Assembly: GCF_007997385.1 (NCBI RefSeq) | Contig: NZ_VOSC01000025.1 | Location: forward strand, 494,691-558,690 | Direction of reading: 5' to 3' | Source of the DNA: Seonamhaeicola algicola | Lineage (GTDB): Bacteria > Bacteroidota > Bacteroidia > Flavobacteriales > Flavobacteriaceae | DNA length: 64,000 nt | Position numbers and translations under genes: made by a program | Shown here: piece after piece, positions 1 through 64,000 of the stretch | How positions within the stretch are numbered: the first letter of the stretch is position 1 | How the letters are laid out: the number at the start of each line of letters is the position of its first letter | Notes under the pieces: model-generated | The model's database searches: none | What the model saw: the letters and a program-made list of their open reading frames with translations, nothing else | What the model was told of the DNA's origin: nothing

Positions 1-1062
1 TCTGGGTATTTCAACCGTTTCAATAATTTGTTTAATAATTTGTTTGGTTGTAACACCTTCCATTTCGCGTTCTGGTGTTACAATAACACGGTGTTGCAAT
101 ACGGGTACAGCAGCTTGTTTTATGTCTTCGGGCGTTACAAAATCTCTTCCGTTCATAGCAGCAAAGGCTTTACTTGCTTTTAAAATAGCAATAGATGCCC
201 TTGGCGAAGCGCCTAGGTATAAAAATGCATTATTTCTGGTGTTTACAATTATGTTTGCAATATATTTTACTAAATGCGATTCTATTATAATTTGGTTTAC
301 TAAATCTTGAAATTTTGCTATTTGTGTTTGGTTTAAATGTGCTGTTACTTTATCGGTTTTAGTATTGCCTTGTAAGTTTTGTTCTCTATTAATAATTTCA
401 ATTTCTTCATCTAAATTTGGGTAGTCTACATCAATTTTAAACAAAAAACGGTCTAGTTGTGCTTCTGGTAAACGGTATGTGCCTTCTTGTTCAACTGGAT
501 TTTGGGTTGCTAAAACAATAAAAGGTAAATCCATTATAAATTTATTACCATCAATAGTAATTTGGCGTTCTTCCATGACTTCAAAAAGTGCTGCTTGTGT
601 TTTTGCTGGTGCACGGTTTATTTCATCAATTAAAATCATATTTGAAAAAATAGGACCTTTTTTAAATTCAAATTCTGAAGATTTTACATTGAAAACCGAT
701 GTGCCTAAAATATCACTTGGCATTAAATCGGGTGTGAACTGAATACGACTAAAACCAATGTCTAAAGATTTTGCCAATAATTTAGCTGAAATTGTTTTAG
801 CAACACCAGGAACACCTTCAATTAACGAGTGGCCATTGGCTAAAATAGAAGCAATTAAAAGGTCTATCATGCCTTTTTGCCCTACAATTACTTTGCTAAT
901 TTCATCTTTTATTAGGTTTATACCTTCTTGTAGCTCGGTTAAATCAATACGGTTTTTAAAGGCTAAATCGCCATTGGTATTGTTTGAAAGTGATTGCTCA
1001 AATTCTTTGGGTTCGTTATTTGGTTTTAAATTTTGGTTTTCTGGGTTGTTTGTGTCCTCCAT
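1..1062 (-). CDS. MoxR-family AAA+ ATPase (3' end beyond window)
   Basis: The frame opens with ATG at 1062 (MEDTNNPENQ) and stays open through base 1, so 354 codons are visible and the C-terminus is missing. A variable, Asn-rich N-terminus of about 40 residues precedes the AAA_3 core: Walker A GVPGVAKT (83-90), Walker B-type MILIDEINRAP, and sensor-1 region VLATQNPVEQEGTYRLPEA. MoxR ATPases act as chaperone-like motors, usually with vWA-domain partners, in maturing or controlling envelope or cofactor enzymes. It starts 2 bp after the DUF4350 gene ends, as the fifth gene of a minus-strand operon. In related operons DUF58 and vWA genes follow, and these would lie off the left edge. The family call is secure; the substrate is unknown. 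Confidence 0.93.
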   Translation of the reverse strand, partial: MEDTNNPENQNLKPNNEPKEFEQSLSNNTNGDLAFKNRIDLTELQEGINLIKDEISKVIVGQKGMIDLLIASILANGHSLIEGVPGVAKTISAKLLAKSLDIGFSRIQFTPDLMPSDILGTSVFNVKSSEFEFKKGPIFSNMILIDEINRAPAKTQAALFEVMEERQITIDGNKFIMDLPFIVLATQNPVEQEGTYRLPEAQLDRFLFKIDVDYPNLDEEIEIINREQNLQGNTKTDKVTAHLNQTQIAKFQDLVNQIIIESHLVKYIANIIVNTRNNAFLYLGASPRASIAILKASKAFAAMNGRDFVTPEDIKQAAVPVLQHRVIVTPEREMEGVTTKQIIKQIIETVEIPR

Positions 1063-1064
1063 AA

Positions 1065-2264
1065 TTATGCGGTATAAAAATCTTCAATAGCTTTGTTAAG
1101 CGCTAATAAATCGGTTTCAGTACAAAGGTTTTTAGCTTTTAAATTTAAAATTAATGTAATAAGCGGTGCAATTTTATCTTTTGGCTTATTGGTTTTTAAG
1201 CTAAGATTTTTAACAAACTTATCGTCTAAAACTTCAGTGCTTATAAAATATTTTCGTCTTAAATGTTCAAAAAAGTACGTTATTTTTTTCTCAATAATTG
1301 TGTTATGGTCTTTAGTTTCATAATATAAATTACCAATTGTTTTGGTGAATTCAACAGTTGAGTTTTCTAAAGGTTTTATAACTTTTACAATACGTTGCCT
1401 ACGTTTTGCATTAAAAATCATGAACAAAATGAGTGTTATTAACGCCAAATACCATGCGCTTCTTAATGCTGGTTTACTTAAAATAAAACGCATGGGCGAT
1501 CTGCTTAAATTAGCCCCTACTTTATTAGGCGAATCATAAAAAACAGTTTTAGGTGTTTGTAAATAACTTAAAACGCCTGCAGCATATTTACTGTGGTTGT
1601 TTTTTAATAAATGATAGTTTGTAAAAACAACTGGTTGTAAATGAATAAAAACATGGCCTTTACCGTGCGCTATTTTAACGTAGTTAATTCTGTTTATAGT
1701 ATCAAATTTTTGGTAGCCTAAAACAGTGGTGTTTTCTTTGTTTAATTTTGAAAAATAGTAATTGCTTAAGCCTTTTTTAATAGTAATTGAGTCGTTTTTT
1801 AAGTATTTGTTAGAAAAACTTAAGGAGGCTTTTCCTTTAAAGTTATAGTGGTTTTTAACTTTAATGGCTAATGAATCTAATATTTTTTGCGGTGGATAGT
1901 TTGATGAAATAAAAACGGTGTTTCCATGCATTGCAAAATCTAAAAGCTCTTGGGCAGATATATCATCAACCTGTGAAAAGTTTTTTATTTGAATATAGGT
2001 GCCAGTTTTTGTATAAACACTATCTGCGGTATTAAAACTTGGGTTAAAATATTGGTAAGGCGTGGTTTTTATATTCTTAACAGTACTATTTGGAAACAGT
2101 GTTTTTAATTCGTTATGTAAAATATATGTGCCGTAAGGTATTTTGTCTTCTTCGTTATAAGTGGCTGTCCAGTCAACGGGTTTGGGCTTTGTTAGGTCTA
2201 TAAAAATAACAGCAGCAAAGAGCACAACTAAAATAGCTAAATATATTTTTAGTGTTTTATTCAT
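1065..2264 (-). CDS. DUF4350-type membrane-anchored protein
   Basis: 399 aa with an N-terminal membrane anchor (about residues 7-24, YLAILVVLFAAVIFIDL), a long extracytoplasmic part and a second membrane segment near residues 268-285 (ALITLILFMIFNAKRRQR), followed by a basic cytoplasmic tail. The start of the soluble part (IPYGTYILHNELKTLFP) and the stretch GNTVFISSNYPP are typical of the DUF4350 fold found beside MoxR genes. No catalytic motif is evident. Its ATG overlaps the stop of the upstream DUF4129 gene by 4 nt, suggesting coupled translation, and moxR follows 2 bp later. The role is unknown; a scaffold or envelope sensor served by the MoxR ATPase is an inference from context. Confidence 0.8.
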   Translation of the reverse strand: MNKTLKIYLAILVVLFAAVIFIDLTKPKPVDWTATYNEEDKIPYGTYILHNELKTLFPNSTVKNIKTTPYQYFNPSFNTADSVYTKTGTYIQIKNFSQVDDISAQELLDFAMHGNTVFISSNYPPQKILDSLAIKVKNHYNFKGKASLSFSNKYLKNDSITIKKGLSNYYFSKLNKENTTVLGYQKFDTINRINYVKIAHGKGHVFIHLQPVVFTNYHLLKNNHSKYAAGVLSYLQTPKTVFYDSPNKVGANLSRSPMRFILSKPALRSAWYLALITLILFMIFNAKRRQRIVKVIKPLENSTVEFTKTIGNLYYETKDHNTIIEKKITYFFEHLRRKYFISTEVLDDKFVKNLSLKTNKPKDKIAPLITLILNLKAKNLCTETDLLALNKAIEDFYTA

Positions 2265-2998
2265 GCTTTTAAACTGTTTAAAAAGTTAGTAAAAGCAAGT
2301 TTAGCTTGGTCAAATTCTGTAGCAGTTACATTAAACTCACCATACCAAATATAATTGTATAAATATGAGGTGTATGTAAACTCTTTTTTTATGTTGGTTT
2401 TGGTAATTTCATTTTGGTAATCGCTATTAGTTTTTTCGGCATCATACTCAATAATTTCGGCTTGAGTAAGTTGTTTTAATAACCATAAATAATAAAACCT
2501 AATAGCTAAACGGTAATTATTATTGCTTTCAGCCTCATCAATAAGTGCTTTAAAATCTGTTACATGAATATTGGTTTCAATATCGGTTACAGGTATAATA
2601 CTTTTATCGGAAGATTTACCAAAAACCCACTTGCCTTCTTTATTTATAATAGCTTTAAAAATGAAATAAATTACTAGCAAAAATATAATTACACCGGCAA
2701 TATTTATAGCAATATCTGTAGCTTTTGATGCTTGACCTTGACTTGTAATATTGAAAAGATCTTTAAAGAAATCATTTAACCATTGTTTAAAACGCATCCA
2801 CCAACCCGTGTTATCAACGTTGTGTTCATAAACAAAATCATCGGTGTTATAAATTTCGTTTAAATTAGCAATATTTTTAGGCTTTAAAACTGTAGATGTG
2901 TCTACAGCTAAAGTGTCATTGGCCAGCTTATTATTGTTAGCAAATGCAGTTATTCCTATTAAAAATAAAATAATATGTAAAAAAAGCTTTTTATGCAC
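2261..2998 (-). CDS. DUF4129 domain-containing membrane protein
   Basis: About 245 aa. No ATG lies near the 5' end. In-frame candidates are TTG at 3007 and GTG at 3004 or 2998; I chose 2998 because it gives a clean signal peptide (HKKLFLHIILFLIGITAFA). A periplasmic stretch, one membrane segment (IAINIAGVIIFLLVIYFIFKA) and a cytoplasmic C-terminus follow. The C-terminal run LAIRFYYLWLLKQL with a later TNSDYQNEI matches the DUF4129 pattern. The gene overlaps both neighbours in the MoxR operon (8-17 nt upstream depending on start, 4 nt downstream), so translation is probably coupled. Function is uncharacterised; the family recurs in MoxR/DUF58/SpoIIM clusters. Confidence 0.78.
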   Translation of the reverse strand: MHKKLFLHIILFLIGITAFANNNKLANDTLAVDTSTVLKPKNIANLNEIYNTDDFVYEHNVDNTGWWMRFKQWLNDFFKDLFNITSQGQASKATDIAINIAGVIIFLLVIYFIFKAIINKEGKWVFGKSSDKSIIPVTDIETNIHVTDFKALIDEAESNNNYRLAIRFYYLWLLKQLTQAEIIEYDAEKTNSDYQNEITKTNIKKEFTYTSYLYNYIWYGEFNVTATEFDQAKLAFTNFLNSLKA

Positions 2999-3932
2999 CT
3001 GCACCAATTTGATCTATAATATCTTTTGTGTTTATGTGTTCTTTGTCTTCTTTCAAACTATAAAAAACAATGCCTTGGTTTAGTAGTAAAATGCTGCCTA
3101 AAATGGTGCTTAATGCAAATGATAGAAAGAACGTAACAATCATGAAAACAGACATAGTACCTGTAACATCAGTAGGATTTACGGTGCCCGATGTTGGGTT
3201 AATAAACAAACTGCCCATAGTAAATATGGATGTAATTAATTGAATTATGTATTGCAAAGCATAACTTATTAAGTAAAAAATACCCACACAACCTACGGCT
3301 GCCCAAAATTTTGATGTTAATAAAGCCCATGCATAACCAAAGCAATCCCAAATACCTTTTTTGTTTTCTAAATATTCAGATAAAGCCATATAATAAAACA
3401 AAGCAAAAGCGCCTATTAGTAAGGGTAATGCTAAAAAACCTATAATTGTAATTATGAGTACAAAAGCACATATAAAAAATACAATTAATAACGGTATGCT
3501 CATTAAAATGCCACAAACTATAAAGGTTAAAAGTTTACCAATATTGCGTTTATAGCTAGTAATTATAGTTTTGGTTTCAAAGTTATTGCTACCATGAGTG
3601 TTGTAAAGTTGTAAATAAATAGGTGTGTATGAATATGAAATTATACCCGATATTAAACCAACAATACAAAATAATATTACTAAAATAATAAACATGGGTA
3701 AGTTCTCATTCATGTAACCATCTAAAGCACCCGGGTTTTGTTGGTTTGATAATCCGCTAAAAATAAAATCTGAATAAAACTGTGTAAAAAAGTAGCCAAT
3801 AACAAGTAGCAGAATTAAAAAAATACCGTTTGTAATAAAATAGTGTTTAAAAAAATGTTTACCATTTAGTTTTAAAAAACTAAAGGTGTCTTGAAAAAAA
3901 TCACTAAATCCTCTAGATTTATATAATTGCAT
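2991..3932 (-). CDS. polytopic membrane protein of the MoxR/SpoIIM operon
   Basis: 313 aa. After a short cytoplasmic N-terminus (MQLYKSRGFSDFFQDTFSF) there are about six hydrophobic segments, including one at residues 30-50, a pair around 75-100, a long block around 135-185 and two more in the last 100 residues. The N-terminal and mid regions recall the glycerophosphodiester-phosphodiesterase membrane-domain/YciC-like superfamily, but I see no catalytic residues, and a passive structural or transport role is equally possible. It overlaps the SpoIIM gene by 14 nt and the next gene by about 8-17 nt, so all five operon members are tightly packed. ATG at 3932 is the only plausible start. Confidence 0.72.
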   Translation of the reverse strand: MQLYKSRGFSDFFQDTFSFLKLNGKHFFKHYFITNGIFLILLLVIGYFFTQFYSDFIFSGLSNQQNPGALDGYMNENLPMFIILVILFCIVGLISGIISYSYTPIYLQLYNTHGSNNFETKTIITSYKRNIGKLLTFIVCGILMSIPLLIVFFICAFVLIITIIGFLALPLLIGAFALFYYMALSEYLENKKGIWDCFGYAWALLTSKFWAAVGCVGIFYLISYALQYIIQLITSIFTMGSLFINPTSGTVNPTDVTGTMSVFMIVTFFLSFALSTILGSILLLNQGIVFYSLKEDKEHINTKDIIDQIGAGA

Positions 3933-4896
3933 GCTTGTTTTTTAGTTTTTTATGTAAAATGAATGGGTAAATTAAATAGTAAAATGAAATAATGCTTAGG
4001 GTTGTTAATATAATACCAACCGATAACCAATTAGGCATGGTGTTAGAGTAGCGGGTAACATACCCTTCTAAAATGCCTGCTGCAATAGTAAAAGGGAATG
4101 TGCTAATTAATATTTTAACTCCATCTTTAACGCCAATTTTAAATGATGTTACTCTAGAATATGTTTTAGGGAAAAGTATACTAGCACCTAATGCTAAACC
4201 AGCGGCAGCTTCAATAACTATAGCAAAAATTTCCATGGCACCATGAATCCAGATACCTCTAACGCTTTCCCAAAGTACACCGTGTTTGTAAAACATAAAC
4301 TGAAAAGCGCCTAACATAATACCATTATTAAGCATATAATAACCAGTGCCTAAACCACCAGCGGCACCAAATACAAAAGAGCTAATTCCAACATATAAAT
4401 TATTTAAAGTAATACCAAAGGCACTACCCCAATTACTACCACTTTTGTAAACAGCTACGGGGTCGCCTTTTTCAATATTTTCTAAAGTCATATTTACATA
4501 GTGGTCACCTAAAATGAGTCTAACAAAGGTATCATCATACGCTGCAGAAAGTGCTCCAATTGCGGCAAAACTGAAAAATATAATAAAGGCATAAAGTATG
4601 TAGCGCCTGTATTCATATACAATTAAAGGAGCTTCAATTTTCCAAAAATGTACAAAACGATTGGTGTCTTGCCGTTTTGTTTTATAAATTTTTTGAAACG
4701 CTTTGGCAGCTAAATTATTAAGGTAAAGTATGGTTTTACTTTTAGGGTAATAAGTTTGCGCATACGAGAGATCATTTACTAAATGAATGTAAAGTGAAGC
4801 AAGTTCGTCAGGGTTTTTTAAGTTTTTTCCAAAAATAGCTTTTTCAAAATTTAGCCATTTTTCTTTATTTTGTTTAATAAAGGCAACTTCTCTCAT
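3919..4896 (-). CDS. Stage II sporulation protein M-like (SpoIIM/DUF95) membrane protein
   Basis: 325 aa from ATG at 4896 (MREVAFIKQNKEKW). The frame could begin three codons earlier at a TTG (4905), but the ATG fits the conserved family N-terminus. A soluble N-terminal helical part (about 100 residues) precedes five or six membrane segments, with Gly-rich, family-typical stretches such as GTGYYMLNNGIMLGAFQFMF and the nearby IHGAMEIFAIVIEAAAGLALG. In Bacillus SpoIIM acts in peptidoglycan remodelling; the bacteroidotal homologues do not sporulate and their role is unknown. It is the first gene of the minus-strand MoxR operon and is divergent from the RDD gene at 4987, with 90 bp for both promoters. 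Confidence 0.86.
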   Translation of the reverse strand: MREVAFIKQNKEKWLNFEKAIFGKNLKNPDELASLYIHLVNDLSYAQTYYPKSKTILYLNNLAAKAFQKIYKTKRQDTNRFVHFWKIEAPLIVYEYRRYILYAFIIFFSFAAIGALSAAYDDTFVRLILGDHYVNMTLENIEKGDPVAVYKSGSNWGSAFGITLNNLYVGISSFVFGAAGGLGTGYYMLNNGIMLGAFQFMFYKHGVLWESVRGIWIHGAMEIFAIVIEAAAGLALGASILFPKTYSRVTSFKIGVKDGVKILISTFPFTIAAGILEGYVTRYSNTMPNWLSVGIILTTLSIISFYYLIYPFILHKKLKNKHAII

Positions 4897-4955
4897 TAAA
4901 ATCAAAGCTACATAAAATTTTATTAAAGTACTTTATATCTTACAATAATTTACAA

Positions 4956-4963
4956 TAGATTTG
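4956..4963 (+). promoter_or_regulatory. candidate -7 promoter box for the RDD gene
   Basis: TAGATTTG matches the Bacteroidota -7 consensus TAnnTTTG exactly and lies 24 bp upstream of the RDD ATG. I see no good TTG-type -33 element, so this is a motif-level call only. Confidence 0.5.
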
Positions 4964-4986
4964 TAAAACATAAACAATACTATTTA

Positions 4987-5733
4987 ATGGCTCAATTACA
5001 AATAAATACCACACAAAATGTAAATATTAATTTTACTGCAGCTAGTGTTGGTGAGCGCCTTTTGGCTTATTTGGTTGATTGGGTTATTAAAATTGCATAC
5101 ATAATTGTAACTTACCAAATAGTGTTTAATTTACTTAAAGTTGAAGAATTGGTTTTTGGTATGGATAGGTGGTCTCAGGCAGCCATTTACGTGTCGTTTT
5201 ACTTGCCTGTAATTTTTTATTCGTTAATTTTTGAAACTTTATTAGACGGACAAACACCGGGTAAACGGGTGCTTAAAATTAAAGTAGTTAAAATTGATGG
5301 CTACCAAGCATCATTGGCCGATTTTGTTGTAAGATGGTTTTTCCGAATTATAGATTTAAATATAGCCAGCGGTATAGTAGCATTAATAGCCATTGTAACA
5401 AGTAAAAAAAACCAGCGATTGGGTGATATTACGGCAGGTACAGCAGTAATAGCCTTAAAAAACAATGTAAATATTAGTCATACTATTTTAGAAGATTTAA
5501 AAGATAATTATACACCATCATACCCCAACGTAATTAAACTATCTGATAATGATGCGCGTATAATTAAAGATACGTTTACTACCGCAAAAGCATCAAAAGA
5601 TTATCCTACTCTAATAAAGCTACGAAACAAACTTATTGAGGTGGTTGATATTAAAGATGTAAAACAAAAAACCGATATTGAGTTTATTGATGTAATTTTA
5701 AAAGATTACAATTACTACACTCAAAATATGTAA
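4987..5733 (+). CDS. RDD family membrane protein
   Basis: 248 aa. The RDD domain covers about residues 15-160: a first membrane segment begins near ERLLAYLVDWVIKIAYIIVT, a second is around FYLPVIFYSLIFETLL, then the family signature GQTPGKRVLKIKVV and the Arg/Asp pair in VVRWFFRIIDLNIASG. A soluble C-terminal tail of about 85 residues follows, rich in Lys and Asp. RDD proteins are small membrane proteins of mostly unknown role; some are ion exchangers. Its position opposite the SpoIIM-MoxR operon is a recurring arrangement in flavobacteria and suggests a shared envelope function (inference). A TAGATTTG promoter box lies 24 bp upstream of the start. Confidence 0.88.
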   Translation: MAQLQINTTQNVNINFTAASVGERLLAYLVDWVIKIAYIIVTYQIVFNLLKVEELVFGMDRWSQAAIYVSFYLPVIFYSLIFETLLDGQTPGKRVLKIKVVKIDGYQASLADFVVRWFFRIIDLNIASGIVALIAIVTSKKNQRLGDITAGTAVIALKNNVNISHTILEDLKDNYTPSYPNVIKLSDNDARIIKDTFTTAKASKDYPTLIKLRNKLIEVVDIKDVKQKTDIEFIDVILKDYNYYTQNM

Positions 5734-5864
5734 AAAATTCATCTGCTTGAAAAAGTGTGCAAATTTATGTTGTTTTGCACAAGAGTAGCAAATCTAAAAG
5801 TCTTTGTGTTTCGTATAACACACCTAATTAAAAAGACAATATCACATTTATAAATATTGAAAAA

Positions 5865-6482
5865 ATGAGCATGTTTTATATAATTAATATTTTGGGTACC
5901 ATTGCATTTGCAATTTCAGGAGTTTTAATTGCTTTTGAAAAACGAATGGATGCTTTTGGTATTTTAATTATAGCATTTGTAACAGCTGTTGGTGGTGGTA
6001 CGTTGCGTGATGTTTTAATAGGAAGTACGCCCGTTTTCTGGATGATAGATATAAGCTACGCCTACGTAATTATTCTCTCTACTATTTTTGCTATTATTTT
6101 TAGAAAACGCCTTAACTACCTACGTAAATCGCTATTTTTATTTGATACTATTGGTATTGGCTTATACACCTTAATTGGCATAGAAAAAGGCCTTCAAGAA
6201 GGTTTGCATCCATTAATTTGTGTAGCGTTAGGCACCATGACAGCTAGTTTTGGAGGCGTTATTAGAGATATTTTGTGTAACGAAATACCCATAATTTTTA
6301 GGCGCGAAACCATTTATGCCACTACATGTATTTTAGGTGGTTTTGTGTATTTTTTATTAGATAATTTTAAGGTAGATAATACCATAGTTTATGTGGTTTC
6401 GGGTGCTGTAATTATTGTTACAAGGTTATTAGCAGTAAAGTTTAAAATTTCATTACCAAATATTTATAAAACCGAGTTTTAG
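5865..6482 (+). CDS. TRIC/UPF0126 (YadS/YicG-type) membrane channel
   Basis: 205 aa, almost entirely hydrophobic, with seven predicted membrane helices. It carries two copies of the UPF0126 repeat: the first with GGGTLRDVLIGSTPVFWM, the second with FGGVIRDILCNEIPIIFR, each a Gly-rich kink followed by an RD pair. Prokaryotic members are homologues of trimeric intracellular cation channels and conduct monovalent cations; a glycine-transport role has also been proposed for some. Length is normal for the family. The start could be M1 or M3 (5865 or 5871). It stands alone, with 131 bp upstream and 208 bp downstream free of genes. Confidence 0.88.
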   Translation: MSMFYIINILGTIAFAISGVLIAFEKRMDAFGILIIAFVTAVGGGTLRDVLIGSTPVFWMIDISYAYVIILSTIFAIIFRKRLNYLRKSLFLFDTIGIGLYTLIGIEKGLQEGLHPLICVALGTMTASFGGVIRDILCNEIPIIFRRETIYATTCILGGFVYFLLDNFKVDNTIVYVVSGAVIIVTRLLAVKFKISLPNIYKTEF

Positions 6483-6690
6483 GTTTATGACTTTTAAAGT
6501 TGAAAGTGAAAAGTTGAAGTGGTTAGAGTTTAATAGGGGCATAAGCTTTTTCATCTTTAAAAAAGTACAATTTAAAATACATTAATAAGGTCTTGTTGAA
6601 TTTAAAAAAGCTACAGAAATACTTCAAAAATGTAATATAAAAGTGCTGTAAATGTATTTTAAAAGCGAAATTTTAACCAACAACCAACAA

Positions 6691-7407
6691 CTAATCAATA
6701 ATTTCTACTTTTCTAATATAAACGTTTTTCATAGGCCACTCACCATCATCAGTTTTTACATTAGCTATTTTATCAACTACATCCATACCGTTAATTACTT
6801 TTCCAAAAACGGTATAATCACCATCTAAATGGTAAGCGCCACCCTGTTGTTGCACAATAAAAAATTCATATGGCGATGCCAATTTATGCGGATTTTTAAT
6901 TTCGCTACTAGGCATAGACACCACACCACGGTGATGTTTAAAACCTCTTTTTGTATCTGGCGGAAGTAAATATTTTCCAATATAAGCACGTTTTTTTGAA
7001 GTTTCAACATCATCACTATTACCACCTTGAATTATAAAATTAGGTACAACACGGTAAAACTGTGTGTTTGTAAAATATTGCTGTTTTGTTAAAAAAATAA
7101 AGTTTGAACGATGAAAACGTGTTTCTTCAAATAATAAAATATCAATAGTGCCAAAATCTGTAAAAATGCGCACTTTATTTTCTTTATGAATTTCATTGTA
7201 CTTTAAAAAAAACTCCATGGCGCTTTTAGAGTTTAATTTTGGAAACGGTCTGTTGGGTTCATCATCTACAACTGTATCAGTTTCAACGTTGGTTTTAGTA
7301 GTATTAGTAGTATTATTAGTTTGTAAGGTTTTAGTTGTAGTTTTCTTTTGTTTATCTTCACAATTAAAAAAAAGGATAAACGCAAAAAAAAGCATTACAT
7401 AGCGCAT
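6691..7407 (-). CDS. cyclophilin-type peptidyl-prolyl isomerase lipoprotein
   Basis: 238 aa. The N-terminus (MRYVMLFFAFILFFNCEDK) is a lipoprotein signal with the lipobox Cys at residue 16. A low-complexity Thr/Asn-rich linker (about residues 20-45) follows and then a cyclophilin domain: FGTIDILLFEE, the region around NFIFLTKQQYFTNTQFYRVVPNFIIQGG with the catalytic-type Arg, then RGVVSMPSS and LDGDYTVFGKVINGMDVVDKI. It should catalyse prolyl cis-trans isomerisation at the envelope, assisting folding of exported proteins. Its start codon is only 5 bp from that of the oppositely oriented Nudix gene, so the two promoters must lie inside each other's 5' coding region. M5 (7395) is an alternative start. 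Confidence 0.9.
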   Translation of the reverse strand: MRYVMLFFAFILFFNCEDKQKKTTTKTLQTNNTTNTTKTNVETDTVVDDEPNRPFPKLNSKSAMEFFLKYNEIHKENKVRIFTDFGTIDILLFEETRFHRSNFIFLTKQQYFTNTQFYRVVPNFIIQGGNSDDVETSKKRAYIGKYLLPPDTKRGFKHHRGVVSMPSSEIKNPHKLASPYEFFIVQQQGGAYHLDGDYTVFGKVINGMDVVDKIANVKTDDGEWPMKNVYIRKVEIID

Positions 7408-7412
7408 AGAAT

Positions 7413-8054
7413 ATGAATTATGATGAGTTTTTAAAATCTATTTCAAAAATAGAAAATATACCACTACCTGCCGAAACATCGCAACTTAAAATGGTGCCTC
7501 CTTTTAGAAAACAGCTTATGCAAGCGCAAAAGCAAGCTATGAAAAACCCTAAAAAGGCAGGTGTTTTGGCCTTGTTTTATCCAGATTTTTCAAACCAAAC
7601 TAAATTTGTTTTAATTTTAAGAAAAACCTATAAAGGCGTTCATTCTGCACAAGTGGCCTTTCCAGGAGGCAAACTAGAGCCACAAGACAAAACTTTAAAA
7701 GACACAGCCCTTAGAGAAACGTTTGAAGAAATAGGCGTGCCAACAGCTAATGTGCAAATAGTAAAAAAACTCACACAAGTTTATATTCCTCCAAGTAATT
7801 TTAATGTGCAACCTTTTATGGCAACTACCCTAAAAACACCTGTTTTTATAAAAGAAGACGCTGAAGTTGAAAAGATTATAGAGGTAGATGTTAACCATTT
7901 TTTAGATGAAACAACGCATGTTGTTAAAAATGTGAAAACTTCATATAGTGTTGAGGTTGAGGTGCCTGCATTTAAATTAAATGGTTATACTGTTTGGGGA
8001 GCAACTGCAATGATGCTTAGTGAAATTAAAGATATATTAAAGGAGCTTCTCTAA
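7413..8054 (+). CDS. CoA pyrophosphatase-type Nudix hydrolase
   Basis: 213 aa. The Nudix box is of the CoA-pyrophosphatase type: QVAFPGGKLEPQDKT then ALRETFEEIGV, the REXXEE core that binds the catalytic metal, with the AFPGGK lead that marks the NudL/YeaB CoA-hydrolase group. A preceding KQLMQAQKQAMKNPKKAGVL segment resembles the region before the core in that group. The expected reaction is cleavage of CoA or acyl-CoA to 3',5'-ADP and (acyl-)phosphopantetheine, or general nucleotide clean-up. The start is divergent from the cyclophilin gene with a 5 bp gap. Length is typical. Confidence 0.88.
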   Translation: MNYDEFLKSISKIENIPLPAETSQLKMVPPFRKQLMQAQKQAMKNPKKAGVLALFYPDFSNQTKFVLILRKTYKGVHSAQVAFPGGKLEPQDKTLKDTALRETFEEIGVPTANVQIVKKLTQVYIPPSNFNVQPFMATTLKTPVFIKEDAEVEKIIEVDVNHFLDETTHVVKNVKTSYSVEVEVPAFKLNGYTVWGATAMMLSEIKDILKELL

Positions 8055-8068
8055 TAGCTTAGTTTTAT

Positions 8069-8076
8069 TACATTTG
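8069..8076 (+). promoter_or_regulatory. candidate -7 promoter box for the acyltransferase gene
   Basis: TACATTTG is an exact TAnnTTTG match, located after the Nudix stop and 28 bp upstream of the acyltransferase ATG. No convincing -33 box is seen. Confidence 0.55.
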
Positions 8077-8104
8077 TAGCAAAACCAAGCAGAAATTAAA
8101 TTTC

Positions 8105-8902
8105 ATGGGATTATTTAAAAAAAATCCTTTCGGACATATATTATTTTTAAAAAAATGGCTCATAAGAGTTTTGGGGGCAATGACTCACAGACGCTTTCGT
8201 GGGTTTAATGAATTACAAATAGAAGGATCTGAAATTATAAAAAACTTACCCGATAAAAACGTACTGTTTATATCAAACCATCAAACATATTTTGCCGATG
8301 TTGTAGCTATGTTTCATGTGTTTAATGCCAGTTTAAGTGGCAGGGTAGATTCAATAAAAAATGTGGGATACCTATGGAATCCTAAATTAAACATATACTA
8401 TGTAGCGGCCAAAGAAACCATGAAAGCAGGTTTATTGCCTAAAATTTTAGCATACGTGGGGTCTGTAAGTATTGAGCGTACATGGCGTTCTGCAGGGCAA
8501 GATGTAAAAAGGCAAGTGCGTATGAGTGATATTTCTAACATAGGAAAAGCTTTAGATGATGGTTGGGTAATAACATTTCCGCAAGGTACAACCACACCTT
8601 TTAAACCCATTAGAAAAGGTACCGCGCATATTATTAAGCGCTATAAACCTATAGTTGTACCTATTGTTATTGATGGTTTTAGGCGTTCGTTTGATAAGAA
8701 AGGTTTAAGAATTAAAAAGAAAAATATTTTACAAACAATGGAAATTAAAGCGCCATTGGAAATTGATTACGATAACGAATCTACACAAGATATTGTAAGT
8801 AAAATTGAGTATGCTATAGAGCAACATCCATCATTTTTAAAAGTATTAACACCGCAACAAATTAAAGAGCAAGAAGAGTTAAATAAACTCAGAGAGTGGT
8901 AA
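8105..8902 (+). CDS. 1-acyl-sn-glycerol-3-phosphate acyltransferase-like (PlsC family)
   Basis: 265 aa. The PlsC HX4D active-site motif is present as NHQTYFAD (about residues 58-65). The usual FPEGT motif appears as FPQGT (within GWVITFPQGTTTP), with Gln replacing the common Glu, and the later VPIVIDGFRRSF corresponds to block IV. It should transfer an acyl group to a lysophosphatidate-like or lysolipid acceptor at the inner membrane face. The replacement in block III may shift acceptor preference, so the exact substrate is open. It probably has its own promoter (8069-8076) and may be co-transcribed with the two small genes that follow at 20 and 9 bp spacing. Confidence 0.85.
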   Translation: MGLFKKNPFGHILFLKKWLIRVLGAMTHRRFRGFNELQIEGSEIIKNLPDKNVLFISNHQTYFADVVAMFHVFNASLSGRVDSIKNVGYLWNPKLNIYYVAAKETMKAGLLPKILAYVGSVSIERTWRSAGQDVKRQVRMSDISNIGKALDDGWVITFPQGTTTPFKPIRKGTAHIIKRYKPIVVPIVIDGFRRSFDKKGLRIKKKNILQTMEIKAPLEIDYDNESTQDIVSKIEYAIEQHPSFLKVLTPQQIKEQEELNKLREW

Positions 8903-8922
8903 TTTTTTAAATAGTTTTTAAA

Positions 8923-9159
8923 ATGAGGAAACTTAAGCTTATTTGGGATTTTAAAGGGCCTGCCGCTGAAAAAACAGCACAACACCATGAAATTCATTTA
9001 AAAGAATATGCGTTAGCCGAAAATTTAAAACTCAATATTACTGGCGTTGAAACCATAAATGATATGCATACGCTAGCTTTTTTAGTAGTTTTAGAAAATG
9101 AAATGCCGCAGGTTAGAAATGCGTTAAAACCACATAGAGGTCAGGTTTATAATGCTTAA
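8923..9159 (+). CDS. small conserved hypothetical protein
   Basis: 78 aa, soluble, no signal peptide or membrane segment. The sequence (for example KLIWDFKGPAAEKTAQHH then VVLENEMPQVRNALKPHRG) looks like a compact alpha-beta domain with several His residues in the first third (AQHHEIHLKE). I do not recognise the family. It begins 20 bp after the acyltransferase stop and ends 9 bp before the next gene, so co-transcription is likely. It looks like a real gene because of its tight spacing, clean ATG and ordinary codon use. Confidence 0.7.
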   Translation: MRKLKLIWDFKGPAAEKTAQHHEIHLKEYALAENLKLNITGVETINDMHTLAFLVVLENEMPQVRNALKPHRGQVYNA

Positions 9160-9168
9160 ATTGTAAGC

Positions 9169-9627
9169 ATGAAACATATTTTACACCTTGTATTTATACT
9201 AATGTTTGCTACATTGGTAAACTGCCAAAACAAAAGCAATACACAAACAAATTTTACGCAAGTTGAATCTTCAAAAGTTAATATTGAAGATGTTTTACAT
9301 GCTAAAGAGTTATCAAATAAAATACTCACAGCCCAAAAAAATGGCAGTTTTTATAGCTTAAATGAACGTGAAGCAACCACAGAAATGATTAATGGTTTAA
9401 ATGAAAACCTTCAAAAAACAACTTATCAACGAATCAAAGCTTCGGTAGGCGATTATAAAAGTTTAAATTTTGAATCGGTATATGAAGGTAATGTTAATAA
9501 CCCTTATAAAATATTTAGGTTTAAAGGCGTTTTTACATTGAACGTAGATGTTGAAGTTAGGGCGGTTTTTAATTTAAAAGGCAAGTTAGCGGGCTTTTTT
9601 GTAAAACCTTGGAAAGAAACTTTATAG
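9169..9627 (+). CDS. small lipoprotein with DUF3887-like tail
   Basis: 152 aa. The N-terminus MKHILHLVFILMFATLVNC is a lipoprotein signal with the lipobox Cys at residue 19. The mature part holds a helical region and a C-terminal beta-type segment (VDVEVRAVFNLKGKLAGFFVKP) that resembles the end of DUF3887 domains, small NTF2-like units found in secreted hydrolases and lipoproteins. No catalytic residues are evident. It follows the 78-aa gene by 9 bp. A periplasmic ligand-binding or accessory role is possible but unsupported. Confidence 0.7.
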   Translation: MKHILHLVFILMFATLVNCQNKSNTQTNFTQVESSKVNIEDVLHAKELSNKILTAQKNGSFYSLNEREATTEMINGLNENLQKTTYQRIKASVGDYKSLNFESVYEGNVNNPYKIFRFKGVFTLNVDVEVRAVFNLKGKLAGFFVKPWKETL

Positions 9628-9683
9628 GTTTTAAATTATCACAAAAAAATAATTAAAAAAATACAAGATATTATAAAATAATT

Positions 9684-9691
9684 TACTTTTG
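9684..9691 (+). promoter_or_regulatory. candidate -7 promoter box for the 2OG oxygenase gene
   Basis: TACTTTTG is an exact TAnnTTTG match in the 104 bp gap after the lipoprotein gene, 40 bp upstream of the GTG start at 9732. No clear -33 element is visible. Confidence 0.55.
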
Positions 9692-9731
9692 CGCGCCTTT
9701 GAAAATTCATGGTTTTACGCAAAGGTAAATT

Positions 9732-10328
9732 GTGTTTAATACATATGAAACATTGATTCAAGGCCTTTTGGATAAAGGTTTTGAATCCGTAGATAATTGG
9801 TTAACAGCAGAACAACTCAATGGTCTCCGAAAATCACTTTTAACACGCTATCAAAATGATAATTTTCGTGTAGCGGGTATTGGTAATAAAGATAATCTTC
9901 AAACTGCAAAAAGAGTTAGAAATGATCAAATTCATTGGTTAGAAACTTCAAAAGCCGATGATAATGAGAAAACATTTCTAAATCAAATTAATCATTTTGT
10001 TCAATACTTAAATGAAACCTGTATGGCAGGCCTTAAATCATTTGAGTTTCATCATGCGGTTTATGAACAAGGATCGTTTTATAAAAAGCATGTAGATCAG
10101 TTTGTGAATGATGATAGCAGGCAATTTTCAGTAGTTTTATACCTAACAGAAGCGTGGAGTGAAGGTGATGGTGGTGAGTTGCTACTGTATACAAATAACA
10201 ATACAGTTAGTAAAGTGCAGCCATTACCCGGTAGGCTTGTATTTTTTAAAAGTACCTTACCACACGAAGTGCTTACAAGTAACATAACCAGGTTGAGTGT
10301 AACGGGTTGGTTAAAAAATAGAGCATAA
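9732..10328 (+). CDS. 2-oxoglutarate/Fe(II)-dependent prolyl-4-hydroxylase-like oxygenase
   Basis: 198 aa, starting at GTG (9732) with no in-frame ATG that keeps the whole domain. The Fe(II) ligands are visible as HVD in FYKKHVDQF and the distal His in LPHEVL. The Arg of ITRLSVTGWLK is at the usual 2-oxoglutarate-binding place, and GGELLLYT forms the jelly-roll strand between them. Members couple 2OG decarboxylation to hydroxylation of a protein or small molecule; the substrate here is unknown. It is a single gene with a likely promoter at 9684-9691. Confidence 0.87.
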   Translation: MFNTYETLIQGLLDKGFESVDNWLTAEQLNGLRKSLLTRYQNDNFRVAGIGNKDNLQTAKRVRNDQIHWLETSKADDNEKTFLNQINHFVQYLNETCMAGLKSFEFHHAVYEQGSFYKKHVDQFVNDDSRQFSVVLYLTEAWSEGDGGELLLYTNNNTVSKVQPLPGRLVFFKSTLPHEVLTSNITRLSVTGWLKNRA

Positions 10329-10410
10329 GCGGTTAATAAATCATAACAAAACTGTTTTATTAAAATCACTTAAATGCCTATTTTGCGTTGTTAAAATTTA
10401 ATAAACGTAA

Positions 10411-12708
10411 ATGACAGTTTGTATTGCAGAAAAACCAAGCGTTGCCAGAGAAATAGCGGCTGTTTTAGGTGCTAAAACTAAGCATGATGGCTATTTTGAA
10501 GGTAATGGCTATGCGGTAACCTATACGTTTGGGCATTTATGTACCTTAAAAGAACCTGTAGATTATAAACCTTACTGGAAAAGTTGGGATTTGAATAATT
10601 TACCAATGCTTCCTGAAAAATTTGAGGTTAAAGTAGTTGCAAATTCAGGTATTCAAAAGCAATTTAAAATTGTTAAAAGTTTATTTGAAAAAGCACAAGT
10701 TGTAATAAACTGTGGTGATGCAGGACAAGAAGGAGAACTCATTCAACGATGGGTAATGAATGAGGCTAATTACCAAGGAGAAGTAAAGCGTTTATGGATT
10801 TCATCATTAACCACCGAGGCCATAAAAGAAGGTTTTGAAAACCTAAAGCCTGCCACAAATTATGATAATTTATATTACGCAGGGTTTTCACGTGCCATTG
10901 GCGATTGGCTTTTAGGTATAAACGCCACCAGATTATACACCGTAAAACATGGCGGTTATAAGCAAGTGCTTTCTGTGGGGCGTGTGCAAACACCAACCCT
11001 AGCCATGGTTGTTAATAGGTTTAGAGACATTGAAAACTTTAAACCACAACCATATTGGGAGCTTCAAACCAAATACCGAGATACACTGTTTAGTTATGAA
11101 GAAGGTCGCTTTTTTAAAAAAGAAGCTGGCCAGGTTTTAGCAGATAAAGTAAAAGAAAGCGATTTTGAAATTGTTTCAATTGCTAAAAAGAAAGGTAAAG
11201 AGTATGCACCAAAATTATTTGATTTAACAGGTCTTCAGGTATACTGTAATACTAAGTTTGGATTTTCAGCAGAAGAAACTTTAAAAATAGCACAAAGTTT
11301 ATATGAGCAAAAAGTGGTTACTTACCCAAGAGTTGATACTACCTTTTTACCAACAGATATTTATCCAAAAGTTGAAGGTATTTTAAAAAAGCTTACTAAT
11401 TACGCTGCATTAGTTGCGCCCTTATTAGGCAAAAAAATTAAAAAGTCTAGTAGGGTTTTTAATGATAAAAAAGTAACCGATCATCACGCTATCATTCCAA
11501 CAGGTATTCAAGGTAGGCTACAACCTGCACAACAGCAAGTTTATGATATTATTACAAAGCGTTTTATTGCAGTTTTTTATCCAGATTGTAATGTGGCAAA
11601 TACCACTGTAACTGGTAAAGCCGCAAATGTTGTGTTTAAAACCACAGGTAAAGAAATTTTAAGCAAAGGTTGGCGCGAAGTATTTATAAACCCTAATGCC
11701 AAAGAAAAAGAAACTGGTGTATTGCCAACGTTTACAAAAGGCGAAAAAGGTCCGCATGAACCAAGTTTTACTGAAAAAGAAACCAAACCACCAAACCAAT
11801 ATACAGAAGCTTCATTGTTGCGTGCCATGGAAACTGCGGGTAAACAAGTTGATGATGATGAAATGCGCGATTTAATGAAAGAAAATGGTATTGGGCGCCC
11901 ATCAACTCGTGCAAATATTATTGAAACACTATTTAAAAGAAAGTATATAAAACGCAATAAAAAACAGGTTTTACCCACACAAACGGGTATTCAGCTTATT
12001 GATACCATTCAAAATGATTTATTAAAATCGGCTGAATTAACAGGGCGTTGGGAAAAGCAGTTAAAAGATATTGAAAAAGGCCATTTTAGTGCGGGTGCCT
12101 TCATAAATAATATGAAACGCATGGTAGATGCCTTGGTATATGAAGTTAGAACAGAAACCAAACGCGCTAACATATCGCATGCAGCTCATATTAAAAAAGT
12201 AAAAGCTAAGGACGAAGCTAAAAAAGAAGCTGGTATAACATCAAATAACTGCCCAAAATGTAAACAAGGTAATTTGTTAAAAGGGAAAACAGCTTATGGT
12301 TGCAGTAACTATAAAAACGGATGTGATTTTACATTACCGTTTAAAATTCACAATAAAAAAATATCAGAAAAACAATTTATAAGGTTGTTAGAAAAAGGCT
12401 GTACTGTTAATTTAAAAGGCTTTAAAACTGAAACAGGAACCATTGAAGGCTTGTTACGTTTTGATGATAATTTTAATGTGAAATTAGAGCCTAAAAATAC
12501 ATTAGAAAAAGTTAAAGCTAACGATAACGATAACCTTTGCCCTAAGTGTAATAAAGGCACCATTATAAAAGGTAAAACAGCCTATGGTTGTAGTAACTAT
12601 AAAACTGGTTGTAATTTTAAAGTAACTTTTGAAACTGTTAAAGCAAAAATTAACGGAAAAACACCAACCAAAGCACTTGTTTATAGTATTTTAAAAGCCA
12701 ATTTTTAA
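10411..12708 (+). CDS. topB: DNA topoisomerase III (type IA)
   Basis: 765 aa. An N-terminal Toprim domain (EKPSVAREIAAVLG and the acidic motif GDAGQEGEL near 102-110) is followed by the type IA core with VGRVQTPTLAM and the active-site Tyr in VVTYPRVDT (Tyr305). ENGIGRPSTRANIIETL is the conserved C-core motif. The C-terminus has two near-identical zinc-ribbon-like units, each beginning CPKC and continuing KGKTAYGCSNYK with a final Cys about four residues later. The enzyme passes single strands through a transient break and resolves replication or recombination intermediates. It overlaps the next gene by one base (TAATG), so the pair is probably one transcript. Confidence 0.95.
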   Translation: MTVCIAEKPSVAREIAAVLGAKTKHDGYFEGNGYAVTYTFGHLCTLKEPVDYKPYWKSWDLNNLPMLPEKFEVKVVANSGIQKQFKIVKSLFEKAQVVINCGDAGQEGELIQRWVMNEANYQGEVKRLWISSLTTEAIKEGFENLKPATNYDNLYYAGFSRAIGDWLLGINATRLYTVKHGGYKQVLSVGRVQTPTLAMVVNRFRDIENFKPQPYWELQTKYRDTLFSYEEGRFFKKEAGQVLADKVKESDFEIVSIAKKKGKEYAPKLFDLTGLQVYCNTKFGFSAEETLKIAQSLYEQKVVTYPRVDTTFLPTDIYPKVEGILKKLTNYAALVAPLLGKKIKKSSRVFNDKKVTDHHAIIPTGIQGRLQPAQQQVYDIITKRFIAVFYPDCNVANTTVTGKAANVVFKTTGKEILSKGWREVFINPNAKEKETGVLPTFTKGEKGPHEPSFTEKETKPPNQYTEASLLRAMETAGKQVDDDEMRDLMKENGIGRPSTRANIIETLFKRKYIKRNKKQVLPTQTGIQLIDTIQNDLLKSAELTGRWEKQLKDIEKGHFSAGAFINNMKRMVDALVYEVRTETKRANISHAAHIKKVKAKDEAKKEAGITSNNCPKCKQGNLLKGKTAYGCSNYKNGCDFTLPFKIHNKKISEKQFIRLLEKGCTVNLKGFKTETGTIEGLLRFDDNFNVKLEPKNTLEKVKANDNDNLCPKCNKGTIIKGKTAYGCSNYKTGCNFKVTFETVKAKINGKTPTKALVYSILKANF

Positions 12709-13280
12709 TGCCAGATAAACATTTTATAATTTATAAACCCTACGGATTTTTAAGTCAGTTTTTGAGTAACGACTCTAAGCAGCAAAAAAAGAAATTTTTA
12801 GGTGAATTACATAATTTCCCTGAGGGAATCATGGCTATTGGGCGGCTAGATGAAAAATCTGAAGGTTTACTACTTCTCACTACCAATGGCAAAATAAGTG
12901 ATTATATAAACAGCCAAAAAGTAGATAAGCAATATTACGCACTAGTTGATGGCGCTATAACAAATGAAGCCATAGCGCAATTAAAACAGGGTGTTGAAAT
13001 TGGTTTTAATGGAAAAAAATATAAAACCAAACCCTGTGATGTTTATGTGTTAAATGAAGCGCCTAATTTACCAACGCGCTCAAAAAAAATACGAGATGCT
13101 AGGCACGGGCCAACTACTTGGATTTCGGTTACTTTAAATGAAGGCAAGTTTAGGCAAGTACGAAAAATGACATCAGCTGTTGGATTTCCAACCTTGCGTT
13201 TGGTTCGTGTTAGGGTTGGTAATATTCACATAAACAATATGCAAGTTGGTGATGTTAAACCAGTAGAAGTTTTTTTTTAA
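12708..13280 (+). CDS. rluE: RluE-type large-subunit rRNA pseudouridine synthase
   Basis: 190 aa, the short form lacking an S4 domain, as in RluE. It starts with the family FIIYKPYGFLSQF segment. The catalytic Asp is in AIGRLDEKSEGLLLLTT, and the C-terminal TLNEGKFRQVRKMTSAVG with LRLVRVRVGNI is typical of the RsuA/RluB/E/F group. It should isomerise one uridine in 23S rRNA, in E. coli U2457. The position in this organism and the symbol are by homology only. Its ATG overlaps the topB stop by one base and its own stop overlaps the convergent gene by 4 nt. Confidence 0.9.
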   Translation: MPDKHFIIYKPYGFLSQFLSNDSKQQKKKFLGELHNFPEGIMAIGRLDEKSEGLLLLTTNGKISDYINSQKVDKQYYALVDGAITNEAIAQLKQGVEIGFNGKKYKTKPCDVYVLNEAPNLPTRSKKIRDARHGPTTWISVTLNEGKFRQVRKMTSAVGFPTLRLVRVRVGNIHINNMQVGDVKPVEVFF

Positions 13281-13897
13281 AATTCTAATTTTTTTAATTC
13301 TTTGTAGTTTTTGTTTAGTCGTTTTAAAAGAAGACCATAAATAAGCCTGTAAAACAACCAGATTATAACAATAAATACAGTAGAGACTACAACACTTACA
13401 ACAATATATACCGTCATGCCTGCGCTTTCAATGGCTTTCATAACGTTGGGGTCATAATGTGATGAGTAATAAAAGCCTATAACAAGAGATATAGCAATAA
13501 TAATTAAGTTATATAAAACATAATACTTAATTATTTTTCGTGTATTAATAATGCTTTTCATTAATCTTCTAGCGCTATCGGTTACAGAAATAGATTTGTA
13601 TGACTTGTATAGTAGAAAAATAAAAACTAAAATAATAGCATAACTAAAAACACTTAGCCCAATCATAATATTATCAGAGTATACTTTGTCTAATTGTTCT
13701 CTGTAAGAATCTGAACTAAAATAAGGTATGGTATTAACTAGTATCCAAAAAAGTAATTCACCAATACTAATGTAAAACAGTGTTTTTACTATTGATGATG
13801 ATTTTTTATGTAGCATAGGCAAGATATCTTTAGCTTTTAAAGTAGCTTGTGTATCTTGTTTATTCCAATCTTTTTTTAGTAAATCTAATCCATCCAT
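13277..13897 (-). CDS. membrane protein paired with ECF sigma factor (possible anti-sigma)
   Basis: 206 aa. A cytoplasmic N-terminus of about 35 residues (MDGLDLLKKDWNKQD...) is followed by four membrane segments, roughly at residues 40-58, 78-98, 122-142 and 160-190, with a basic C-terminal tail. There is no recognisable anti-sigma zinc motif (no HXXXCXXC). It starts 5 bp after the sigma gene stop, the usual place for a cognate regulator, so an anti-sigma role is inferred from position only. Its 3' end overlaps the convergent rluE gene by 4 nt. Confidence 0.72.
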   Translation of the reverse strand: MDGLDLLKKDWNKQDTQATLKAKDILPMLHKKSSSIVKTLFYISIGELLFWILVNTIPYFSSDSYREQLDKVYSDNIMIGLSVFSYAIILVFIFLLYKSYKSISVTDSARRLMKSIINTRKIIKYYVLYNLIIIAISLVIGFYYSSHYDPNVMKAIESAGMTVYIVVSVVVSTVFIVIIWLFYRLIYGLLLKRLNKNYKELKKLEF

Positions 13898-13902
13898 GGC
13901 TA

Positions 13903-14397
13903 TTACGGATTTAAAATGGTTCTTAACTTGTTCTTAATTCTGTTCATTTTCACGCGGGCATTTACCTCGCTAATTCCCATTGTTTCGCTAATTTCTCTGT
14001 AATCTTTATCTTCTAAATACAAAAAAACAAGTGCTTTTTCAATATCATTAAGCTGGTGCACTGCTTTGTAAAGTATTTTTAATTGTTGTTCTTCGGTATC
14101 ATCATAATCTTCAGATTTCATTTTAAAAGCAACACCATCATAATCTTGGGTGTTAATGGTTCTTTTAGACTTTCGGTATAGTGTAATAGCGGTATTTAAA
14201 CCAACTCTATACATCCAAGTGCTAAATTTTGAATCGCCACGAAACTTTGGGTATGCTTTCCAAAGTTGAATGGTTATTTCTTGGAACAAATCATTATGAG
14301 CATCATAGTTATTGGTGTACAACCTGCATACTTTATGTATGATGTTTTGATGCTTTTCAAGCAGTTCCACAAAATTTTGTTCTAATTCGTTCTTCAA
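13903..14397 (-). CDS. ECF-type RNA polymerase sigma factor
   Basis: 164 aa. Region 2 is visible as the HDLFQEITIQLWKAYPKF segment, with the -10 recognition part in FSTWMYRVGLNTAI. Region 4 is LYLEDKDYREISETMG followed by SEVNARVKMNRIKNKLR. The apparent start is TTG at 14397; reading upstream in frame reaches a stop without any ATG, and no internal ATG preserves region 2, so a rare start codon is likely and may limit expression. It is followed 5 bp later by a four-TM protein and faces a TonB receptor gene 218 bp away. The promoters it reads are not evident from sequence. Confidence 0.88.
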   Translation of the reverse strand: MKNELEQNFVELLEKHQNIIHKVCRLYTNNYDAHNDLFQEITIQLWKAYPKFRGDSKFSTWMYRVGLNTAITLYRKSKRTINTQDYDGVAFKMKSEDYDDTEEQQLKILYKAVHQLNDIEKALVFLYLEDKDYREISETMGISEVNARVKMNRIKNKLRTILNP

Positions 14398-14615
14398 TGT
14401 TATGGTTTGGTTATACCAATAAGTAGTTTAAATTGTAAAAATGTTACAAGTAATAGTGAAAATACTATTTTTTTAAATGAATTTATAACATGGCTTAAAT
14501 AAAAACGCAATAAGTTTCAATTCATCCTCAACATTTTACAGTTCGGTTAATTAAAGTTTATAAAAACGCGTTTCTGCTTCAAATTTGCGCTGTAAACCAA
14601 AACAAATAAACAGCC

Positions 14616-16769
14616 ATGAAGCAATTAATTATAATTTTAATAGCATTACTAAGTTTTCAAATACATGCGCAAACAACAATTAGCGGTATGGTGGTTAATG
14701 CTAAAAACCAACCAATTATTGGTGCTAATATTTATTTAGAAGGAACTTATGATGGCAGCACATCAAATAACATAGGTGAATTTTCATTTACAACCACAGA
14801 AAAGGGTACACAAACATTGGTAATATCATATTTAGCTTATGAAACGCATACCATGATTGGAGATGTTTCTTATATGAAAAATGTAATTATTGAATTAAAA
14901 GAAGATGTAAGTGCTTTAGATGCCGTAGTACTTTCAGCAGGAACATTTTCAGCCGGCGACAATAGCAAAGTCAATGCATTAAAACCTTTAGATGTAGTAA
15001 CCACAGCCAGTGCTTTAGGAGATTTTGTTGGGGCATTGCAAACACTTCCAGGAACATCAACCGTAGCCGAAGATGGTCGTTTATTCGTACGTGGTGGTGA
15101 TGCTAACGAAACTCAAATTTTTATTGATGGTATTCGTGTGTTTACTCCCTATACACCAACTACCAACAATGCACCAACACGTGGGCGTTATTCACCTTTT
15201 TTGTTTGATGGTATTACCTTTTCAACTGGTGGTTATTCGGCTGAATATGGGCAAGCATTATCTAGTGTTTTGCTTTTAAACACTGTTAATGAACCAGACC
15301 AAGAAAAAACAGATATAGGTATTATGAGTGTTGGGGCTACTTTAGGAAATACCCAAAAGTGGAAACAAAGTTCATTAAGTGTAAATGGGTCTTATATAAA
15401 TTTAGCACCATATGTAGCACTGTTTCCTGATAGAAACGACTGGAAAAAGCCTTTTGAAACCTTTGCAGGAGAAACTGTTTACAGGCATAAAACCAATAAC
15501 GGATTATTTAAACTTTATGGCGCTTTTGATGTTAGTAATTTTGAATTAACTCAAGAAGATATTAACGTTTCTGAAGGTGTTAATTTTAAACTTAACAATA
15601 GTAATTTATATGTAAATAGTTCATACAGTGCCAAATTATCAGATACTTGGAGCATGTTTTCGGGGGTAAGTTACACAAGAGCCAACAATAAAATACATGT
15701 TATAAATAGTGATATTGATAATGTTGAAAATTCATTTCACACAAAATTAAAGTTTAAAAACCGTTTTAGTAACAGATTTAAACTCTATTACGGTGCCGAG
15801 TTTTTTGCTACTAATTATAATGAAACTTATAATGATGATGCCGTTAATAACGCTAATTATGGTTATACAAACAATATTGCTGCCGCCTTTACCGAAGCTG
15901 ATATTTTTATATCAAAAAGCTTAGCTTTTAAAACAGGTGTTAGGGCAGAGTATAGTGCACTTTTTAAAGATTTTACAGTAGCACCAAGATTGTCATTGGC
16001 TTATAAAACATCCAGTAAAAGTCAGCTTTCATTGGCTTACGGAAACTTTTACCAAAACCCCAGTAGTGATATTTTAAAGTTTGAACAAAATTTGAAAGCC
16101 GAAAATACAACGCATTATATTATGAATTATCAGTACAACGCAAATAAACGTATTTTTAGAGCCGAAGCTTACTACAAAAAGTATAATAACTTAGTAAAGT
16201 TTGATACTAGTTTTGCTGATTTTGATAGTGCTTTTGATAATAACGGTAATGGTTACGCAACTGGTTTAGATATATTTTGGCGTGATAACTATTCTATAAA
16301 AAACTTTGATTATTGGGTAAGCTATTCATTGTTAGATACCCAAAGAAATTATAGAAATTATCCAACCAAAGCACAGCCTAATTTTGCAAATAAGCACAAC
16401 CTATCTGTAGTTGGTAAATATTTTATTAATAAACTACGTAGTCAGGTTGGTTTTAGTTACGGTTTGGCATCTGGCAGAACTTATACAAACCCAAATAAAG
16501 CCGGTTTTTTAAATGAAAAAACAAAAGCCTTTAATAGTTTAAGCTTAAATTGGGCGTATTTAATATCGCCTCAAAAAATACTATATGCCTCAGTTAATAA
16601 CGTATTGGGTTTTAAAAATATTAACGGCTACCAATATGCTAATACACCTAATGTTAATGGACAATTTAATAGGAGAGCATTACAGCCAGCTGCAGATCAG
16701 TTCTTTTTTATTGGCTTCTTCTGGACTATTAGTGAAGATAAAAAAAGCAATCAACTAGATAATTTGTAG
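14616..16769 (+). CDS. TonB-dependent outer-membrane receptor
   Basis: 717 aa. A signal peptide (MKQLIIILIALLSFQIHAQ) is followed by a carboxypeptidase-regulatory-like domain (about 22-105; TISGMVVNAKNQPIIGANIY), a plug domain (about 115-230; LFVRGGDANETQIFIDGIR) and a 22-strand-type barrel with many alternating aromatic strands, ending in FFFIGFFWTIS close to the C-terminus. It should import a substrate across the outer membrane using TonB energy. No SusD partner is adjacent, so a polysaccharide-utilisation locus is not indicated, and the ligand is unknown. It is divergent from the ECF sigma gene, which may control it, though I see no sequence proof. Confidence 0.9.
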   Translation: MKQLIIILIALLSFQIHAQTTISGMVVNAKNQPIIGANIYLEGTYDGSTSNNIGEFSFTTTEKGTQTLVISYLAYETHTMIGDVSYMKNVIIELKEDVSALDAVVLSAGTFSAGDNSKVNALKPLDVVTTASALGDFVGALQTLPGTSTVAEDGRLFVRGGDANETQIFIDGIRVFTPYTPTTNNAPTRGRYSPFLFDGITFSTGGYSAEYGQALSSVLLLNTVNEPDQEKTDIGIMSVGATLGNTQKWKQSSLSVNGSYINLAPYVALFPDRNDWKKPFETFAGETVYRHKTNNGLFKLYGAFDVSNFELTQEDINVSEGVNFKLNNSNLYVNSSYSAKLSDTWSMFSGVSYTRANNKIHVINSDIDNVENSFHTKLKFKNRFSNRFKLYYGAEFFATNYNETYNDDAVNNANYGYTNNIAAAFTEADIFISKSLAFKTGVRAEYSALFKDFTVAPRLSLAYKTSSKSQLSLAYGNFYQNPSSDILKFEQNLKAENTTHYIMNYQYNANKRIFRAEAYYKKYNNLVKFDTSFADFDSAFDNNGNGYATGLDIFWRDNYSIKNFDYWVSYSLLDTQRNYRNYPTKAQPNFANKHNLSVVGKYFINKLRSQVGFSYGLASGRTYTNPNKAGFLNEKTKAFNSLSLNWAYLISPQKILYASVNNVLGFKNINGYQYANTPNVNGQFNRRALQPAADQFFFIGFFWTISEDKKSNQLDNL

Positions 16770-16874
16770 GTCTAAGTTTTGTTTATTATCTTCTTAAAAC
16801 AATCCGTTAAATTGGTTAACCAGTTTTAAATAATTGATTATCTTGCAATAAATTAAAACTCTAAAAAAATAAAC

Positions 16875-17879
16875 ATGGGGCAAGTTATTACTTTTGGTGA
16901 GGTTTTAATGCGTATTTCGCCTTGGGGAAACAAAAAGTTTATACAATCAAATGTAGCCGAATTCTTTTTTGGTGGCACAGAGCTAAATGTAGGTATTTCT
17001 ATTGCTCGTTTTGGTGGCCAAGTAAAGCATATTAGTGCTGTTTCAAATGATTTTATTGGTGAAACCGCCATATCTTACATTAATAAATTTGGTGTAGATA
17101 CATCGTCAATTGTACGATCTAAACGTCCGTTAGGTGTTTATTTTTTAGAGGTTGGTGCAGTTATGCGTCCAAGTACCATTTCGTATAACCGTTCACATTC
17201 GTCATTTTCTGAAATTCAACCCAATATGGTTAATTGGCAAGAAGCATTAAATAACGGGGCGTGGTTACACTGGACGGGTATTACACCTGCGCTTTCAAAA
17301 CACGCATTTCATATTTTAAAAGAAGGGTTAATACTTGCTAAAGAAAAAGGCATGACGGTATCTGCAGACCCAACTTACAGAAACGGGTTATGGAATTATG
17401 GTATTGATGCAAAAGATGCTTTAGTTGAATTATTAGAATTATCAACCGTATTTATTGGTGGTATTAATGAAATTAACGAAGTTTTGGGTACCAATTACGG
17501 GTATTCAAATGATGATTTTATTGAAGCTTCAAAAGCATTAATGGAAGCATTTCCTAGTATAGAAAAAGTATTTGATAAAATTAGAACGTCATTAAATTCA
17601 TCATGGCATAAAATACGTGCAAGAATGTATAATGGTAAAGAATTTAAAGAAACTATAGATTTAGATATTACCCATATTGTTGATAGAATAGGCACAGGTG
17701 ATGCATTTGCAGCGGGATTAATTTATGGTTTGCAACGTTTTGATGATTGTAAAGCCATGAAATTTGCAAGTGCTGCCTGTGCTTTAAAGCATACTTATGA
17801 AGGCGATGTTAATTTAGCAACTGTTAATGAAGTTACCGCTATTTTAAACGGTAATACATCAGGCAGATTACATAGGTAA
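16875..17879 (+). CDS. kdgK: PfkB-family sugar kinase, 2-keto-3-deoxygluconate kinase-like
   Basis: 334 aa. The PfkB ribokinase fold is shown by GEVLMRISPWG near the start, the sugar-binding FFGGTELNVGISIARFGG (PfkB signature 1 region) and the C-terminal anion-hole motif DRIGTGDAFAAGLIYG with the catalytic Asp. The N-terminal LMRISPWG with the Gly-rich GGTELNV resembles KdgK, which makes 2-keto-3-deoxy-6-phosphogluconate for the Entner-Doudoroff or uronate route. No aldolase or isomerase gene is adjacent, so the substrate is likely but not proven. The stop lies 3 bp from the convergent CBM9-like gene. Confidence 0.82.
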   Translation: MGQVITFGEVLMRISPWGNKKFIQSNVAEFFFGGTELNVGISIARFGGQVKHISAVSNDFIGETAISYINKFGVDTSSIVRSKRPLGVYFLEVGAVMRPSTISYNRSHSSFSEIQPNMVNWQEALNNGAWLHWTGITPALSKHAFHILKEGLILAKEKGMTVSADPTYRNGLWNYGIDAKDALVELLELSTVFIGGINEINEVLGTNYGYSNDDFIEASKALMEAFPSIEKVFDKIRTSLNSSWHKIRARMYNGKEFKETIDLDITHIVDRIGTGDAFAAGLIYGLQRFDDCKAMKFASAACALKHTYEGDVNLATVNEVTAILNGNTSGRLHR

Positions 17880-17882
17880 ATT

Positions 17883-18635
17883 TTACTCGGTAAGTTGTAA
17901 TAAACCAAACATACTTGGTTGGTGTACATCTTTAGTGTTTATATTTTTAACCGGAAAAATAGTGGTGGTAGAGCGGTTTTCACCTTCAATGTCATTTCTA
18001 TCTTGCCTAATGGCTAAAAACATATATTGTGCACCTGGTTTTACTGGGTAAGCTCTATCTAAACCCCATAATACATTAAACGGTATTTTAAATTCCATTG
18101 CCCAACCTTCATCGGTGTCTAAGTTATTGTTTACGGTACCATTAATTGTTACACCAACTTCATATTCAGGGTTGTACCATTTAGCTACAATGTTTTTACC
18201 TTTCTCAAAATCATTTATAAATAAAACATCGTTTTTTGCTTTGTTTAAATTAACTTCAAGTGCAATATGTGCATTTAATGGTTTTGGTGCGGGTATTAAA
18301 AATAATTCGGCACAATCATCAAAAAAAGGTTTACCATCTCTTTGGGTTTCTCTTGCCACAATATTGGTGTCTTCGCATTCAAAAAATAAGTACAAATTTT
18401 CAGCATCCCAAAGCATTCTAAAGGTTGTGTTCTGGTAAGTATTATTACTTTTTAGTGGGTAAAAGTGAGTTAACTTTCGGGCTTCAGTTGTATTCCAATC
18501 GGTTTCATCCATTTTGCCATCAATAACCATGGTATTATTGGTTTTTACAACCTTATAAACAGGGTTACTTTGTTGTTGGCCATTAGCTACAAAAAATGAA
18601 GAAAACAGAAAAAAAATACAGTAAAAAGGTTTCAT
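17883..18635 (-). CDS. secreted CBM9-like (DOMON-type) carbohydrate-binding protein
   Basis: 250 aa with a signal peptide (MKPFYCIFFLFSSFFVANG). The mature part is one CBM9-like beta-sandwich: NNTMVIDGKMDETDWN at its start, FRMLWDAENLYLFFECED, then DDCAELFLIPAPK, and near the end MEFKIPFNVL. No separate catalytic domain is present. In this family the stand-alone domain is secreted or surface-associated and is thought to bind saccharides. It is convergent with the kdgK-like gene and divergent from tonB. A Crp/Fnr-type palindrome lies in the 124 bp divergent gap, but no -7 box fits this direction. Confidence 0.8.
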   Translation of the reverse strand: MKPFYCIFFLFSSFFVANGQQQSNPVYKVVKTNNTMVIDGKMDETDWNTTEARKLTHFYPLKSNNTYQNTTFRMLWDAENLYLFFECEDTNIVARETQRDGKPFFDDCAELFLIPAPKPLNAHIALEVNLNKAKNDVLFINDFEKGKNIVAKWYNPEYEVGVTINGTVNNNLDTDEGWAMEFKIPFNVLWGLDRAYPVKPGAQYMFLAIRQDRNDIEGENRSTTTIFPVKNINTKDVHQPSMFGLLQLTE

Positions 18636-18696
18636 GTTAGTTTAGTTAAATATAAACTAAAGTAAGGCTTTTATATGATACCTGTAGTTTTAGATA

Positions 18697-18739
18697 TGAT
18701 TTTTGTCATAGTTTATCATGCACTTTGAAACTACTTTTA
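18697..18739 (+). promoter_or_regulatory. Crp/Fnr-type operator (18697-18710) with -7-like box (18732-18739)
   Basis: The palindrome ATGATTTTTGTCAT (TGA-N6-TCA core) lies in the gap between the CBM9-like gene and tonB. A -7-like box TACTTTTA starts 28.5 bp from the palindrome centre, about the spacing expected for class II activation at -41.5, and 21 bp before the tonB ATG. The box has A for the final consensus G, so this is the weakest of the five sites in the window. Confidence 0.5.
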
Positions 18740-18759
18740 TGGTATAAAATTTTAGAGTC

Positions 18760-19488
18760 ATGAAACCAAAAAAGAATCCAAATTTAGAAATAGGACGCAA
18801 TAGCACTTTGTATTTTGCTATAGGTCTTAATTTGATGCTGCTTCTTTCTTGGCGTATGTTAGAATATAAAACTTACGAGAAAGATGAAGTTTCAATTGAT
18901 ATTGTAGAAGTTGAGAGTGAATTTGAAGAAGAAATACCAATAGTAAATCAAATGGCACCACCGCCACCGCCACCGCCACCGGTTGCTCTACAAGAAAATG
19001 TGCAGATTGTTGAAGATACTGAAGAGGTTGAGGAAACCTTTATAGAAAGCTCTGAAACTGATCAAAACGACGCTATTGCTGAGGTGGTTGAAGTAAGCGA
19101 CATTGTGGTTGAAGAAATAGGTGAAGAAGTTGAAGTAGCGTTTGCTATTATTGAAGATGTACCCGTGTTTCCGGGTTGCGAAAAACTTAGTAAAGCAAAA
19201 ACAAAGGCTTGTTTTCAGCAAATGATACAGCAACATGTTGTAAAACACTTTACATACCCGCAAGCTGCTTTAGATATGGGTATACAAGGGCGCGTGTCAG
19301 TAATATTTATGATAGATACCAAAGGGCACGTAACAGGTGTACGTTCTAGAGGGCCAGATAAAATTTTAGAAAAAGAAGCAGAGCGTATTATTGGATTGCT
19401 ACCCAAAATGCAACCTGGTAAACAACGCGGTAAACCAGTTAAAGTTTCTTATGCTGTGCCAATATTCTTCAAGTATCAAGAAGGATAG
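18760..19488 (+). CDS. tonB: energy transducer TonB
   Basis: 242 aa. A short cytoplasmic N-terminus and one membrane anchor (LYFAIGLNLMLLLSW) are followed by a periplasmic spacer with eight consecutive prolines (PPPPPPPP, near residue 70) and a long acidic Glu/Val-rich stretch. The C-terminal TonB domain begins near residue 150: VPVFPGCEKL, then FTYPQAALDMGIQGRVSVIF and a final YAVPIFFKY. It transmits inner-membrane proton-motive force from ExbBD to outer-membrane receptors. The PVFPGCE and single-Cys pattern is typical of Bacteroidota TonB. A strong terminator follows at 19521. Its upstream Crp/Fnr-type site suggests oxygen or redox control (inference). Confidence 0.92.
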   Translation: MKPKKNPNLEIGRNSTLYFAIGLNLMLLLSWRMLEYKTYEKDEVSIDIVEVESEFEEEIPIVNQMAPPPPPPPPVALQENVQIVEDTEEVEETFIESSETDQNDAIAEVVEVSDIVVEEIGEEVEVAFAIIEDVPVFPGCEKLSKAKTKACFQQMIQQHVVKHFTYPQAALDMGIQGRVSVIFMIDTKGHVTGVRSRGPDKILEKEAERIIGLLPKMQPGKQRGKPVKVSYAVPIFFKYQEG

Positions 19489-19520
19489 GTCTGTAAAAAG
19501 TTCTTTATTTCAATGTGGGG

Positions 19521-19560
19521 AAAACCAAGAGTTAACAAATTAGCTCTTGGTTTTTTGTTT
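19521..19560 (+). terminator. intrinsic terminator after tonB
   Basis: A perfect 11-bp stem (AAAACCAAGAG, 19521-19531, with CTCTTGGTTTT, 19544-19554) and a 12-nt loop run into a T tract. It lies 32 bp after the tonB stop. Confidence 0.9.
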
Positions 19561-19717
19561 TATATAATATGTAAGCCATATATGGTGTTTTTTTAATTTA
19601 ACAATTCATCATATAAAAATTACAGTTGGGTAATTCACTTTTTTAAAACCTTCATGTGTGTTGCATATTTGTTTCACAATTAAAAAACAAACAGTTATTA
19701 TTTTAAATTTAAAACAC

Positions 19718-20341
19718 ATGAAAAAACTAATCATCATCACCGTATTATTAATTACAGGCTTTGTAAGTGCACAAAGTAACTTTGAAAAAGGAATGGAAAA
19801 GGCTTTCAGTTTATGGAATAGCGGTAAACCTGTTGAGGCTGCTAATATGTTTGAGCGTATTGCCAATGCAGAACAAGATAATTGGTTACCACCGTATTAC
19901 GCTGCTCAAATTAATATTGTTTATAGTTTTGGGTTGAAAGACAAAGAAAAGTTAACCGCTCAATTAAAAAAGGCACAAGATTTATTAAATGATGCCACAG
20001 CCATATCAAAAAATAATCCAGAAATTTTAGTAATGCAGGCAATGCTACACACCGCTTGGGTGGCATTTGATGGCGCAACATACGGCATGACACTTTCGCC
20101 TAAAGTGGTAGAAATTTATACTAAAGCTAAGGCTATTGCACCTAATAACCCAAGAGTTGTATATTGTTATGCAGAATGGAATATTGGTGGTGCTAAGTTT
20201 TTTGGACAAGACACCACACCGTTTTGCAAAGATTTAGAAAAAGCCTTAGAACTTTTTGCTAATTTTAAACCAGAAACACCTTTTCACCCTAATTGGGGGC
20301 AAGATCGTGCTGAAATGGCTTTAAAAGCTTGCAACAAATAA
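19718..20341 (+). CDS. secreted TPR-like hypothetical protein
   Basis: 207 aa from ATG at 19718, chosen because it gives a clean signal peptide (MKKLIIITVLLITGFVSAQ); the frame is open 20 codons further upstream, but that part is not signal-like. The mature protein is all-helical with helix-pair spacing like TPR repeats (FSLWNSGKPVEAANMFERIA, then DNWLPPYYAAQINIVYSFG). I do not recognise a named family. It is the first gene of a run reaching the LytTR regulator (36 bp to the histidine kinase gene), so it may be a periplasmic partner of that system (inference). Confidence 0.72.
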   Translation: MKKLIIITVLLITGFVSAQSNFEKGMEKAFSLWNSGKPVEAANMFERIANAEQDNWLPPYYAAQINIVYSFGLKDKEKLTAQLKKAQDLLNDATAISKNNPEILVMQAMLHTAWVAFDGATYGMTLSPKVVEIYTKAKAIAPNNPRVVYCYAEWNIGGAKFFGQDTTPFCKDLEKALELFANFKPETPFHPNWGQDRAEMALKACNK

Positions 20342-20377
20342 TTTATTAAAACAAAGTATAAATATAAAAGCTTTACA

Positions 20378-21721
20378 ATGAAACATCTTCTAAAAAACAT
20401 AATTACTTCATTTATAATAGGTATTGTTGTATTTATTGTTGGAAGTTTTTTATCAAACGGATTTAAATATAATTCTACTGAAGATTTTCTTGTAACCTTT
20501 GTAATTTATCAGCTTTATGCTTTTGTAATTGGTTTTTCTAACATGTATTTTTTTGATTATTTAGAAAAACTAACCTGGAGACCAACCGATAAAATTAAGC
20601 GCATAATTATAGGTATTATAGGTGCTACCGTACTTACACTTTTATGCCTTTTTGTACTAAACTTAATAATGGCCATAACGTTGCGTGGTGAATCGGTAAT
20701 GCATTTCATAGCAAACCAATCTTTTAGTCATTACAGTTTTGGTTTATGGATTACATTAACTATTGTAACTTTTTTTCACGTTGTTTATTTCTACAATAAA
20801 TATCAGCAAAACAAAATAAAGGAACAAAAAGTAATTGCAGGTACGGCTAGTGCAAAGTTTGATGCTTTAAAAAATCAATTAGATCCGCATTTTCTATTCA
20901 ACAGTTTAAATGTTTTAACCAGTTTAATTGATGAAAACCCAGATAAGGCACAAGATTTTACAACATCGCTTTCAAAAGTATATAGGTATGTTTTAGAGCA
21001 AAAAAGTAAAGAATTAGTATCTGTAGATGAAGAACTGCAATTTGCAAAAACGTACATGTCTTTAATAAAAATGCGTTTTGAAGACAGTATAGTATTTACA
21101 ATGCCTGCAAAAGCAACAAACCCCGAAAGTAAAGTAGTTCCATTATCATTACAATTACTTTTAGAAAATGCAGTAAAACACAACATGGTAACCCCAAGTA
21201 AACCTTTGCAGATTACCATTTTTGAAGATAATGGTTACCTAATAGTACAAAACAATTTACAACCAAAGCAAATAGTAAAAAAAAGCAGTGGTGTTGGTTT
21301 AAGTAACATAATGCAACGTTACAATTTGCTTACTACCCGCAAGGTAGATATTAACAAACAATCAACTAAGTTTTCGGTAGCAATACCAATGCTTACAAAA
21401 CAAATATCAATTATGAGAACAAAATCATCAAATCAAATAGACGATAGTTATTTACGCGCACGCAATCATGTTGAAGAGCTTAAAGGTTTTTATTACAGCT
21501 TAGTAGCTTACATTTTTGTAATACCTTTTTTAATTTTTGTGAATTATAGAACCTCGTGGCATTTCCAATGGTTTTGGTTTCCAATGTTTGGTTGGGCTAT
21601 AGGTTTGGTTATACAAGCATTTAGGGTTTTTGTACACAACGGTGCTTTTGGCCGAAACTGGGAGCAACGTAAAATACAAGAATACATGAAGCAAGAGGAA
21701 CAAAAAGATCGTTGGAACTAA
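20378..21721 (+). CDS. LytS-type sensor histidine kinase with C-terminal 2TM domain
   Basis: 447 aa. Four membrane segments occupy about residues 10-145. A cytoplasmic kinase core follows: the His_kinase motif LDPHFLFNSLNVLTSLI carries the phospho-accepting His, and LLLENAVKHN is the ATP-binding N box, with SSGVGLSNIMQRY as the G box. Uniquely, residues of about 360-447 are a complete 2TM domain (DDSYLRARNHVEELKGFY, two membrane helices, then NWEQRKIQEYMKQEE) like those encoded by the next two genes. It should phosphorylate the LytTR response regulator at 22449. The fusion suggests that 2TM proteins assemble with the kinase in the membrane. Confidence 0.9.
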   Translation: MKHLLKNIITSFIIGIVVFIVGSFLSNGFKYNSTEDFLVTFVIYQLYAFVIGFSNMYFFDYLEKLTWRPTDKIKRIIIGIIGATVLTLLCLFVLNLIMAITLRGESVMHFIANQSFSHYSFGLWITLTIVTFFHVVYFYNKYQQNKIKEQKVIAGTASAKFDALKNQLDPHFLFNSLNVLTSLIDENPDKAQDFTTSLSKVYRYVLEQKSKELVSVDEELQFAKTYMSLIKMRFEDSIVFTMPAKATNPESKVVPLSLQLLLENAVKHNMVTPSKPLQITIFEDNGYLIVQNNLQPKQIVKKSSGVGLSNIMQRYNLLTTRKVDINKQSTKFSVAIPMLTKQISIMRTKSSNQIDDSYLRARNHVEELKGFYYSLVAYIFVIPFLIFVNYRTSWHFQWFWFPMFGWAIGLVIQAFRVFVHNGAFGRNWEQRKIQEYMKQEEQKDRWN

Positions 21722-21732
21722 TTAAAAAAAAC

Positions 21733-22059
21733 ATGGAACAATTAAAAGATTTTAATACAGACTATAAAAAAGAAGACGCTTATTTACGTGCACAAAAACG
21801 TGTAAAAGATTTAAAAGGATTTTACGCTCACGCATTGTGGTATTTGGTAATTAACATAATACTTATTGTATTAATTGGTGCAAATTCAAACGGAAATATT
21901 TGGAACTTTGGCACATTTGCAACAGCATTTTTTTGGGGCATAGGTTTAGCATTTCATGCTTTAGGCGTGTTTGGTAAAAATATATTTTTTAGTAAAAACT
22001 GGGAAGAACGCAAAATACAAGAATACATGCGTAAAGAGGAAACTGAGAAATACGAATAG
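21733..22059 (+). CDS. 2TM domain-containing protein
   Basis: 108 aa from ATG at 21733. It consists of one 2TM unit: an amphipathic entry segment (YLRAQKRVKDLKGFYAHALWY), two membrane helices, and the exit motif NWEERKIQEYMRKEE. It matches the C-terminal domain of the preceding kinase, with which it shares the YLRA and RKIQEYM ends. It begins 11 bp after the kinase stop and ends 1 bp before the next 2TM gene. The function is unknown; it is likely a membrane partner or modulator of the kinase. Confidence 0.85.
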   Translation: MEQLKDFNTDYKKEDAYLRAQKRVKDLKGFYAHALWYLVINIILIVLIGANSNGNIWNFGTFATAFFWGIGLAFHALGVFGKNIFFSKNWEERKIQEYMRKEETEKYE

Positions 22060-22060
22060 T

Positions 22061-22402
22061 ATGAGCAAACCAACCAATAATAAAAGTAAACAAGCCTATT
22101 TTAAAGCCAAAGAAAAAGTAAACCATGTAAAAATATTTTACGTGCATTTGGTGGGCTATTTAATAGCTGTTGGGCTTATGGGTTACAATATTTACTATAT
22201 TCATATTTACACAAGTAAATACACTAACTTTTTTACATGGTTTAATAGTATATTTATTGTAGCGTGGACGGTTTTTATTGTTTTACACTGGCGTTGGGCC
22301 ATAAAAGGAAAAACCTTTTTTAGTAAAGGTTGGGAAGCAAAAAAAGCCAAAAAATATATAGAAAAGCAAAGCACAAAAGAAGAAACCACAATGTGGGAAT
22401 AG
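22061..22402 (+). CDS. 2TM domain-containing protein, divergent copy
   Basis: 113 aa from ATG at 22061; I rejected an upstream in-frame start inside the previous gene because it would not give a 2TM N-terminus. It has the same plan (YFKAKEKVNHVKIFYVHLVGY, two membrane helices, GWEAKKAKKYIEKQ), but the exit segment is more divergent than in the other two copies. It is the third consecutive 2TM unit in this operon and lies 46 bp before the LytTR regulator gene. The tandem arrangement suggests duplication of the domain now fused to the kinase. Confidence 0.84.
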   Translation: MSKPTNNKSKQAYFKAKEKVNHVKIFYVHLVGYLIAVGLMGYNIYYIHIYTSKYTNFFTWFNSIFIVAWTVFIVLHWRWAIKGKTFFSKGWEAKKAKKYIEKQSTKEETTMWE

Positions 22403-22448
22403 GCCAGCAACCATAATTCAAAATATTAAAAAAATTACTGTAGCTATT

Positions 22449-23204
22449 ATGAATGTTATTATTATTGAAGACGAAAAACCATCGGCACGCCGTTTACAAC
22501 GTATGTTAAATGAATTAGGTATTGAAGCTGAAACTATGCTGCACTCTGTAGAAGAGTCTATACAGTGGTTTCAAGAAAATACGCATCCAGATTTAATTTT
22601 TTTAGACATACAGTTAAGTGATGGTTTGTCATTTGAAATTTTTGAAACCATTAAAATAAAATCGGCCATAATTTTTACAACCGCCTATGACGAGTACGCA
22701 CTTCAAGCATTCAAATTAAATAGTATAGATTATTTACTTAAACCAATTGATACCGATGAATTAGAAAATGCTGTAACAAAATATCAAGAAAATGCGCCTA
22801 AAAAGCAAGCTGTAACTTTAGATTTTACCGATATTAAAAACCTCTTAGTAAATCCTTTAGATAGAGAATATAAAAAACGTTTTTCAGTAAAAGTGGGGCA
22901 GCACTTAAAACTTATAAATGTTGATGAAATTGAATGTATATATTCTGAAAACAAAGGCACTTATTTATTTACAACTGATGGCAGAAACTATTTGTTAGAT
23001 AAAACTTTAGATCAACTTGAAGACGATTTAGAACCACAAACCTTTTACCGTATTAACCGTAAGTTTTACGTTAATATAAATGCTATAAAAGATATGGTTA
23101 GTTATACAAACTCGCGTTTACAAATAAAATTAAAGGCATACAATGAGCAAGAAGTTATTGTTGCACGTGAGCGTGTAAAAGATTTTAAAGCTTGGTTAGA
23201 GTAG
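22449..23204 (+). CDS. LytTR-family response regulator
   Basis: 251 aa. The receiver domain covers residues 1-120: acidic pair IEDEKPSA, phospho-Asp in LIFLDIQLSDG, and Lys in YLLKPID. A linker leads to the LytTR DNA-binding domain (about 150-250): RFSVKVGQHLKLINVDEI, then YRINRKFYVNINAI and a final VARERVKDFKAWL. It is the likely target of the LytS-type kinase in the same operon and binds DNA as a response-regulator dimer. Target genes cannot be read from the window. It ends 15 bp from the convergent gene at 23220. Confidence 0.92.
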   Translation: MNVIIIEDEKPSARRLQRMLNELGIEAETMLHSVEESIQWFQENTHPDLIFLDIQLSDGLSFEIFETIKIKSAIIFTTAYDEYALQAFKLNSIDYLLKPIDTDELENAVTKYQENAPKKQAVTLDFTDIKNLLVNPLDREYKKRFSVKVGQHLKLINVDEIECIYSENKGTYLFTTDGRNYLLDKTLDQLEDDLEPQTFYRINRKFYVNINAIKDMVSYTNSRLQIKLKAYNEQEVIVARERVKDFKAWLE

Positions 23205-23219
23205 GTGTGTTATTAGTGT

Positions 23220-23642
23220 TTAATTATCAACTCTAGTAAAAATCATTGTATTGTTATCATTAAAATCAGTAGGTCTGTCTCCACCAAAACCCATTGAAAA
23301 CATCATTTTATTAGCGTCAATTTTTTTGGCAATACATAATAACCTTTTGGTTATGTTATCTTCAAAAATGGTAACCATAAAATCAACCTCTATTGGAGAT
23401 TTTGAATAGTCAACCTCATATTCCATTTTGCCTCTTTTACCATGAAATTCAAAGTCTTTTCCTCCTAAATCAAAATCTTTAACCTTCATATAAGCATACC
23501 CTTCAGCATCAAAAATAAAATACCCAACTTCATAATTTTCAACACCTTCCCATTTTCCTATAATACTAAAATCTGAAGTCTTGGTTGTGCTAAATGATGT
23601 TAACATTAACGCAGTTAACAGTAATAAAATGATTTTTTTCAT
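23220..23642 (-). CDS. small secreted hypothetical protein
   Basis: 140 aa with a Sec signal (MKKIILLLLTALMLTSFS). The mature part is beta-rich and starts FSIIGKWEGVENYEVGYFIF, a pattern seen in lipocalin-like 'IVGKW' domains of Bacteroidota, but the domain is short and I would not assign a ligand. Two Cys are absent from the mature N-terminus, so it is not a lipoprotein. It is convergent with the LytTR gene and follows the LETM1-related gene by 88 bp on the same strand. Confidence 0.65.
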   Translation of the reverse strand: MKKIILLLLTALMLTSFSTTKTSDFSIIGKWEGVENYEVGYFIFDAEGYAYMKVKDFDLGGKDFEFHGKRGKMEYEVDYSKSPIEVDFMVTIFEDNITKRLLCIAKKIDANKMMFSMGFGGDRPTDFNDNNTMIFTRVDN

Positions 23643-23730
23643 GGGTTTAAGTTGTTTTTTAAGAAAAGTATTTTTTGAAGATATGAAATATTAAAACCAG
23701 TATAATTAGGTTTTTTACAAATTATAAATG

Positions 23731-24903
23731 TTACTCTTCTATGCGGTTTTCATCAAAAGCCGACGGTAAAAGTTTTGGTATAAATTTAACAACAAGTGGC
23801 AACAAAATAGCACCACCAGGCAGCATAAAAATGGCTAAACTTGGTATGCTTTTAAAAATATCAAGTAGTTGGTCTTGTACTTTTTTTTGTTCTTCTTGTG
23901 TTAAATCGCGCACTGTAGATTGTGTAAGCAGTACCATAAGTTCTTTACTGTCTTTTAGCTCTTGGTACAGGCGTTTACGGTTTCTAGAAATAAGTTTGGT
24001 AACCATTTTACTAGAATTATTATAAAAACTTTGCACTAAATTTTTAGAGCTTAAAAGCGCAATATTGTTTTTGTTTTTTGTGTAAAACTGGTTTACGGTT
24101 GCAATGGCCTCTTTGGTGCGCTCTTTAGGTATATTAAGGTCTGCGCCAAGTTTAACTAAAAAGCGTTGTTCGTTTTTGTCAATTTTTTTATCGGTCCAAG
24201 TAGCCATACACGCCAAATCTAAAATGTAATTTTTTTCTTGGTTTGTGGTAATGTTGCTTAAGGCCGTTTCGTATTTTAAAGGCTTACTGTTGTGGTAGCG
24301 TAAAGACGATTCAAAAAGTTTTATCAAACTTTCATCGTACTGGTTTTTATGTGATTTTGAATTTAAAACTGATAATGTAATGGCTTCAATAGATGCTTCA
24401 AGGTGTTTTAAATAATCAATACTAATGGTGTTGTTTTTTAAATACTCTTGGTATGCCAAAACATCAATATACAGCAAAGCGTTTATAATAAAATATTTAA
24501 AATTTTTGGTAAGCACATTGGCATCAATTTGTGTGCGTTTGTGTATAAGTTTTTCCAGTTGCTCGTTAGATTTTTTACCACCCAACAACCCCTGAAAAAA
24601 TGAGGTTTTTAATTCATCAATAGCCGTATAAAAATCAATAGTACTATCAATAAAACCAGTGCTAATTTTAGCAGTGTTATAGGTGTAAAATAGCGCAAGT
24701 AATAAGTTGGTTTTAGAGCGCTCTTCTTCCGTTAAGTCTTCATTTTCAATAACACTAGCAACCACATTTAAATTGCTGCCATAAATAAACCCGCAAGCTC
24801 TTAAGCTATCATAAAATTGTGTAGCATTTAAGTTTAAAAAAGCAGGTGTTTGTTCTACTTCTTTCAATAATTTTTTAATCCAACCTTGTGCAGATGGGTT
24901 CAT
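23731..24903 (-). CDS. LETM1-related protein
   Basis: 390 aa, mostly helical and soluble. The last 60 residues resemble the LETM1 core (SLAIFMLPGGAILLPLVVKF then IPKLLPSAFDENR), with the only hydrophobic stretch of membrane-helix length. A TerB-like acidic helical region lies in the middle (LACMATWTDKKIDKNEQRFL, then KLGADLNI). In mitochondria LETM1 acts in K+/H+ or Ca2+ exchange; the bacteroidotal proteins are usually called LETM1-related biofilm-associated proteins, and their mechanism is not established. It is a single gene divergent from the DUF4331 pair. Confidence 0.78.
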   Translation of the reverse strand: MNPSAQGWIKKLLKEVEQTPAFLNLNATQFYDSLRACGFIYGSNLNVVASVIENEDLTEEERSKTNLLLALFYTYNTAKISTGFIDSTIDFYTAIDELKTSFFQGLLGGKKSNEQLEKLIHKRTQIDANVLTKNFKYFIINALLYIDVLAYQEYLKNNTISIDYLKHLEASIEAITLSVLNSKSHKNQYDESLIKLFESSLRYHNSKPLKYETALSNITTNQEKNYILDLACMATWTDKKIDKNEQRFLVKLGADLNIPKERTKEAIATVNQFYTKNKNNIALLSSKNLVQSFYNNSSKMVTKLISRNRKRLYQELKDSKELMVLLTQSTVRDLTQEEQKKVQDQLLDIFKSIPSLAIFMLPGGAILLPLVVKFIPKLLPSAFDENRIEE

Positions 24904-24964
24904 GGAGTGTTTTTTAGCTAATGTAAATGTAGTATTAAAAGCGTATAAACTAAAAATTTTTTCG

Positions 24965-24984
24965 TTAACAAAATTTTAACAAAA
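24965..24984 (+). repeat. direct repeat TTAACAAAA x2 upstream of DUF4331 gene
   Basis: TTAACAAAA occurs at 24965-24973 and 24976-24984, an 11 bp (one helical turn) periodicity, 56 bp upstream of the DUF4331 start. No TAnnTTTG box lies between it and the gene, so it may belong to a promoter read by another sigma factor or to an activator site. Confidence 0.4.
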
Positions 24985-25039
24985 CCACTAAAACTCTTTT
25001 TTCGTAGGTATGGGCATAAATGAATTTTTAATTAACTAA

Positions 25040-25702
25040 ATGTCAAAAATTATGAAAAAAGTTAGAAATGTTATAGGAATAGCTATTGTAGCAATAGCAG
25101 GTTTCTTTATGGTGGCAGCAGATCATATTGATGCGCCCGATGTGCAAGGTGGCACAAGTGATATTACCGATTTTTATGCCTTCCAAGGTGCTAATACCGA
25201 TAATATGGTATTTGTAGCCAATGTACAAGGTTTGTTAAGCCCTTCGGCAACAGGAGCAGCGGCTTTTGATGAAAATGTGCTTATTGAATTTAATATTGAT
25301 AATACAGGCGATAATGTTGAAGACCTGGTAATTCAAGCCATTCCAAGAGATGGTAAAATGTATTTCTTTGGTCCAGTAGCGCCATCATCAACAGGCTTAA
25401 ACAGTACAATACAAATAAATGCAACAGCGGGTGGCGTGGTAGATATTACACCATATAATGCAAATGAAATTATAGCTACTAATGGCGGTATGACATTTTT
25501 TGCAGGCCCAAGAGATGATCCTTTCTTTATGGATTTTGCACAGTATTCTGAAATTATAGCTGGTAATGCTACAAGTTTTAATGACCCTGGAGCCGATACA
25601 TTTGCAGGTACCAACGTCATGTCTGTTATAGTAGAAGTACCAAAATCTATGATTGGCGGTAGCGGAACTATTAATACTTGGGTTGAAGCTAAAAGAAAAT
25701 AA
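25040..25702 (+). CDS. DUF4331 protein, N-terminal-half type
   Basis: 220 aa; ATG at 25040 or 25052 both precede a signal peptide (KKVRNVIGIAIVAIAGFFMVA). The mature part starts ADHIDAPDVQGGTSDITDFYAF, the hallmark entry of DUF4331, but the protein ends at about half the usual length of single-chain members. The rest of the family pattern (the VNTVF region and FPYLA end) is found in the next gene, 23 bp downstream. Together they look like one DUF4331 unit split into a secreted and a lipid-anchored half. Function is unknown. The conserved His and Asp near the mature N-terminus could bind metal, which is inference. Confidence 0.82.
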   Translation: MSKIMKKVRNVIGIAIVAIAGFFMVAADHIDAPDVQGGTSDITDFYAFQGANTDNMVFVANVQGLLSPSATGAAAFDENVLIEFNIDNTGDNVEDLVIQAIPRDGKMYFFGPVAPSSTGLNSTIQINATAGGVVDITPYNANEIIATNGGMTFFAGPRDDPFFMDFAQYSEIIAGNATSFNDPGADTFAGTNVMSVIVEVPKSMIGGSGTINTWVEAKRK

Positions 25703-25725
25703 TTAACACTATTAAAATTTAAATT

Positions 25726-26277
25726 ATGAAAAATATAAAAATATTAGCAGTACTTGCTGTAGCATTTGTAGCCTTTAATTGTTCAGATGATGATAATGAT
25801 ATCATGCAACCAGACCCTGTAGATTTTTCAGGAACGTATGCTCAAAAAGATCAAATGGGAAGACCTGCCGTTAACACCGTTTTTGTGTCTTCAGATAGTA
25901 AAGATATGTTTAACGTAACAGTGCCCTCTGCTCAAAACACCGCTTTTCAAAGTATGTTTCAAACTAATTTAACAGGTTTAAGTCCTGCTTTTGCAAATGA
26001 TGGCGATACTAACGCACTTGGGCAAGATGCAGCAACGTTTACAGGCCTTTTAGCAACCGATGTTTTAAACGTATCATTAGACGGAACAACAACCTTTTAC
26101 GATGGAACAAACGTTTTAACAGGAAGAGCCTTGGCCGATGATGTTATTACTGTTGAGCTACTACTAATTTTTGGTGGTGAAGATTTTTCTGAAAACCCAG
26201 GATTATCTGATGATCATGTTGATGCAAACGACAAACCTTTTTTAGCCTCATTCCCTTACCTAGCATCGCCTTGGTAA
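25726..26277 (+). CDS. DUF4331 protein, C-terminal-half type, lipoprotein
   Basis: 183 aa. The lipoprotein signal MKNIKILAVLAVAFVAFNC has its lipobox Cys at residue 19, followed by an acidic SDDDNDIM spacer. The mature part carries C-terminal DUF4331 features: QMGRPAVNTVFV, then a middle with DGTNVLTGRALADDVITVEL and the end motif NDKPFLASFPYLASPW. It lies 23 bp after the N-terminal-half gene and is closed by a terminator 9 bp after its stop, so the two are a two-gene unit. The pair is probably exported, one half anchored in the membrane. Confidence 0.82.
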   Translation: MKNIKILAVLAVAFVAFNCSDDDNDIMQPDPVDFSGTYAQKDQMGRPAVNTVFVSSDSKDMFNVTVPSAQNTAFQSMFQTNLTGLSPAFANDGDTNALGQDAATFTGLLATDVLNVSLDGTTTFYDGTNVLTGRALADDVITVELLLIFGGEDFSENPGLSDDHVDANDKPFLASFPYLASPW

Positions 26278-26286
26278 AAATATAAT

Positions 26287-26315
26287 CCCAAGGCGTATTT
26301 AGCCTTGGGGTTTTT
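26287..26315 (+). terminator. intrinsic terminator after the DUF4331 pair
   Basis: A perfect 8-bp stem (CCCAAGGC, 26287-26294, with GCCTTGGG, 26302-26309) and a 7-nt loop are followed by GTTTTT. It separates the DUF4331 pair from the TPR-TonB receptor genes, so the latter need read-through or their own promoter. Confidence 0.9.
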
Positions 26316-26353
26316 AATTGTCCCAAAACTACTTCAAACCAAATAAAAATAAT

Positions 26354-27646
26354 ATGCAAACCAAAACCATAATAGCACTTTTTGTACTTGTTGTAACTAT
26401 GTTTAGTTGTAATGAAACACCACAGAAAGTAACTGAAAAATCACAGTACTCAGCATTTTTAAATACTACAGATAATGAGATGTTGCGTTTAGCAAAACAA
26501 GATGTAACATTTTGGGAAAAAAAGCTTGAAAAAGAACCAAATCAATTTCCGTATTTAGCAAAATTAGCAGCATCTCAAACTGTTTTATTTAATGAAACGG
26601 GTATTATTGAACACTTAAAAAATGCTGAAACTTATTTAGTTGAAGCAAATAAAAGCACACATTATAATAATGCGGGCTATTTAAGAAGTTTGGCAAGAAA
26701 CTACATATCTCAACACCGTTTTAAAGAAGCACTAGAATTAGTTGAAAAAGCTGAAACCATTGGCGAAAATTTAAGAGCTACACAGTGTATGTTGTTTGAT
26801 GTACATTTAGAATTGGGTAATTATAAAGTAGCCGAAACGTATTTGGCTAAAATTGAAGATTTTAAAGATTTCGATTTTTTAATTCGAATAGCCAAATGGT
26901 CAGACCACAAAGGAAATTTAGATGCCACCATAAATTACATGGAACGCGCTAAAGACATTGCAGAGTCATCAAACTTAAAAGGTATGAAGCAATGGGTGTA
27001 CACCAATTTAGCCGATTATTACGGGCACGCCGGAAACATAAAAACATCATACAATTATTATTTAAAGGCATTACAATTAAACCCCAATGATGCTTACGCC
27101 AAAAAAGGTATTGCTTGGATTGTATATTCTTATGAAAAAAATCCAGATGAAGCTTTACGTATTTTAGAAACTGTAACGGCAACTTACAATGCTCCAGATT
27201 ATTACCTTTTGAAAGCCGAAATAGCAGCATTTAAAGAAGATGATACACTTGAAGAAACGCAGCTGAAATTTTACAAAAATACTGTTAAAAATCCGCTATA
27301 TGGCCAAATGTATAATGCTCATAATATACTTTTGCACGCCGAGGAACCTGAGCATTTTGATGAAGTTTTAAAAACAGCGTTTTCTGAAGTTGAAAATAGG
27401 GCAACACCACAAACATACAGCCTGTTAGCATGGGTGTATTTAAATAATAATCAAAAAGAAAATGCTTTAACAATAATGCAAAATCATGTGGTTGGAAAAA
27501 CCTTTGAACCTGAAGCTTTATACCATTTAGCCGAAATTTACAAAGCAAATAATATGCTTAGTGAAGCTAAAAAGCTTAAGCAAGAGTTGTTAGAAAGTAG
27601 TTTTGAACTAGGGCCAATAACAACCGCTAAAATTGAAAATATTTAA
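26354..27646 (+). CDS. TPR-repeat lipoprotein
   Basis: 430 aa from ATG at 26354, chosen over an upstream in-frame ATG at 26318 because it gives the lipoprotein signal MQTKTIIALFVLVVTMFSC with Cys19. The mature protein is a series of TPR-like helix pairs. The best units are LARNYISQHRFKEALELVEK, YYGHAGNIKTSYNYYLKALQ (with LNPNDAYAKKGIAW next) and, near the end, YHLAEIYKANNMLSEAKKL. It probably mediates protein contacts at the periplasmic or surface face. It is 9 bp before the TonB receptor gene, so the two are surely co-transcribed and may form a receptor/accessory pair (inference). Confidence 0.85.
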   Translation: MQTKTIIALFVLVVTMFSCNETPQKVTEKSQYSAFLNTTDNEMLRLAKQDVTFWEKKLEKEPNQFPYLAKLAASQTVLFNETGIIEHLKNAETYLVEANKSTHYNNAGYLRSLARNYISQHRFKEALELVEKAETIGENLRATQCMLFDVHLELGNYKVAETYLAKIEDFKDFDFLIRIAKWSDHKGNLDATINYMERAKDIAESSNLKGMKQWVYTNLADYYGHAGNIKTSYNYYLKALQLNPNDAYAKKGIAWIVYSYEKNPDEALRILETVTATYNAPDYYLLKAEIAAFKEDDTLEETQLKFYKNTVKNPLYGQMYNAHNILLHAEEPEHFDEVLKTAFSEVENRATPQTYSLLAWVYLNNNQKENALTIMQNHVVGKTFEPEALYHLAEIYKANNMLSEAKKLKQELLESSFELGPITTAKIENI

Positions 27647-27655
27647 AACCAAATT

Positions 27656-29890
27656 ATGATTCGTAAACCAATAAAACCAATACTGTTTTTTTTGTTATGT
27701 TTTGTGTTTGTAAGCACAAATGCACAACAGTTAAAAGGGCAGGTCATTAACACTAAAAATCAACCCTTGGAGGCGGCATATATTTACAATTTAAATTCTA
27801 AAAGTCATGCACATTCATTAGAAACAGGTGCTTTTATTTTAAATGATACTAAGGTAGGAGATTCTATTAAAATAGGGCTTTTAGGTTACAACACTAAAAT
27901 AGTAGCTGTAGAGCGTATGCAAATGCCAATTACCATTCAGTTATCTGAAAAAATATATAGTTTAGATGAGTTGATAATTTCTGAACAGTTAAATGCGCTT
28001 AGTACTATTACCGATTTAGATTTGAATACAAACCCCGTAAAATCATCACAAGAAATATTACGTAAAGTACCAGGTTTAATTATTGGTCAGCATGCTGGTG
28101 GCGGTAAAGCTGAACAGATATTTTTACGAGGTTTTGATATTGATCATGGTACAGATATAGCACTTTCAGTTGATGGTATGCCTGTAAATATGGTATCGCA
28201 TGCACATGGACAAGGTTACAGTGATCTACACTTTATAATACCTGAAACTGTAAATAAAATAGACTTTGGTAAAGGGCCGTATTATGCTAATAAAGGCGAT
28301 TTTAACACTGCGGGTTATGTAGATTTTTCAACTAAAGATTATTTAAATGATAACGAAATTTCATTTGGTTTAGGGCAATTTAATACATCACGTGTGTTAG
28401 GTATGTTTAATTTGCTTGATAAGGTAAATAATCAACATGCATACCTAGCTGTAGAAAACTTACAAAGTGATGGCCCTTTTGAGTCACCACAAAATTTCAA
28501 CAGACTTAATATGTTTGGTAAATATGTATTATTTACACCTTCAAATGATAAAATAACATTAACAGCTTCGCATTTTACTAGTACTTGGGATGCTTCGGGG
28601 CAAATTCCTGTACGTGCTGTAAATAGCGGATTAATTTCAAGATTTGGAGCTATTGATGATACCGAGGGCGGTACTACTGATAGAACTAATTTTAATGTAA
28701 GTTTTACAAAACAAGTTAATGACAATACTACGTTTAAAACCAACGCTTTTTACAGTAATTATAATTTTGAATTGTTTTCAAATTTTACATTCTTTTTAGA
28801 GGATGAAGACAACGGAGACCAAATTAAACAAAAGGAAAGCAGAAATATTTTTGGCTTAAATACAGCTTTTACAACAGAAACTTTTTTAAATGATGTTGAG
28901 GTGAATTTAAATTATGGGTTGTCTTTTAGGCATGATATTTCAAATAATAATGAGTTATCAAAAACCATAAATAAAACCACATTAAACGAAGCTGTTCAGT
29001 TAGGAGATATCAATCAAACCAATACATCGGCATTTTTTAATGCTGCATTCACAAAAGGTAAATTTACCTTTGCGCCTGGTATTAGGTTAGATAATTACAA
29101 GTTTATTTATAAAGATGCGCTTAACAATACAGGTGAAACCTTATCTGAGAGTAAAACTATTTTCAGCCCAAAACTAAATCTGTTTTATACCGCTAATAAT
29201 AATTTAAAATGGTTTTTAAAATCGGGTATAGGCTTCCATTCCAATGATACACGGGTTGTTGTTACCAATGCCCAAGAAAATATATTGCCAAAAGCCTATG
29301 GCGTAGATTTTGGTAATATTTGGAAACCCACAAAAAAACTATTCATTAATACAGCACTTTGGTACTTGTATTTACAACAAGAGTTTGTGTATGTTGGTGA
29401 TGCTGGTGTTGTTGAACCTAGCGGAAAAACAGAACGCTATGGTGTAGATTTTGGTGTGCGTTATCAGTTTTCAGATCATTTGTATTTTAATACCGATGCC
29501 ACTTATACCAAAGCCAGAAGTATTGAAGAAGATGAAGGAAATGATTACATTCCGTTAGCACCAGATTTTACAGTAACAGGTGGCTTGTCTCTGCAAGATT
29601 ATAAAGGATTTTCTGGAAGCATAAACTACAGGTATTTAGATGATAGGCCAGCCAATGAAGATAACAGTATTGTTGCCGATGGCTATTTTGTAACCGATAT
29701 TAATGCTAACTACACAATTAAAAATATAACCTTTGGTGTTGTAATAGAAAACCTTTTTGATACTGAGTGGAACGAAACGCAATTTGCCACAGAATCTAGA
29801 TTGCAAAATGAAACAACACCTGTTGAAGAAATTCATTTTACACCAGGGACTCCATTTTTTATAAAAGGCGTTATAAGCTATAAATTTTAA
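27656..29890 (+). CDS. TonB-dependent receptor with His-rich plug segment
   Basis: 744 aa. A signal peptide (ending NAQQ near residue 24) is followed by a short carboxypeptidase-regulatory-like domain (QLKGQVINTKNQPLEAAYIY), a plug (about 115-230) and a beta-barrel ending GVISYKF. The plug holds an unusual motif, FDIDHGTDIALSVDGMPVN followed by SHAHGQGYSDLHF, with five His within about 40 residues; the signal-proximal domain also has SKSHAHS. Such His clusters could bind a transition metal, but the ligand is not known. The gene follows the TPR lipoprotein by 9 bp and ends at a strong terminator, facing an anti-sigma/sigma pair. Confidence 0.9.
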   Translation: MIRKPIKPILFFLLCFVFVSTNAQQLKGQVINTKNQPLEAAYIYNLNSKSHAHSLETGAFILNDTKVGDSIKIGLLGYNTKIVAVERMQMPITIQLSEKIYSLDELIISEQLNALSTITDLDLNTNPVKSSQEILRKVPGLIIGQHAGGGKAEQIFLRGFDIDHGTDIALSVDGMPVNMVSHAHGQGYSDLHFIIPETVNKIDFGKGPYYANKGDFNTAGYVDFSTKDYLNDNEISFGLGQFNTSRVLGMFNLLDKVNNQHAYLAVENLQSDGPFESPQNFNRLNMFGKYVLFTPSNDKITLTASHFTSTWDASGQIPVRAVNSGLISRFGAIDDTEGGTTDRTNFNVSFTKQVNDNTTFKTNAFYSNYNFELFSNFTFFLEDEDNGDQIKQKESRNIFGLNTAFTTETFLNDVEVNLNYGLSFRHDISNNNELSKTINKTTLNEAVQLGDINQTNTSAFFNAAFTKGKFTFAPGIRLDNYKFIYKDALNNTGETLSESKTIFSPKLNLFYTANNNLKWFLKSGIGFHSNDTRVVVTNAQENILPKAYGVDFGNIWKPTKKLFINTALWYLYLQQEFVYVGDAGVVEPSGKTERYGVDFGVRYQFSDHLYFNTDATYTKARSIEEDEGNDYIPLAPDFTVTGGLSLQDYKGFSGSINYRYLDDRPANEDNSIVADGYFVTDINANYTIKNITFGVVIENLFDTEWNETQFATESRLQNETTPVEEIHFTPGTPFFIKGVISYKF

Positions 29891-29945
29891 AACATTCTCT
29901 CAAGAACTATTAGTAAAGGGATGCTAATTTTTTTGGTTGGTTTGC

Positions 29946-29993
29946 AAGGAAAGTTGCTTAATTAGAAATAATTAAGTGCTTTCCTTCTTTTTT
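29946..29993 (+). terminator. intrinsic terminator after the TonB receptor
   Basis: A long two-part stem (AAGGAAAG with CTTTCCTT outside, CTTAATTA with TAATTAAG inside, GAAA loop) is followed by CTTTTTT. It lies about 55 bp after the receptor stop. The remaining 170 bp before the anti-sigma gene hold nothing else I can recognise. Confidence 0.9.
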
Positions 29994-30165
29994 GTTTAAG
30001 GTTTATTTGCAAATATATCTTGAACATACATAAGGGTATTTATACATTGTTGTTTTATTCTATGAAAAAGACAGTTCTCATAAAAATATCATATTAAATT
30101 GAGTTTAGCGTACCCAAAAAATAGTAATATGCCTAAAAGTAAATAAACTAAAGAATATGTTTTTC

Positions 30166-30963
30166 TTAAGAATTAGTTTCAACTACACCTAAAGTGTATA
30201 GTTGTTCTAAAGTAGGAGTAGCGCTACCGCCAGCGGGCTCTAAAGTAATTCCAAATGCCTGCGATTGGTTAGTGTTTTCTATTGTGAAAATTTTATTGGC
30301 ATCGGTATTAAAATCATCTAATGTACCTAAACTTGTTGGGCTTAACGGATTTAAGGTTAAAGACCAAACCTGATACACTTTGCCTTCAGGTGGCGTTGGT
30401 AAACCTTGCACATCTAAATAAATATTATTGCTGTTTTTATCCCAATACACTTTTGCGTAAGCATCGGGGTAAACGGTTTGTCCTGCAAGTGGTACCGCAA
30501 TAATATTTCTATCTCTTAAAACTGAAATAAGGTGTTTGGCATCTTTTAAATTGTTATTAGCTTTTTCAATTTCAGATTCTAATAACTGCTCGTTTATAGT
30601 AGCAACTTTAATATCAGATTGTAATTGGTTGTTTCTATTAACCGTCCATAATAAACCAGCACCCAAAATTACTGCTGCTGCCCAACCTGTGTAAGTTAGC
30701 CAATTGTATTTAGGTTTTATAGAAACTACTTTGGTGTTTTTAAACCCTAATTTTTGTTTTAAATGTTGAATTGTTTTTTTAGGGTTATGTGCTGAGGTAG
30801 CTGCGGTAAGTTTAACCACAGCGCTTTCAATTTCTAAAACCTCTTGTAAAATTTCAGGATGTTTTTGCATAAGCGCGTACACCTCTTTGTTTTCTTTTTC
30901 AGAAAGGGTGCCGGCTACGTATAGCTCTAAAATTCCAGATTCTATGTATGCTTTTATATCCAT
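30166..30963 (-). CDS. anti-sigma factor, RskA-type
   Basis: 265 aa. A cytoplasmic N-terminal sigma-binding part (IESGILELYVAGTLSEKENK) is followed by one membrane helix (about 92-109, YTGWAAAVILGAGLLW), a coiled-coil-like segment and a periplasmic RskA C-terminal domain. That domain includes YAKVYWDKNSNNIYLDVQGL then EGKVYQVWSL and FGITLEPAGGSATPT. It should hold the ECF sigma factor encoded 3 bp upstream inactive until an envelope signal arrives. Lack of a zinc motif is normal for this subgroup. It is convergent with the DUF4331/TonB receptor genes, which may be its regulon (inference). Confidence 0.9.
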   Translation of the reverse strand: MDIKAYIESGILELYVAGTLSEKENKEVYALMQKHPEILQEVLEIESAVVKLTAATSAHNPKKTIQHLKQKLGFKNTKVVSIKPKYNWLTYTGWAAAVILGAGLLWTVNRNNQLQSDIKVATINEQLLESEIEKANNNLKDAKHLISVLRDRNIIAVPLAGQTVYPDAYAKVYWDKNSNNIYLDVQGLPTPPEGKVYQVWSLTLNPLSPTSLGTLDDFNTDANKIFTIENTNQSQAFGITLEPAGGSATPTLEQLYTLGVVETNS

Positions 30964-30966
30964 TTT

Positions 30967-31497
30967 TTAATTAAGCACTAACTCTCGTAATGCTTTAATA
31001 CAATTTCGGTTTCTTGTTTTTATAGTGCCAATTGGCATGTTTAATGTTTCTGAAGCTTCGTTTTGTGTATAACCTTTGAAATATAGTAGGTTAATTAGTT
31101 TTTTACAGTTATCGGCTAGTTTACTAACAAACGTTTTTATACCAATAGCATCGGTTTTATTATCTAAATTATCAGAGGCTTCTATAATGTTTACGAAAAA
31201 ATCGGCATTAAGGTTTTGTTTATTCTTCTTAAAATTTTTAGAGCGCGTTTTATCAATGGCTGCGTTTCTAGCAATATTTAAAATCCATGTAAAAAATCGG
31301 CCTTTACTACTGTTGTATGTGTGGGCTTTATCCCAAGCTTTAATAAAAACATCTTGTGTTATTTCATCGGCTAAATCGTCGTTTTTCAAAATATTAAAAA
31401 CAACACCGTGAATGCTTTGGCTATACATGTTGTACAAAGCTTCAAAAGCTTGTTCATCTTTATTCTGAAAATTTTTTACAAGAGTTTCTAATTGCAT
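30967..31497 (-). CDS. ECF-type RNA polymerase sigma factor
   Basis: 176 aa. Region 2 includes MYSQSIHGVVFNILKNDDLA and EITQDVFIKAWDKAHTY, with GRFFTWILNIARNAAID for -10 recognition. Region 4 is LLYFKGYTQNEASETLNMPI followed by TIKTRNRNCIKALREL. It pairs with the RskA-type anti-sigma factor 3 bp downstream. ATG at 31497 is well placed, and a perfect TACATTTG box (31579-31572 on the minus strand) suggests transcription by the housekeeping sigma. Target promoters cannot be deduced here, but the neighbouring DUF4331/TonB receptor genes are the prime candidates. Confidence 0.93.
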   Translation of the reverse strand: MQLETLVKNFQNKDEQAFEALYNMYSQSIHGVVFNILKNDDLADEITQDVFIKAWDKAHTYNSSKGRFFTWILNIARNAAIDKTRSKNFKKNKQNLNADFFVNIIEASDNLDNKTDAIGIKTFVSKLADNCKKLINLLYFKGYTQNEASETLNMPIGTIKTRNRNCIKALRELVLN

Positions 31498-31571
31498 GCA
31501 ATAATGCGTGTTGGTTTCTTTTAAAAAGAATTTTGGGTGAAGTTAGGCTTTAATTTAATTGAAAACAAAAA

Positions 31572-31579
31572 CAAATGTA
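31572..31579 (-). promoter_or_regulatory. candidate -7 promoter box for the ECF sigma gene
   Basis: On the minus strand TACATTTG is an exact TAnnTTTG match, 74 bp upstream of the sigma ATG and directly abutting the end of the M20 peptidase gene. The long leader is unremarkable. Confidence 0.5.
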
Positions 31580-32737
31580 TTAAATAGCATTTTCTAGTAC
31601 GTTTACTAAGTTTTCAATCATATTTGTGCCTTTTTGTAATTGCTCTTTTGAAATAAACTCATTGGCTCTGTGTGCTTGTTTTATAGAGCCCGGGCCACAA
31701 ATAATACTTTCAAAACCAGCATTGGCAAAATGTCCTGCTTCTGAAGCGTATGATACGGTACTCCATTTGTAATTGCCTGTTATTTTACCAATTAAATTTA
31801 CGGCGCTTGATGTTTCGTGGGTATTTAATGCAGGTACAATTGGGTGGTTTTCAACAACATCAATTTTAAAACCAGGAAACAATGCTTGCTGTAGTTTTTC
31901 TCTGCCAGCACAAAAGTTTAATAAATCTAAATGAAGTTGGTTTGCGTTATCTTTTGGTAAACAACGAATATCTAATGAAAGGGTGGCTTTATTAGCAATT
32001 ATATTGGCAGCAATACCACCGTTTATGGTGCCAACATGTAATGAAGAATGAGGCGGATTAAAACGCTCATCTTTACTAATTTGTATAAGGCTGTTCATTT
32101 TTTCTTCAGCCCAAAGTACAATTTTTGCAGCTTCGTGTACGGCACTTACCTCTTGTTTAATGCGGCTACTATGGCCTTGAGAGCCGTTAATAGTAATATC
32201 TAAAATATGAATGCTTTTTTGTCCAATAATGGGTTGTAACATGGAGGCTTCGCCAATTATGGCAAATTTTGGTGTTTCAATGTAGCTTTTTTTTAAATGA
32301 TTTATAAGTGATTGGGCAGCTAAACAGCCAATTTCTTCATCATAAGTAAAAGCAAAATAAATTGGTTTTTGTAGTGGTGCTTTAACCATTTTTGGTAAAA
32401 CCGATAGGCAGCACGCTAAAAAACCTTTCATATCACAACTACCACGGGCGTATAAATTGCCGTCTGGTTTTTCAATAAGTTCAAACGGATTGGTGTTCCA
32501 TGGTTGGCCATTTACAGGAACAACATCGGTATGGCCAGAAAGTATAACACCGCCATCAACAGCAGGCCCAATACGGCAATGTAATGAAGCCTTGGTGTAA
32601 TCTTCATTAGGAACTAAAAAAGTAGTTACACCAAAGCTTTCAATATAATCTTTAATCCAATTAATAATTTCTAAATTAGAATCGCCTCCTAAAACAGGAA
32701 AGGTTACTAATTTTTCAAGAATTTGTTGGCTTGTCAT
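31580..32737 (-). CDS. argE: acetylornithine deacetylase-like M20 metallohydrolase
   Basis: 385 aa, full length. The M20 metal ligands are visible: His in SGHTDVVPVNGQPW, Asp in ARGSCDMKGFLA, the catalytic and metal Glu in YDEEIGC, and Glu in IGEASMLQP. The dimerisation domain sits in the middle (QGHSSRIKQEVSAVHEA). The gating sequence SCDMKGF and overall length fit ArgE, which removes acetyl from N-acetylornithine. No other arginine gene is nearby, so an acyl-amino-acid hydrolase with another substrate is possible. It lies 50 bp after the YceI lipoprotein gene on the same strand. Confidence 0.85.
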   Translation of the reverse strand: MTSQQILEKLVTFPVLGGDSNLEIINWIKDYIESFGVTTFLVPNEDYTKASLHCRIGPAVDGGVILSGHTDVVPVNGQPWNTNPFELIEKPDGNLYARGSCDMKGFLACCLSVLPKMVKAPLQKPIYFAFTYDEEIGCLAAQSLINHLKKSYIETPKFAIIGEASMLQPIIGQKSIHILDITINGSQGHSSRIKQEVSAVHEAAKIVLWAEEKMNSLIQISKDERFNPPHSSLHVGTINGGIAANIIANKATLSLDIRCLPKDNANQLHLDLLNFCAGREKLQQALFPGFKIDVVENHPIVPALNTHETSSAVNLIGKITGNYKWSTVSYASEAGHFANAGFESIICGPGSIKQAHRANEFISKEQLQKGTNMIENLVNVLENAI

Positions 32738-32787
32738 TAAATAAGGGGTGTTTGTAGGGGTTTTATGTTATGTTTAAATGAGTGTTA

Positions 32788-33417
32788 TTAGTTTTCTCTA
32801 AGATATGTACTTACTTCAATAGCTACATCTTCCCAAGTTTTACTAACACCGTCAGGACCTTTGTGTAAATCAAAACATACTTTGTTTAATGAGGCAAGAG
32901 CATCAAGTGCATTCCAATCTTTTAAATTCATAACGCCGCTTAAAGTAACGCGTCTTTCATCAGTAATTTTAACATCTAAAGGCAAATTGTTAGTGGAGCC
33001 ATTCATTGTTAATGCTGCAATGTATTTGTTATTTTCTACTTTAATTGTGCCTTTAATAAATTCAGTATCTAACATGGCGCCAAAAAACGATTCTTTAATT
33101 TTAGCATCGCGTGTGTTTGTAGCATCGTTTGTAAATACACTGCTAATTGGAATTGAAAAGGTAAGGTTGTTTAATGCTTCTTGAGGCGTTGCACCCGATT
33201 TTTCATCAAAGTTTAACACTGTAAACTCTCCACCAACACCTTTTTTTTCGGTAGTTTTATATGCTGTCCATTTAACCGATGTAGCCTCGGGTTTTACAAC
33301 AAATTGCGCTGTTTTTTCAGTGGCTTCTGTTTCAGTAGTTTTAGTGTCTTTTTTTTCGTTTTTACAAGCAACAATACTTAGTGTAAAAGCTAATAATAAA
33401 AAACTAATCTTTTTCAT
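32788..33417 (-). CDS. YceI-family lipoprotein
   Basis: 209 aa. The N-terminus MKKISFLLLAFTLSIVAC is a lipoprotein signal with Cys18, followed by a Lys/Thr/Glu-rich linker. The YceI beta-barrel runs from about residue 40: SVKWTAYKTTEKKGVGGEFT, then NTRDAKIKESFFGAM and a C-terminal VCFDLHKGPDGVSKTWEDV. YceI proteins bind isoprenoid-type lipids in the periplasm. Anchoring as a lipoprotein is common in Bacteroidota. It is divergent from hemN across a 137-bp gap that contains a Crp/Fnr-type site, although no -7 box fits this direction. Confidence 0.88.
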   Translation of the reverse strand: MKKISFLLLAFTLSIVACKNEKKDTKTTETEATEKTAQFVVKPEATSVKWTAYKTTEKKGVGGEFTVLNFDEKSGATPQEALNNLTFSIPISSVFTNDATNTRDAKIKESFFGAMLDTEFIKGTIKVENNKYIAALTMNGSTNNLPLDVKITDERRVTLSGVMNLKDWNALDALASLNKVCFDLHKGPDGVSKTWEDVAIEVSTYLREN

Positions 33418-33493
33418 GTGGATTTTAGGTTTTTAAGTATGAAATTTAATAGTGTGAAGGTAATCATTATTAGGCTAACATCAAATTAAAGAC

Positions 33494-33537
33494 ATGATAT
33501 ATGTCATATTTTAATAGCGCTATTGCCTGTAGTTTTG
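33494..33537 (+). promoter_or_regulatory. Crp/Fnr-type operator (33494-33507) with -7 box (33530-33537) for hemN
   Basis: The palindrome ATGATATATGTCAT has its centre exactly 29.5 bp before the first base of TAGTTTTG, a perfect TAnnTTTG box, itself 17 bp upstream of the hemN ATG. No TTG-type -33 box is present, as expected for an activator-dependent promoter with the regulator near -41.5. Confidence 0.7.
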
Positions 33538-33554
33538 TACCATAACAGTTAGGT

Positions 33555-34919
33555 ATGTTAAAAGCGTTAATAAATAAATACAATATTGCGGGGCCGCGTT
33601 ATACAAGTTATCCAACAGTGCCCTATTGGAATGCTAATACGTTTTCATTAAAAAAATGGCAAGCTACAATGGCTAAGTCTTTAAATGAAAGTAATTTGAG
33701 TGAAGGTGTAAGCTTATATATTCATTTGCCTTTTTGCGAAAGCTTATGTACGTTTTGTGGTTGTAATAAGCGTATTACAAAACAACACAGCGTAGAACAT
33801 CCATATATAAACGCTGTATTAAAAGAATGGCGTTTGTATTTAAAGTTGTTTAATGAAAAACCAGTAATTAAAGAGTTGCATTTAGGTGGTGGAACACCCA
33901 CATTTTTTAGTGCAGAAAATTTAGAATTGCTTATAAAAGGTATTTTAAATGATGCCGTTTTAGCAGATAATTACGAGTTTAGTTTTGAAGGACACCCAAA
34001 CAATACAACCCCAAAACATTTACAAACCTTATTTAATTTAGGGTTTAGGCGTGTTAGCTTTGGTGTGCAAGATTATAATGAAACAGTACAAAAAGCTATA
34101 CATAGAATACAACCTTTTGAAAATGTTAAACGTGTTACTGAAGCTGCAAGAAACATTGGTTACACATCAGTAGGGCATGATATTATTTTTGGCCTGCCAT
34201 TTCAAACATTACAGCATGTAAAAGAAACCATTTTAAAAACCAAAGAACTATTACCAGATAGGTTGGCCTTTTACAGTTATGCACATGTGCCTTGGGTAAA
34301 AGGAAACGGACAACGAGGGTTTAGTGATGAAAATTTACCCTCGGCAGCATTAAAACGAAGCCAATATGAACTAGGAAAAGAATTGTTAGCACAAGTTGGC
34401 TACCATGAAATAGGTATGGACCACTTTGCGCTTACTACCGATAGCTTATACACATCAATGCAAAGCGGTAATTTACATCGTAACTTTATGGGGTATACAG
34501 CCTCTAAAACACAGGCTATGATTGGTTTGGGTGTATCATCAATAAGTGATAGTTGGTATGGTTTTTCGCAAAATGTAAAAGGTATTGAAACCTACTATCA
34601 ACTTTTAGAAAAAGATGTAATTCCTGTATACCGAGGGCATATTTTAAACGAAGAAGACCTTGTTATAAGAAAACATATTCTTAACTTAATGTGCAGGTTT
34701 AAAACCTCTTGGAGTAAAAAAAACTTGTATTTTAATGAACTACCTGAAACGTTAATACGATTGAAGGAAATGGAAACAGACGGATTAATCAATATAAATT
34801 CAAAAAGTATTGAGGTGACTAAAAAAGGACAGCCATTTGTAAGAAACGTGTGTATGGCGTTTGATTTGTTGTTGCAACGTAAACAACCCAACACACAGTT
34901 GTTTTCAATGACTGTTTAG
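33555..34919 (+). CDS. hemN: oxygen-independent coproporphyrinogen III dehydrogenase
   Basis: 454 aa. The radical-SAM cluster motif is CESLCTFCGC (Cys61, 65 and 68, plus Cys70 typical of HemN), preceded by YIHLPF. Then come GGGTPTFFSAENL, RRVSFGVQDYN and GHDIIFGLPFQT. The HemN C-terminal domain is present (GLGVSSISDSWYGF), so this is the true enzyme rather than a HemW-like protein. It oxidatively decarboxylates two propionates of coproporphyrinogen III without oxygen, supplying heme when oxygen is low. It fits the upstream Crp/Fnr-type promoter and the cbb3 genes of the window. A universal stress protein gene follows 23 bp later. Confidence 0.95.
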   Translation: MLKALINKYNIAGPRYTSYPTVPYWNANTFSLKKWQATMAKSLNESNLSEGVSLYIHLPFCESLCTFCGCNKRITKQHSVEHPYINAVLKEWRLYLKLFNEKPVIKELHLGGGTPTFFSAENLELLIKGILNDAVLADNYEFSFEGHPNNTTPKHLQTLFNLGFRRVSFGVQDYNETVQKAIHRIQPFENVKRVTEAARNIGYTSVGHDIIFGLPFQTLQHVKETILKTKELLPDRLAFYSYAHVPWVKGNGQRGFSDENLPSAALKRSQYELGKELLAQVGYHEIGMDHFALTTDSLYTSMQSGNLHRNFMGYTASKTQAMIGLGVSSISDSWYGFSQNVKGIETYYQLLEKDVIPVYRGHILNEEDLVIRKHILNLMCRFKTSWSKKNLYFNELPETLIRLKEMETDGLININSKSIEVTKKGQPFVRNVCMAFDLLLQRKQPNTQLFSMTV

Positions 34920-34942
34920 TTTAAACTAAAAAAAGAAAGAAA

Positions 34943-35773
34943 ATGGAAAAAATAATTGTACCCGTAGATTTTTCAGAGTATTCTGAATATGCATTAAAAG
35001 CTGCTGCAAAATTAGCAGAAAAAAATAATGCCGAAATTTTAGCATTACACATGCTTGAAATGCCTGAAATAATGCTTACAAGTAGTGGCGAAGAGCCTCA
35101 AAGAGTTATTTACTTTTTAAAGTTGGCTGAACAAAAATTTGAAACGTTTTTAAATAAAAACTACTTACAAAAAGTAAAAGTTACACCCATAGTTAAACAT
35201 TTTAAAGTATTTAGCGAGGTTAATGAAGTAGCCAAAGAACACGGTGCAGATTTAATTGTAATGGGGTCTCATGGTGTAAGTGGTGCTAAAGAGTTTTTTG
35301 TAGGCTCAAACACCGAGCGTGTTGTACGAAATGCCGATGTGCCTGTTTTGGTAATAAAAAATGATATAGCCGATGTTAATTTTGATGTAGTTGTGTTAGC
35401 TTGTAATTTCTCTGAAGAGTGTGTGGCTTCATACATAAAAGCATCAAAAATATGTGCTGAAATGAATGCTAAATTGTATTTGGTGCATGTAAACTTGCCA
35501 AATGACGGATTTAATAGTTCTGTTGAAATTGAAAAGCAAGTGGTAAACTTTTTCACCAAAGCAGAAAGAAGTTTAGATAAAATGGAAGATGTGCATTACG
35601 TGAATGATTATACTGTTGAAGATGGTATAATTAACAGCGCCAATAAATTAGGAGCCGATTTAATTATAATGCCAACACATGGCAGAAAAGGGTTGGCGCA
35701 CTTTTTTCAAGGTAGTATTAGTGAAGATGTTGCAAACCACTCAACATTGCCTGTTATGACCTTTAAGTTATAG
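34943..35773 (+). CDS. universal stress protein, tandem Usp domains
   Basis: 276 aa made of two Usp domains. The first (1-145) has the ATP-binding signature G-x2-G-x9-G-S as GSHGVSGAKEFFVGS, ending ADVPVLVI. The second (about 150-276) has THGRKGLAHFFQGS, but the first Gly is replaced by Pro (MPTHG), so nucleotide binding there may be weakened. It follows hemN by 23 bp and is probably co-transcribed from the same Crp/Fnr-type promoter, in line with the known association of Usp proteins with low-oxygen and growth-arrest regulons. A bidirectional terminator follows at 35808. Confidence 0.92.
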   Translation: MEKIIVPVDFSEYSEYALKAAAKLAEKNNAEILALHMLEMPEIMLTSSGEEPQRVIYFLKLAEQKFETFLNKNYLQKVKVTPIVKHFKVFSEVNEVAKEHGADLIVMGSHGVSGAKEFFVGSNTERVVRNADVPVLVIKNDIADVNFDVVVLACNFSEECVASYIKASKICAEMNAKLYLVHVNLPNDGFNSSVEIEKQVVNFFTKAERSLDKMEDVHYVNDYTVEDGIINSANKLGADLIIMPTHGRKGLAHFFQGSISEDVANHSTLPVMTFKL

Positions 35774-35807
35774 AATAGTGTGATTTTTTAGATAATTAGT
35801 TTTTGTT

Positions 35808-35847
35808 AAAAAGCGCCGAAATTGTGTGTGATTTTCGGCGCTTTTTT
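35808..35847. terminator. bidirectional intrinsic terminator between usp and tolC-like gene
   Basis: A 14-bp stem (AAAAAGCGCCGAAA, 35808-35821, with TTTCGGCGCTTTTT, 35833-35846) has an A-run before it and a T-run after it. It can stop transcription from the hemN-usp side and from the exporter operon on the other strand, whose last stop is 6 bp away. Confidence 0.92.
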
Positions 35848-35852
35848 CATGT

Positions 35853-37247
35853 TTAATTATTAGGTAAAACCAAAATGTTAAATAAGCTAGCTTTGGTTTT
35901 CAAAAATAAATTTTCAATATCAATAGCTTTTAGTTTTGATTCTATTAGTTTGGCTTCTCTGTAATTAACCAAAAACAACGAACTTTCACCTAAAAAGAAT
36001 TTACGTTCTTCGGCAGATAGTAAGGTTTCATAATCATCAACAATTGTAGTTGTATAGCGTGTTTGTTGTGTGTATGAGTCTAGTTGATTGCTTAAAGCAT
36101 TTACTTTATTTTTTAAAGCTACTTGGGTGTTTAAAATTTCTAATTTAGTGTCTTGTAATTTTAATTTAGCAAGTTTTAGGCTGCTGCGTTCTTTTCTTAA
36201 AAATAGAGGAAAACTAATGTTTAATCCGCTTTTGTAAGCCGATGTACTAAAGGAACGTACAACATCAGGTGTTTCAGATAAAAAATTGTATTGCAAATCT
36301 ATCCTTGGTAGCAGTTCATTAAGTTTTAGGCGTTTTTCAATATTTAAGCTTTGATATTTTAAATCTAAAGCCTGTAATTTAGGGTGGTTATCTATTTCAA
36401 AATTTTCAACATTAAAGTTTAAAGTATTTAGTGTTAAATCAACAGTATTTTTAGTGTTAATATCAGGTATAACACCAGTTTCAAGCTCAATAGGTGTGTT
36501 GTTGTCAAGCCACAGATAGTTTGAGATTTCTAATGATGATTTAATAAAATTTATACGAGCTTTTTCTAAGTTAAGCTTTCTGTCAGTTAATGTTATATGT
36601 GCTTCAAGCGTATCAATTGCAGGTTTGTCGCCAGCATCAAAGCTAGTTTTGGTATTTTTAAAACGAATTTCGGCGTTAGCCAAAAAGGTTTCATAAACCG
36701 TTTTTTCATTGTAATGCTTAAGCCAATTAAAATATGTTTCGGTGGCTTTGTATAAAATGTTGTTAATGGCTAATTGCCTTTTTGCTTGAGCTTGTTTTAC
36801 GTATAGTTTGGCTTGTTTTAAAGTAGCCATACGTTCATTGGTTAATAAACCTCGAGCAACGGGTACAGATACGCCAACACTGTACAAACCATCTAGTGGT
36901 ACATTGTTTTCAGGATTTAAATACTCGCCAGTATTTTCTTCAAGATTACCTTTTAGTTCAATGCCAAACCATGTAGGTATTTTAAAAGTTGTGTTTAATT
37001 TATCGTAATACTCGGTGTTTTTAAACTTTTTTCGGTTGTAATCTACCTCAAGTTTGGGGTCAAAAGCACCACGGGCTTTCATAAGTTTAGCTTCACTTTC
37101 ATTTAAAGCTAAATTAGCTTGTTTTACAATGGGGTGAAACGATTTTACATAGCCTAAATACTCCGAGAGCGATATTACAGATGTGCTATCTTGTGCGTTT
37201 AAGTAGCTAGTAATGGTTAGTAAAATGCTTAAAAATAAGTATTTCAT
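35853..37247 (-). CDS. TolC-family outer-membrane efflux protein
   Basis: 464 aa with a signal peptide (MKYLFLSILLTITSYLNAQ). Two OEP repeats of long coiled-coil helices are visible. The first includes VKQANLALNESEAKLMKARG and FDPKLEVDYNRK and ends near the residue-240 region; the second begins KLQALDLKYQSLNIEKRLKL and holds LLPRIDLQY. It should form the trimeric outer-membrane channel of the tripartite exporter encoded upstream. It is the last gene of the TetR-ABC-HlyD-TolC run, 4 bp after the HlyD gene. Length is normal. Confidence 0.9.
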   Translation of the reverse strand: MKYLFLSILLTITSYLNAQDSTSVISLSEYLGYVKSFHPIVKQANLALNESEAKLMKARGAFDPKLEVDYNRKKFKNTEYYDKLNTTFKIPTWFGIELKGNLEENTGEYLNPENNVPLDGLYSVGVSVPVARGLLTNERMATLKQAKLYVKQAQAKRQLAINNILYKATETYFNWLKHYNEKTVYETFLANAEIRFKNTKTSFDAGDKPAIDTLEAHITLTDRKLNLEKARINFIKSSLEISNYLWLDNNTPIELETGVIPDINTKNTVDLTLNTLNFNVENFEIDNHPKLQALDLKYQSLNIEKRLKLNELLPRIDLQYNFLSETPDVVRSFSTSAYKSGLNISFPLFLRKERSSLKLAKLKLQDTKLEILNTQVALKNKVNALSNQLDSYTQQTRYTTTIVDDYETLLSAEERKFFLGESSLFLVNYREAKLIESKLKAIDIENLFLKTKASLFNILVLPNN

Positions 37248-37251
37248 TGTG

Positions 37252-38598
37252 TTACTTTTTTTGTTTTTTGTCGCTACTTTGTGGCTGATAATAGTTTGGT
37301 GGGAAACTGTTTAATTGTCTCCATAATTCAAACCAAATTGGTACATCATCTAGTAAGGCAATGGTTTGGGCGCCAGAGCCCACTCTTAACGCTTCGGGCC
37401 ACTGATGGTCAGTTTCATCGGGTGCTAATAATACGCGGTATTTGCCATTAGCACTAATATAAGTTTCTATGGCTACAATTTTAGCGCCGTAAGTACCGTA
37501 TGATACGTTGGGCCATCCGTTAAAAACTATGGCAGGCCAACCATCAAACTGAATACGCACCTTTTCGTTAATGTGTACCAAAGGTAAATCTATAGGTCTT
37601 ACATATGTTTCAACGGCTAAATCATACTCTGACGGCATTATGTTAACCAACGCTTGTCCTTCTTTAAACGTAACGCCAATACCACCTGTTAAAGCTTTGT
37701 TTATATAGCCATTTTGTGGTGCGGTAACGTAAAGTAAACTATTACGTTTTTTGTAGTTTGAAAAGGCGTTTTCAAGCTTGTTTACTTGTGCTTCGGTATC
37801 AAATTTACTAGACTCTGCTGTATACATATCGCTTTGTGCTTTTGATATTTTATCAATGTAGTAACTTTTAAGTCTAGATAACTCCAAGTTGGCATTAATA
37901 ACTTCGTTTTTTGCAGCTAAAAATTTGTTTTGTTGTGAAATGTACTTGGCCTGATTTTCTTGCAATTTAAGTTGTTTTTCTTCAACATCTTTAACGGCTT
38001 TTAAACCTTCGTTTTGAAGTGTTTGTGTACGGTTAAATTGGGTTTGTGCAATGTTTAAATTAGTTTGTGCAGCTTGTAAATCTATACTATCACTTTTAAC
38101 TTTTAATTGCGCTTGCATTAATTTGTTTTTTGCTTGTTGAAGTTTTAAAACTTGCTCATTTTGTAAAGCGCCTATTTGATTTTTTAAAGCTTGTACTTTG
38201 CTGGAATAAGCTGTTACAGATGAGGCTTTTGCTTTTAATTGATTGTTAGTTCTTTCTACAAGTTTATCATCAAAGTAATCTGTTTTAATTTCAGAAATTC
38301 TTAAAATGGTATCGCCTTTTTTAACATATGCACCTTCTTGTATAAACCACTCTTCAATTCTTCCTGGAATGGGCGATTGTATGGTTTGCGGACGCTGGTT
38401 GGGTTTTAATGTAGTTACAATACCTTGACCACTAATGTTTTGAGTCCAAGGTAAAAACAGCACAATTAATAAAATTATAGCAGCTGCTAATAAAAACTTA
38501 TTGAAGTATTTAAAATAGCTTTTGTTTATAATGTAGTTAGCAGATTTATACTCTGTAATATCTACTTTTTTTAGTGTATTGTTAGATATGTTTAGCAT
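37252..38598 (-). CDS. HlyD-family periplasmic adaptor
   Basis: 448 aa. One membrane anchor (about 33-48, LLAAAIILLIVLFLPW) is followed by a lipoyl/barrel-sandwich segment (TIQSPIPGRIEEWFIQEGAY then VKKGDTIL). A long alpha-helical hairpin (about 110-290, rich in Gln, Lys and Ala) leads to the returning lipoyl half (LLYVTAPQNGYINKALTGGI) and a beta-barrel domain. The adaptor links the inner-membrane ABC protein to the TolC-type channel. It starts 4 bp after the ABC gene and ends 4 bp before tolC. The long hairpin resembles type I secretion adaptors more than RND ones. Confidence 0.9.
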   Translation of the reverse strand: MLNISNNTLKKVDITEYKSANYIINKSYFKYFNKFLLAAAIILLIVLFLPWTQNISGQGIVTTLKPNQRPQTIQSPIPGRIEEWFIQEGAYVKKGDTILRISEIKTDYFDDKLVERTNNQLKAKASSVTAYSSKVQALKNQIGALQNEQVLKLQQAKNKLMQAQLKVKSDSIDLQAAQTNLNIAQTQFNRTQTLQNEGLKAVKDVEEKQLKLQENQAKYISQQNKFLAAKNEVINANLELSRLKSYYIDKISKAQSDMYTAESSKFDTEAQVNKLENAFSNYKKRNSLLYVTAPQNGYINKALTGGIGVTFKEGQALVNIMPSEYDLAVETYVRPIDLPLVHINEKVRIQFDGWPAIVFNGWPNVSYGTYGAKIVAIETYISANGKYRVLLAPDETDHQWPEALRVGSGAQTIALLDDVPIWFELWRQLNSFPPNYYQPQSSDKKQKK

Positions 38599-38602
38599 GC
38601 TA

Positions 38603-40258
38603 TTAGTTTTTAATTTTACCTTGTTCTAGGGTTATTATTTGCGTGCATTTGTTTATCCATGCGCTACTACTACTTACCACAACCAAGCCCCATGGCCTAT
38701 CTTTGTGAGTTAAATATTCTATAATGGCTTGTGTTTCTTGTTTGTTAAATCTATCAAGAGCATCTTCTAGAATTAAAACTTTTGGCGCTTTTAAAATGGC
38801 TCTAGCTAATACTATTTTTTTTGAAATGGTATAAGATAGTCGTTTCCCGTCTGGATAAAGTATGGTGTTTAAGCCATCGGGTTGTTCTCTTAAAAATGAT
38901 TTTAAACCAACTATTTCTAAAACATTGTAAATAGCCTCGGTAGTAATGTTTTCATTGCCAAAGGTTAGGTTTTCTTTTATAGTGCCTTCAAACGGAGATT
39001 CATCAGAAAGTGATAATCCTAATTGTGATCTATAATGATTCAGTTTTAAGCTGTTTATAGACATGTTGTTTACGTAAACACTGCCGGCTGTGGCTGTAAT
39101 TACACCCGAAATTAACCTAAGTAATGTAGATTTACCTGAGCCACTTTCACCTTTAATCAATATTCTACTTGAAGGGGTTATGTTTAATGAAATGTTTTTT
39201 AAAATAGGTTTACTTCGGTCTGCAACACTGTATGTTATGTTTTCTAGTTCAATATTGATGTTTTTGGTGTATTCTGGTGTGTCTCCTTCTTGACTTTCAA
39301 GTTCTTTGTCTACAATTTGTCCTATTTTTTCTAAAGAAGTTAAGGTATCATAAAATGGTTCTAAACCTAAAATTAGTTTTTCAACCGATGCTATAATTAA
39401 AATAATAATAATTTCGGCGGCAACAAATTGACCAATATTCATTTCTTGGTTTAAAACTAAAGCGCCACCTATAAGCAGTAAACTAGCGGTTACAATTACC
39501 TTAAAACTTATAAGTTGAATAAACTGAAGCATTAATATTTTAAAATGACTTTCACGGGCTTTTAAATAATTACCTACCAAAACATCATTTTTACTTAAAC
39601 CTAAATTTGTGCTACCAGATAGTTTGAAACTGTGAATAGAACGTGCTATTTCTTGAATCCAATGAGCAACCTTGTATTTGCTTTTAGATTCTTTTAAGCT
39701 GGTTTCTAATCCCTTTTTTGCTGTAAATTTTATAACAACTAATACCAATACTAGTAACAATAAACCAAAAATGATAAAAAACGGATGGTAAAATGAAAGT
39801 AGTATGAGCGCAAAAATAATTTGTAAAACGGCGGTTGGAACATCAATTAAAATTTTTGATAAACTTTTTTGAATAGTAATGGTATCAAAAAACCTGTTGG
39901 CTAATTCTGGTGGGTAATAATTACGCAATTCGGCCATTTTAATTTTTGGAAATCTATACGCCAACTCAAAAGATGATTTTGTAAAAATACGCTGCTGTAT
40001 GGTTTCAATAATACGCAATTGCATAAGTTGTAACGCTCCTGAAAAAGCTACGCCAATAGTAACTAAAATTACCAAAATAACCCACGATGTAGATATTTGA
40101 GCACCTTGAATTAAATTAATAATAGCTTGTATACCCAACGGTAATGAAAGCGCTACTAAACCAGAAAAAATGGCGTAATAAAATATTTGAAAAATATCTT
40201 TTTTCTCTAGTTCTAGTAAGCCAATAAGCCTAAGCCAAGGCGTTTTTTGTTTTTTCAT
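38603..40258 (-). CDS. ABC transporter (permease-ATPase) with degenerate nucleotide-binding motifs
   Basis: 551 aa with a six-TM ABC_membrane part (about 20-310) fused to a nucleotide-binding domain. Walker A is intact (GESGSGKST, about 370-378), but other motifs deviate. The signature LSGGQ is LSYTI (near 474); the Walker B/catalytic pair is ED in VLILEDAL instead of DE (near 499-500); the H-loop reads VVVSSSSAW without His; and the Q-loop region reads LSLSDESPF without Gln. There is no C39 peptidase domain. It lies between the TetR gene (4-nt ATGA overlap) and the HlyD gene. It should be the inner-membrane pump of a tripartite exporter, but ATP hydrolysis may be slow or impaired. Confidence 0.88.
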   Translation of the reverse strand: MKKQKTPWLRLIGLLELEKKDIFQIFYYAIFSGLVALSLPLGIQAIINLIQGAQISTSWVILVILVTIGVAFSGALQLMQLRIIETIQQRIFTKSSFELAYRFPKIKMAELRNYYPPELANRFFDTITIQKSLSKILIDVPTAVLQIIFALILLSFYHPFFIIFGLLLLVLVLVVIKFTAKKGLETSLKESKSKYKVAHWIQEIARSIHSFKLSGSTNLGLSKNDVLVGNYLKARESHFKILMLQFIQLISFKVIVTASLLLIGGALVLNQEMNIGQFVAAEIIIILIIASVEKLILGLEPFYDTLTSLEKIGQIVDKELESQEGDTPEYTKNINIELENITYSVADRSKPILKNISLNITPSSRILIKGESGSGKSTLLRLISGVITATAGSVYVNNMSINSLKLNHYRSQLGLSLSDESPFEGTIKENLTFGNENITTEAIYNVLEIVGLKSFLREQPDGLNTILYPDGKRLSYTISKKIVLARAILKAPKVLILEDALDRFNKQETQAIIEYLTHKDRPWGLVVVSSSSAWINKCTQIITLEQGKIKN

Positions 40259-40935
40259 GCAATTTGATTGTTAATAGTGTTGAAAACTAAATTTTTTACG
40301 AACGCCGTTGGCGATACATTTTCATCACAATCAGTTATAGATTTAAAGTGGTCTTTTAAATAGTGTTGGTGTAAACTACTCTCAATAATGGTGCTAGCAA
40401 GACTTGATGCATATTGGTAATTTGGGTTAAGTGCAGTAATCATGTCTCTTAACCTGTAAACAATACGTTTGTAAATAACAAAATAGCCTTCTTTATTCTC
40501 TTGGTCAACTTCTTTAGTTAAGTAAGATTTTGAATTTTCGTTAATAATAATCTTGTTTAAAATAACTTCATTTATGTGCATAAAGTTAGAGTCTTGTTGG
40601 GTTGGCCTTGAAACAATTTCAATGGCTTTGTTAAGTTTTTCATTACCAGTTAAATTATGAGTTTCAAGTACTAATTGGTACTCTATCCAAGACCAATACC
40701 ATGATGATAAATACAGCAGAAGTTTGTGTTTACTTTCAAAATATCGGTAAATAGAGCTTTCGTTAGATTCTATTGCAGTACCAAGCTTTTTAAAGTTAAA
40801 AGCTTCAAAACCAATATTATTAATTAATAAAATACTATGCTCAACAATACGTTTGCCTAAACTTGAAGATTCAGGATCTTTAATATAAATTTTCTCAGGA
40901 ACTGTTATTTTTAAATTTGAAAGCAGTCTGTCCAT
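40255..40935 (-). CDS. TetR/AcrR-family transcriptional regulator
   Basis: 226 aa from ATG at 40935; the frame is open to 40998, but the first 21 codons are hydrophobic and not TetR-like. The N-terminal HTH covers about residues 25-70: RIVEHSILLINNIGFEAFNF, then AIESNESSIYRYFESKHKLL with the conserved YRYFESK recognition-helix end. The remainder is the variable ligand domain. It is the first gene of the exporter operon (its stop overlaps the ABC start by 4 nt), so autoregulation together with the pump genes is likely. The inducing compound is unknown. Confidence 0.9.
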   Translation of the reverse strand: MDRLLSNLKITVPEKIYIKDPESSSLGKRIVEHSILLINNIGFEAFNFKKLGTAIESNESSIYRYFESKHKLLLYLSSWYWSWIEYQLVLETHNLTGNEKLNKAIEIVSRPTQQDSNFMHINEVILNKIIINENSKSYLTKEVDQENKEGYFVIYKRIVYRLRDMITALNPNYQYASSLASTIIESSLHQHYLKDHFKSITDCDENVSPTAFVKNLVFNTINNQIA

Positions 40936-41074
40936 TATTAATATATTTACATTCAAATATAATAGTAATACTTTTATTTTTGAAATTAAAACTATCAATT
41001 TTGCTTATTTGTTGAATAGTAAAACCTTATAGTGTGTTTTATGTTTACTGTATTTTGTAAATAAAACATGTATA

Positions 41075-41107
41075 AAGCGTAATGCAAGCTTTATTTACAT
41101 TACGCTT
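41075..41107 (-). terminator. candidate terminator after the 283-aa outer-membrane protein gene
   Basis: A perfect 10-bp inverted repeat (AAGCGTAATG, 41075-41084, with CATTACGCTT, 41098-41107) and a 13-nt loop sit 12 bp after the minus-strand stop. The following bases on the minus strand are AT-rich but not a continuous T run, so it may also serve as an mRNA 3' stabiliser. Confidence 0.5.
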
Positions 41108-41119
41108 ATATTAATTTCT

Positions 41120-41971
41120 TTAACTTTTATGTTTGGGTTCCCAAATTAGTCTTAAAAAAGAACTGAATCTTTGGTTTTCACGGTTAACAGGTATACCTGC
41201 AATAATGCCAACTAACAAATTTTCAGCTACACCAACACGCATTTGAGGGCGCATGGTCATGTCAAAATCTTTATTGTTAAAGGTTTTGTTAAATTCTACA
41301 CCAATTAAATTTCTAGTGCCCGGAATCATGTAATGAAAACTAGTATTAATATCATAAGTTGTATGAAACTTATGAGTTTTAAAATTTTGTTCAATCATTG
41401 GTCCGGTGTAAATTAATGAGTGAAAATTGCTTCCCCAACGTTTTGCTACAACAAAAAACGGATTGTAAACATTGCCTTTAATGAAAGGGGCTCCAAAGTT
41501 TTTAAAATCAGATAACTCAAATTCATTTATGTAGCCAATAGCCATTGACGTTGCTATTTTTTTATTTACAAAAAAAGACCATTGTGTTGCAATTTTTATA
41601 CTATTTAATTGGTTTGAAGGTTTTGCTCCATTGCCATTTACAGGTGTGTAAAATGTAAATGGTAATTCTACTTCTAAGCCTAACCTATCTGCGGGTGCCC
41701 ATTCATATTCAACCAAAGCTTCGTAAGCATCAAAATTTAAGTTATCAGTAATACCAAAGCCTAAATTCCATTCTCTTTCACCTTTTCTTGCCCCCAAATC
41801 TCTTATCAGGTCAATGTATAAAGGCTCTGCATGTAAAACTTTATCTGGTTTTTTAGTGTTTTCTATTTCTTTAATATATAAGCTATCTTTTATAGCATTT
41901 TGGTTTTGTGAAAATATATGTAGTGATGACAGTGATATAAAGCCAATCATCAATGAAGTTTTTATATTCAT
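41120..41971 (-). CDS. conserved secreted, probably outer-membrane protein
   Basis: 283 aa with a signal peptide (MNIKTSLMIGFISLSSLHIF...). The mature N-terminus is marked by HAEPLYIDLIRDLGARKGER, a block I associate with a conserved but unnamed flavobacterial protein. The rest alternates hydrophobic and polar residues as in a small beta-barrel (ADRLGLEVELPFTFYTP, then MRVGVAENLLVGIIAG), ending FLRLIWEPKH. It lies downstream of the cbb3 oxidase cluster on the same strand, after a 128-aa unknown gene, from which a small hairpin separates it. A role linked to respiration or copper delivery is only a guess from position. Confidence 0.75.
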   Translation of the reverse strand: MNIKTSLMIGFISLSSLHIFSQNQNAIKDSLYIKEIENTKKPDKVLHAEPLYIDLIRDLGARKGEREWNLGFGITDNLNFDAYEALVEYEWAPADRLGLEVELPFTFYTPVNGNGAKPSNQLNSIKIATQWSFFVNKKIATSMAIGYINEFELSDFKNFGAPFIKGNVYNPFFVVAKRWGSNFHSLIYTGPMIEQNFKTHKFHTTYDINTSFHYMIPGTRNLIGVEFNKTFNNKDFDMTMRPQMRVGVAENLLVGIIAGIPVNRENQRFSSFLRLIWEPKHKS

Positions 41972-42001
41972 TTAATTATAAATTTAATTGTTAATAAAAG
42001 A

Positions 42002-42022
42002 ACCAAGTGATTTTTTCTTGGT
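42002..42022 (-). terminator. candidate weak terminator after the 128-aa gene
   Basis: An inverted repeat ACCAAG/CTTGGT (42002-42007 and 42017-42022) with a 9-nt loop lies 20 bp after the stop on the minus strand and runs into TTCTTTTATT. The stem is short, so this is a tentative call. Confidence 0.45.
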
Positions 42023-42041
42023 AATATTTTTAGGTTAACAA

Positions 42042-42428
42042 TTAAACTTGTGGTGGCGGACTATCAATTTCTTTAAAACCAATTAAAACTGAACCTTTGT
42101 GGTTTATAAACAGTTTTTCTTTTTTTAAAGAAAAAAGGGTAGTGGTGTTTTTAGAGGATAAATTATTAATTAAAATATTAATTTTCACCTGTTTTTTATT
42201 GTTGTAATCTTCGGTATCACAATCATCATATTCATCAATAGCATCTTCAAAACCTAAAACTTTTTCAACAATAATTTCAATAATACTTTCTTGGTCATTA
42301 AAAGTAAGGTCTTCAGCAATATATTGCGGATTTGGGTCTGCAGTATCAACACAAATGTTTAATAAATACAAGCCCATAAAACCCCAAATATACTTTGTTA
42401 AAGTGCTATTTTTTAATTTTGAAAGCAT
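42042..42428 (-). CDS. small hypothetical protein with N-terminal membrane segment
   Basis: 128 aa. An N-terminal hydrophobic stretch (KYIWGFMGLYLLNICVD) may be a signal or anchor. A strongly acidic middle (DAIDEYDDCDTEDYNNKK) is followed by a C-terminal beta-like segment with SLKKEKLFINHKGSVLIGFK. One Cys lies within the anchor and one in the acidic part. I do not recognise the family. It sits 62 bp after the SafE-like gene on the same strand and is probably transcribed with the fixH end of the cbb3 region; small acidic proteins near cbb3 genes could act in copper handling, but nothing in the sequence proves this. Confidence 0.62.
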   Translation of the reverse strand: MLSKLKNSTLTKYIWGFMGLYLLNICVDTADPNPQYIAEDLTFNDQESIIEIIVEKVLGFEDAIDEYDDCDTEDYNNKKQVKINILINNLSSKNTTTLFSLKKEKLFINHKGSVLIGFKEIDSPPPQV

Positions 42429-42490
42429 ATTTCAAAAATAAAACACTTTTTAAAGTTATTTATAATTTTAAGATTAATTTAAGAGTGCAG

Positions 42491-43192
42491 CTAATGGCAA
42501 TCAATACTGCTGTTTACAACATCATAAACCGGTGCAGGCGATAGGTAAGGAATACCAAGGCCTAAGCCTCTTAAAATAAATAACGCGCCAATTATTACAA
42601 CAAAAACCGGAATAGCTTTTTGTATTTTTTGCCTAATGTTGCCTTTAAAAAAATTACTTGCATAAATAACAGTGGTCATTAATGGTATGGTGCCAACACC
42701 AAAAACAAGCATGTATAAACTGCCATTTAGTGCATTGCCGCCAGAAATAGCGCCAAAAACTGCCATGTAAACCAAACCACAAGGTAAAAAGCCATTTAAA
42801 AAACCAATAGTTAAAAACGTATCGGCCGATTTTTTTTTAAGCGAAGCACCTAAAGCGCCTTTAAGTTTTGCAATAACTTTGTAAATAGGTTTGGTAATGC
42901 CAAAATTATTTAGTTTTTGCTGCGGTATTAAAACAATAACAATCATTACAATACCAATAATTATTGAAATTTGTTGCTGAAAACCAAACAGATAAAAGCT
43001 TTTGCCTACAAGCCCAAAAAGTAAGCCAATAAGGCTGTAAGCCAGTAATCTGCCAAAATGGTAAGCTGTAATTTGTAGTGTTTTTTTTAAAGCACTTGTT
43101 CTATCAACAGGAAGCATAAAGGCAATTGGCCCGCACATACCAATACAGTGAAAACTACCCAAAATACCCAAAACAAATGCAGCGGCTAACAT
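42491..43192 (-). CDS. SafE/TauE-type (CcoS-associated) membrane protein, putative copper-handling
   Basis: 233 aa with six or seven membrane helices. The N-terminal motif FHCIGMCGPIAFMLP (HCxxMCGP) is diagnostic of the cytochrome-oxidase-linked sulfite-exporter-like/SafE group, and the Gly-rich FLNGFLPCGLVYMAVFGA with its Cys is the repeat half. The C-terminus ends SSIDCH. Members of this group next to cbb3 genes are thought to assist copper delivery or cytochrome biogenesis rather than sulfite export. It begins 1 bp after fixH, so the two are co-transcribed. Confidence 0.85.
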   Translation of the reverse strand: MLAAAFVLGILGSFHCIGMCGPIAFMLPVDRTSALKKTLQITAYHFGRLLAYSLIGLLFGLVGKSFYLFGFQQQISIIIGIVMIVIVLIPQQKLNNFGITKPIYKVIAKLKGALGASLKKKSADTFLTIGFLNGFLPCGLVYMAVFGAISGGNALNGSLYMLVFGVGTIPLMTTVIYASNFFKGNIRQKIQKAIPVFVVIIGALFILRGLGLGIPYLSPAPVYDVVNSSIDCH

Positions 43193-43193
43193 G

Positions 43194-43640
43194 TTAATAA
43201 ATTATAGACTCTTTAAACAAATAAGACATTCCGTTATATTGCCAATCAATTTTAATGTTCCAACGGCCATCTATCAAACGTGAGTCAGGTATGAGCAAAT
43301 GTGTATTAGATAATGAAATGGTACTTTCATAATCTAGTTGTTTGTTAGATGGCCTGTATAGGAACACTTTTCCAGTAATTTTTTTAAAATCTAAATCATT
43401 AGGAAACACAATTTTTAACCCTTCATTGGTGCGAGTAACAGTAATATTGGTGTTTAATTTTTTAGCATTTTTAAGCTTGTTAATATCCGTTTGGTATGCT
43501 AATTCTTCGGCATAATAATTTTCAACCACCAAATCATGATCATAATTAGCATTCACACTCATGGTAATAATAAAGTACATAATAAAGGCAATAAAGCCAA
43601 TAAAAGCAATTACAATACCGGTTCCCCAATTTAGTTTCAT
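43194..43640 (-). CDS. fixH: FixH/CcoH-family protein
   Basis: 148 aa. A single N-terminal membrane anchor (about 6-29, GIVIAFIGFIAFIMYFIIT) is followed by a periplasmic beta-domain with YDHDLVVENYYAEELAYQ, the conserved FixH entry, and near the end DGRWNIKIDWQYNGMSYLF. FixH/CcoH is required for assembly or stability of the cbb3 oxidase. It lies 1 bp before the SafE-like gene and 194 bp after ccoG; that gap holds an intergenic repeat and an inverted repeat, so it may be a separate transcript. Confidence 0.86.
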   Translation of the reverse strand: MKLNWGTGIVIAFIGFIAFIMYFIITMSVNANYDHDLVVENYYAEELAYQTDINKLKNAKKLNTNITVTRTNEGLKIVFPNDLDFKKITGKVFLYRPSNKQLDYESTISLSNTHLLIPDSRLIDGRWNIKIDWQYNGMSYLFKESIIY

Positions 43641-43656
43641 AATATTTGTATTTTAT

Positions 43657-43679
43657 AATCTTGAAGTTATTTCAAGATT
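43657..43679. repeat. perfect inverted repeat ahead of fixH
   Basis: AATCTTGAA (43657-43665) and TTCAAGATT (43671-43679) flank a 5-nt spacer, 17 bp upstream of the fixH start. It could be a short hairpin in the fixH leader, a dimeric-regulator operator, or part of transcription termination after ccoG. Its spacing differs from the TGA-N6-TCA sites found elsewhere in the window. Confidence 0.5.
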
Positions 43680-43695
43680 TAGTTTTTAATTTTTA

Positions 43696-43786
43696 GGGCA
43701 TTCCCCTAAAGGGTCGGGCTTTCGGCAGTCGCTTCTTTTCAAGAGAGCTCCAACAAATGCCTCAATCCCTAATGCGCTAATTTGCT
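43696..43786 (+). repeat. flavobacterial-type intergenic repeat, short copy
   Basis: A left module (GGGCATTCCCC...GGGTCGGGCTTTC, 43696-43723) and a right module (CAATCCCTAATGCGCT then TTTGCTAA, about 43763-43786) match those of the copy at 48902-49089 in order and polarity. The left module can form CCC/GGG hairpin pairs around TAAA. It fills the ccoG-fixH gap; no open reading frame is apparent. Confidence 0.7.
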
Positions 43787-43834
43787 AACTTCTGTTTTTA
43801 TAATTTCTGCCATATGTCACCTGTCATTGGTAAC

Positions 43835-45259
43835 CTACTTATAACTTCTAGGGCCTAAAAAATTAGCCGTACAAGTTTCAATAAGTGTATCATTGGCAAA
43901 AACACCAATTTTAATTTTATTTCTATCGCCGCTTAAAGCAGCATTATTAATTTCAATAAATAGAGTGCCTTCAGCAATACCTTGTTTTGGTACTGTAAAC
44001 ACATTAGTTGTTGATACTAATTTTAAATCACCTTTGTGTGATAATAGTTTAAGCGACACATTATCTATAGTTTTGGTGGTTTTATTTACCAATTTATAGG
44101 TAAATACATTACTAATAATGTTATTGTCTTTATGTTCATAAAGTTGCCCTGGTAGCCTTAAAACATTGGCTTCAACCTCGTTTCTTAAAAACAACATACC
44201 CGTTAAAATACCAATTAAAATGGTTAGTACAGCAACATAGCCTTTCATTCTGGCAGTTAGCTTAAAAGGTTTGTTGGTTTTAATGTTTTCTTCGCTGGCG
44301 TATCGTATCAATCCTTTTGGTAAATTAATGCTTTCCATAATATGGTCGCATTCATCAATGCAAGCAGTACAATTTACGCACTCTAGTTGTGTGCCATTTC
44401 TAATATCAATACCTGTAGGGCAAACGTTTACACACTGAAAACAGTCAATACAATCACCATGGCCTAAAGTATTTCTATCTTCATTTTTTCTAAATTTTTT
44501 TCTACCGTTAGTGCCTTCACCACGTTTATAATCATAAGCAACCACCACAGATTTTGTGTCTAAAAGTACACCTTGTAGCCTTCCGTAAGGGCAAGCAATT
44601 ACACAAACTTGTTCTCTAAACCAAGCAAAAATAAAGTAAAAAACAGCCGTGAAAATAGCTAAGGGAATAAGGGTGCCTATGTGGCTAAAAGGGCCATCAC
44701 TTATGTATTGTAAAAGTTTATCGCTTCCAATTAAATAGGCTAAAAAAATGTTAGCAATTAAAAATGAAATGATTAAAAATATAATAAGTTTAAGACCTTT
44801 TTTTCTTATTTTTTCGGCATTCCAAGGTTGTTTATTTAAGCGTATTTGTTTGCCTCTATCACCTTCAATCCAGTATTCAATACGTCTAAAAACCATTTCC
44901 ATAAAAATGGTTTGTGGGCAAATCCACCCGCAAAAAATTCTACCAAAAGCCACCGTAAATAGCGTAATAAATACCACGCCAATTATCATTGAAATTACAA
45001 ATAAGTGAAAATCTTGTGGCCAAAACGGAAACCCAAAAATGTTAAACCTACGTTCTAAAACATTAAAAAGTAAAAATTGATTACCGTTTATTTTAATAAA
45101 AGGCGCAGAAAATAAAAAAGCTAATAGGCCGTAGCTTACAAGTTTTCTTTTATCATAGTACTTACCGCTTGGTTTTTTAGGGTACACCCAAGCGCGTTTA
45201 CCTTCGTTGGTAATTGTGCTAATAGAATCTCTAAATATTTCGTTTTCGGGTGTTTCCAA
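43835..45259 (-). CDS. ccoG: cbb3 oxidase accessory protein CcoG (FixG-like ferredoxin)
   Basis: 474 aa. Membrane segments lie in the N-terminal half, with the NapH-like FCGWICPQ motif (Cys110 and Cys114). Two [4Fe-4S] sites follow: Cys270-x2-Cys273-x2-Cys276-x3-Cys280 and Cys294-x2-Cys297-x2-Cys300-x3-Cys304. An IgG-like C-terminal domain with one more membrane helix near 340 completes the FixG plan. CcoG reduces copper for cbb3 assembly in studied bacteria. The frame starts at TTG (45259); no upstream or nearby ATG exists, which with the palindrome just before it may keep its level low. It is 74 bp after ccoP. Confidence 0.92.
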   Translation of the reverse strand: METPENEIFRDSISTITNEGKRAWVYPKKPSGKYYDKRKLVSYGLLAFLFSAPFIKINGNQFLLFNVLERRFNIFGFPFWPQDFHLFVISMIIGVVFITLFTVAFGRIFCGWICPQTIFMEMVFRRIEYWIEGDRGKQIRLNKQPWNAEKIRKKGLKLIIFLIISFLIANIFLAYLIGSDKLLQYISDGPFSHIGTLIPLAIFTAVFYFIFAWFREQVCVIACPYGRLQGVLLDTKSVVVAYDYKRGEGTNGRKKFRKNEDRNTLGHGDCIDCFQCVNVCPTGIDIRNGTQLECVNCTACIDECDHIMESINLPKGLIRYASEENIKTNKPFKLTARMKGYVAVLTILIGILTGMLFLRNEVEANVLRLPGQLYEHKDNNIISNVFTYKLVNKTTKTIDNVSLKLLSHKGDLKLVSTTNVFTVPKQGIAEGTLFIEINNAALSGDRNKIKIGVFANDTLIETCTANFLGPRSYK

Positions 45260-45272
45260 TTTAATTTTATTT

Positions 45273-45302
45273 AAACCTGCAAGTACTAGTACTTGCAGGT
45301 TT
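45273..45302. repeat. perfect 30-nt palindrome between ccoP and ccoG
   Basis: AAACCTGCAAGTACT (45273-45287) is followed directly by its reverse complement (45288-45302). It lies 31 bp after the ccoP stop and 13 bp before the ccoG TTG. There is no T run on the minus strand, so it is more likely an mRNA stabilising or processing stem that splits expression of ccoNOQP from ccoG than a full terminator. Confidence 0.8.
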
Positions 45303-45333
45303 TAGTTAACATTAGTTAGTTTATGTAATAATG

Positions 45334-46227
45334 TTAGTTTTCAATATTTATATTCTCTTCAACCCATACATCGCCTTCAGCAGGTTTTGGGTTTGCTGGT
45401 GTTGTGCCTTGTAAGCTTAAAACGTAGCTAGCAACTTGTGCAATTTGCAAAGGTTTTAATTGTGTTTTCCAAGCAATCATACCTTTACCAGAGCGCCCAC
45501 CTTCAGAAACTGTTTTAAAAACATTTTTAATGCCGCCACCAAGAATCCAGTGTGCATCGGTTAAGTTAGGGCCAATACCACCTCCGCCATCGGCCATATG
45601 GCATGCAACACAGTTGGTGTTAAAAATAGCTTTACCAGCGTTTAAATCGGCCACATCTGTTAAAAGTGTTACAGTGTTAATATCAACTAAATTTTTGGCT
45701 GTTTTTTTATATTCATCAATAGCTATTTTAGCTTGGGCTAATTCGGTTTGTAATTCATCAATTTGCCCTGGGCCATCAAACATGTGAAACCTTACTAAGT
45801 ATATAGCTGCAAACACTATAGAAATGTAAAACCCATACAACCACCAAGGCGGTAAATTGTTGTCTAATTCTCTAATACCGTCATAATTATGATCTAAAAC
45901 TATTTCGCCTTCTTGTTCAATAGGTTTTTGGTCTAATAATTTGTTGTATAGTTTCTTAAACCAAGTAAACTGAACTGTTTTTTCTTTATCGGCTAGAAAG
46001 CGTGCTTTGGCAGCTTCATCCATTTTTTGAAGCATTACATTTTCTAGAGCGCCAACAATAGCTTCAATAGCAATTAAAATTAAAAGCACTAGAAATAGAA
46101 ATAGTAGTACTACCGGATATTCTATAAATGCAGGTTTATTGCCAGAGTCAATAAAAAATTCTACAACACCAAAGATGATGAAGAATACAATGGGTACTCT
46201 TACCCAAGATGGCATTAATTTTCTCAT
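45334..46227 (-). CDS. ccoP: cbb3-type cytochrome c oxidase subunit III, mono-heme
   Basis: 297 aa. Two N-terminal membrane segments (about 10-60) are followed by the FixP N-terminal motif HNYDGIRELDNNLPPWWLYG and a third helix (about 130-150). A coiled-coil-like stretch leads to a single cytochrome c domain with CVACH, GPNLTDAHW and GMIAWK (axial Met). Proteobacterial CcoP usually has two c hemes; here only one CxxCH exists, a form common in Bacteroidota. It passes electrons to CcoO within the oxidase. It overlaps ccoQ by 4 nt. Confidence 0.94.
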   Translation of the reverse strand: MRKLMPSWVRVPIVFFIIFGVVEFFIDSGNKPAFIEYPVVLLFLFLVLLILIAIEAIVGALENVMLQKMDEAAKARFLADKEKTVQFTWFKKLYNKLLDQKPIEQEGEIVLDHNYDGIRELDNNLPPWWLYGFYISIVFAAIYLVRFHMFDGPGQIDELQTELAQAKIAIDEYKKTAKNLVDINTVTLLTDVADLNAGKAIFNTNCVACHMADGGGGIGPNLTDAHWILGGGIKNVFKTVSEGGRSGKGMIAWKTQLKPLQIAQVASYVLSLQGTTPANPKPAEGDVWVEENINIEN

Positions 46228-46412
46228 GATATATTGTTGTTATTTTGGTTGTCTAAAGGCATATTACTAACAGTTTTTATGTAGTCTTTTTTAGCAGTTA
46301 CAACCCACCAAAACAGCGCTACAAAAAAGATGAAAAATATAAGTAAAGAGATGATTGGGTATATTTCTATACCTGTAATGCTCTCCATGTGGTTTTTTAC
46401 AAATTTTAACAT
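46224..46412 (-). CDS. ccoQ: CcoQ/FixQ-like small cbb3 oxidase subunit
   Basis: 62 aa with one membrane helix (YPIISLLIFFIFFVALFWWV) and a charged C-terminus, as in CcoQ/FixQ. The start may be M1 or M9 (MESITGIEIYP). It sits 6 bp after ccoNO and overlaps ccoP by 4 nt, exactly the operon place of ccoQ. CcoQ stabilises the assembled cbb3 complex. The sequence is too short for a stand-alone call; context carries most of the weight. Confidence 0.85.
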   Translation of the reverse strand: MLKFVKNHMESITGIEIYPIISLLIFFIFFVALFWWVVTAKKDYIKTVSNMPLDNQNNNNIS

Positions 46413-46418
46413 GATATA

Positions 46419-48617
46419 TTATTTTTGAGCTGTTTCAACATTAATATCTGTACCTAAGCGTTGTAAGTAGGCAATTAAAGCAACAATTTCTCTATTACGC
46501 ATTTCAACAAAAGCTTCGCCGTTTTCAGCAGCATACTTTTTGTTTGCTTCGTAATTTTTAGCAAAATCAGGATCAGCATATAGGTTTTCTTCAATTTGCT
46601 TGCCTTGTTCTAGCATGCTTTGTTGTGCATTGGCAATATCTTCATCTGTGTAAGGTACACCTAAAGACACCATGGTTTGCATTTTTGCTTCGGTTTGCGA
46701 TTTATCAAGCGTACTTGATGACCCCGAAATTAACCAAGGGTAACGTGGCATAATAGAACCAGATGAGGTGCTTTGCGGATCATACATGTGGTTAAAGTGC
46801 CAGTTGTCAGAGTATTTTCCGCCTATACGATGTAAATCTGGTCCGGTGCGTTTGCTTCCCCATAAAAACGGATGGTCATACACAAATTCTCCTGCTTTAC
46901 TGTATTCGCCATAGCGTTCAACTTCACTTCTAAACGGACGAATCATTTGTGAGTGGCAACCCACACAGCCTTCACGTATATAGATATCTCTTCCCTCTAA
47001 TTCTAAAGGAGTATATGGTTTTACACTTGCAATAGTTGGTATGTTAGATTTTACCATAATAGTTGGCACAATTTGAATAATACCACCAATTAAAATAGCA
47101 ACTGTTGCTAAAATTGTTAATTGTATTGGTCTGCGTTCTAACCACGTATGGAAACCTTCGCCAGCGGTACGTTTTTTGGTAACGCGTTCAAGCGCAGGAG
47201 CCTCGGCTAACTCATCTTCAACTTTACTTCCTTTTTTAATTGTAACAGCAATATTGTAAACCAAAATTAGTAAGCCAATAACATACATACTGCCACCAAT
47301 GGCACGCATCCAGTACATTGGTATAATTTCGGTAACTGTTTCTAAAAAGTTACCATAAACTAAGGTGCCATCAGGGTTAAATTGTTTCCACATACTAGCT
47401 TGGGTAAAGCCAGCAACATACATAGGTAATGCGTACATAATAATACCTAAAGTACCTAGCCAAAAATGTAAGTTTGCTAAAGGTAAAGAGTGTAGTTTTG
47501 TTTTAAATAAGCGTGGTATTAAATAGTAAATTATACCAAAAGCCATAAAGCCGTTCCAGGCTAAAGCACCAACGTGTACATGGGCAATAATCCAGTCTGT
47601 AAAGTGGGCAATAGCGTTTACGTTTTTAAGTGATAATGTAGGGCCTTCAAACGTTGCCATACCATAGCCAGTAATAGCTACTACCATAAACTTTAAAACA
47701 GGATCTGTTCTAACTTTATCCCAAGCGCCACGTAAGGTTAATAAACCATTTATCATACCACCCCAAGATGGCATTAAAAGCATTACAGAAAATGTTACGC
47801 CTAAATTTTGTGCCCATTCTGGTAAAGCGGTATATAATAAGTGATGTGGTCCTGCCCAAATGTAAATGAATATTAACGACCAAAAGTGTACAATAGATAG
47901 CCTATATGAGTAAACAGGTCTGTTTGCGGCCTTAGGTACAAAGTAATACATTAAGCCTAAAAATGGTGTAGTTAAAAAGAAAGCCACAGCATTATGCCCG
48001 TACCACCATTGTACTAAGGCATCTTGAACACCAGCATACACAGAGTAGCTTTTCATACTTGAAAATGCAACAGGAAGCTCTAAACTATTAAAAATATGTA
48101 AAACAGCAACCGTAACAAATGTGGCAATGTAAAACCAAATAGCTACGTATAAATGGCGTTGTCTACGTTTTAAAATTGTCCAAATCATGTTAACACCAAA
48201 AACTACCCAAATAAGTGCAATGGCAATATCTATTGGCCACTCTAACTCGGCATATTCTTTTGATGTGCTGTAACCTAAAGGCAATGATATGGCAGCAGCT
48301 ACTATAATAAGTTGCCAACCCCAAAAGTTAATATTGCTTAACAAATCACTAGCCATACGGGTTTTAAGCAAGCGTTGTAATGAGTAGTAAATACCCGCAA
48401 ACATGGCGTTACCCACAAACGCAAAAATAACAGCATTGGTGTGTAGTGGCCTTAAGCGCCCAAAACTAAGCCATGCAATACCATCGGTTAGGTTTGGAAA
48501 CAAAAACATAAATGCCAGCAGTAAACCAACTAGCATACCTACAACCCCAAAAACTATTGTGGCATAAATAAACTTTGTAACGATTTTGTTATCGTAATGA
48601 AATTGTTGCATTTCCAT
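46419..48617 (-). CDS. ccoNO: fused cbb3-type cytochrome c oxidase subunits I and II (CcoN-CcoO)
   Basis: 732 aa. The CcoN part (about 1-480) has twelve membrane segments with the expected His ligands: RPLHTNAVIFAF (low-spin heme), WWYGHNAVAFFLT (CuB His-Tyr region), GPHHLLYTALPEW and IAHVHVGALAWNG. After a short linker (EDELAEAPALERVTKK) comes CcoO (about 510-732) with one anchor, LEGRDIYIREGCVGCHSQMI (heme c) and PRYPWL (axial Met region). Fusion of N and O is a Bacteroidota trait. This is the catalytic, high-affinity oxygen-reducing core. It starts 9 bp after ccoS. Confidence 0.96.
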   Translation of the reverse strand: MEMQQFHYDNKIVTKFIYATIVFGVVGMLVGLLLAFMFLFPNLTDGIAWLSFGRLRPLHTNAVIFAFVGNAMFAGIYYSLQRLLKTRMASDLLSNINFWGWQLIIVAAAISLPLGYSTSKEYAELEWPIDIAIALIWVVFGVNMIWTILKRRQRHLYVAIWFYIATFVTVAVLHIFNSLELPVAFSSMKSYSVYAGVQDALVQWWYGHNAVAFFLTTPFLGLMYYFVPKAANRPVYSYRLSIVHFWSLIFIYIWAGPHHLLYTALPEWAQNLGVTFSVMLLMPSWGGMINGLLTLRGAWDKVRTDPVLKFMVVAITGYGMATFEGPTLSLKNVNAIAHFTDWIIAHVHVGALAWNGFMAFGIIYYLIPRLFKTKLHSLPLANLHFWLGTLGIIMYALPMYVAGFTQASMWKQFNPDGTLVYGNFLETVTEIIPMYWMRAIGGSMYVIGLLILVYNIAVTIKKGSKVEDELAEAPALERVTKKRTAGEGFHTWLERRPIQLTILATVAILIGGIIQIVPTIMVKSNIPTIASVKPYTPLELEGRDIYIREGCVGCHSQMIRPFRSEVERYGEYSKAGEFVYDHPFLWGSKRTGPDLHRIGGKYSDNWHFNHMYDPQSTSSGSIMPRYPWLISGSSSTLDKSQTEAKMQTMVSLGVPYTDEDIANAQQSMLEQGKQIEENLYADPDFAKNYEANKKYAAENGEAFVEMRNREIVALIAYLQRLGTDINVETAQK

Positions 48618-48626
48618 ATTTAATTC

Positions 48627-48815
48627 TTAATCTTTTTTTTTGGTTAGTACAGTTTTTTCAATTTTATCTTTAATAAGTTCATCTTCAAAAAGCATACGAA
48701 CAGAAGGTGTGTAGCTATCATCATATTGTCCGCTTTTAACGGCTAAAATGAAAGCTATAAAAAAACCAACAGCTACAATTACGCTTATAGCTAATAAAAC
48801 ATATATAACACTCAT
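48627..48815 (-). CDS. ccoS: cbb3-type oxidase assembly protein CcoS
   Basis: 62 aa. A single membrane helix (VIYVLLAISVIVAVGFFIAF) is followed by WAVKSGQ-like sequence, here LAVKSGQYDDSYTPSVRMLF, with the CcoS hallmark SGQYDD and a charged tail. CcoS is needed for insertion of heme and copper into the oxidase. It is the first gene of ccoS-NO-Q-P-(G), with a Crp/Fnr-type operator and perfect -7 box upstream, and the CcoI gene lies further upstream beyond an intergenic repeat. Confidence 0.92.
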   Translation of the reverse strand: MSVIYVLLAISVIVAVGFFIAFILAVKSGQYDDSYTPSVRMLFEDELIKDKIEKTVLTKKKD

Positions 48816-48835
48816 ACCTATTTGAAGTTATGGGT

Positions 48836-48879
48836 CAAAAGTACCTTCAACCTTTATTTTATAAAATGACATTTGTCAT
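48836..48879 (-). promoter_or_regulatory. Crp/Fnr-type operator (48866-48879) with -7 box (48836-48843) for ccoS-NOQPG
   Basis: The near-perfect palindrome ATGACATTTGTCAT has its centre 29.5 bp from the first base of the minus-strand box TACTTTTG (TAnnTTTG exact). The ccoS ATG lies 20 bp beyond the box. No -33 TTG is visible. This is the best site in the window, as expected for an oxygen-regulated oxidase promoter. Confidence 0.78.
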
Positions 48880-48901
48880 GTTTCTTACCGTATCTTTTTT
48901 T

Positions 48902-49089
48902 GGGCGTTCCCCAATTGGGTCGGGCTTTCCATTATATCTTTTTTGTGTGTTATTACTTATCATGTTTTTGTGTGCTGTGGCAATCTTTTAAATCAATGAT
49001 ATTACTTCGTTGTACCTCCTCGTAATGCCGGCTTATTTGTAAAAACAAAAAAGGATGCCATTACAATCCCTAACGCACTTGTTTGCTAA
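48902..49089 (+). repeat. flavobacterial-type intergenic repeat, long copy
   Basis: The left module is GGGCGTTCCCC...GGGTCGGGCTTTCC (48902-48930) with the palindrome CCCAATTGGG. The right module is ACAATCCCTAACGCACTT then TTTGCTAA (about 49062-49089). The spacer is about 100 bases longer than in the copy at 43696 and carries complementary ATCTTTTTTG and CAAAAAAGGAT arms, so the whole may fold. It separates ccoI from the ccoS promoter. I recall related elements scattered in flavobacterial genomes, but cannot cite a description. Confidence 0.72.
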
Positions 49090-49102
49090 AACAGTTTTAT
49101 TC

Positions 49103-51478
49103 TTACTTCAGTTTTCTACCAATAATATTTGTGCAAATAGTGGTAAAAACCACAATGCTAATAGAGCTTAAAGGCATTAAAATGGCGGCAACTACTGGTG
49201 CTAATTGCCCTGTAACCGCAAAGTATAACCCAATAAAATTGTAAATAAATGATAACACAAAACTCCATTTAATAATACTAAAGGCTAATTTTGCAACCTT
49301 TAAATAATTTGCTAACTGATTAAATTTTGAAGCATCTAAAATAGCATCGCACGCTGGCGAGAAAATATTCACATTTTCTGAAATAGCTATGCCAACATTG
49401 CTTTGGGCTAATGCACCAGCATCATTTAAACCATCACCAATCATTAATACGTTGGCACCTTCACTTTGGTGGTATTTTATGTATTCTAGTTTGTCTTCGG
49501 GTTTTTGGTTAAATAGTAACTTGGTTTTTGAAGGCAATAACTTTTTTAGATTGTTTTTTTCGCCTTCATTATCACCCGATAAAATAGCTAAATCATATGT
49601 TTTTTTAAGTCGGTTAAAAAGTTTAGACATTCCTTTTCTGTACGCATTATAAAAGGTGTATTTGCCTTTATAATTATTGTTAGTGCTTATGTGTACAGCG
49701 GTGTTTAAACTATTTTTAGAGGGTTGTAACCCAACAAATGTAGCAGCACCAACTTTTATAGATTGTGCTTTGTAATGCGCCTCAATACCTTTGCCGGTGT
49801 GTTCTTTAAAATCATCTAGAGTTATAATATTTTCATTGTCTAAAATATCATATAAAGATCGGCTTAATGGGTGGTTAGAACCACGTAAAGTGCTTTTAAG
49901 TAAGCTTTCTTCGTCTTTACTAAGTGTAGCGCCTTCATAAGTAATAGCAGTGTTTTTGTTTGAGGTTATTGTACCTGTTTTATCAAAAATAATGGTGTTA
50001 ATTTTAGCAAGTTGTTCAATAACACTAGCATTTTTTAGGTAGAATTTCTTTTTACCTAAAATGCGTAGTACATTGCCAAATGTAAACGGAGCCGATAATG
50101 CAATTGCGCAAGGACACGCAATTATTAAAACGGCAGTAAATACATTTATAGCTTTACTAGCATCAACAAAAAGCCAATAACTAGTAGCTACCATGGCAAT
50201 AAGTAAAATGGCAATGGTAAAGTTTTTACTAATACTATTGGTTAAGCTTGTAAATGCAGATGCTTTATCTTTTTTAAACACATCATTACTCCATAATTGG
50301 GTTAAATAACTTTGTTCAACAGATTTTAAAACATCAACTTCAATAGTGCCGTTTAGTTGTTTGCCGCCCGCAAATAATTTATCGCCCGATGCTTTGTTTA
50401 CAGCTTTAGATTCGCCAGTTACAAAACTATAATCAATACGTGCGTTTCCTTTAATTAAAATGCAATCTACAGGTATTAGTTCTTCATTTCTTATAAGTAA
50501 TCGGTCGCCTTTTTTTATATCATAAACCTGAATAGATGTTTCATTACCTTCAGCAGTAATTTTTGTAATTCCTATAGGGAAATACGATTTATAATCACGT
50601 TCAAATGATAAAAATGTATAGGTTTTTTCCTGAAAAAACTTGCCAACTAGCAAAAAGAAAATGAGTCCGGTTAAGCTATCAAAAAAGCCTGAGCCAATAT
50701 CTAAAATAATTTCGGTAGTACTTCTAATAAATAACACTGCGGCACCTAGTGCAATGGGCACATCTATATTTAAAATTTTTGAGCGTAAGCCTTTGTATGC
50801 CGATATAAAATAATCTTGTGCAGAATAAAAAACAACGGGTAAACTATAGCTAAACATTAGCCAACGGAAAAGATGTTTGTACTGTTCTAACCAGTATTCG
50901 CCAACTTCAAAATACTCTGGAAACGATAAAAACATTACGTTGCCAAAAGCAAAACCAGCAACACCTAATTTGTAAATTAAAGAACGGTTGGTTTTCTTTT
51001 TTCCAACACTGTAATCTTCTAAACTTATGTAAGGTTCATAGCCAATGCTACTTAGTAAAATTACAAGTTCTTTAAGGGTGGTTTTTTTAGGGTTAAATGA
51101 AATGCGTACTGTTTTTTTACCAAAATTTACTGTAGATGCGCTTATGGCTTTGTTAAGTTTATTTAGGTTTTCTAAAATCCAAATACAGGAGCTACAATGT
51201 ATGTGCGGTATGTATAGGTTTACAATATGCACATTATCACTATTAAACTCTAAAAGCTTTTCAGTAATTTTTGTATTTTCTAAAAAGTTGTATTTGCCTG
51301 CAACTTCTTTTGGTGTAGCGCCAGGTGCCGTTTGTAAATCGTAATAACACGTTAAGTTGTTTACCGTAAAAATTTCATAAACGGTTTTACAACCATTGCA
51401 ACAAAAGGGTTTGTTATCAAAGGTTATGTTTGCCTTGGTAGCATCTAATCCACAGTGGAAACACGTTTTATGTTCCAT
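49103..51478 (-). CDS. ccoI: copper-type P1B ATPase for cbb3 oxidase assembly (CcoI)
   Basis: 791 aa. An N-terminal Cys-rich site (CFHCG and CCNGC, residues 6-30) and a heavy-metal-associated domain with CSSC (Cys95, Cys98) are followed by the P1B core: TGES (354-357), membrane CPC (Cys455, Cys457), phosphorylation motif DKTGT (Asp499) and hinge GDGLND near 690. This is the CcoI/FixI type with the long Cys-rich N-terminus, which exports copper to the periplasm for the cbb3 binuclear site. It starts the gene order ccoI-S-NO-Q-P-G but is probably a separate transcript, having its own Crp/Fnr-type promoter. Confidence 0.94.
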   Translation of the reverse strand: MEHKTCFHCGLDATKANITFDNKPFCCNGCKTVYEIFTVNNLTCYYDLQTAPGATPKEVAGKYNFLENTKITEKLLEFNSDNVHIVNLYIPHIHCSSCIWILENLNKLNKAISASTVNFGKKTVRISFNPKKTTLKELVILLSSIGYEPYISLEDYSVGKKKTNRSLIYKLGVAGFAFGNVMFLSFPEYFEVGEYWLEQYKHLFRWLMFSYSLPVVFYSAQDYFISAYKGLRSKILNIDVPIALGAAVLFIRSTTEIILDIGSGFFDSLTGLIFFLLVGKFFQEKTYTFLSFERDYKSYFPIGITKITAEGNETSIQVYDIKKGDRLLIRNEELIPVDCILIKGNARIDYSFVTGESKAVNKASGDKLFAGGKQLNGTIEVDVLKSVEQSYLTQLWSNDVFKKDKASAFTSLTNSISKNFTIAILLIAMVATSYWLFVDASKAINVFTAVLIIACPCAIALSAPFTFGNVLRILGKKKFYLKNASVIEQLAKINTIIFDKTGTITSNKNTAITYEGATLSKDEESLLKSTLRGSNHPLSRSLYDILDNENIITLDDFKEHTGKGIEAHYKAQSIKVGAATFVGLQPSKNSLNTAVHISTNNNYKGKYTFYNAYRKGMSKLFNRLKKTYDLAILSGDNEGEKNNLKKLLPSKTKLLFNQKPEDKLEYIKYHQSEGANVLMIGDGLNDAGALAQSNVGIAISENVNIFSPACDAILDASKFNQLANYLKVAKLAFSIIKWSFVLSFIYNFIGLYFAVTGQLAPVVAAILMPLSSISIVVFTTICTNIIGRKLK

Positions 51479-51502
51479 AATATTTGCTCATTTTACCTAG
51501 TG

Positions 51503-51546
51503 CAAAATTGGGCAGATAAGCTAAATTAAAATATGATTTTAGTCAT
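51503..51546 (-). promoter_or_regulatory. Crp/Fnr-type operator (51533-51546) with -7-like box (51503-51510) for ccoI
   Basis: The palindrome ATGATTTTAGTCAT has its centre 29.5 bp from the first base of the minus-strand box CAATTTTG (TAnnTTTG with one mismatch), 24 bp upstream of the ccoI ATG. The same operator lies 8 bp before a plus-strand TACTTTTA box of the PAS kinase gene, so a bound regulator could activate ccoI while interfering with the kinase promoter. Confidence 0.62.
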
Positions 51547-51554
51547 GAATTACA

Positions 51555-51562
51555 TACTTTTA
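51555..51562 (+). promoter_or_regulatory. candidate -7-like box for the PAS kinase gene
   Basis: TACTTTTA (last base A instead of G) lies 35 bp upstream of the kinase ATG and begins 8 bp after the Crp/Fnr-type palindrome at 51533-51546, a position where binding would overlap the -33 region. Confidence 0.35.
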
Positions 51563-51597
51563 CAACGCATTACTAAGTAACTAACTGATTTTTTTTA

Positions 51598-52842
51598 ATG
51601 ATTTTTCAAAACGATAAAGATGTTTTTAATGTGCTTTTTGAAGCTGTTTCAGAAGGCGTAATTGTAGTTGATAAAACACAGCATATTGTGGCTGCAAACA
51701 AATCGGCCGAAAGTATGTTTGGTTATAACCACAACGAATTAATTAATAAACATTTGGATACGTTAATACCCAAGCAATACAAGGCAGGTCATGGTGCACA
51801 CGTTGAAGGTTTTATGAAACGCCAAAAAAAGCGTCAAATGGGGCAGGGGCGCGATTTGTATGGTGCTTGTAAAAACGGTAGTACATTTCCGGTTGAAGCT
51901 GGTTTAAACCCGCTACACATTAATGGCGAAGATTACATAATGGCGCTGGTTATTGATATTTCTGTTAGAAAAAAACAAGAACAAGAATTACAAGCGTTAA
52001 ATAATGAATTAGAGCAAAAAGTAGCCGATAGAACAGCACAGTTAAGTGCCACAGTTACAGAGCTTAAAATTGCCAATCAAAAGCGTGATGTTGAAATACA
52101 AAAACGTATTGAGGCTCAAAATAAAATAAGTGATGCGCTTAAAAAAGAAAAAGAACTTAATGAATTGAAAACTAAGTTTTTATCGTTGGTTTCGCATGAG
52201 TTTAAAACACCGTTAAGTGGTATTTTAACTTCGGCTATGTTGTTAAGTAAATATAAATTAACCGAACAGCAAGAAAGGCGAGATAAACACATAAAAACTA
52301 TTACAGATAAAGTACATTATTTAAATAATATTTTAAATGATTTTTTATCAATAGAAAAACTAGAAACTGGCAAAGTATCATACAAATACGCAAACTTTAT
52401 GCTTACTAAAGTGGTTGATGAGGTTGTTTACAATGCCAATATGCTTTTAAAAGAAGGGCAAACAATTAAATACCCCGAAAATATTGATGGTTTGGCACTT
52501 CATCAAGATGAAAAAATAGTAGAATTAGCACTAAGTAATTTGGTGCATAATGCTATAAAATATTCTCCTGAGCATTCAGAAATTATAATTGATATTAGTC
52601 AAGATAATAGTACAACAACTTTTAAGGTTACAGACAAGGGTATTGGCATACCAGAAAAAGACCAAAAACAAATTTTTAATCGTTATTTTAGGTCTGAAAA
52701 CGCATTGTTAATTCAAGGCACCGGCATAGGCTTAAATATTGTAAAAAGCCATTTAAACAATTTAGGAGGCACAATACATTTTAAAAGCGCCGAAAACAAA
52801 GGAAGCACATTTACTATAAAACTACCAAATAAAGCTAATTAA
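51598..52842 (+). CDS. PAS-domain sensor histidine kinase (FixL-like arrangement)
   Basis: 414 aa, soluble. A single PAS domain (about 8-122) has the sub-type QYKAGHGAHVEGF and MGQGRDLYGACKNGSTFPVE. His65 and Arg85 align by eye with the heme-ligand His and distal Arg of FixL, 20 residues apart as in FixL, but many non-heme PAS domains share this pattern. A coiled coil (about 123-190) leads to HisKA (FLSLVSHEFKTPLSG, His200) and HATPase_c (NLVHNAIKYS, DKGIGIPEKD, GTGIGLNIV). Its stop overlaps the REC-CRP gene (TAATG), making that protein the obvious partner. Together with the flanking cbb3 genes this suggests oxygen or redox sensing (inference). Confidence 0.92.
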   Translation: MIFQNDKDVFNVLFEAVSEGVIVVDKTQHIVAANKSAESMFGYNHNELINKHLDTLIPKQYKAGHGAHVEGFMKRQKKRQMGQGRDLYGACKNGSTFPVEAGLNPLHINGEDYIMALVIDISVRKKQEQELQALNNELEQKVADRTAQLSATVTELKIANQKRDVEIQKRIEAQNKISDALKKEKELNELKTKFLSLVSHEFKTPLSGILTSAMLLSKYKLTEQQERRDKHIKTITDKVHYLNNILNDFLSIEKLETGKVSYKYANFMLTKVVDEVVYNANMLLKEGQTIKYPENIDGLALHQDEKIVELALSNLVHNAIKYSPEHSEIIIDISQDNSTTTFKVTDKGIGIPEKDQKQIFNRYFRSENALLIQGTGIGLNIVKSHLNNLGGTIHFKSAENKGSTFTIKLPNKAN

Positions 52843-53891
52843 TGAAACACATACTTTTAATAGAAGACGATGTTATTTTAAGAGAAAATACAGCCGAATT
52901 ATTAGAGCTATCAAACTATAACGTAACCACAGCACCAAACGGTAAAATAGGCTTAAATACTGCGTTAAATATACAGCCAGATATTATTGTATGTGATATT
53001 ATGATGCCCGAATTAGATGGTTATGGTGTATTACAAGGGTTGGCAAAAACAGAAGAAACTAAACACATTCCGTTTATATTTTTATCGGCTAAAACAGAGC
53101 GAAAAGATGTGCGAAAGGGTATGGATTTAGGTGCCGATGACTACATAACAAAACCCTTTGATGAAGATGAGTTAATTAGTGCCATTGAAAGTAGATTGGC
53201 TAAAGCTGCCATTTTAAAAGATAACAGAGAAAATGATTTTAATGACAATGATGATGACCAAAACATCAGAAATTTAAACGATTTAAAAAACTTTTTTGAT
53301 GATAATGGTAAAACATTCACCTTTAAGCAAGGTGAAATTATTTATGAAGAAGGGCAGCATTCAAACTACATTTATTTAATAGAAAAAGGTTTGGTAAAAT
53401 GCCATAAGTTAGATGACCAAGGTAAAGATTTAACCACCGCATTACACAAAGAAGATGATTTGTTTGGTTACACATCATTTACTGATAATACTACTTACAA
53501 AGAAACTGCAGCAGCCATACAAGAGTCGGTTTTACTAGGTATTTCAAAACATGAATTTATGGAAATTATAAGTAGCAACCATAATGTTACTTTAGATTTA
53601 ATTCAACTTTTAAATGACGATTTGGTAAACGTAAAAGATCAATTACTAGAAATGGCATACAGTTCGGTAAAAAAGAGAACTGCTACTACCATCTTAAAGT
53701 TTGCAGATAAATTAGGTAGTAAACCAACCGATTTTATTAGAATTTCAAGAAATGATTTGGCAAGTGTAGCAGGTGTTGCAACCGAGAGTTTAATTAGAAC
53801 GTTATCACGTTTTAAAGATGCCGGAATTATTGAAATTGAAGGCCGTAATATTAAAGTATTAAACCTTCAAGAGTTAAAAAATATAGAATAG
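52842..53891 (+). CDS. response regulator with CRP/FNR output domain (REC-cNMP-HTH)
   Basis: 349 aa. The receiver domain (1-120) has IEDDV, phospho-Asp52 in CDIMMPE and Lys104 in TKPF. An acidic linker (about 127-150) is followed by a CRP-type sensor fold (about 155-270; KQGEIIYEEGQHSNYIYLIE) and an HTH_CRP domain (about 285-345). The recognition helix reads ATESLIRTLSRF, retaining the E-x3-R pair (Glu315, Arg319) that reads TGA half-sites in CRP and FNR. A phospho-switch thus appears to drive a CRP-type DNA binder directly, uniting FixJ-like and FixK-like functions in one chain. It overlaps the kinase gene by one base. Confidence 0.93.
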   Translation: MKHILLIEDDVILRENTAELLELSNYNVTTAPNGKIGLNTALNIQPDIIVCDIMMPELDGYGVLQGLAKTEETKHIPFIFLSAKTERKDVRKGMDLGADDYITKPFDEDELISAIESRLAKAAILKDNRENDFNDNDDDQNIRNLNDLKNFFDDNGKTFTFKQGEIIYEEGQHSNYIYLIEKGLVKCHKLDDQGKDLTTALHKEDDLFGYTSFTDNTTYKETAAAIQESVLLGISKHEFMEIISSNHNVTLDLIQLLNDDLVNVKDQLLEMAYSSVKKRTATTILKFADKLGSKPTDFIRISRNDLASVAGVATESLIRTLSRFKDAGIIEIEGRNIKVLNLQELKNIE

Positions 53892-53913
53892 CAGCCTTTA
53901 GTTAGCTCAAATT

Positions 53914-53957
53914 CTGATATTGGTCATATTTCAATTTTAGCCTTAGCGCTACCTTTG
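53914..53957 (+). promoter_or_regulatory. Crp/Fnr-type operator (53914-53927) with -7 box (53950-53957) for usp-fnr
   Basis: CTGATATTGGTCAT keeps the TGA-N6-TCA core and the GTCAT half. Its centre is 29.5 bp from the first base of TACCTTTG, a perfect TAnnTTTG box, 27 bp upstream of the usp ATG. The arrangement is the same as at hemN and ccoS. Confidence 0.68.
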
Positions 53958-53984
53958 TGCCTGTAAATTAAGGAAAAAGAAGCA

Positions 53985-54788
53985 ATGGCTAATATTTTAA
54001 TACCAACAGATTTTTCTGATAATGCTTGGAATGCAGTTGAATATGCGGTTAATTTTTTTAAAAAATCAACCTGCAATTTTTATGTATTACATGTTTGCCA
54101 TGGACCAAATACAAAGGCGTCTTTTAATGAGCATGAAACATGCAAAAAGCAAATAGAATTACTTATAAACAGAATATACAAACAGTTACCTAACAACAAA
54201 AAACATAAATTTTTTAGTGTTATTGATGCAGGTTACTTAGTAAGTTCGGTACGCAAGCAAGTAGAACAAAACCAAATAGATTTTATTGTAATGGGTACCA
54301 GAGGAAATTCTGGAGCAAAAAACACACCCATTGGTAGTAATGCATCAAATGTAATAACTAAAGTTAGGTGTGCCACTATTGTAGTGCCAGAAAATGCTAA
54401 ATACGCGCAGTTAACAGAAATAGCGTTTCCAACAGATTTTCTCTCGGTGTATTCTCCAAAAACTTTAGAGGCCATTACAGCAATTATTGAATCTAATAAA
54501 GCTTCAGCAAGGGTTTTACATATAAAAAACGATACTACAGTTTTAAACGAAGACCAAAAACGTAATAAAGAATTGTTAGATGCGTATTTAGGAACTAATG
54601 AGCATAGTTTTCACTTCTTATCTAACAACCATATAGAAAACCAGGTGCAAGATTTTGTTGAAAAACGGCAAATTAATTTAATAACCATGTTGGCTAAAAA
54701 CCTAAGTTATTTTGAAAAAATCTTGTTTCACCCAAAAATGCCAAAAATAAAGTATTATACAGATATTCCTTTTTTGGTATTACATTAA
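53985..54788 (+). CDS. universal stress protein, second Usp half degenerate
   Basis: 267 aa. The first Usp domain (about 1-142) has the full ATP motif GTRGNSGAKNTPIGS and ends CATIVVP. The second half keeps the fold-like start (EIAFPTDFLSVYSPKTLEAI) but its end (LAKNLSYFEKILFHPKMPKI) lacks the Gly motif, so it likely binds no nucleotide. A good ribosome-binding site (AAGGA) precedes the ATG. A Crp/Fnr-type operator and perfect -7 box lie upstream, and the Fnr-like gene follows 32 bp later. It is thus probably part of the low-oxygen response. Confidence 0.9.
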   Translation: MANILIPTDFSDNAWNAVEYAVNFFKKSTCNFYVLHVCHGPNTKASFNEHETCKKQIELLINRIYKQLPNNKKHKFFSVIDAGYLVSSVRKQVEQNQIDFIVMGTRGNSGAKNTPIGSNASNVITKVRCATIVVPENAKYAQLTEIAFPTDFLSVYSPKTLEAITAIIESNKASARVLHIKNDTTVLNEDQKRNKELLDAYLGTNEHSFHFLSNNHIENQVQDFVEKRQINLITMLAKNLSYFEKILFHPKMPKIKYYTDIPFLVLH

Positions 54789-54820
54789 AAACGTCAGGTA
54801 GTTTACTTAAATAACAAATT

Positions 54821-55498
54821 ATGGGCAAATGTGAACAATGTATCATTAAGCAATTTAATTCGCTTAAATCTTTAACAAAAAGTGAATTAATTAGAATTTC
54901 GGCATGTAAAACTTCAAAAACAGTAAAAAAAGGCGATGTTATTTTTGAAGAAGGCGATATGCTAAACGGTGTGTATTGCATACGCGATGGTATTTGTAAA
55001 CTAACCAAATTAAGTGAAAACGGTAAAGATCAAATTGTAAAAATGGTGGTGCAGGGTGATTTACTTGGGCAGCGCTCGGTAGTAAGTGAAGAGCGCTCAA
55101 ACCTAAAAGCCATTGCATTAAATGATATGCAACTTTGCTTTATACCTAAAAGCGAAATTTTAGCCGATTTACAGAAAAACCCAAAATTTACACTAGATGT
55201 TTTAAAAGATATGGCCAATGATTTAAAAGAGGCTGATGATGTAATTGTAAACATGGCACAAAAATCGGTTAAACAACGTTTAGCCGAAACATTAATTTAT
55301 ATTCATGATAGTTTTGGCCAAAATCATGACGGTACTTTAAGCATACTTTTATCGCGTGAAGATTATGCTAATATTGTTGGTACAGCAACAGAGTCTGCCA
55401 TACGTGTATTATCTCAATTTAAAAAAGAAGGCTTAATATCAACAACAGGTAAATACATAAAAATAGAAAATATTGAAGATTTAAAGCGCGTTGAATAG
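54821..55498 (+). CDS. Crp/Fnr-family transcriptional regulator with N-terminal CxxC
   Basis: 225 aa. The cNMP-type fold (about 25-140) starts TVKKGDVIFEEGDMLNGVYC. The HTH_CRP domain (about 155-220) contains SREDYANIVGTATESAIRVL with the E-x3-R pair (Glu191, Arg195). The N-terminus is MGKCEQC: Cys4 and Cys7 with further Cys29, 53 and 59. This partly resembles the Cys cluster of FNR, though the spacing is not identical, so an iron-sulfur sensor is possible but unproven. It lies 32 bp after the universal stress gene and shares the recognition-helix pattern with the REC-CRP protein, so both may bind the same ATGA-N6-TCAT sites. Confidence 0.92.
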   Translation: MGKCEQCIIKQFNSLKSLTKSELIRISACKTSKTVKKGDVIFEEGDMLNGVYCIRDGICKLTKLSENGKDQIVKMVVQGDLLGQRSVVSEERSNLKAIALNDMQLCFIPKSEILADLQKNPKFTLDVLKDMANDLKEADDVIVNMAQKSVKQRLAETLIYIHDSFGQNHDGTLSILLSREDYANIVGTATESAIRVLSQFKKEGLISTTGKYIKIENIEDLKRVE

Positions 55499-55542
55499 TT
55501 CACAATAATAAAATTGTGTTAAACTATAGATAAATATAATAT

Positions 55543-55586
55543 GCCCTTATAAAAGGTTACATGAAATTGTAGTAATTTTATAGGGC
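55543..55586 (+). promoter_or_regulatory. bulged hairpin covering the leader of the vWA gene
   Basis: The arms GCCCTTATAAAAGGTTAC (55543-55560) and GTAATTTTATAGGGC (55572-55586) pair with small bulges, ending 1 bp before the vWA ATG. If transcribed it would hide the ribosome-binding region, suggesting RNA-level control. It could also help terminate the fnr transcript, though no T run follows. Confidence 0.5.
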
Positions 55587-55587
55587 T

Positions 55588-56715
55588 ATGAAACACACTA
55601 AAACCATAAAAAAGGGCTTCATATTTAAAACATATGAAGCGCCATATCAATCGCCGTTTGATAAACTTTTTGAAATATTTAAAGAGTTAATAACACATAC
55701 TTCAGGCGATTTTGATGAAGCCATAGATTGGTTGAGAGAGCTTGATAAAGAATACAAGCTTACTACGCCAGATTATACCGTTGATGATTTTATTGAAGAC
55801 CTCAAGAAAAAAGGATATTTAAAAGAAGAAATAGATCCTAACGGTAATGGTAGTTTAGCCATAACTGCAAAAACTGAACGCGCCATTAGGCAACAAGCAC
55901 TAAATCAAATTTTTGGAAAAATAAAACGTAGTGGTCAAGGCAATCATAAAAGTAAAGCACCCGGTATGGGCGATGAGCACACAGGCGATTTTAGAGGCTA
56001 TCAATTTGGCGATGCTTTAGATAAAGTTTCTATAACTGAAAGTTTAAAAAACGCCCAAATAAATCATGGTATTTCAGATTTTACACTTTCTGAAAACGAT
56101 TTGGTGGTTGAAGATACCTTGCACAAATCGCAAATGAGCACTGTGCTCATGATTGATATTAGCCACAGCATGATTTTATATGGCGAAGACCGCATAACAC
56201 CTGCCAAAAAAGTAGCCATGGCCTTAGCAGAATTAATAACTACCAGATACCCTAAAGATACTCTAGATATTTTAGTGTTTGGTAATGATGCGTGGCAAAT
56301 TGAAATTAAAGATTTACCTTATTTAAAAGTTGGCCCATATCACACCAATACTGTTGCAGGTTTAGAGTTAGCAATGGATTTGTTAAGAAGAAAAAGAAAC
56401 ACCAACAAACAAATTTTTATGATTACCGATGGCAAACCAAGTTGCTTGCGTTTACCCGATGGTCAATATTATAAAAATAGTATGGGTTTAGATGAGCATA
56501 TTGTTAATAAATGCTACATGATGGCACAACAAGCCAGAAAACTTCACATTCCCATTACAACATTTATGATAGCTCAAGATAATTACCTCATGCAATTTGT
56601 ACGTGAGTTTACACATGCAAACCAAGGGAAAGCATTTTACACAGGCCTTAAAGGTTTAGGTGAAATGATTTTTGAAGATTATGAAACTAACAGAAAAAAA
56701 AGAATAAAAGGCTAA
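55588..56715 (+). CDS. vWA-domain protein partnered with AAA+ ATPase
   Basis: 375 aa, soluble. An N-terminal helical region (about 1-165) is followed by a von Willebrand A domain (about 180-360) with a MIDAS of the form MIDISHSM (D-x-S-x-S replaced by D-I-S-H-S), then ITDGKPSC. Basic and Gly-rich linker sequence (KIKRSGQGNHKSKAPGMGDE) precedes it. vWA proteins of this kind act with a MoxR/ChlI-type ATPase in metal insertion or complex remodelling; the partner is the next gene, 33 bp downstream. The target is unknown. A bulged hairpin sits directly before the ATG. Confidence 0.86.
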   Translation: MKHTKTIKKGFIFKTYEAPYQSPFDKLFEIFKELITHTSGDFDEAIDWLRELDKEYKLTTPDYTVDDFIEDLKKKGYLKEEIDPNGNGSLAITAKTERAIRQQALNQIFGKIKRSGQGNHKSKAPGMGDEHTGDFRGYQFGDALDKVSITESLKNAQINHGISDFTLSENDLVVEDTLHKSQMSTVLMIDISHSMILYGEDRITPAKKVAMALAELITTRYPKDTLDILVFGNDAWQIEIKDLPYLKVGPYHTNTVAGLELAMDLLRRKRNTNKQIFMITDGKPSCLRLPDGQYYKNSMGLDEHIVNKCYMMAQQARKLHIPITTFMIAQDNYLMQFVREFTHANQGKAFYTGLKGLGEMIFEDYETNRKKRIKG

Positions 56716-56748
56716 TTAACAAAACGTTAATAACCAAAAGCTAAAGAA

Positions 56749-58209
56749 ATGGAAAATATTAAAACATTACAAGCACTTAAAGAATCAGGATATCAGTCTA
56801 AGTCTATAAAAGACGAGTTAAGAGATAACCTAATACATAAAATAAAAAATAAAGAAACCACATTTACTGGGGTTCACGGGTATGAAAACACCGTAATACC
56901 AGAGTTAGAACGCGCCATTTTATCACGTCATAATATCAATCTTTTAGGGTTGCGTGGGCAAGCAAAAACACGTTTAGCACGTTTAATGCTTAATCTTTTA
57001 GATGAATATATTCCTGTGGTTGAAGGTTCTGAAATTAATGATGACCCTTTAAACCCAATTTCAAGATATGCCATTGAATTAATTAAAGAAAAAGGCAATA
57101 ACACACCAATTACTTGGTTACACAGAAGCGCACGTTTTGCCGAAAAATTAGCGACACCCGATGTAACTGTAGCTGATATTATTGGAGATGTAGACCCAAT
57201 TAAAGCCGCTAACTTAAAACTAAGTTATGCTGATGATCGCGTTATTCATTATGGCATGATTCCAAGAGCCAATCGTTGCATATTTGTAATTAATGAATTG
57301 CCCGATTTACAAGCTAGAATTCAAGTAGCACTTTTTAATATTTTACAAGAAGGCGATATTCAAATTAGAGGTTTTAAAGTACGTTTGCCTTTAGATATCC
57401 AATTTTTATTTACAGCAAACCCTGAAGATTACACAAACAGAGGTAGTATTGTAACACCTTTAAAAGATAGAATTGGGTCGCAAATTTTAACCCACTACCC
57501 GCAAGATATTGAAACAGCACGCACCATTACAGCACAAGAAGCTAACTTAGTTGAAAGTCAAAAAAACAATGTGTATGTACCCGAATTAGCTAAAGATTTA
57601 TTAGAGCAAATAGTGTTTGAAGCCCGTAATAGCGAGTATATTGATGCAAAATCTGGTGTAAGTGCACGTTTAAGTATTACAGCTTTTGAAAACTTATTAA
57701 GCACTGCCGAAAGGCGCGCTTTATTAGCAAATGATGAGCATACTATGCTGCGTTTAACTGATTTTTTAGGCGTTATTCCATCTATAACAGGTAAAGTTGA
57801 GTTGGTATATGAGGGTGAGCAAGAAGGCGCTGCTGTAGTGGCTTATAGTTTAATAGGTGCTGCTGTAAAAACTTTGTTTGAATCTATGTTTCCGCCTATT
57901 GAGAAGCTAAAAAAGCAAAATGAAGAAACACCTTATGATGATATTGTATCTTGGTTTTTTAATCAAACAGAAGGTTTTGAGTTATTAGACGATTTAAGAA
58001 ATAAGGAATACCAAAATATACTAGATGCCGTATCTCCTTTAAATGATTTATTAGCTAAATACACGCCCAATTTAAAACCAGAAGATACGTATTTTATGAA
58101 AGAATTTGTGCTTTGGGCGCTTGCCGAAAACAAGCAACTTAGTAAAAAACGTTTTTCAAAAGGTTTACAATTTAAAGATCCTTACGGAAGTTTTATTAGC
58201 GGTATTTAG
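56749..58209 (+). CDS. AAA+ ATPase of the magnesium-chelatase I/MoxR type
   Basis: 486 aa. Walker A is GLRGQAKTRL (near 69-76) and the Walker B region reads CIFVINELPDL, with Asn where the usual acidic Asp stands, so it is somewhat atypical. Sensor-like FLFTANPEDYTNRGS and the arginine-containing TPLKDRIGSQI follow, and ChlI-like LQARIQVALFNILQEGDIQI lies between. The C-terminal part is helical. It probably powers conformational work on the vWA protein encoded 33 bp upstream, as ChlI-ChlD or MoxR-vWA pairs do. No chelatase substrate gene is adjacent. Confidence 0.87.
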   Translation: MENIKTLQALKESGYQSKSIKDELRDNLIHKIKNKETTFTGVHGYENTVIPELERAILSRHNINLLGLRGQAKTRLARLMLNLLDEYIPVVEGSEINDDPLNPISRYAIELIKEKGNNTPITWLHRSARFAEKLATPDVTVADIIGDVDPIKAANLKLSYADDRVIHYGMIPRANRCIFVINELPDLQARIQVALFNILQEGDIQIRGFKVRLPLDIQFLFTANPEDYTNRGSIVTPLKDRIGSQILTHYPQDIETARTITAQEANLVESQKNNVYVPELAKDLLEQIVFEARNSEYIDAKSGVSARLSITAFENLLSTAERRALLANDEHTMLRLTDFLGVIPSITGKVELVYEGEQEGAAVVAYSLIGAAVKTLFESMFPPIEKLKKQNEETPYDDIVSWFFNQTEGFELLDDLRNKEYQNILDAVSPLNDLLAKYTPNLKPEDTYFMKEFVLWALAENKQLSKKRFSKGLQFKDPYGSFISGI

Positions 58210-58386
58210 TATTGTTAAATTGGCAATAAAAAACAACAAAGTTTCACATATCAGCAAACATAAAACTATCGGTTTGCTACATTCTGAAAATAGCTTAAAA
58301 TAGCCCTTTTTTGCTTGTTTTTATTCGTTTTTAGCCTTATTTTAATCAAAAATCACTTAAAAACGCATAAAAAATAAAATTTTTCT

Positions 58387-60471
58387 ATGAGCGAAAAGGG
58401 CATTAAAAATCAAGATGACATAAAGCTGTTATCCTTTGATATTGATAATACTTTAATAGATTTTCATACCTATAAAAGCAACTTTAAAAATGTTTGGCTA
58501 AAACATAAACCAAAAAATATTCTTTTAACATACAATACGGGGCGTTTAATTGATGATGTTTTAAATTTAATAGAAAGCGGTGTTTTACCACCACCAGACT
58601 ATATAATTTCTGGAGTAGGTACTCATATTTTCGATTTTAATAACAATTGTGTATTAAAAGAATTTAATGATGTTTTAGATGATGGATGGGATTTACAATC
58701 TGTTGAAACTATAATAAACAATGTAAATCATCCAATAAGTGAGCAACCATCAAGGTTTCAGCATGCATATAAACGCAGTTATTTTTTTCATAATGCTACA
58801 GCTAATTTAATTGAAAATATAGAGGCGCAATTCTACAATGCCGATATGCATGTAAATGTTGTGTATTCTCAAGAAAAATATTTAGATATTCTTCCAAAGT
58901 TTGCTAATAAAGGCAATGCATTACAGTGGTTGCTTAAAAAGTTAAGTATTAGTACACATGAAACTGTTGTGGCGGGCGATAGTGGAAATGATTCGGCTAT
59001 GTTCGATTTAAAAAATGTTAAAGGTATTGTGGTTTCAAACGCTCATGAAGAGCTTTATAAATACACAAAACATAAGCAAGTATACCACACAGAACAAGAA
59101 AAAGGAAACGGTGTTATTGAAGGATTAATACATTTTGCTGTGTTGCCTGATGAAGCAAAAGTAGCTACAGCAATTGATCATAGTGATGATTTTTTTATAA
59201 AAAAAGAGTTAGATAGTATTGCTTTAGAAGACGAAGATGAAAAAGTAGCACTAATTAAAGAAGGCTATCTAAAAGCAGTTGAAGCTTTAAAAAAGAATAT
59301 TACACCTTTAGGATTTTCAGCCTGTTCAATAAAAGATAACGTTGCGCATGGTACAGATGAAAATTACTATAGCGTTTGGGCCAGAGACGGAGCAATTACT
59401 GTAATTGGTTCACTGCCTTTAATTCATGATGAAGAAATTCATAAATGCCAAAGGCAAACACTGTTAACCCTATTTGAACATATTTCAAGAAACGGGCAAA
59501 TACCTTCAAATGTTCGCATAAAAGACAATGTGCCAGATTACTCTGGAGTTGGCGGTATCTGTTCAATAGACAGTGGTATTTGGGTAATTATAGCCTTTTA
59601 TGAGTATGTAAATGTAACCAAGGATATTGTTTTTTTACGTGAACACATTGATGGTATAAAAGAAACCATGCGCTGGTTAAGTGCGCATGACAGTAATAAT
59701 GATGCGCTTTTAGAAATACCAGAAGCCGGTGACTGGACAGATCTTTTTGGTAGAAGCTACAATATTTTATATGATGAAATTTTATGGTACAGAGCCAATG
59801 TATGTTACGGGCGTATGCTCGAAATGTTAGGTGAGCATGAGCAAGCAGGTGAATACATTCGTTGGTCTCAAGTTATTAAAAAAGAAATTTTGCAAAACTT
59901 TTGGCCATCAACACAACAGCAATTATTTCAGTCGGTATCTTTTGCTGAAAAGCAATTTACGCTAGGAGACACCTCTTATTTAATAGCTCAAACTACACCA
60001 TTTGATTTTAGTTGGCGTTGTGATACACTTGGTAATATTTTGGCTTTTTTACACGGTACTATTGATGCTGAAAAAGCTCACCAAACTTTCAAATTTATGT
60101 TGGGTGTAGGAGTTAATGATCCATACCCGGTGGCCAATGTATACCCTGTTGTAAGCCCCGGAGATCCAGATTGGAGGCCCTATTACACCGTTAACTTGTT
60201 AAACCTTCCAAATCATTATCACAATGGTGGCATTTGGCCATTTGTGGGTGGTTTTTGGGTAAAGTTTGTAAATAAATTAGGTTTAAAAGATGTAGCAATA
60301 TCAGAGTTATACAAATTAGCTTTAATAAATAAAGAAGGTATTAATAATGAATGGGAATTTACTGAATGGGCACACGGTACTACCGGAAAACCAATGGGTA
60401 AAGCCTACCAAGCATGGTCTGCAGCGCAATACATTTCAGCTTGCCATGATTTAAAATTAATTAAAAAATAA
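58387..60471 (+). CDS. bifunctional sucrose-phosphatase-like HAD / (alpha/alpha)6 glycosidase fusion
   Basis: 694 aa. Residues of about 1-255 form a HAD-IIB domain of the sucrose-6-phosphatase type: FDIDNT (nucleophile Asp18, Asp20), TYNTGR (motif II), FANKGNALQWL (motif III Lys) and GDSGNDSAMF (motif IV). Residues of about 285-694 form an (alpha/alpha)6-barrel glycosidase with YYSVWARDGAITVIG, CSIDSGIWVIIAFYEY, PEAGDWTDLFGR and NEWEFTEWAHGTTG, most like GH100-type neutral invertases or amylo-glucosidase relatives. Followed 12 bp later by a sucrose-phosphate-synthase-like gene, it suggests one chain that completes and also breaks down sucrose or a close analogue. The substrate is inferred from the neighbours. 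Confidence 0.86.
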   Translation: MSEKGIKNQDDIKLLSFDIDNTLIDFHTYKSNFKNVWLKHKPKNILLTYNTGRLIDDVLNLIESGVLPPPDYIISGVGTHIFDFNNNCVLKEFNDVLDDGWDLQSVETIINNVNHPISEQPSRFQHAYKRSYFFHNATANLIENIEAQFYNADMHVNVVYSQEKYLDILPKFANKGNALQWLLKKLSISTHETVVAGDSGNDSAMFDLKNVKGIVVSNAHEELYKYTKHKQVYHTEQEKGNGVIEGLIHFAVLPDEAKVATAIDHSDDFFIKKELDSIALEDEDEKVALIKEGYLKAVEALKKNITPLGFSACSIKDNVAHGTDENYYSVWARDGAITVIGSLPLIHDEEIHKCQRQTLLTLFEHISRNGQIPSNVRIKDNVPDYSGVGGICSIDSGIWVIIAFYEYVNVTKDIVFLREHIDGIKETMRWLSAHDSNNDALLEIPEAGDWTDLFGRSYNILYDEILWYRANVCYGRMLEMLGEHEQAGEYIRWSQVIKKEILQNFWPSTQQQLFQSVSFAEKQFTLGDTSYLIAQTTPFDFSWRCDTLGNILAFLHGTIDAEKAHQTFKFMLGVGVNDPYPVANVYPVVSPGDPDWRPYYTVNLLNLPNHYHNGGIWPFVGGFWVKFVNKLGLKDVAISELYKLALINKEGINNEWEFTEWAHGTTGKPMGKAYQAWSAAQYISACHDLKLIKK

Positions 60472-60483
60472 AACTACATAATT

Positions 60484-61758
60484 ATGAAATCAATTTTAAT
60501 GATCTCTTTACACGGATACGTATCGGCAACACCAGAACTAGGAAAACCAGATACTGGCGGACAAGTAGTTTATGTACTTGAATTAGCTGATAGATTTAGC
60601 CGACTAGGAAGAAACGTAGATTTAGTTACACGCCAGTTTGAAGACCAACCTGAATATGATCATGTAGATGAAAATTTTAGTGTTTGGCGCATTCCTTTTG
60701 GAGGTAAAGAATTCATTAGGAAAGAAGACATGCACGACCATTTAAAAAAGTTTGTAACTAACACTTTAGCAGCTATAAAAAAGGAACGTAAAAAGTATGA
60801 TATAGTATATTCACATTACTGGGATGCAGGTTGGGCAGGACAAAAAATAGCTGAAGAATTGGGTATATCACATGTACATACACCGCACTCTTTAGGTTGG
60901 TGGAAACAACACACCATGGGTAGTGATATGGATGAAAAAGAAATGGAAAAAACCTACCGTTTTAAAGAGCGTATTAGAAAAGAATATTTTGTGTACCAAA
61001 TGTGTAACCATATTGTGGCAACAACGTTACCACAAGTAGATTTATTAACACAACAATATGATGTGTTACCACGAAACTGCACCATGATTCCTCCTGGAAT
61101 TGATGAAAACAGGTTTTTTCCGGTGCCAACAAAAGAAAATGATAAAATAAGGGTGAAATATGATATTCATCCAACCGATATTTTAGCTTTGGGTAGAATG
61201 GCCCATAACAAAGGGTACGATTTGCTAATTAAAGCGCTACCTACAGTTTTTGAGTTATGTCCTGAAGCACGTTTGGTAGCGGCTGTTGGGGGCGACTCAG
61301 CACAAGATAAATTAGGAATAAAAAAGTTGAAAACACTAGCTGCAGAGTTGGGTGTAGCAGATAAAATTAAATGGAAAAATTATATAGCTGATGAAGATTT
61401 AGCAAACGTATATCGTTCTGCAAATATATTTGCAATGCCATCACGGTATGAACCATTTGGTATGGTTGCCATTGAAGCCATGGCTTGTGGTACGCCAAGT
61501 GTTATAACGGTTCATGGCGGGTTGTATGATTTAATAGATTTTGGTAACCAAGCACTTTTTGCTGATCCGCACAGACCGGTTGAATTTGGAGCTATGCTTT
61601 CAATGCCTTTGCTTTACCCTAATTTAAGAAACGAACTATCAGTTGAAGGTGCACGTTTTGCAAGAAGAAATTTTGGATGGACAGGTATTGCCAAACGTAT
61701 GCTACAAGTATTCAGAAATTCAATAAATCAGCAAACCATGGAAACAAACATTTATTAA
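60484..61758 (+). CDS. GT4 glycosyltransferase, sucrose-phosphate-synthase-like
   Basis: 424 aa with the GT-B fold. The N-terminal SLHGYVSATPELGKPDTGGQ followed by VVYVLELADRFSRLGRNVDL is the SPS/sucrose-synthase entry with its Gly-rich loop. YSHYWDAGWAGQKIAEEL and HVHTPHSLGWWKQ form the acceptor-side signature, then comes MIPPGIDENRFFP. The E-x7-E donor site is YEPFGMVAIEAMACG. It should transfer glucose from a nucleotide sugar to fructose-6-phosphate or a similar acceptor. Context with a HAD phosphatase-glycosidase upstream and a fructokinase 9 bp downstream supports sucrose (inference); mannosylfructose-type products are an alternative. Confidence 0.87.
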   Translation: MKSILMISLHGYVSATPELGKPDTGGQVVYVLELADRFSRLGRNVDLVTRQFEDQPEYDHVDENFSVWRIPFGGKEFIRKEDMHDHLKKFVTNTLAAIKKERKKYDIVYSHYWDAGWAGQKIAEELGISHVHTPHSLGWWKQHTMGSDMDEKEMEKTYRFKERIRKEYFVYQMCNHIVATTLPQVDLLTQQYDVLPRNCTMIPPGIDENRFFPVPTKENDKIRVKYDIHPTDILALGRMAHNKGYDLLIKALPTVFELCPEARLVAAVGGDSAQDKLGIKKLKTLAAELGVADKIKWKNYIADEDLANVYRSANIFAMPSRYEPFGMVAIEAMACGTPSVITVHGGLYDLIDFGNQALFADPHRPVEFGAMLSMPLLYPNLRNELSVEGARFARRNFGWTGIAKRMLQVFRNSINQQTMETNIY

Positions 61759-61767
61759 CTTTATAAT

Positions 61768-62649
61768 ATGCATAAAATTGTTTGTTTTGGTGAAGTACTT
61801 TGGGACGTGTTTCCAAATAACACCAAAAAAATAGGCGGTGCACCGCTAAACGTAGCTTTAAGGTTATCATCTTTTAATCATGATGTAAAAATGGTTAGCG
61901 CCATTGGAAAAGATGATTTAGGTAAAGACCTTTTAAAATATTTGAAAAAGCATAAAATAAGCACAGATTTAATTCAGCAAAAAAAAGATTACGGCACCGG
62001 AGAGGTTGCTGTTGCTTTAAATGAAGATGGCGCTGCTAGTTATACTATTACTTACCCAAAAGCATGGGATAAAATTGTTAAACTAAGTGCTATGGCAGAT
62101 GCTGTAAATTATGCCAACGCTTTTATTTACGGCAGCTTAATTACAAGAGATGGTGTATCTAGAAAAACCTTATTTGAACTTTTAGACGTGTCTCCATATA
62201 ATGTTTTTGATGTTAATTTACGTGCACCTCATTATACTAAGCGTACCTTAATAACCTTAATGGAAAAAGCTAACTTTATTAAGTTTAATGACGATGAACT
62301 TTTTGAAATATGTGAGCTTTATGGTAGTAAATTTAGTAATGTTGAGAATGCCGTAAAATTTATTTCAAATGAAACAAATACAAAACATATTTGCGTAACA
62401 TTAGGAGCAAAAGGAGCTATGCTATTTTATAATAGCGAAATATTTTACAGTAAAACATATAAAGTAAGGGTTAAAGATACTGTTGGCGCAGGTGATTCAT
62501 TTTTAGCATCATTAATTAGTCAATTATTACAGGGTAATGATAAGCAACAAGCTATTAATTTTGCAAGTGCCGTAGGTGCATTAGTTGCAAGTAAAGAAGG
62601 AGCTAACCCAAAAATAACTTTGAGTGAAATTGAAAAGTTTATGGGTTAA
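61768..62649 (+). CDS. PfkB-family fructokinase-like kinase
   Basis: 293 aa. The PfkB fold shows the N-terminal CFGEVLWDVFPNN and sugar-binding GGAPLNVALRLSSF, then a C-terminal catalytic loop DTVGAGDSFLASLI with the base Asp, typical of fructokinase and related hexokinases. CVTLGAKGAMLF is the nucleotide-side strand. It would phosphorylate fructose released by the glycosidase domain of the first gene, returning it to the synthase as fructose-6-phosphate. It is the third gene of the cluster, 9 bp after the glycosyltransferase, and ends 5 bp from a convergent gene. A comparable sps/spp/fruK association is known in halophilic methanotrophs. Confidence 0.87.
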   Translation: MHKIVCFGEVLWDVFPNNTKKIGGAPLNVALRLSSFNHDVKMVSAIGKDDLGKDLLKYLKKHKISTDLIQQKKDYGTGEVAVALNEDGAASYTITYPKAWDKIVKLSAMADAVNYANAFIYGSLITRDGVSRKTLFELLDVSPYNVFDVNLRAPHYTKRTLITLMEKANFIKFNDDELFEICELYGSKFSNVENAVKFISNETNTKHICVTLGAKGAMLFYNSEIFYSKTYKVRVKDTVGAGDSFLASLISQLLQGNDKQQAINFASAVGALVASKEGANPKITLSEIEKFMG

Positions 62650-62654
62650 ACTAA

Positions 62655-63245
62655 CTAACGAGTTTTAATGTTAGCTTCACAAAGTTTAATGATTTCTGTA
62701 ATACGTTTTTGTTTTGTTTCTGTGCGTTTGGCGCTATTTAACCATGATAAATATTGCTTTTGGTAGCCTTTTGCAAAGTTTTTATAGTTTTTTAAGGCTT
62801 CGGGGTTTTTATTAAATGCTTTTTGAAGTTCATGTGGAATAATGCCGTTTTCAACAGTACCCATTGCACTCCATGCACCATTGTTTTTGGCTGTATTTAT
62901 AGCGTTGTAGCCAGCTTCTGTAATTAACCCCAATGTTTCTAATTCTTTAATATATTTTTTGTTTAAAGCACTCCAAGAACTTTTAGGTTTACGTTTACTA
63001 AAATATTGTTTGCGCTTACCATTGCCTAAACTTTTTACAGTAGAATCTATCCAACCAAAACAAAGGGCTGCTTTTACAGCTTCTTCCCATCGCATTGTAG
63101 GTATATTTGTTTCTAATTTGTAGAAAATTAAATAGACGGCTTCTTCTTTTTTGTGATGTTTTAATAACCAATCATACCAATCAGTATCACGTTCAAAATA
63201 AAGCTCAGGTAAATCTTTCAAAAAGTTATTTTTTTTTGGCTTCAA
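62655..63245 (-). CDS. YdeI/OmpD-associated family protein
   Basis: 196 aa. The start is TTG at 63245; reading upstream in frame reaches a stop without ATG. The YdeI pattern begins with LYFERDTDWYDWLLKHHKKE, then EAVKAALCFGWIDSTVKSL (the conserved ALCFGWIDS core), KRKPKSSWSALN and a helical tail. Function is uncertain; YdeI-type proteins have been linked to stress and peptide resistance in enterobacteria, though these single-domain relatives are uncharacterised. It overlaps the 3' end of the M1 peptidase gene by 20 nt, suggesting co-transcription. Confidence 0.85.
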   Translation of the reverse strand: MKPKKNNFLKDLPELYFERDTDWYDWLLKHHKKEEAVYLIFYKLETNIPTMRWEEAVKAALCFGWIDSTVKSLGNGKRKQYFSKRKPKSSWSALNKKYIKELETLGLITEAGYNAINTAKNNGAWSAMGTVENGIIPHELQKAFNKNPEALKNYKNFAKGYQKQYLSWLNSAKRTETKQKRITEIIKLCEANIKTR

Positions 63246-64000
63246 TATAAAAGTTAGTATCTACTTCAAAATTGGTTATTTTTTTTTCAGTTTTTAAAGT
63301 AGTCCAATCTGCTTTTGGGTATAACCATTGTTTGGTGTCATTTAATATTACTTTAATAGGCATATCAAAACCGTCAACTATGTTGTTATAGCGGTATTTA
63401 AGGTTTTTTCCATCAATAGTATATTCTAAATCAGGAATTTTAGTTGTTCTTAAATACTGATTAAAAAAAGCAGTTAAATCAATGTTAGTTTGCTGGCTTA
63501 AATAATCTTCAATTTGTTTTGTTGTAACTGTTTGATGGTAAAACGTGGTATTTAAACCAATTAAAATTTGGCGCCATTTTTCATCATCTTCAATTAATTG
63601 ACGTAAGGTGTGCAGCATGTTAGCGCCTTTGTAATAAATATCACCAGAGCCTTCATGGTTTACATTATAGTTACCTATCATGGGCCTGTCATTTATTACA
63701 GAACGTTTTGTGCCAACAACATATTCAGCACCAGCTTGTTTACCAAAATAGTACTCAACATATAGGCTTTCAGAATATGCCGTGAAACTTTCGTGTATCC
63801 ACATATCAGCAATGTCTTTATTGGTAATATTATTTGCAAACCATTCATGCCCGGTTTCGTGAACAATAATAAAATCGAATTTTAAGCCCCAACCAGAGCC
63901 TGATAAATCATTACCTAAATAACCGTTTTTATATTTATTGCCATACGTAACACTGCTTTGGTGTTCCATGCCTAAATAGGGTACTTCAACAAGTTTATAA
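63226..64000 (-). CDS. M1-family zinc aminopeptidase (5' end beyond window)
   Basis: The frame is open to the right edge, where YKLVEVPYLGMEHQSSVTYG shows the conserved GxMEN-like substrate segment (here GMEHQS). The zinc site HETGHEWFANNITNKDIADM with the distal Glu in WIHESFTAYSE is complete (HExxH-x18-E). The visible 258 residues therefore cover the catalytic domain and the C-terminal part. M1 enzymes remove N-terminal residues from peptides; bacteroidotal members are often secreted or surface-attached, but the N-terminal signal lies off the window. It ends 20 nt inside the start of the YdeI-like gene. Confidence 0.92.
   Translation of the reverse strand, partial: YKLVEVPYLGMEHQSSVTYGNKYKNGYLGNDLSGSGWGLKFDFIIVHETGHEWFANNITNKDIADMWIHESFTAYSESLYVEYYFGKQAGAEYVVGTKRSVINDRPMIGNYNVNHEGSGDIYYKGANMLHTLRQLIEDDEKWRQILIGLNTTFYHQTVTTKQIEDYLSQQTNIDLTAFFNQYLRTTKIPDLEYTIDGKNLKYRYNNIVDGFDMPIKVILNDTKQWLYPKADWTTLKTEKKITNFEVDTNFYIEAKKK

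Follow-up and report, generated by a model that had tools for sequence, protein, structure and literature searches.

Five promoters in the window, the whole 64,000-nucleotide stretch of Seonamhaeicola algicola DNA that was analysed, carry a TGA-N6-TCA palindrome at a constant 29.5 bp from a -7-like box. In the explanation that best fits the evidence as a whole, and which we consider likely, this palindrome would be a class II operator of a low-oxygen regulon, with two regulators acting on the same operator.

Five operators and their promoter boxes

The five palindromes reported by a first-pass annotation of the window all exist, although four of its coordinates are one lower, at the flanking base; re-reading of the letters places the TGA starts at 18697, 33495, 48867, 51534 and 53915. 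The operators, boxes and genes are:

18696..18709 (+), operator ATGATTTTTGTCAT, upstream of tonB
18732..18739 (+), tonB -7-like box TACTTTTA, 29.5 bp from the operator centre
18760..19488 (+), tonB-family gene (TonB_C)
33494..33507 (+), operator ATGATATATGTCAT, upstream of hemN
33530..33537 (+), hemN -7 box TAGTTTTG, 29.5 bp
33555..34919 (+), hemN, oxygen-independent coproporphyrinogen III oxidase (TIGR00538, above cut-off)
48866..48879 (-), operator ATGACAAATGTCAT, upstream of ccoS-ccoNO
48836..48843 (-), ccoS -7 box TACTTTTG, 29.5 bp
48627..48815 (-), small ORF of 62 aa starting 20 nt past the box, which we take to be ccoS from its position
46419..48617 (-), fused ccoN-ccoO, cbb3 oxidase subunits I/II
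51533..51546 (-), operator ATGACTAAAATCAT, upstream of the ccoI-type gene, in a gap shared with the kinase gene
51503..51510 (-), ccoI box CAATTTTG (one mismatch), 29.5 bp
49103..51478 (-), heavy-metal P-type ATPase, named ccoI by context
53914..53927 (+), operator CTGATATTGGTCAT, upstream of usp-fnr
53950..53957 (+), usp-fnr -7 box TACCTTTG, 29.5 bp
53985..54788 (+), universal stress protein gene (usp)

The distance of 29.5 bp already given for hemN, ccoS, ccoI and usp-fnr was upheld, but the 28.5 bp given for tonB was not, as the box at 18732-18739 yields 29.5 bp there too; at this distance five of six close tonB orthologs have TAnnTTTA and one (L285) has TAACTTCA. Exact TAnnTTTG boxes are found at hemN, ccoS and usp, and at these alone among the five; the ccoI box has one mismatch, and the tonB box ends in A. 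A second TACTTTTA sequence, 15.5 bp from the ccoI operator, faces the kinase gene.

In mapped promoters of Flavobacterium psychrophilum, the portions of PMC9723704 consulted place TAnnTTTG at -12 to -5, and the operator centre would therefore lie at -41.5, given the spacing of 29.5 bp. With start sites borrowed from this related genus, the predicted centre corresponds to the class II geometry of CRP/FNR activators, and the TGA-N6-TCA dyad of such operators is present at the window sites.

Enrichment at a single spacing

The window holds 23 TGA-N6-TCA palindromes, where 10.62 (sd 2.97) are expected, a number reached in none of 100 shuffles. Across the host genome, where the gap between palindrome and box was left free from 8 to 38 (31 gaps), 14 of the 55 TGA-N6-TCA/TAnnTTTG pairs have a gap of 23, equivalent to 29.5 bp, and the runner-up gap has five (p=1.6e-9, binomial test against uniform gaps), which bears out the genome-wide enrichment that had been anticipated. 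Fixed spacing combined with the TGAY-N4-RTCA core gave 11 exact sites in this genome and none in the reversed control. A two-mismatch search of the same genome was discarded as a decisive test, its noise exceeding its signal (245 matches against 318 in the reversed control). Over 247 genomes from the host's class we counted 847 spaced motifs, against 19 matches to the reversed control. We also counted pairs in 80 loci, the best 80 of 564 confirmed matches and mutually related: 115 intergenic pairs have a gap of 23 and 11 a gap of 24, and every other gap from 0 to 44 holds at most three (sites within ORFs longer than 150 aa, four altogether, were tallied separately). The spaced palindrome in the window is thus confirmed, on stronger grounds than first claimed.

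This distribution also bears on whether the palindrome is instead bound by a repressor that masks the promoter when oxygen is present. Binding at the ccoI operator could block transcription from the TACTTTTA sequence that faces the kinase gene, as a repressor would. Repressor sites, however, need no fixed spacing, and the sharp preference for 29.5 bp with a minority at 30.5 bp points to contact activation at -41.5, which makes repression highly improbable. A further point against it is that TTG precedes the box in at most 10% of 113 operator promoters at any offset from -23 to -11, a comparison in which the control set is equally without TTG and hence uninformative. A TTG retained at -33 was sought in 38 operator-less promoters and found in none, so that these offer no contrast with the operator promoters.

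Conservation and extent of the putative regulon

Comparison with related species showed that the spacing is kept at orthologous promoters. In seven genomes of the genus, our own counted, the operator is present upstream of pta, hemN and ccoS in all seven, of pflB and a thioredoxin-like gene in at least six each, and of an MBL-rhodanese gene and a cytochrome c gene in at least five each, where 60 stretches of G002-G006 spanned the listed sites of gap 23 or 24 and the G006 counts are lower bounds. The tonB operator is kept in 6/6 close orthologs (that of the window and five relatives) and absent from 6/6 paralogous tonB promoters examined.

A promoter scan of the 80 loci, accepting boxes with five of six matches and gaps of 23 or 24, found the site before the gene 3′ of the homologs of P0001 (see below) in 77 of 78 testable loci. 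It was also found at 11 of 12 ccoI genes and at all ten testable ccoNO genes (ccoNO is present in 16 of the 80 loci). Only 23 of 78 loci have a spaced site for the kinase-fusion unit itself. At hemN the operator is rare among the 80 loci (1 of 20 hemN genes) and is not class-wide, being found in 8 of the 30 loci examined across the class (in one of the eight the box is weak).

The targets look like a low-oxygen regulon, comprising cbb3, ccoI, hemN, pflB, pta, nrfH, a B12-dependent ribonucleotide reductase, usp and tonB, and oxygen limitation induces cbb3 and heme biosynthesis according to the portions of PMC9723704 consulted. A B12-receptor-like gene is preceded by an operator as well as by a cobalamin riboswitch, and the B12-dependent ribonucleotide reductase is in the same regulon.

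Lone TGA-N6-TCA palindromes are frequent in AT-rich DNA, with 10.6 expected in the window, and the palindrome-box pattern could in principle be an artefact of chance or composition in AT-rich intergenic sequence. We set this reading aside with near certainty: it is contradicted by the spacing peak, by the 847 against 19 control matches, by the conservation of orthologous promoters and by the contrast between tonB orthologs and paralogs.

Two candidate activators and a kinase

Three genes beside the cbb3 cluster encode the candidate regulatory proteins:

51598..52842 (+), P0003, PAS histidine kinase, next to the P0001 gene
52842..53891 (+), P0001, fusion of a receiver (D52), a cNMP-binding fold and HTH_Crp_2, candidate activator 1
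54821..55498 (+), P0002, FNR-like regulator, candidate activator 2

That the gene at 52842 encodes a receiver-CRP fusion, and that the PAS domain of the adjoining kinase matches heme PAS domains, are points absent from the first-pass annotation. P0001 combines receiver and CRP domains within 349 aa and has the phospho-acceptor Asp, acidic pair, Thr/Ser and Lys of response regulators; E8, D9, D52, S82 and K104 are found in 81/81 fusion receivers (the 80 loci and P0001). A first class survey by motif filter yielded 24 of the 30 fusions together with 22 kinases, and the conservation of D52 and K104 was upheld in a recount without the filter; one locus of each class set is the window's own protein. 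Full-length matches to the fusion occur in 116 of the 247 class genomes, and in a phylum sample of 198 genomes it was found only in the host's class. With receiver and CRP in one protein, P0001 does not follow the arrangement in which a separate FixJ activates a fixK gene.

The kinase gene lies directly upstream of the fusion in 78 of the 80 loci. The PAS domain of P0003 had 14 PDB matches, 13 of them to DosP, EcDOS or FixL and the remaining one to a multi-sensor kinase. Its H65 and R85 line up with residues of FixL, in which the distal Arg is R220; H65 is present in 77 of 79 kinases of Flavobacteriaceae loci and R85 in 65 of them, but the latter position is mixed among the 22 class kinases. 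This PAS domain is homologous to heme PAS domains with a proximal His, and heme binding is predicted from the alignment.

P0002 has the cNMP fold and HTH_Crp domain of an FNR protein and aligns with FNR structures, including its CxxC and C106. E. coli FNR has cysteines C20, C23, C29 and C122. Among 30 FNR-like loci of the class, taken without a filter, CxxC is present in 29, C53 in 29 and C106 in 30, and the position of C29 holds S, N, G or R, so that the usual third cysteine is not a cysteine.

P0001 and P0002 have the recognition-helix pattern E-x-x-I-R in common. Earlier filters had asked for E[TS]xIR in fusions and kinase loci and for CxxC plus ExxxR-like letters in FNR-like loci (29 of 30 passed); in an unfiltered recount, which recovered 30/30, 80/80 and 30/30 loci, the E, I and R were found in 81/81 fusions (the 80 loci and P0001), 30/30 class fusions and 30/30 class FNR-like loci. 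The genome encodes a third CRP/FNR protein at another place (G000:C28), next to moeA-like and nrtA-like genes (named by eye); it has the same pattern and is considered a further candidate activator.

Co-occurrence of the motif with both regulators

The mean number of sites per genome is 7.65 with both regulators (n=40), 3.51 with the fusion only (n=76), 3.35 with the FNR-like protein only (n=63) and 0.93 with neither (n=68), where the fusion label was given to full-length matches (2.2e-71 at worst, with the next genome at 1.6e-45) and the FNR label, with best E up to 4.2e-38, is approximate since its cut lies near the fusion cross-matches. Motif number rises independently with each protein, and for neither label did any of 20000 permutations within families give an effect as large as the one observed. 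The trend is reversed in 4 of 23 families for the fusion and in 3 of 20 for the FNR-like protein, the genomes with the regulator having fewer sites there. At least two sites are still present in 16 of the 68 genomes scored as having neither, one of which, G060, has a fusion split over two frames. A tblastn count of standalone FNR genes in the 80 loci was unusable, as the fusion itself matches.

It is unlikely that only P0002 or its relatives use the operator, with the fusion having another site and being linked by neighbourhood alone. FNR-only genomes do retain the spaced motif, and four same-family genomes without the fusion still have it upstream of hemN; yet fusion-only genomes exceed those with neither (within families too), the fusion has the same recognition helix, and in nearly every testable locus an operator stands before the gene that follows the fusion. 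Less probable again is that the fusion alone uses the operator and P0002 answers another signal. This would suit the operators that flank the kinase-fusion locus on the usp side in nearly all 80 loci, and the 30 of 74 genomes in which hemN and the fusion lie no more than 20 kb apart, but the motif is kept in the 63 fusion-less genomes with an FNR-like protein, for example G181 (seven sites) and G202 (five).

A CRP/FNR class II regulon comprising cbb3, hemN, usp-fnr and tonB had been proposed under one activator. The regulon is supported, whereas the single activator is doubtful because P0001 and P0002 share the recognition-helix residues and motif number rises with each.

Proposed mechanism and its implications

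We propose that the palindrome, approximately aa-n-ATGAY-N4-RTCAT-n-tt, acts as a class II operator for CRP/FNR-family activators at Bacteroidota sigma-A promoters. The activator would replace the -33 element beside the TAnnTTTG box and, bound with the operator centre at -41.5, would switch on the low-oxygen regulon; this operator is probably shared by the two regulators whose genes lie next to those of cbb3. P0003 is expected to act as a FixL-like, heme-based oxygen sensor and to phosphorylate P0001 at D52, and this pair would reduce the rhizobial FixL-FixJ-FixK chain to two proteins. P0002, with its conserved cysteines, probably holds an oxygen-labile Fe-S cluster, and its gene follows usp behind the operator in the host genome, in what may be one operon, which would provide feed-forward.

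The full reading is that heme-PAS kinase and receiver-CRP fusion form a two-protein FixL/(FixJ+FixK) system, that the -41.5 operator is common to this system and an FNR-like Fe-S protein with ligands of its own (CxxC, C53 and C106), and that the inputs add on the same promoters and extend beyond respiration to B12 uptake and tonB; in our judgement it could as readily fail as hold.

The route from low oxygen to transcription in Bacteroidota appears little described in the open literature searched. An operator, a fixed geometry on the unusual TAnnTTTG promoters of these bacteria, a list of targets and a pair of candidate regulators now open the question to direct testing. If the proposal is true, the receiver-CRP activator and its likely heme-sensing kinase would constitute a shorter FixLJ-FixK cascade, and the common operator would illustrate how one promoter sums a phospho-signal with an Fe-S signal. 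The B12-receptor-like gene with operator and riboswitch, together with the B12-dependent ribonucleotide reductase, would give a physiological reason for part of the regulon. Judging from the genomes compared, a short palindrome at a near-constant distance from the transcription start marks a set of apparent low-oxygen genes across a large bacterial group and is probably read by two related proteins, of which one joins a receiver to an activator and has a likely oxygen sensor as its partner.

Comparison with known systems

The promoters resemble flavobacterial sigma-A promoters in the TAnnTTTG box, at -12 to -5 in the portions of PMC9723704 consulted. 'Fnr' is absent from the main text of that paper, and the text of it examined contains no such operator. 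No description of this operator/regulator system was found in the open-access literature searched.

With the Proteobacterial FNR/ANR regulons the system shares the TGA-N6-TCA core, the predicted centre at -41.5, low-oxygen targets (cbb3, hemN, pfl and nrf are the classic ones) and the alignment of P0002 with FNR structures, CxxC and C106 included. It differs in the half-site, ATGAY here and TTGAT in FNR/ANR, in the recognition helix, which has I where E. coli FNR has S, in the cysteine set of P0002, in the Bacteroidota TAnnTTTG box of the promoter, and in the apparent sharing of the operator with a further regulator, a phosphorylatable one.

The FixL-FixJ-FixK cascade likewise has a PAS kinase, FixL, whose heme PAS is matched by the PAS domain of P0003, a response regulator, a CRP-family activator and cbb3/hemN targets. 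Here, however, receiver and CRP-type activator are one protein, with no step in which FixJ makes FixK, and the DNA-binding part is CRP, whereas that of FixJ is of the LuxR type. The hFixL-FxkR-FixK variant of Rhizobium etli and R. leguminosarum, as far as described in the portions of PMC4999443 consulted, also wires FixL-type sensing to a CRP-family activator, but it does so through a separate FixK gene and a different operator, that of FxkR.

Operators at a fixed distance from the -7 box

The window spans 64 kb of a single contig from a 3.7-Mb genome. Upstream of tonB, hemN, ccoS-ccoNO, ccoI and usp-fnr it carries five TGA-N6-TCA palindromes (core TGAY-N4-RTCA); ccoS and ccoI were named by context, and the other genes were identified by family searches. 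Re-reading the sequence upheld the constant distance to the -7-like boxes proposed in the first-pass annotation, with all five at 29.5 bp, and corrected the tonB spacing, which had been given as 28.5 bp and was off by one.

-7-like boxes and distance of the first base from the operator centre
tonB: TACTTTTA, 29.5 bp
hemN: TAGTTTTG, 29.5 bp
ccoS-ccoNO: TACTTTTG, 29.5 bp
ccoI: CAATTTTG, 29.5 bp
usp-fnr: TACCTTTG, 29.5 bp

To assess the spacing, palindrome/box pairs were collected genome-wide, allowing any gap from 8 to 38. This genome-wide search, which the first-pass annotation had proposed, peaked at the gap it had read, 23 (14 of 55 pairs; the runner-up gap had 5). Intergenic TGAY-N4-RTCA followed by an exact TAnnTTTG was also counted in 80 Flavobacteriaceae-rich loci (the best 80 of 564 confirmed matches) around homologs of P0001, a receiver-CRP fusion; there were 115 pairs at gap 23, 11 at gap 24 and 0 to 3 at each other gap tested. 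When this spacing was required, at least one site occurred in 199 of the 247 genomes examined from the class (taken as Bacteroidia), with 847 sites overall vs 19 in the reversed control.

Class II activators are positioned at -41.5. Mapped start sites of Flavobacterium psychrophilum, in the accessible part of the study, place TAnnTTTG at -12 to -5 (PMC9723704), and a box starting at -12 with a spacing of 29.5 bp would put the operator centre at -41.5. According to the same paper, oxygen limitation strongly induces cbb3 oxidase and heme-biosynthesis enzymes; 'Fnr' is absent from its main text (PMC9723704).

The 80 loci, which are interrelated, supplied 113 distinct promoters. T stood directly after the proximal TCA in 99% of them, although the search did not require it, and the mirror base on the upstream side was A (62%) or C (35%); the operator flanks were A-rich on one side and T-rich on the other. 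At no offset between -23 and -11 upstream of the box did TTG exceed 10%, and 38 operator-less control promoters likewise had no TTG peak; therefore nothing is inferred about a lost -33 element.

Conservation across loci and target genes

The gene following the fusion had the operator in 77 of the 78 testable loci among the 80, and was Usp-like in 76/78. Operators also preceded ccoI (11/12) and ccoNO (10/10 testable), the kinase gene had a spaced site in 23/78, and the fusion gene itself had none in 79. The hemN operator was present in only 1/20 within these loci; in the class sample, a spaced site occurred at 8/30 hemN loci (one of them ours, and one with a weak box). Of the 74 class genomes having both genes, 30 have hemN no more than 20 kb from the fusion and 16 no more than 5 kb.

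Comparison of promoters among relatives, another proposed check, revealed the same targets recurring in seven genomes of the genus; the counts for one of these (G006) are lower bounds.

Targets by number of genus genomes with a site (n=7, own included)
phosphate acetyltransferase: 7/7
hemN: 7/7
ccoS-ccoN: 7/7
pyruvate formate-lyase: 6/7
PepSY-like protein (named by eye): 6/7
thioredoxin-like protein: 6/7
metallo-beta-lactamase/rhodanese protein: 5/7
cytochrome c: 5/7
moeA: 4/7
Rrf2 regulator: 4/7, gap 24, divergent from the cytochrome c palindrome

This single palindrome with -7 boxes on both sides, at gap 23 toward the cytochrome c gene and gap 24 toward the Rrf2 regulator gene, was seen in L062 (G001:C1:649654-649728), L226, L236 and L261. 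Further targets in our genome were nrfH followed by an nrfA-like gene, a B12-dependent ribonucleotide reductase (partial ORF) and another usp gene. The site at C29:611662 has no ORF close by and is followed by a cobalamin riboswitch and then a TonB-dependent B12-receptor-like gene, called from a partial ORF under the family cut-off:

L058:2163-4001 (G000:C29 from ~611662): operator and -7 box, cobalamin riboswitch (2360-2578), B12-receptor-like gene (2649-)

Sites of this kind in L227 and L244 likewise have a cobalamin riboswitch behind them. The tonB operator was present in the window and, in relatives, at 5/5 close orthologs, always with the 29.5-bp spacing (one box with a mismatch), and in 0/6 paralogous tonB promoters examined.

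Several observations stand apart. In L074 (G001:C6), a sulfide quinone reductase of selenoprotein subtype has a spaced site upstream. G067 and G243 carry several nearly identical sites (box region TATAAATAGTTTTG), which suggests that one promoter type serves a multi-copy gene family. A copy of TACTTTTA at window 51555-51562 lies 15.5 bp from the ccoI operator and faces the kinase gene, and binding there could repress the kinase-fusion unit. An additional TGATATTAGTCA lies within the kinase gene (52590-52601), and a Flavo-1 RNA (RF01705, 48 bits; 48914-49091, minus strand) lies between the ccoI gene and the operator of ccoS.

Two candidate activators

52842-53891: P0001, receiver, cNMP-binding fold and HTH_Crp_2 in a single chain
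54821-55498: P0002, FNR-like, CxxC and C106 aligning with FNR cysteines
G000:C28:87903-88484 (L279): third CRP/FNR protein, N-terminal cysteines, between moeA-like and nrtA-like genes (neighbours named by eye)

The first-pass annotation had assigned all five operators to one activator. We labelled the 247 class genomes by the fusion (116) and by a close FNR-like protein (103). Sites per genome averaged 7.65 with both regulators (n=40), 3.51 with the fusion only (n=76), 3.35 with the FNR-like protein only (n=63) and 0.93 with neither (n=68, 36 of them without any site); reversed-control means were 0.04 to 0.11 across these groups. When labels were permuted within families (fusion: 23 families, 140 genomes; FNR: 20 families, 117 genomes), the observed effect was reached in 0 of 20000 trials for either label. 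Families with the expected sign numbered 18/23 and 16/20, respectively; 4 and 3 went the other way. In a model of log(1+sites) that included family fixed effects, site number rose separately with the fusion (0.65, se 0.10) and FNR (0.63, se 0.11). Because counts rise with each label, also within families, two putative activators sharing one operator fit better than one. At least two sites occurred in 16 'neither' genomes, in one of which (G060) the fusion is broken across two reading frames.

P0001 and P0002 have a common recognition-helix pattern, E-x-x-I-R, found with no motif filter in 81/81 fusions, 30/30 class fusions and 30/30 class FNR-like proteins. Five HTH_Crp_2 proteins encoded in our genome score above cut-off, and the third CRP/FNR protein has the same pattern (EEQVIR). 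In 30 unfiltered class loci of P0002-like proteins, CxxC was present in 29, C53 in 29 and C106 in 30, and the third FNR cysteine position held a non-cysteine.

Among named matches, the nearest to P0001 comes from Winogradskyella marincola, at 91% identity, which makes Flavobacteriaceae very probably the family of this genome. The phospho-site residues of P0001 are kept in 81/81 sequences. The fusion was detected in 116/247 class genomes and, at E<=1e-50, in 32 of 198 phylum genomes, every one of the same class.

Comparison with known systems

P0003, a PAS histidine kinase, is encoded next to the fusion in the window, and a kinase gene lies immediately upstream of the fusion in 78/80 loci. DosP, EcDOS or FixL accounted for 13 of the 14 PDB sequences that the PAS domain of P0003 matched (E<=1e-5). 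H65 aligns with the heme histidine of the matched structures and R85 with FixL R220. H65 was present in 77/79 kinases and R85 in 65/79; among 22 class kinases, H65 was present in 21 and R85 was mixed.

For Bacteroidota, searches of an open-access collection with few subscription papers yielded no description of the operator, the regulon or the fusion, as judged by titles, abstract openings and selected passages. The parts of PMC11213822 and PMC1183210 consulted make no mention of them, and the accessible part of another study draws a loose connection to MalR and carbon for CRP/FNR homologs found in MAGs of Flavobacteriales and Saprospiraceae (PMC8510549). As judged from sequence, the predicted regulon is real, conserved and of class II CRP/FNR type, with low-oxygen targets. 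Its kind is known; what sets it apart is a FixL-like kinase paired with a receiver-CRP fusion that appears to share its operator with an FNR-like protein. FixLJ/FixK and hFixL-FxkR wiring is described for Alphaproteobacteria (PMC4999443, in the part seen).
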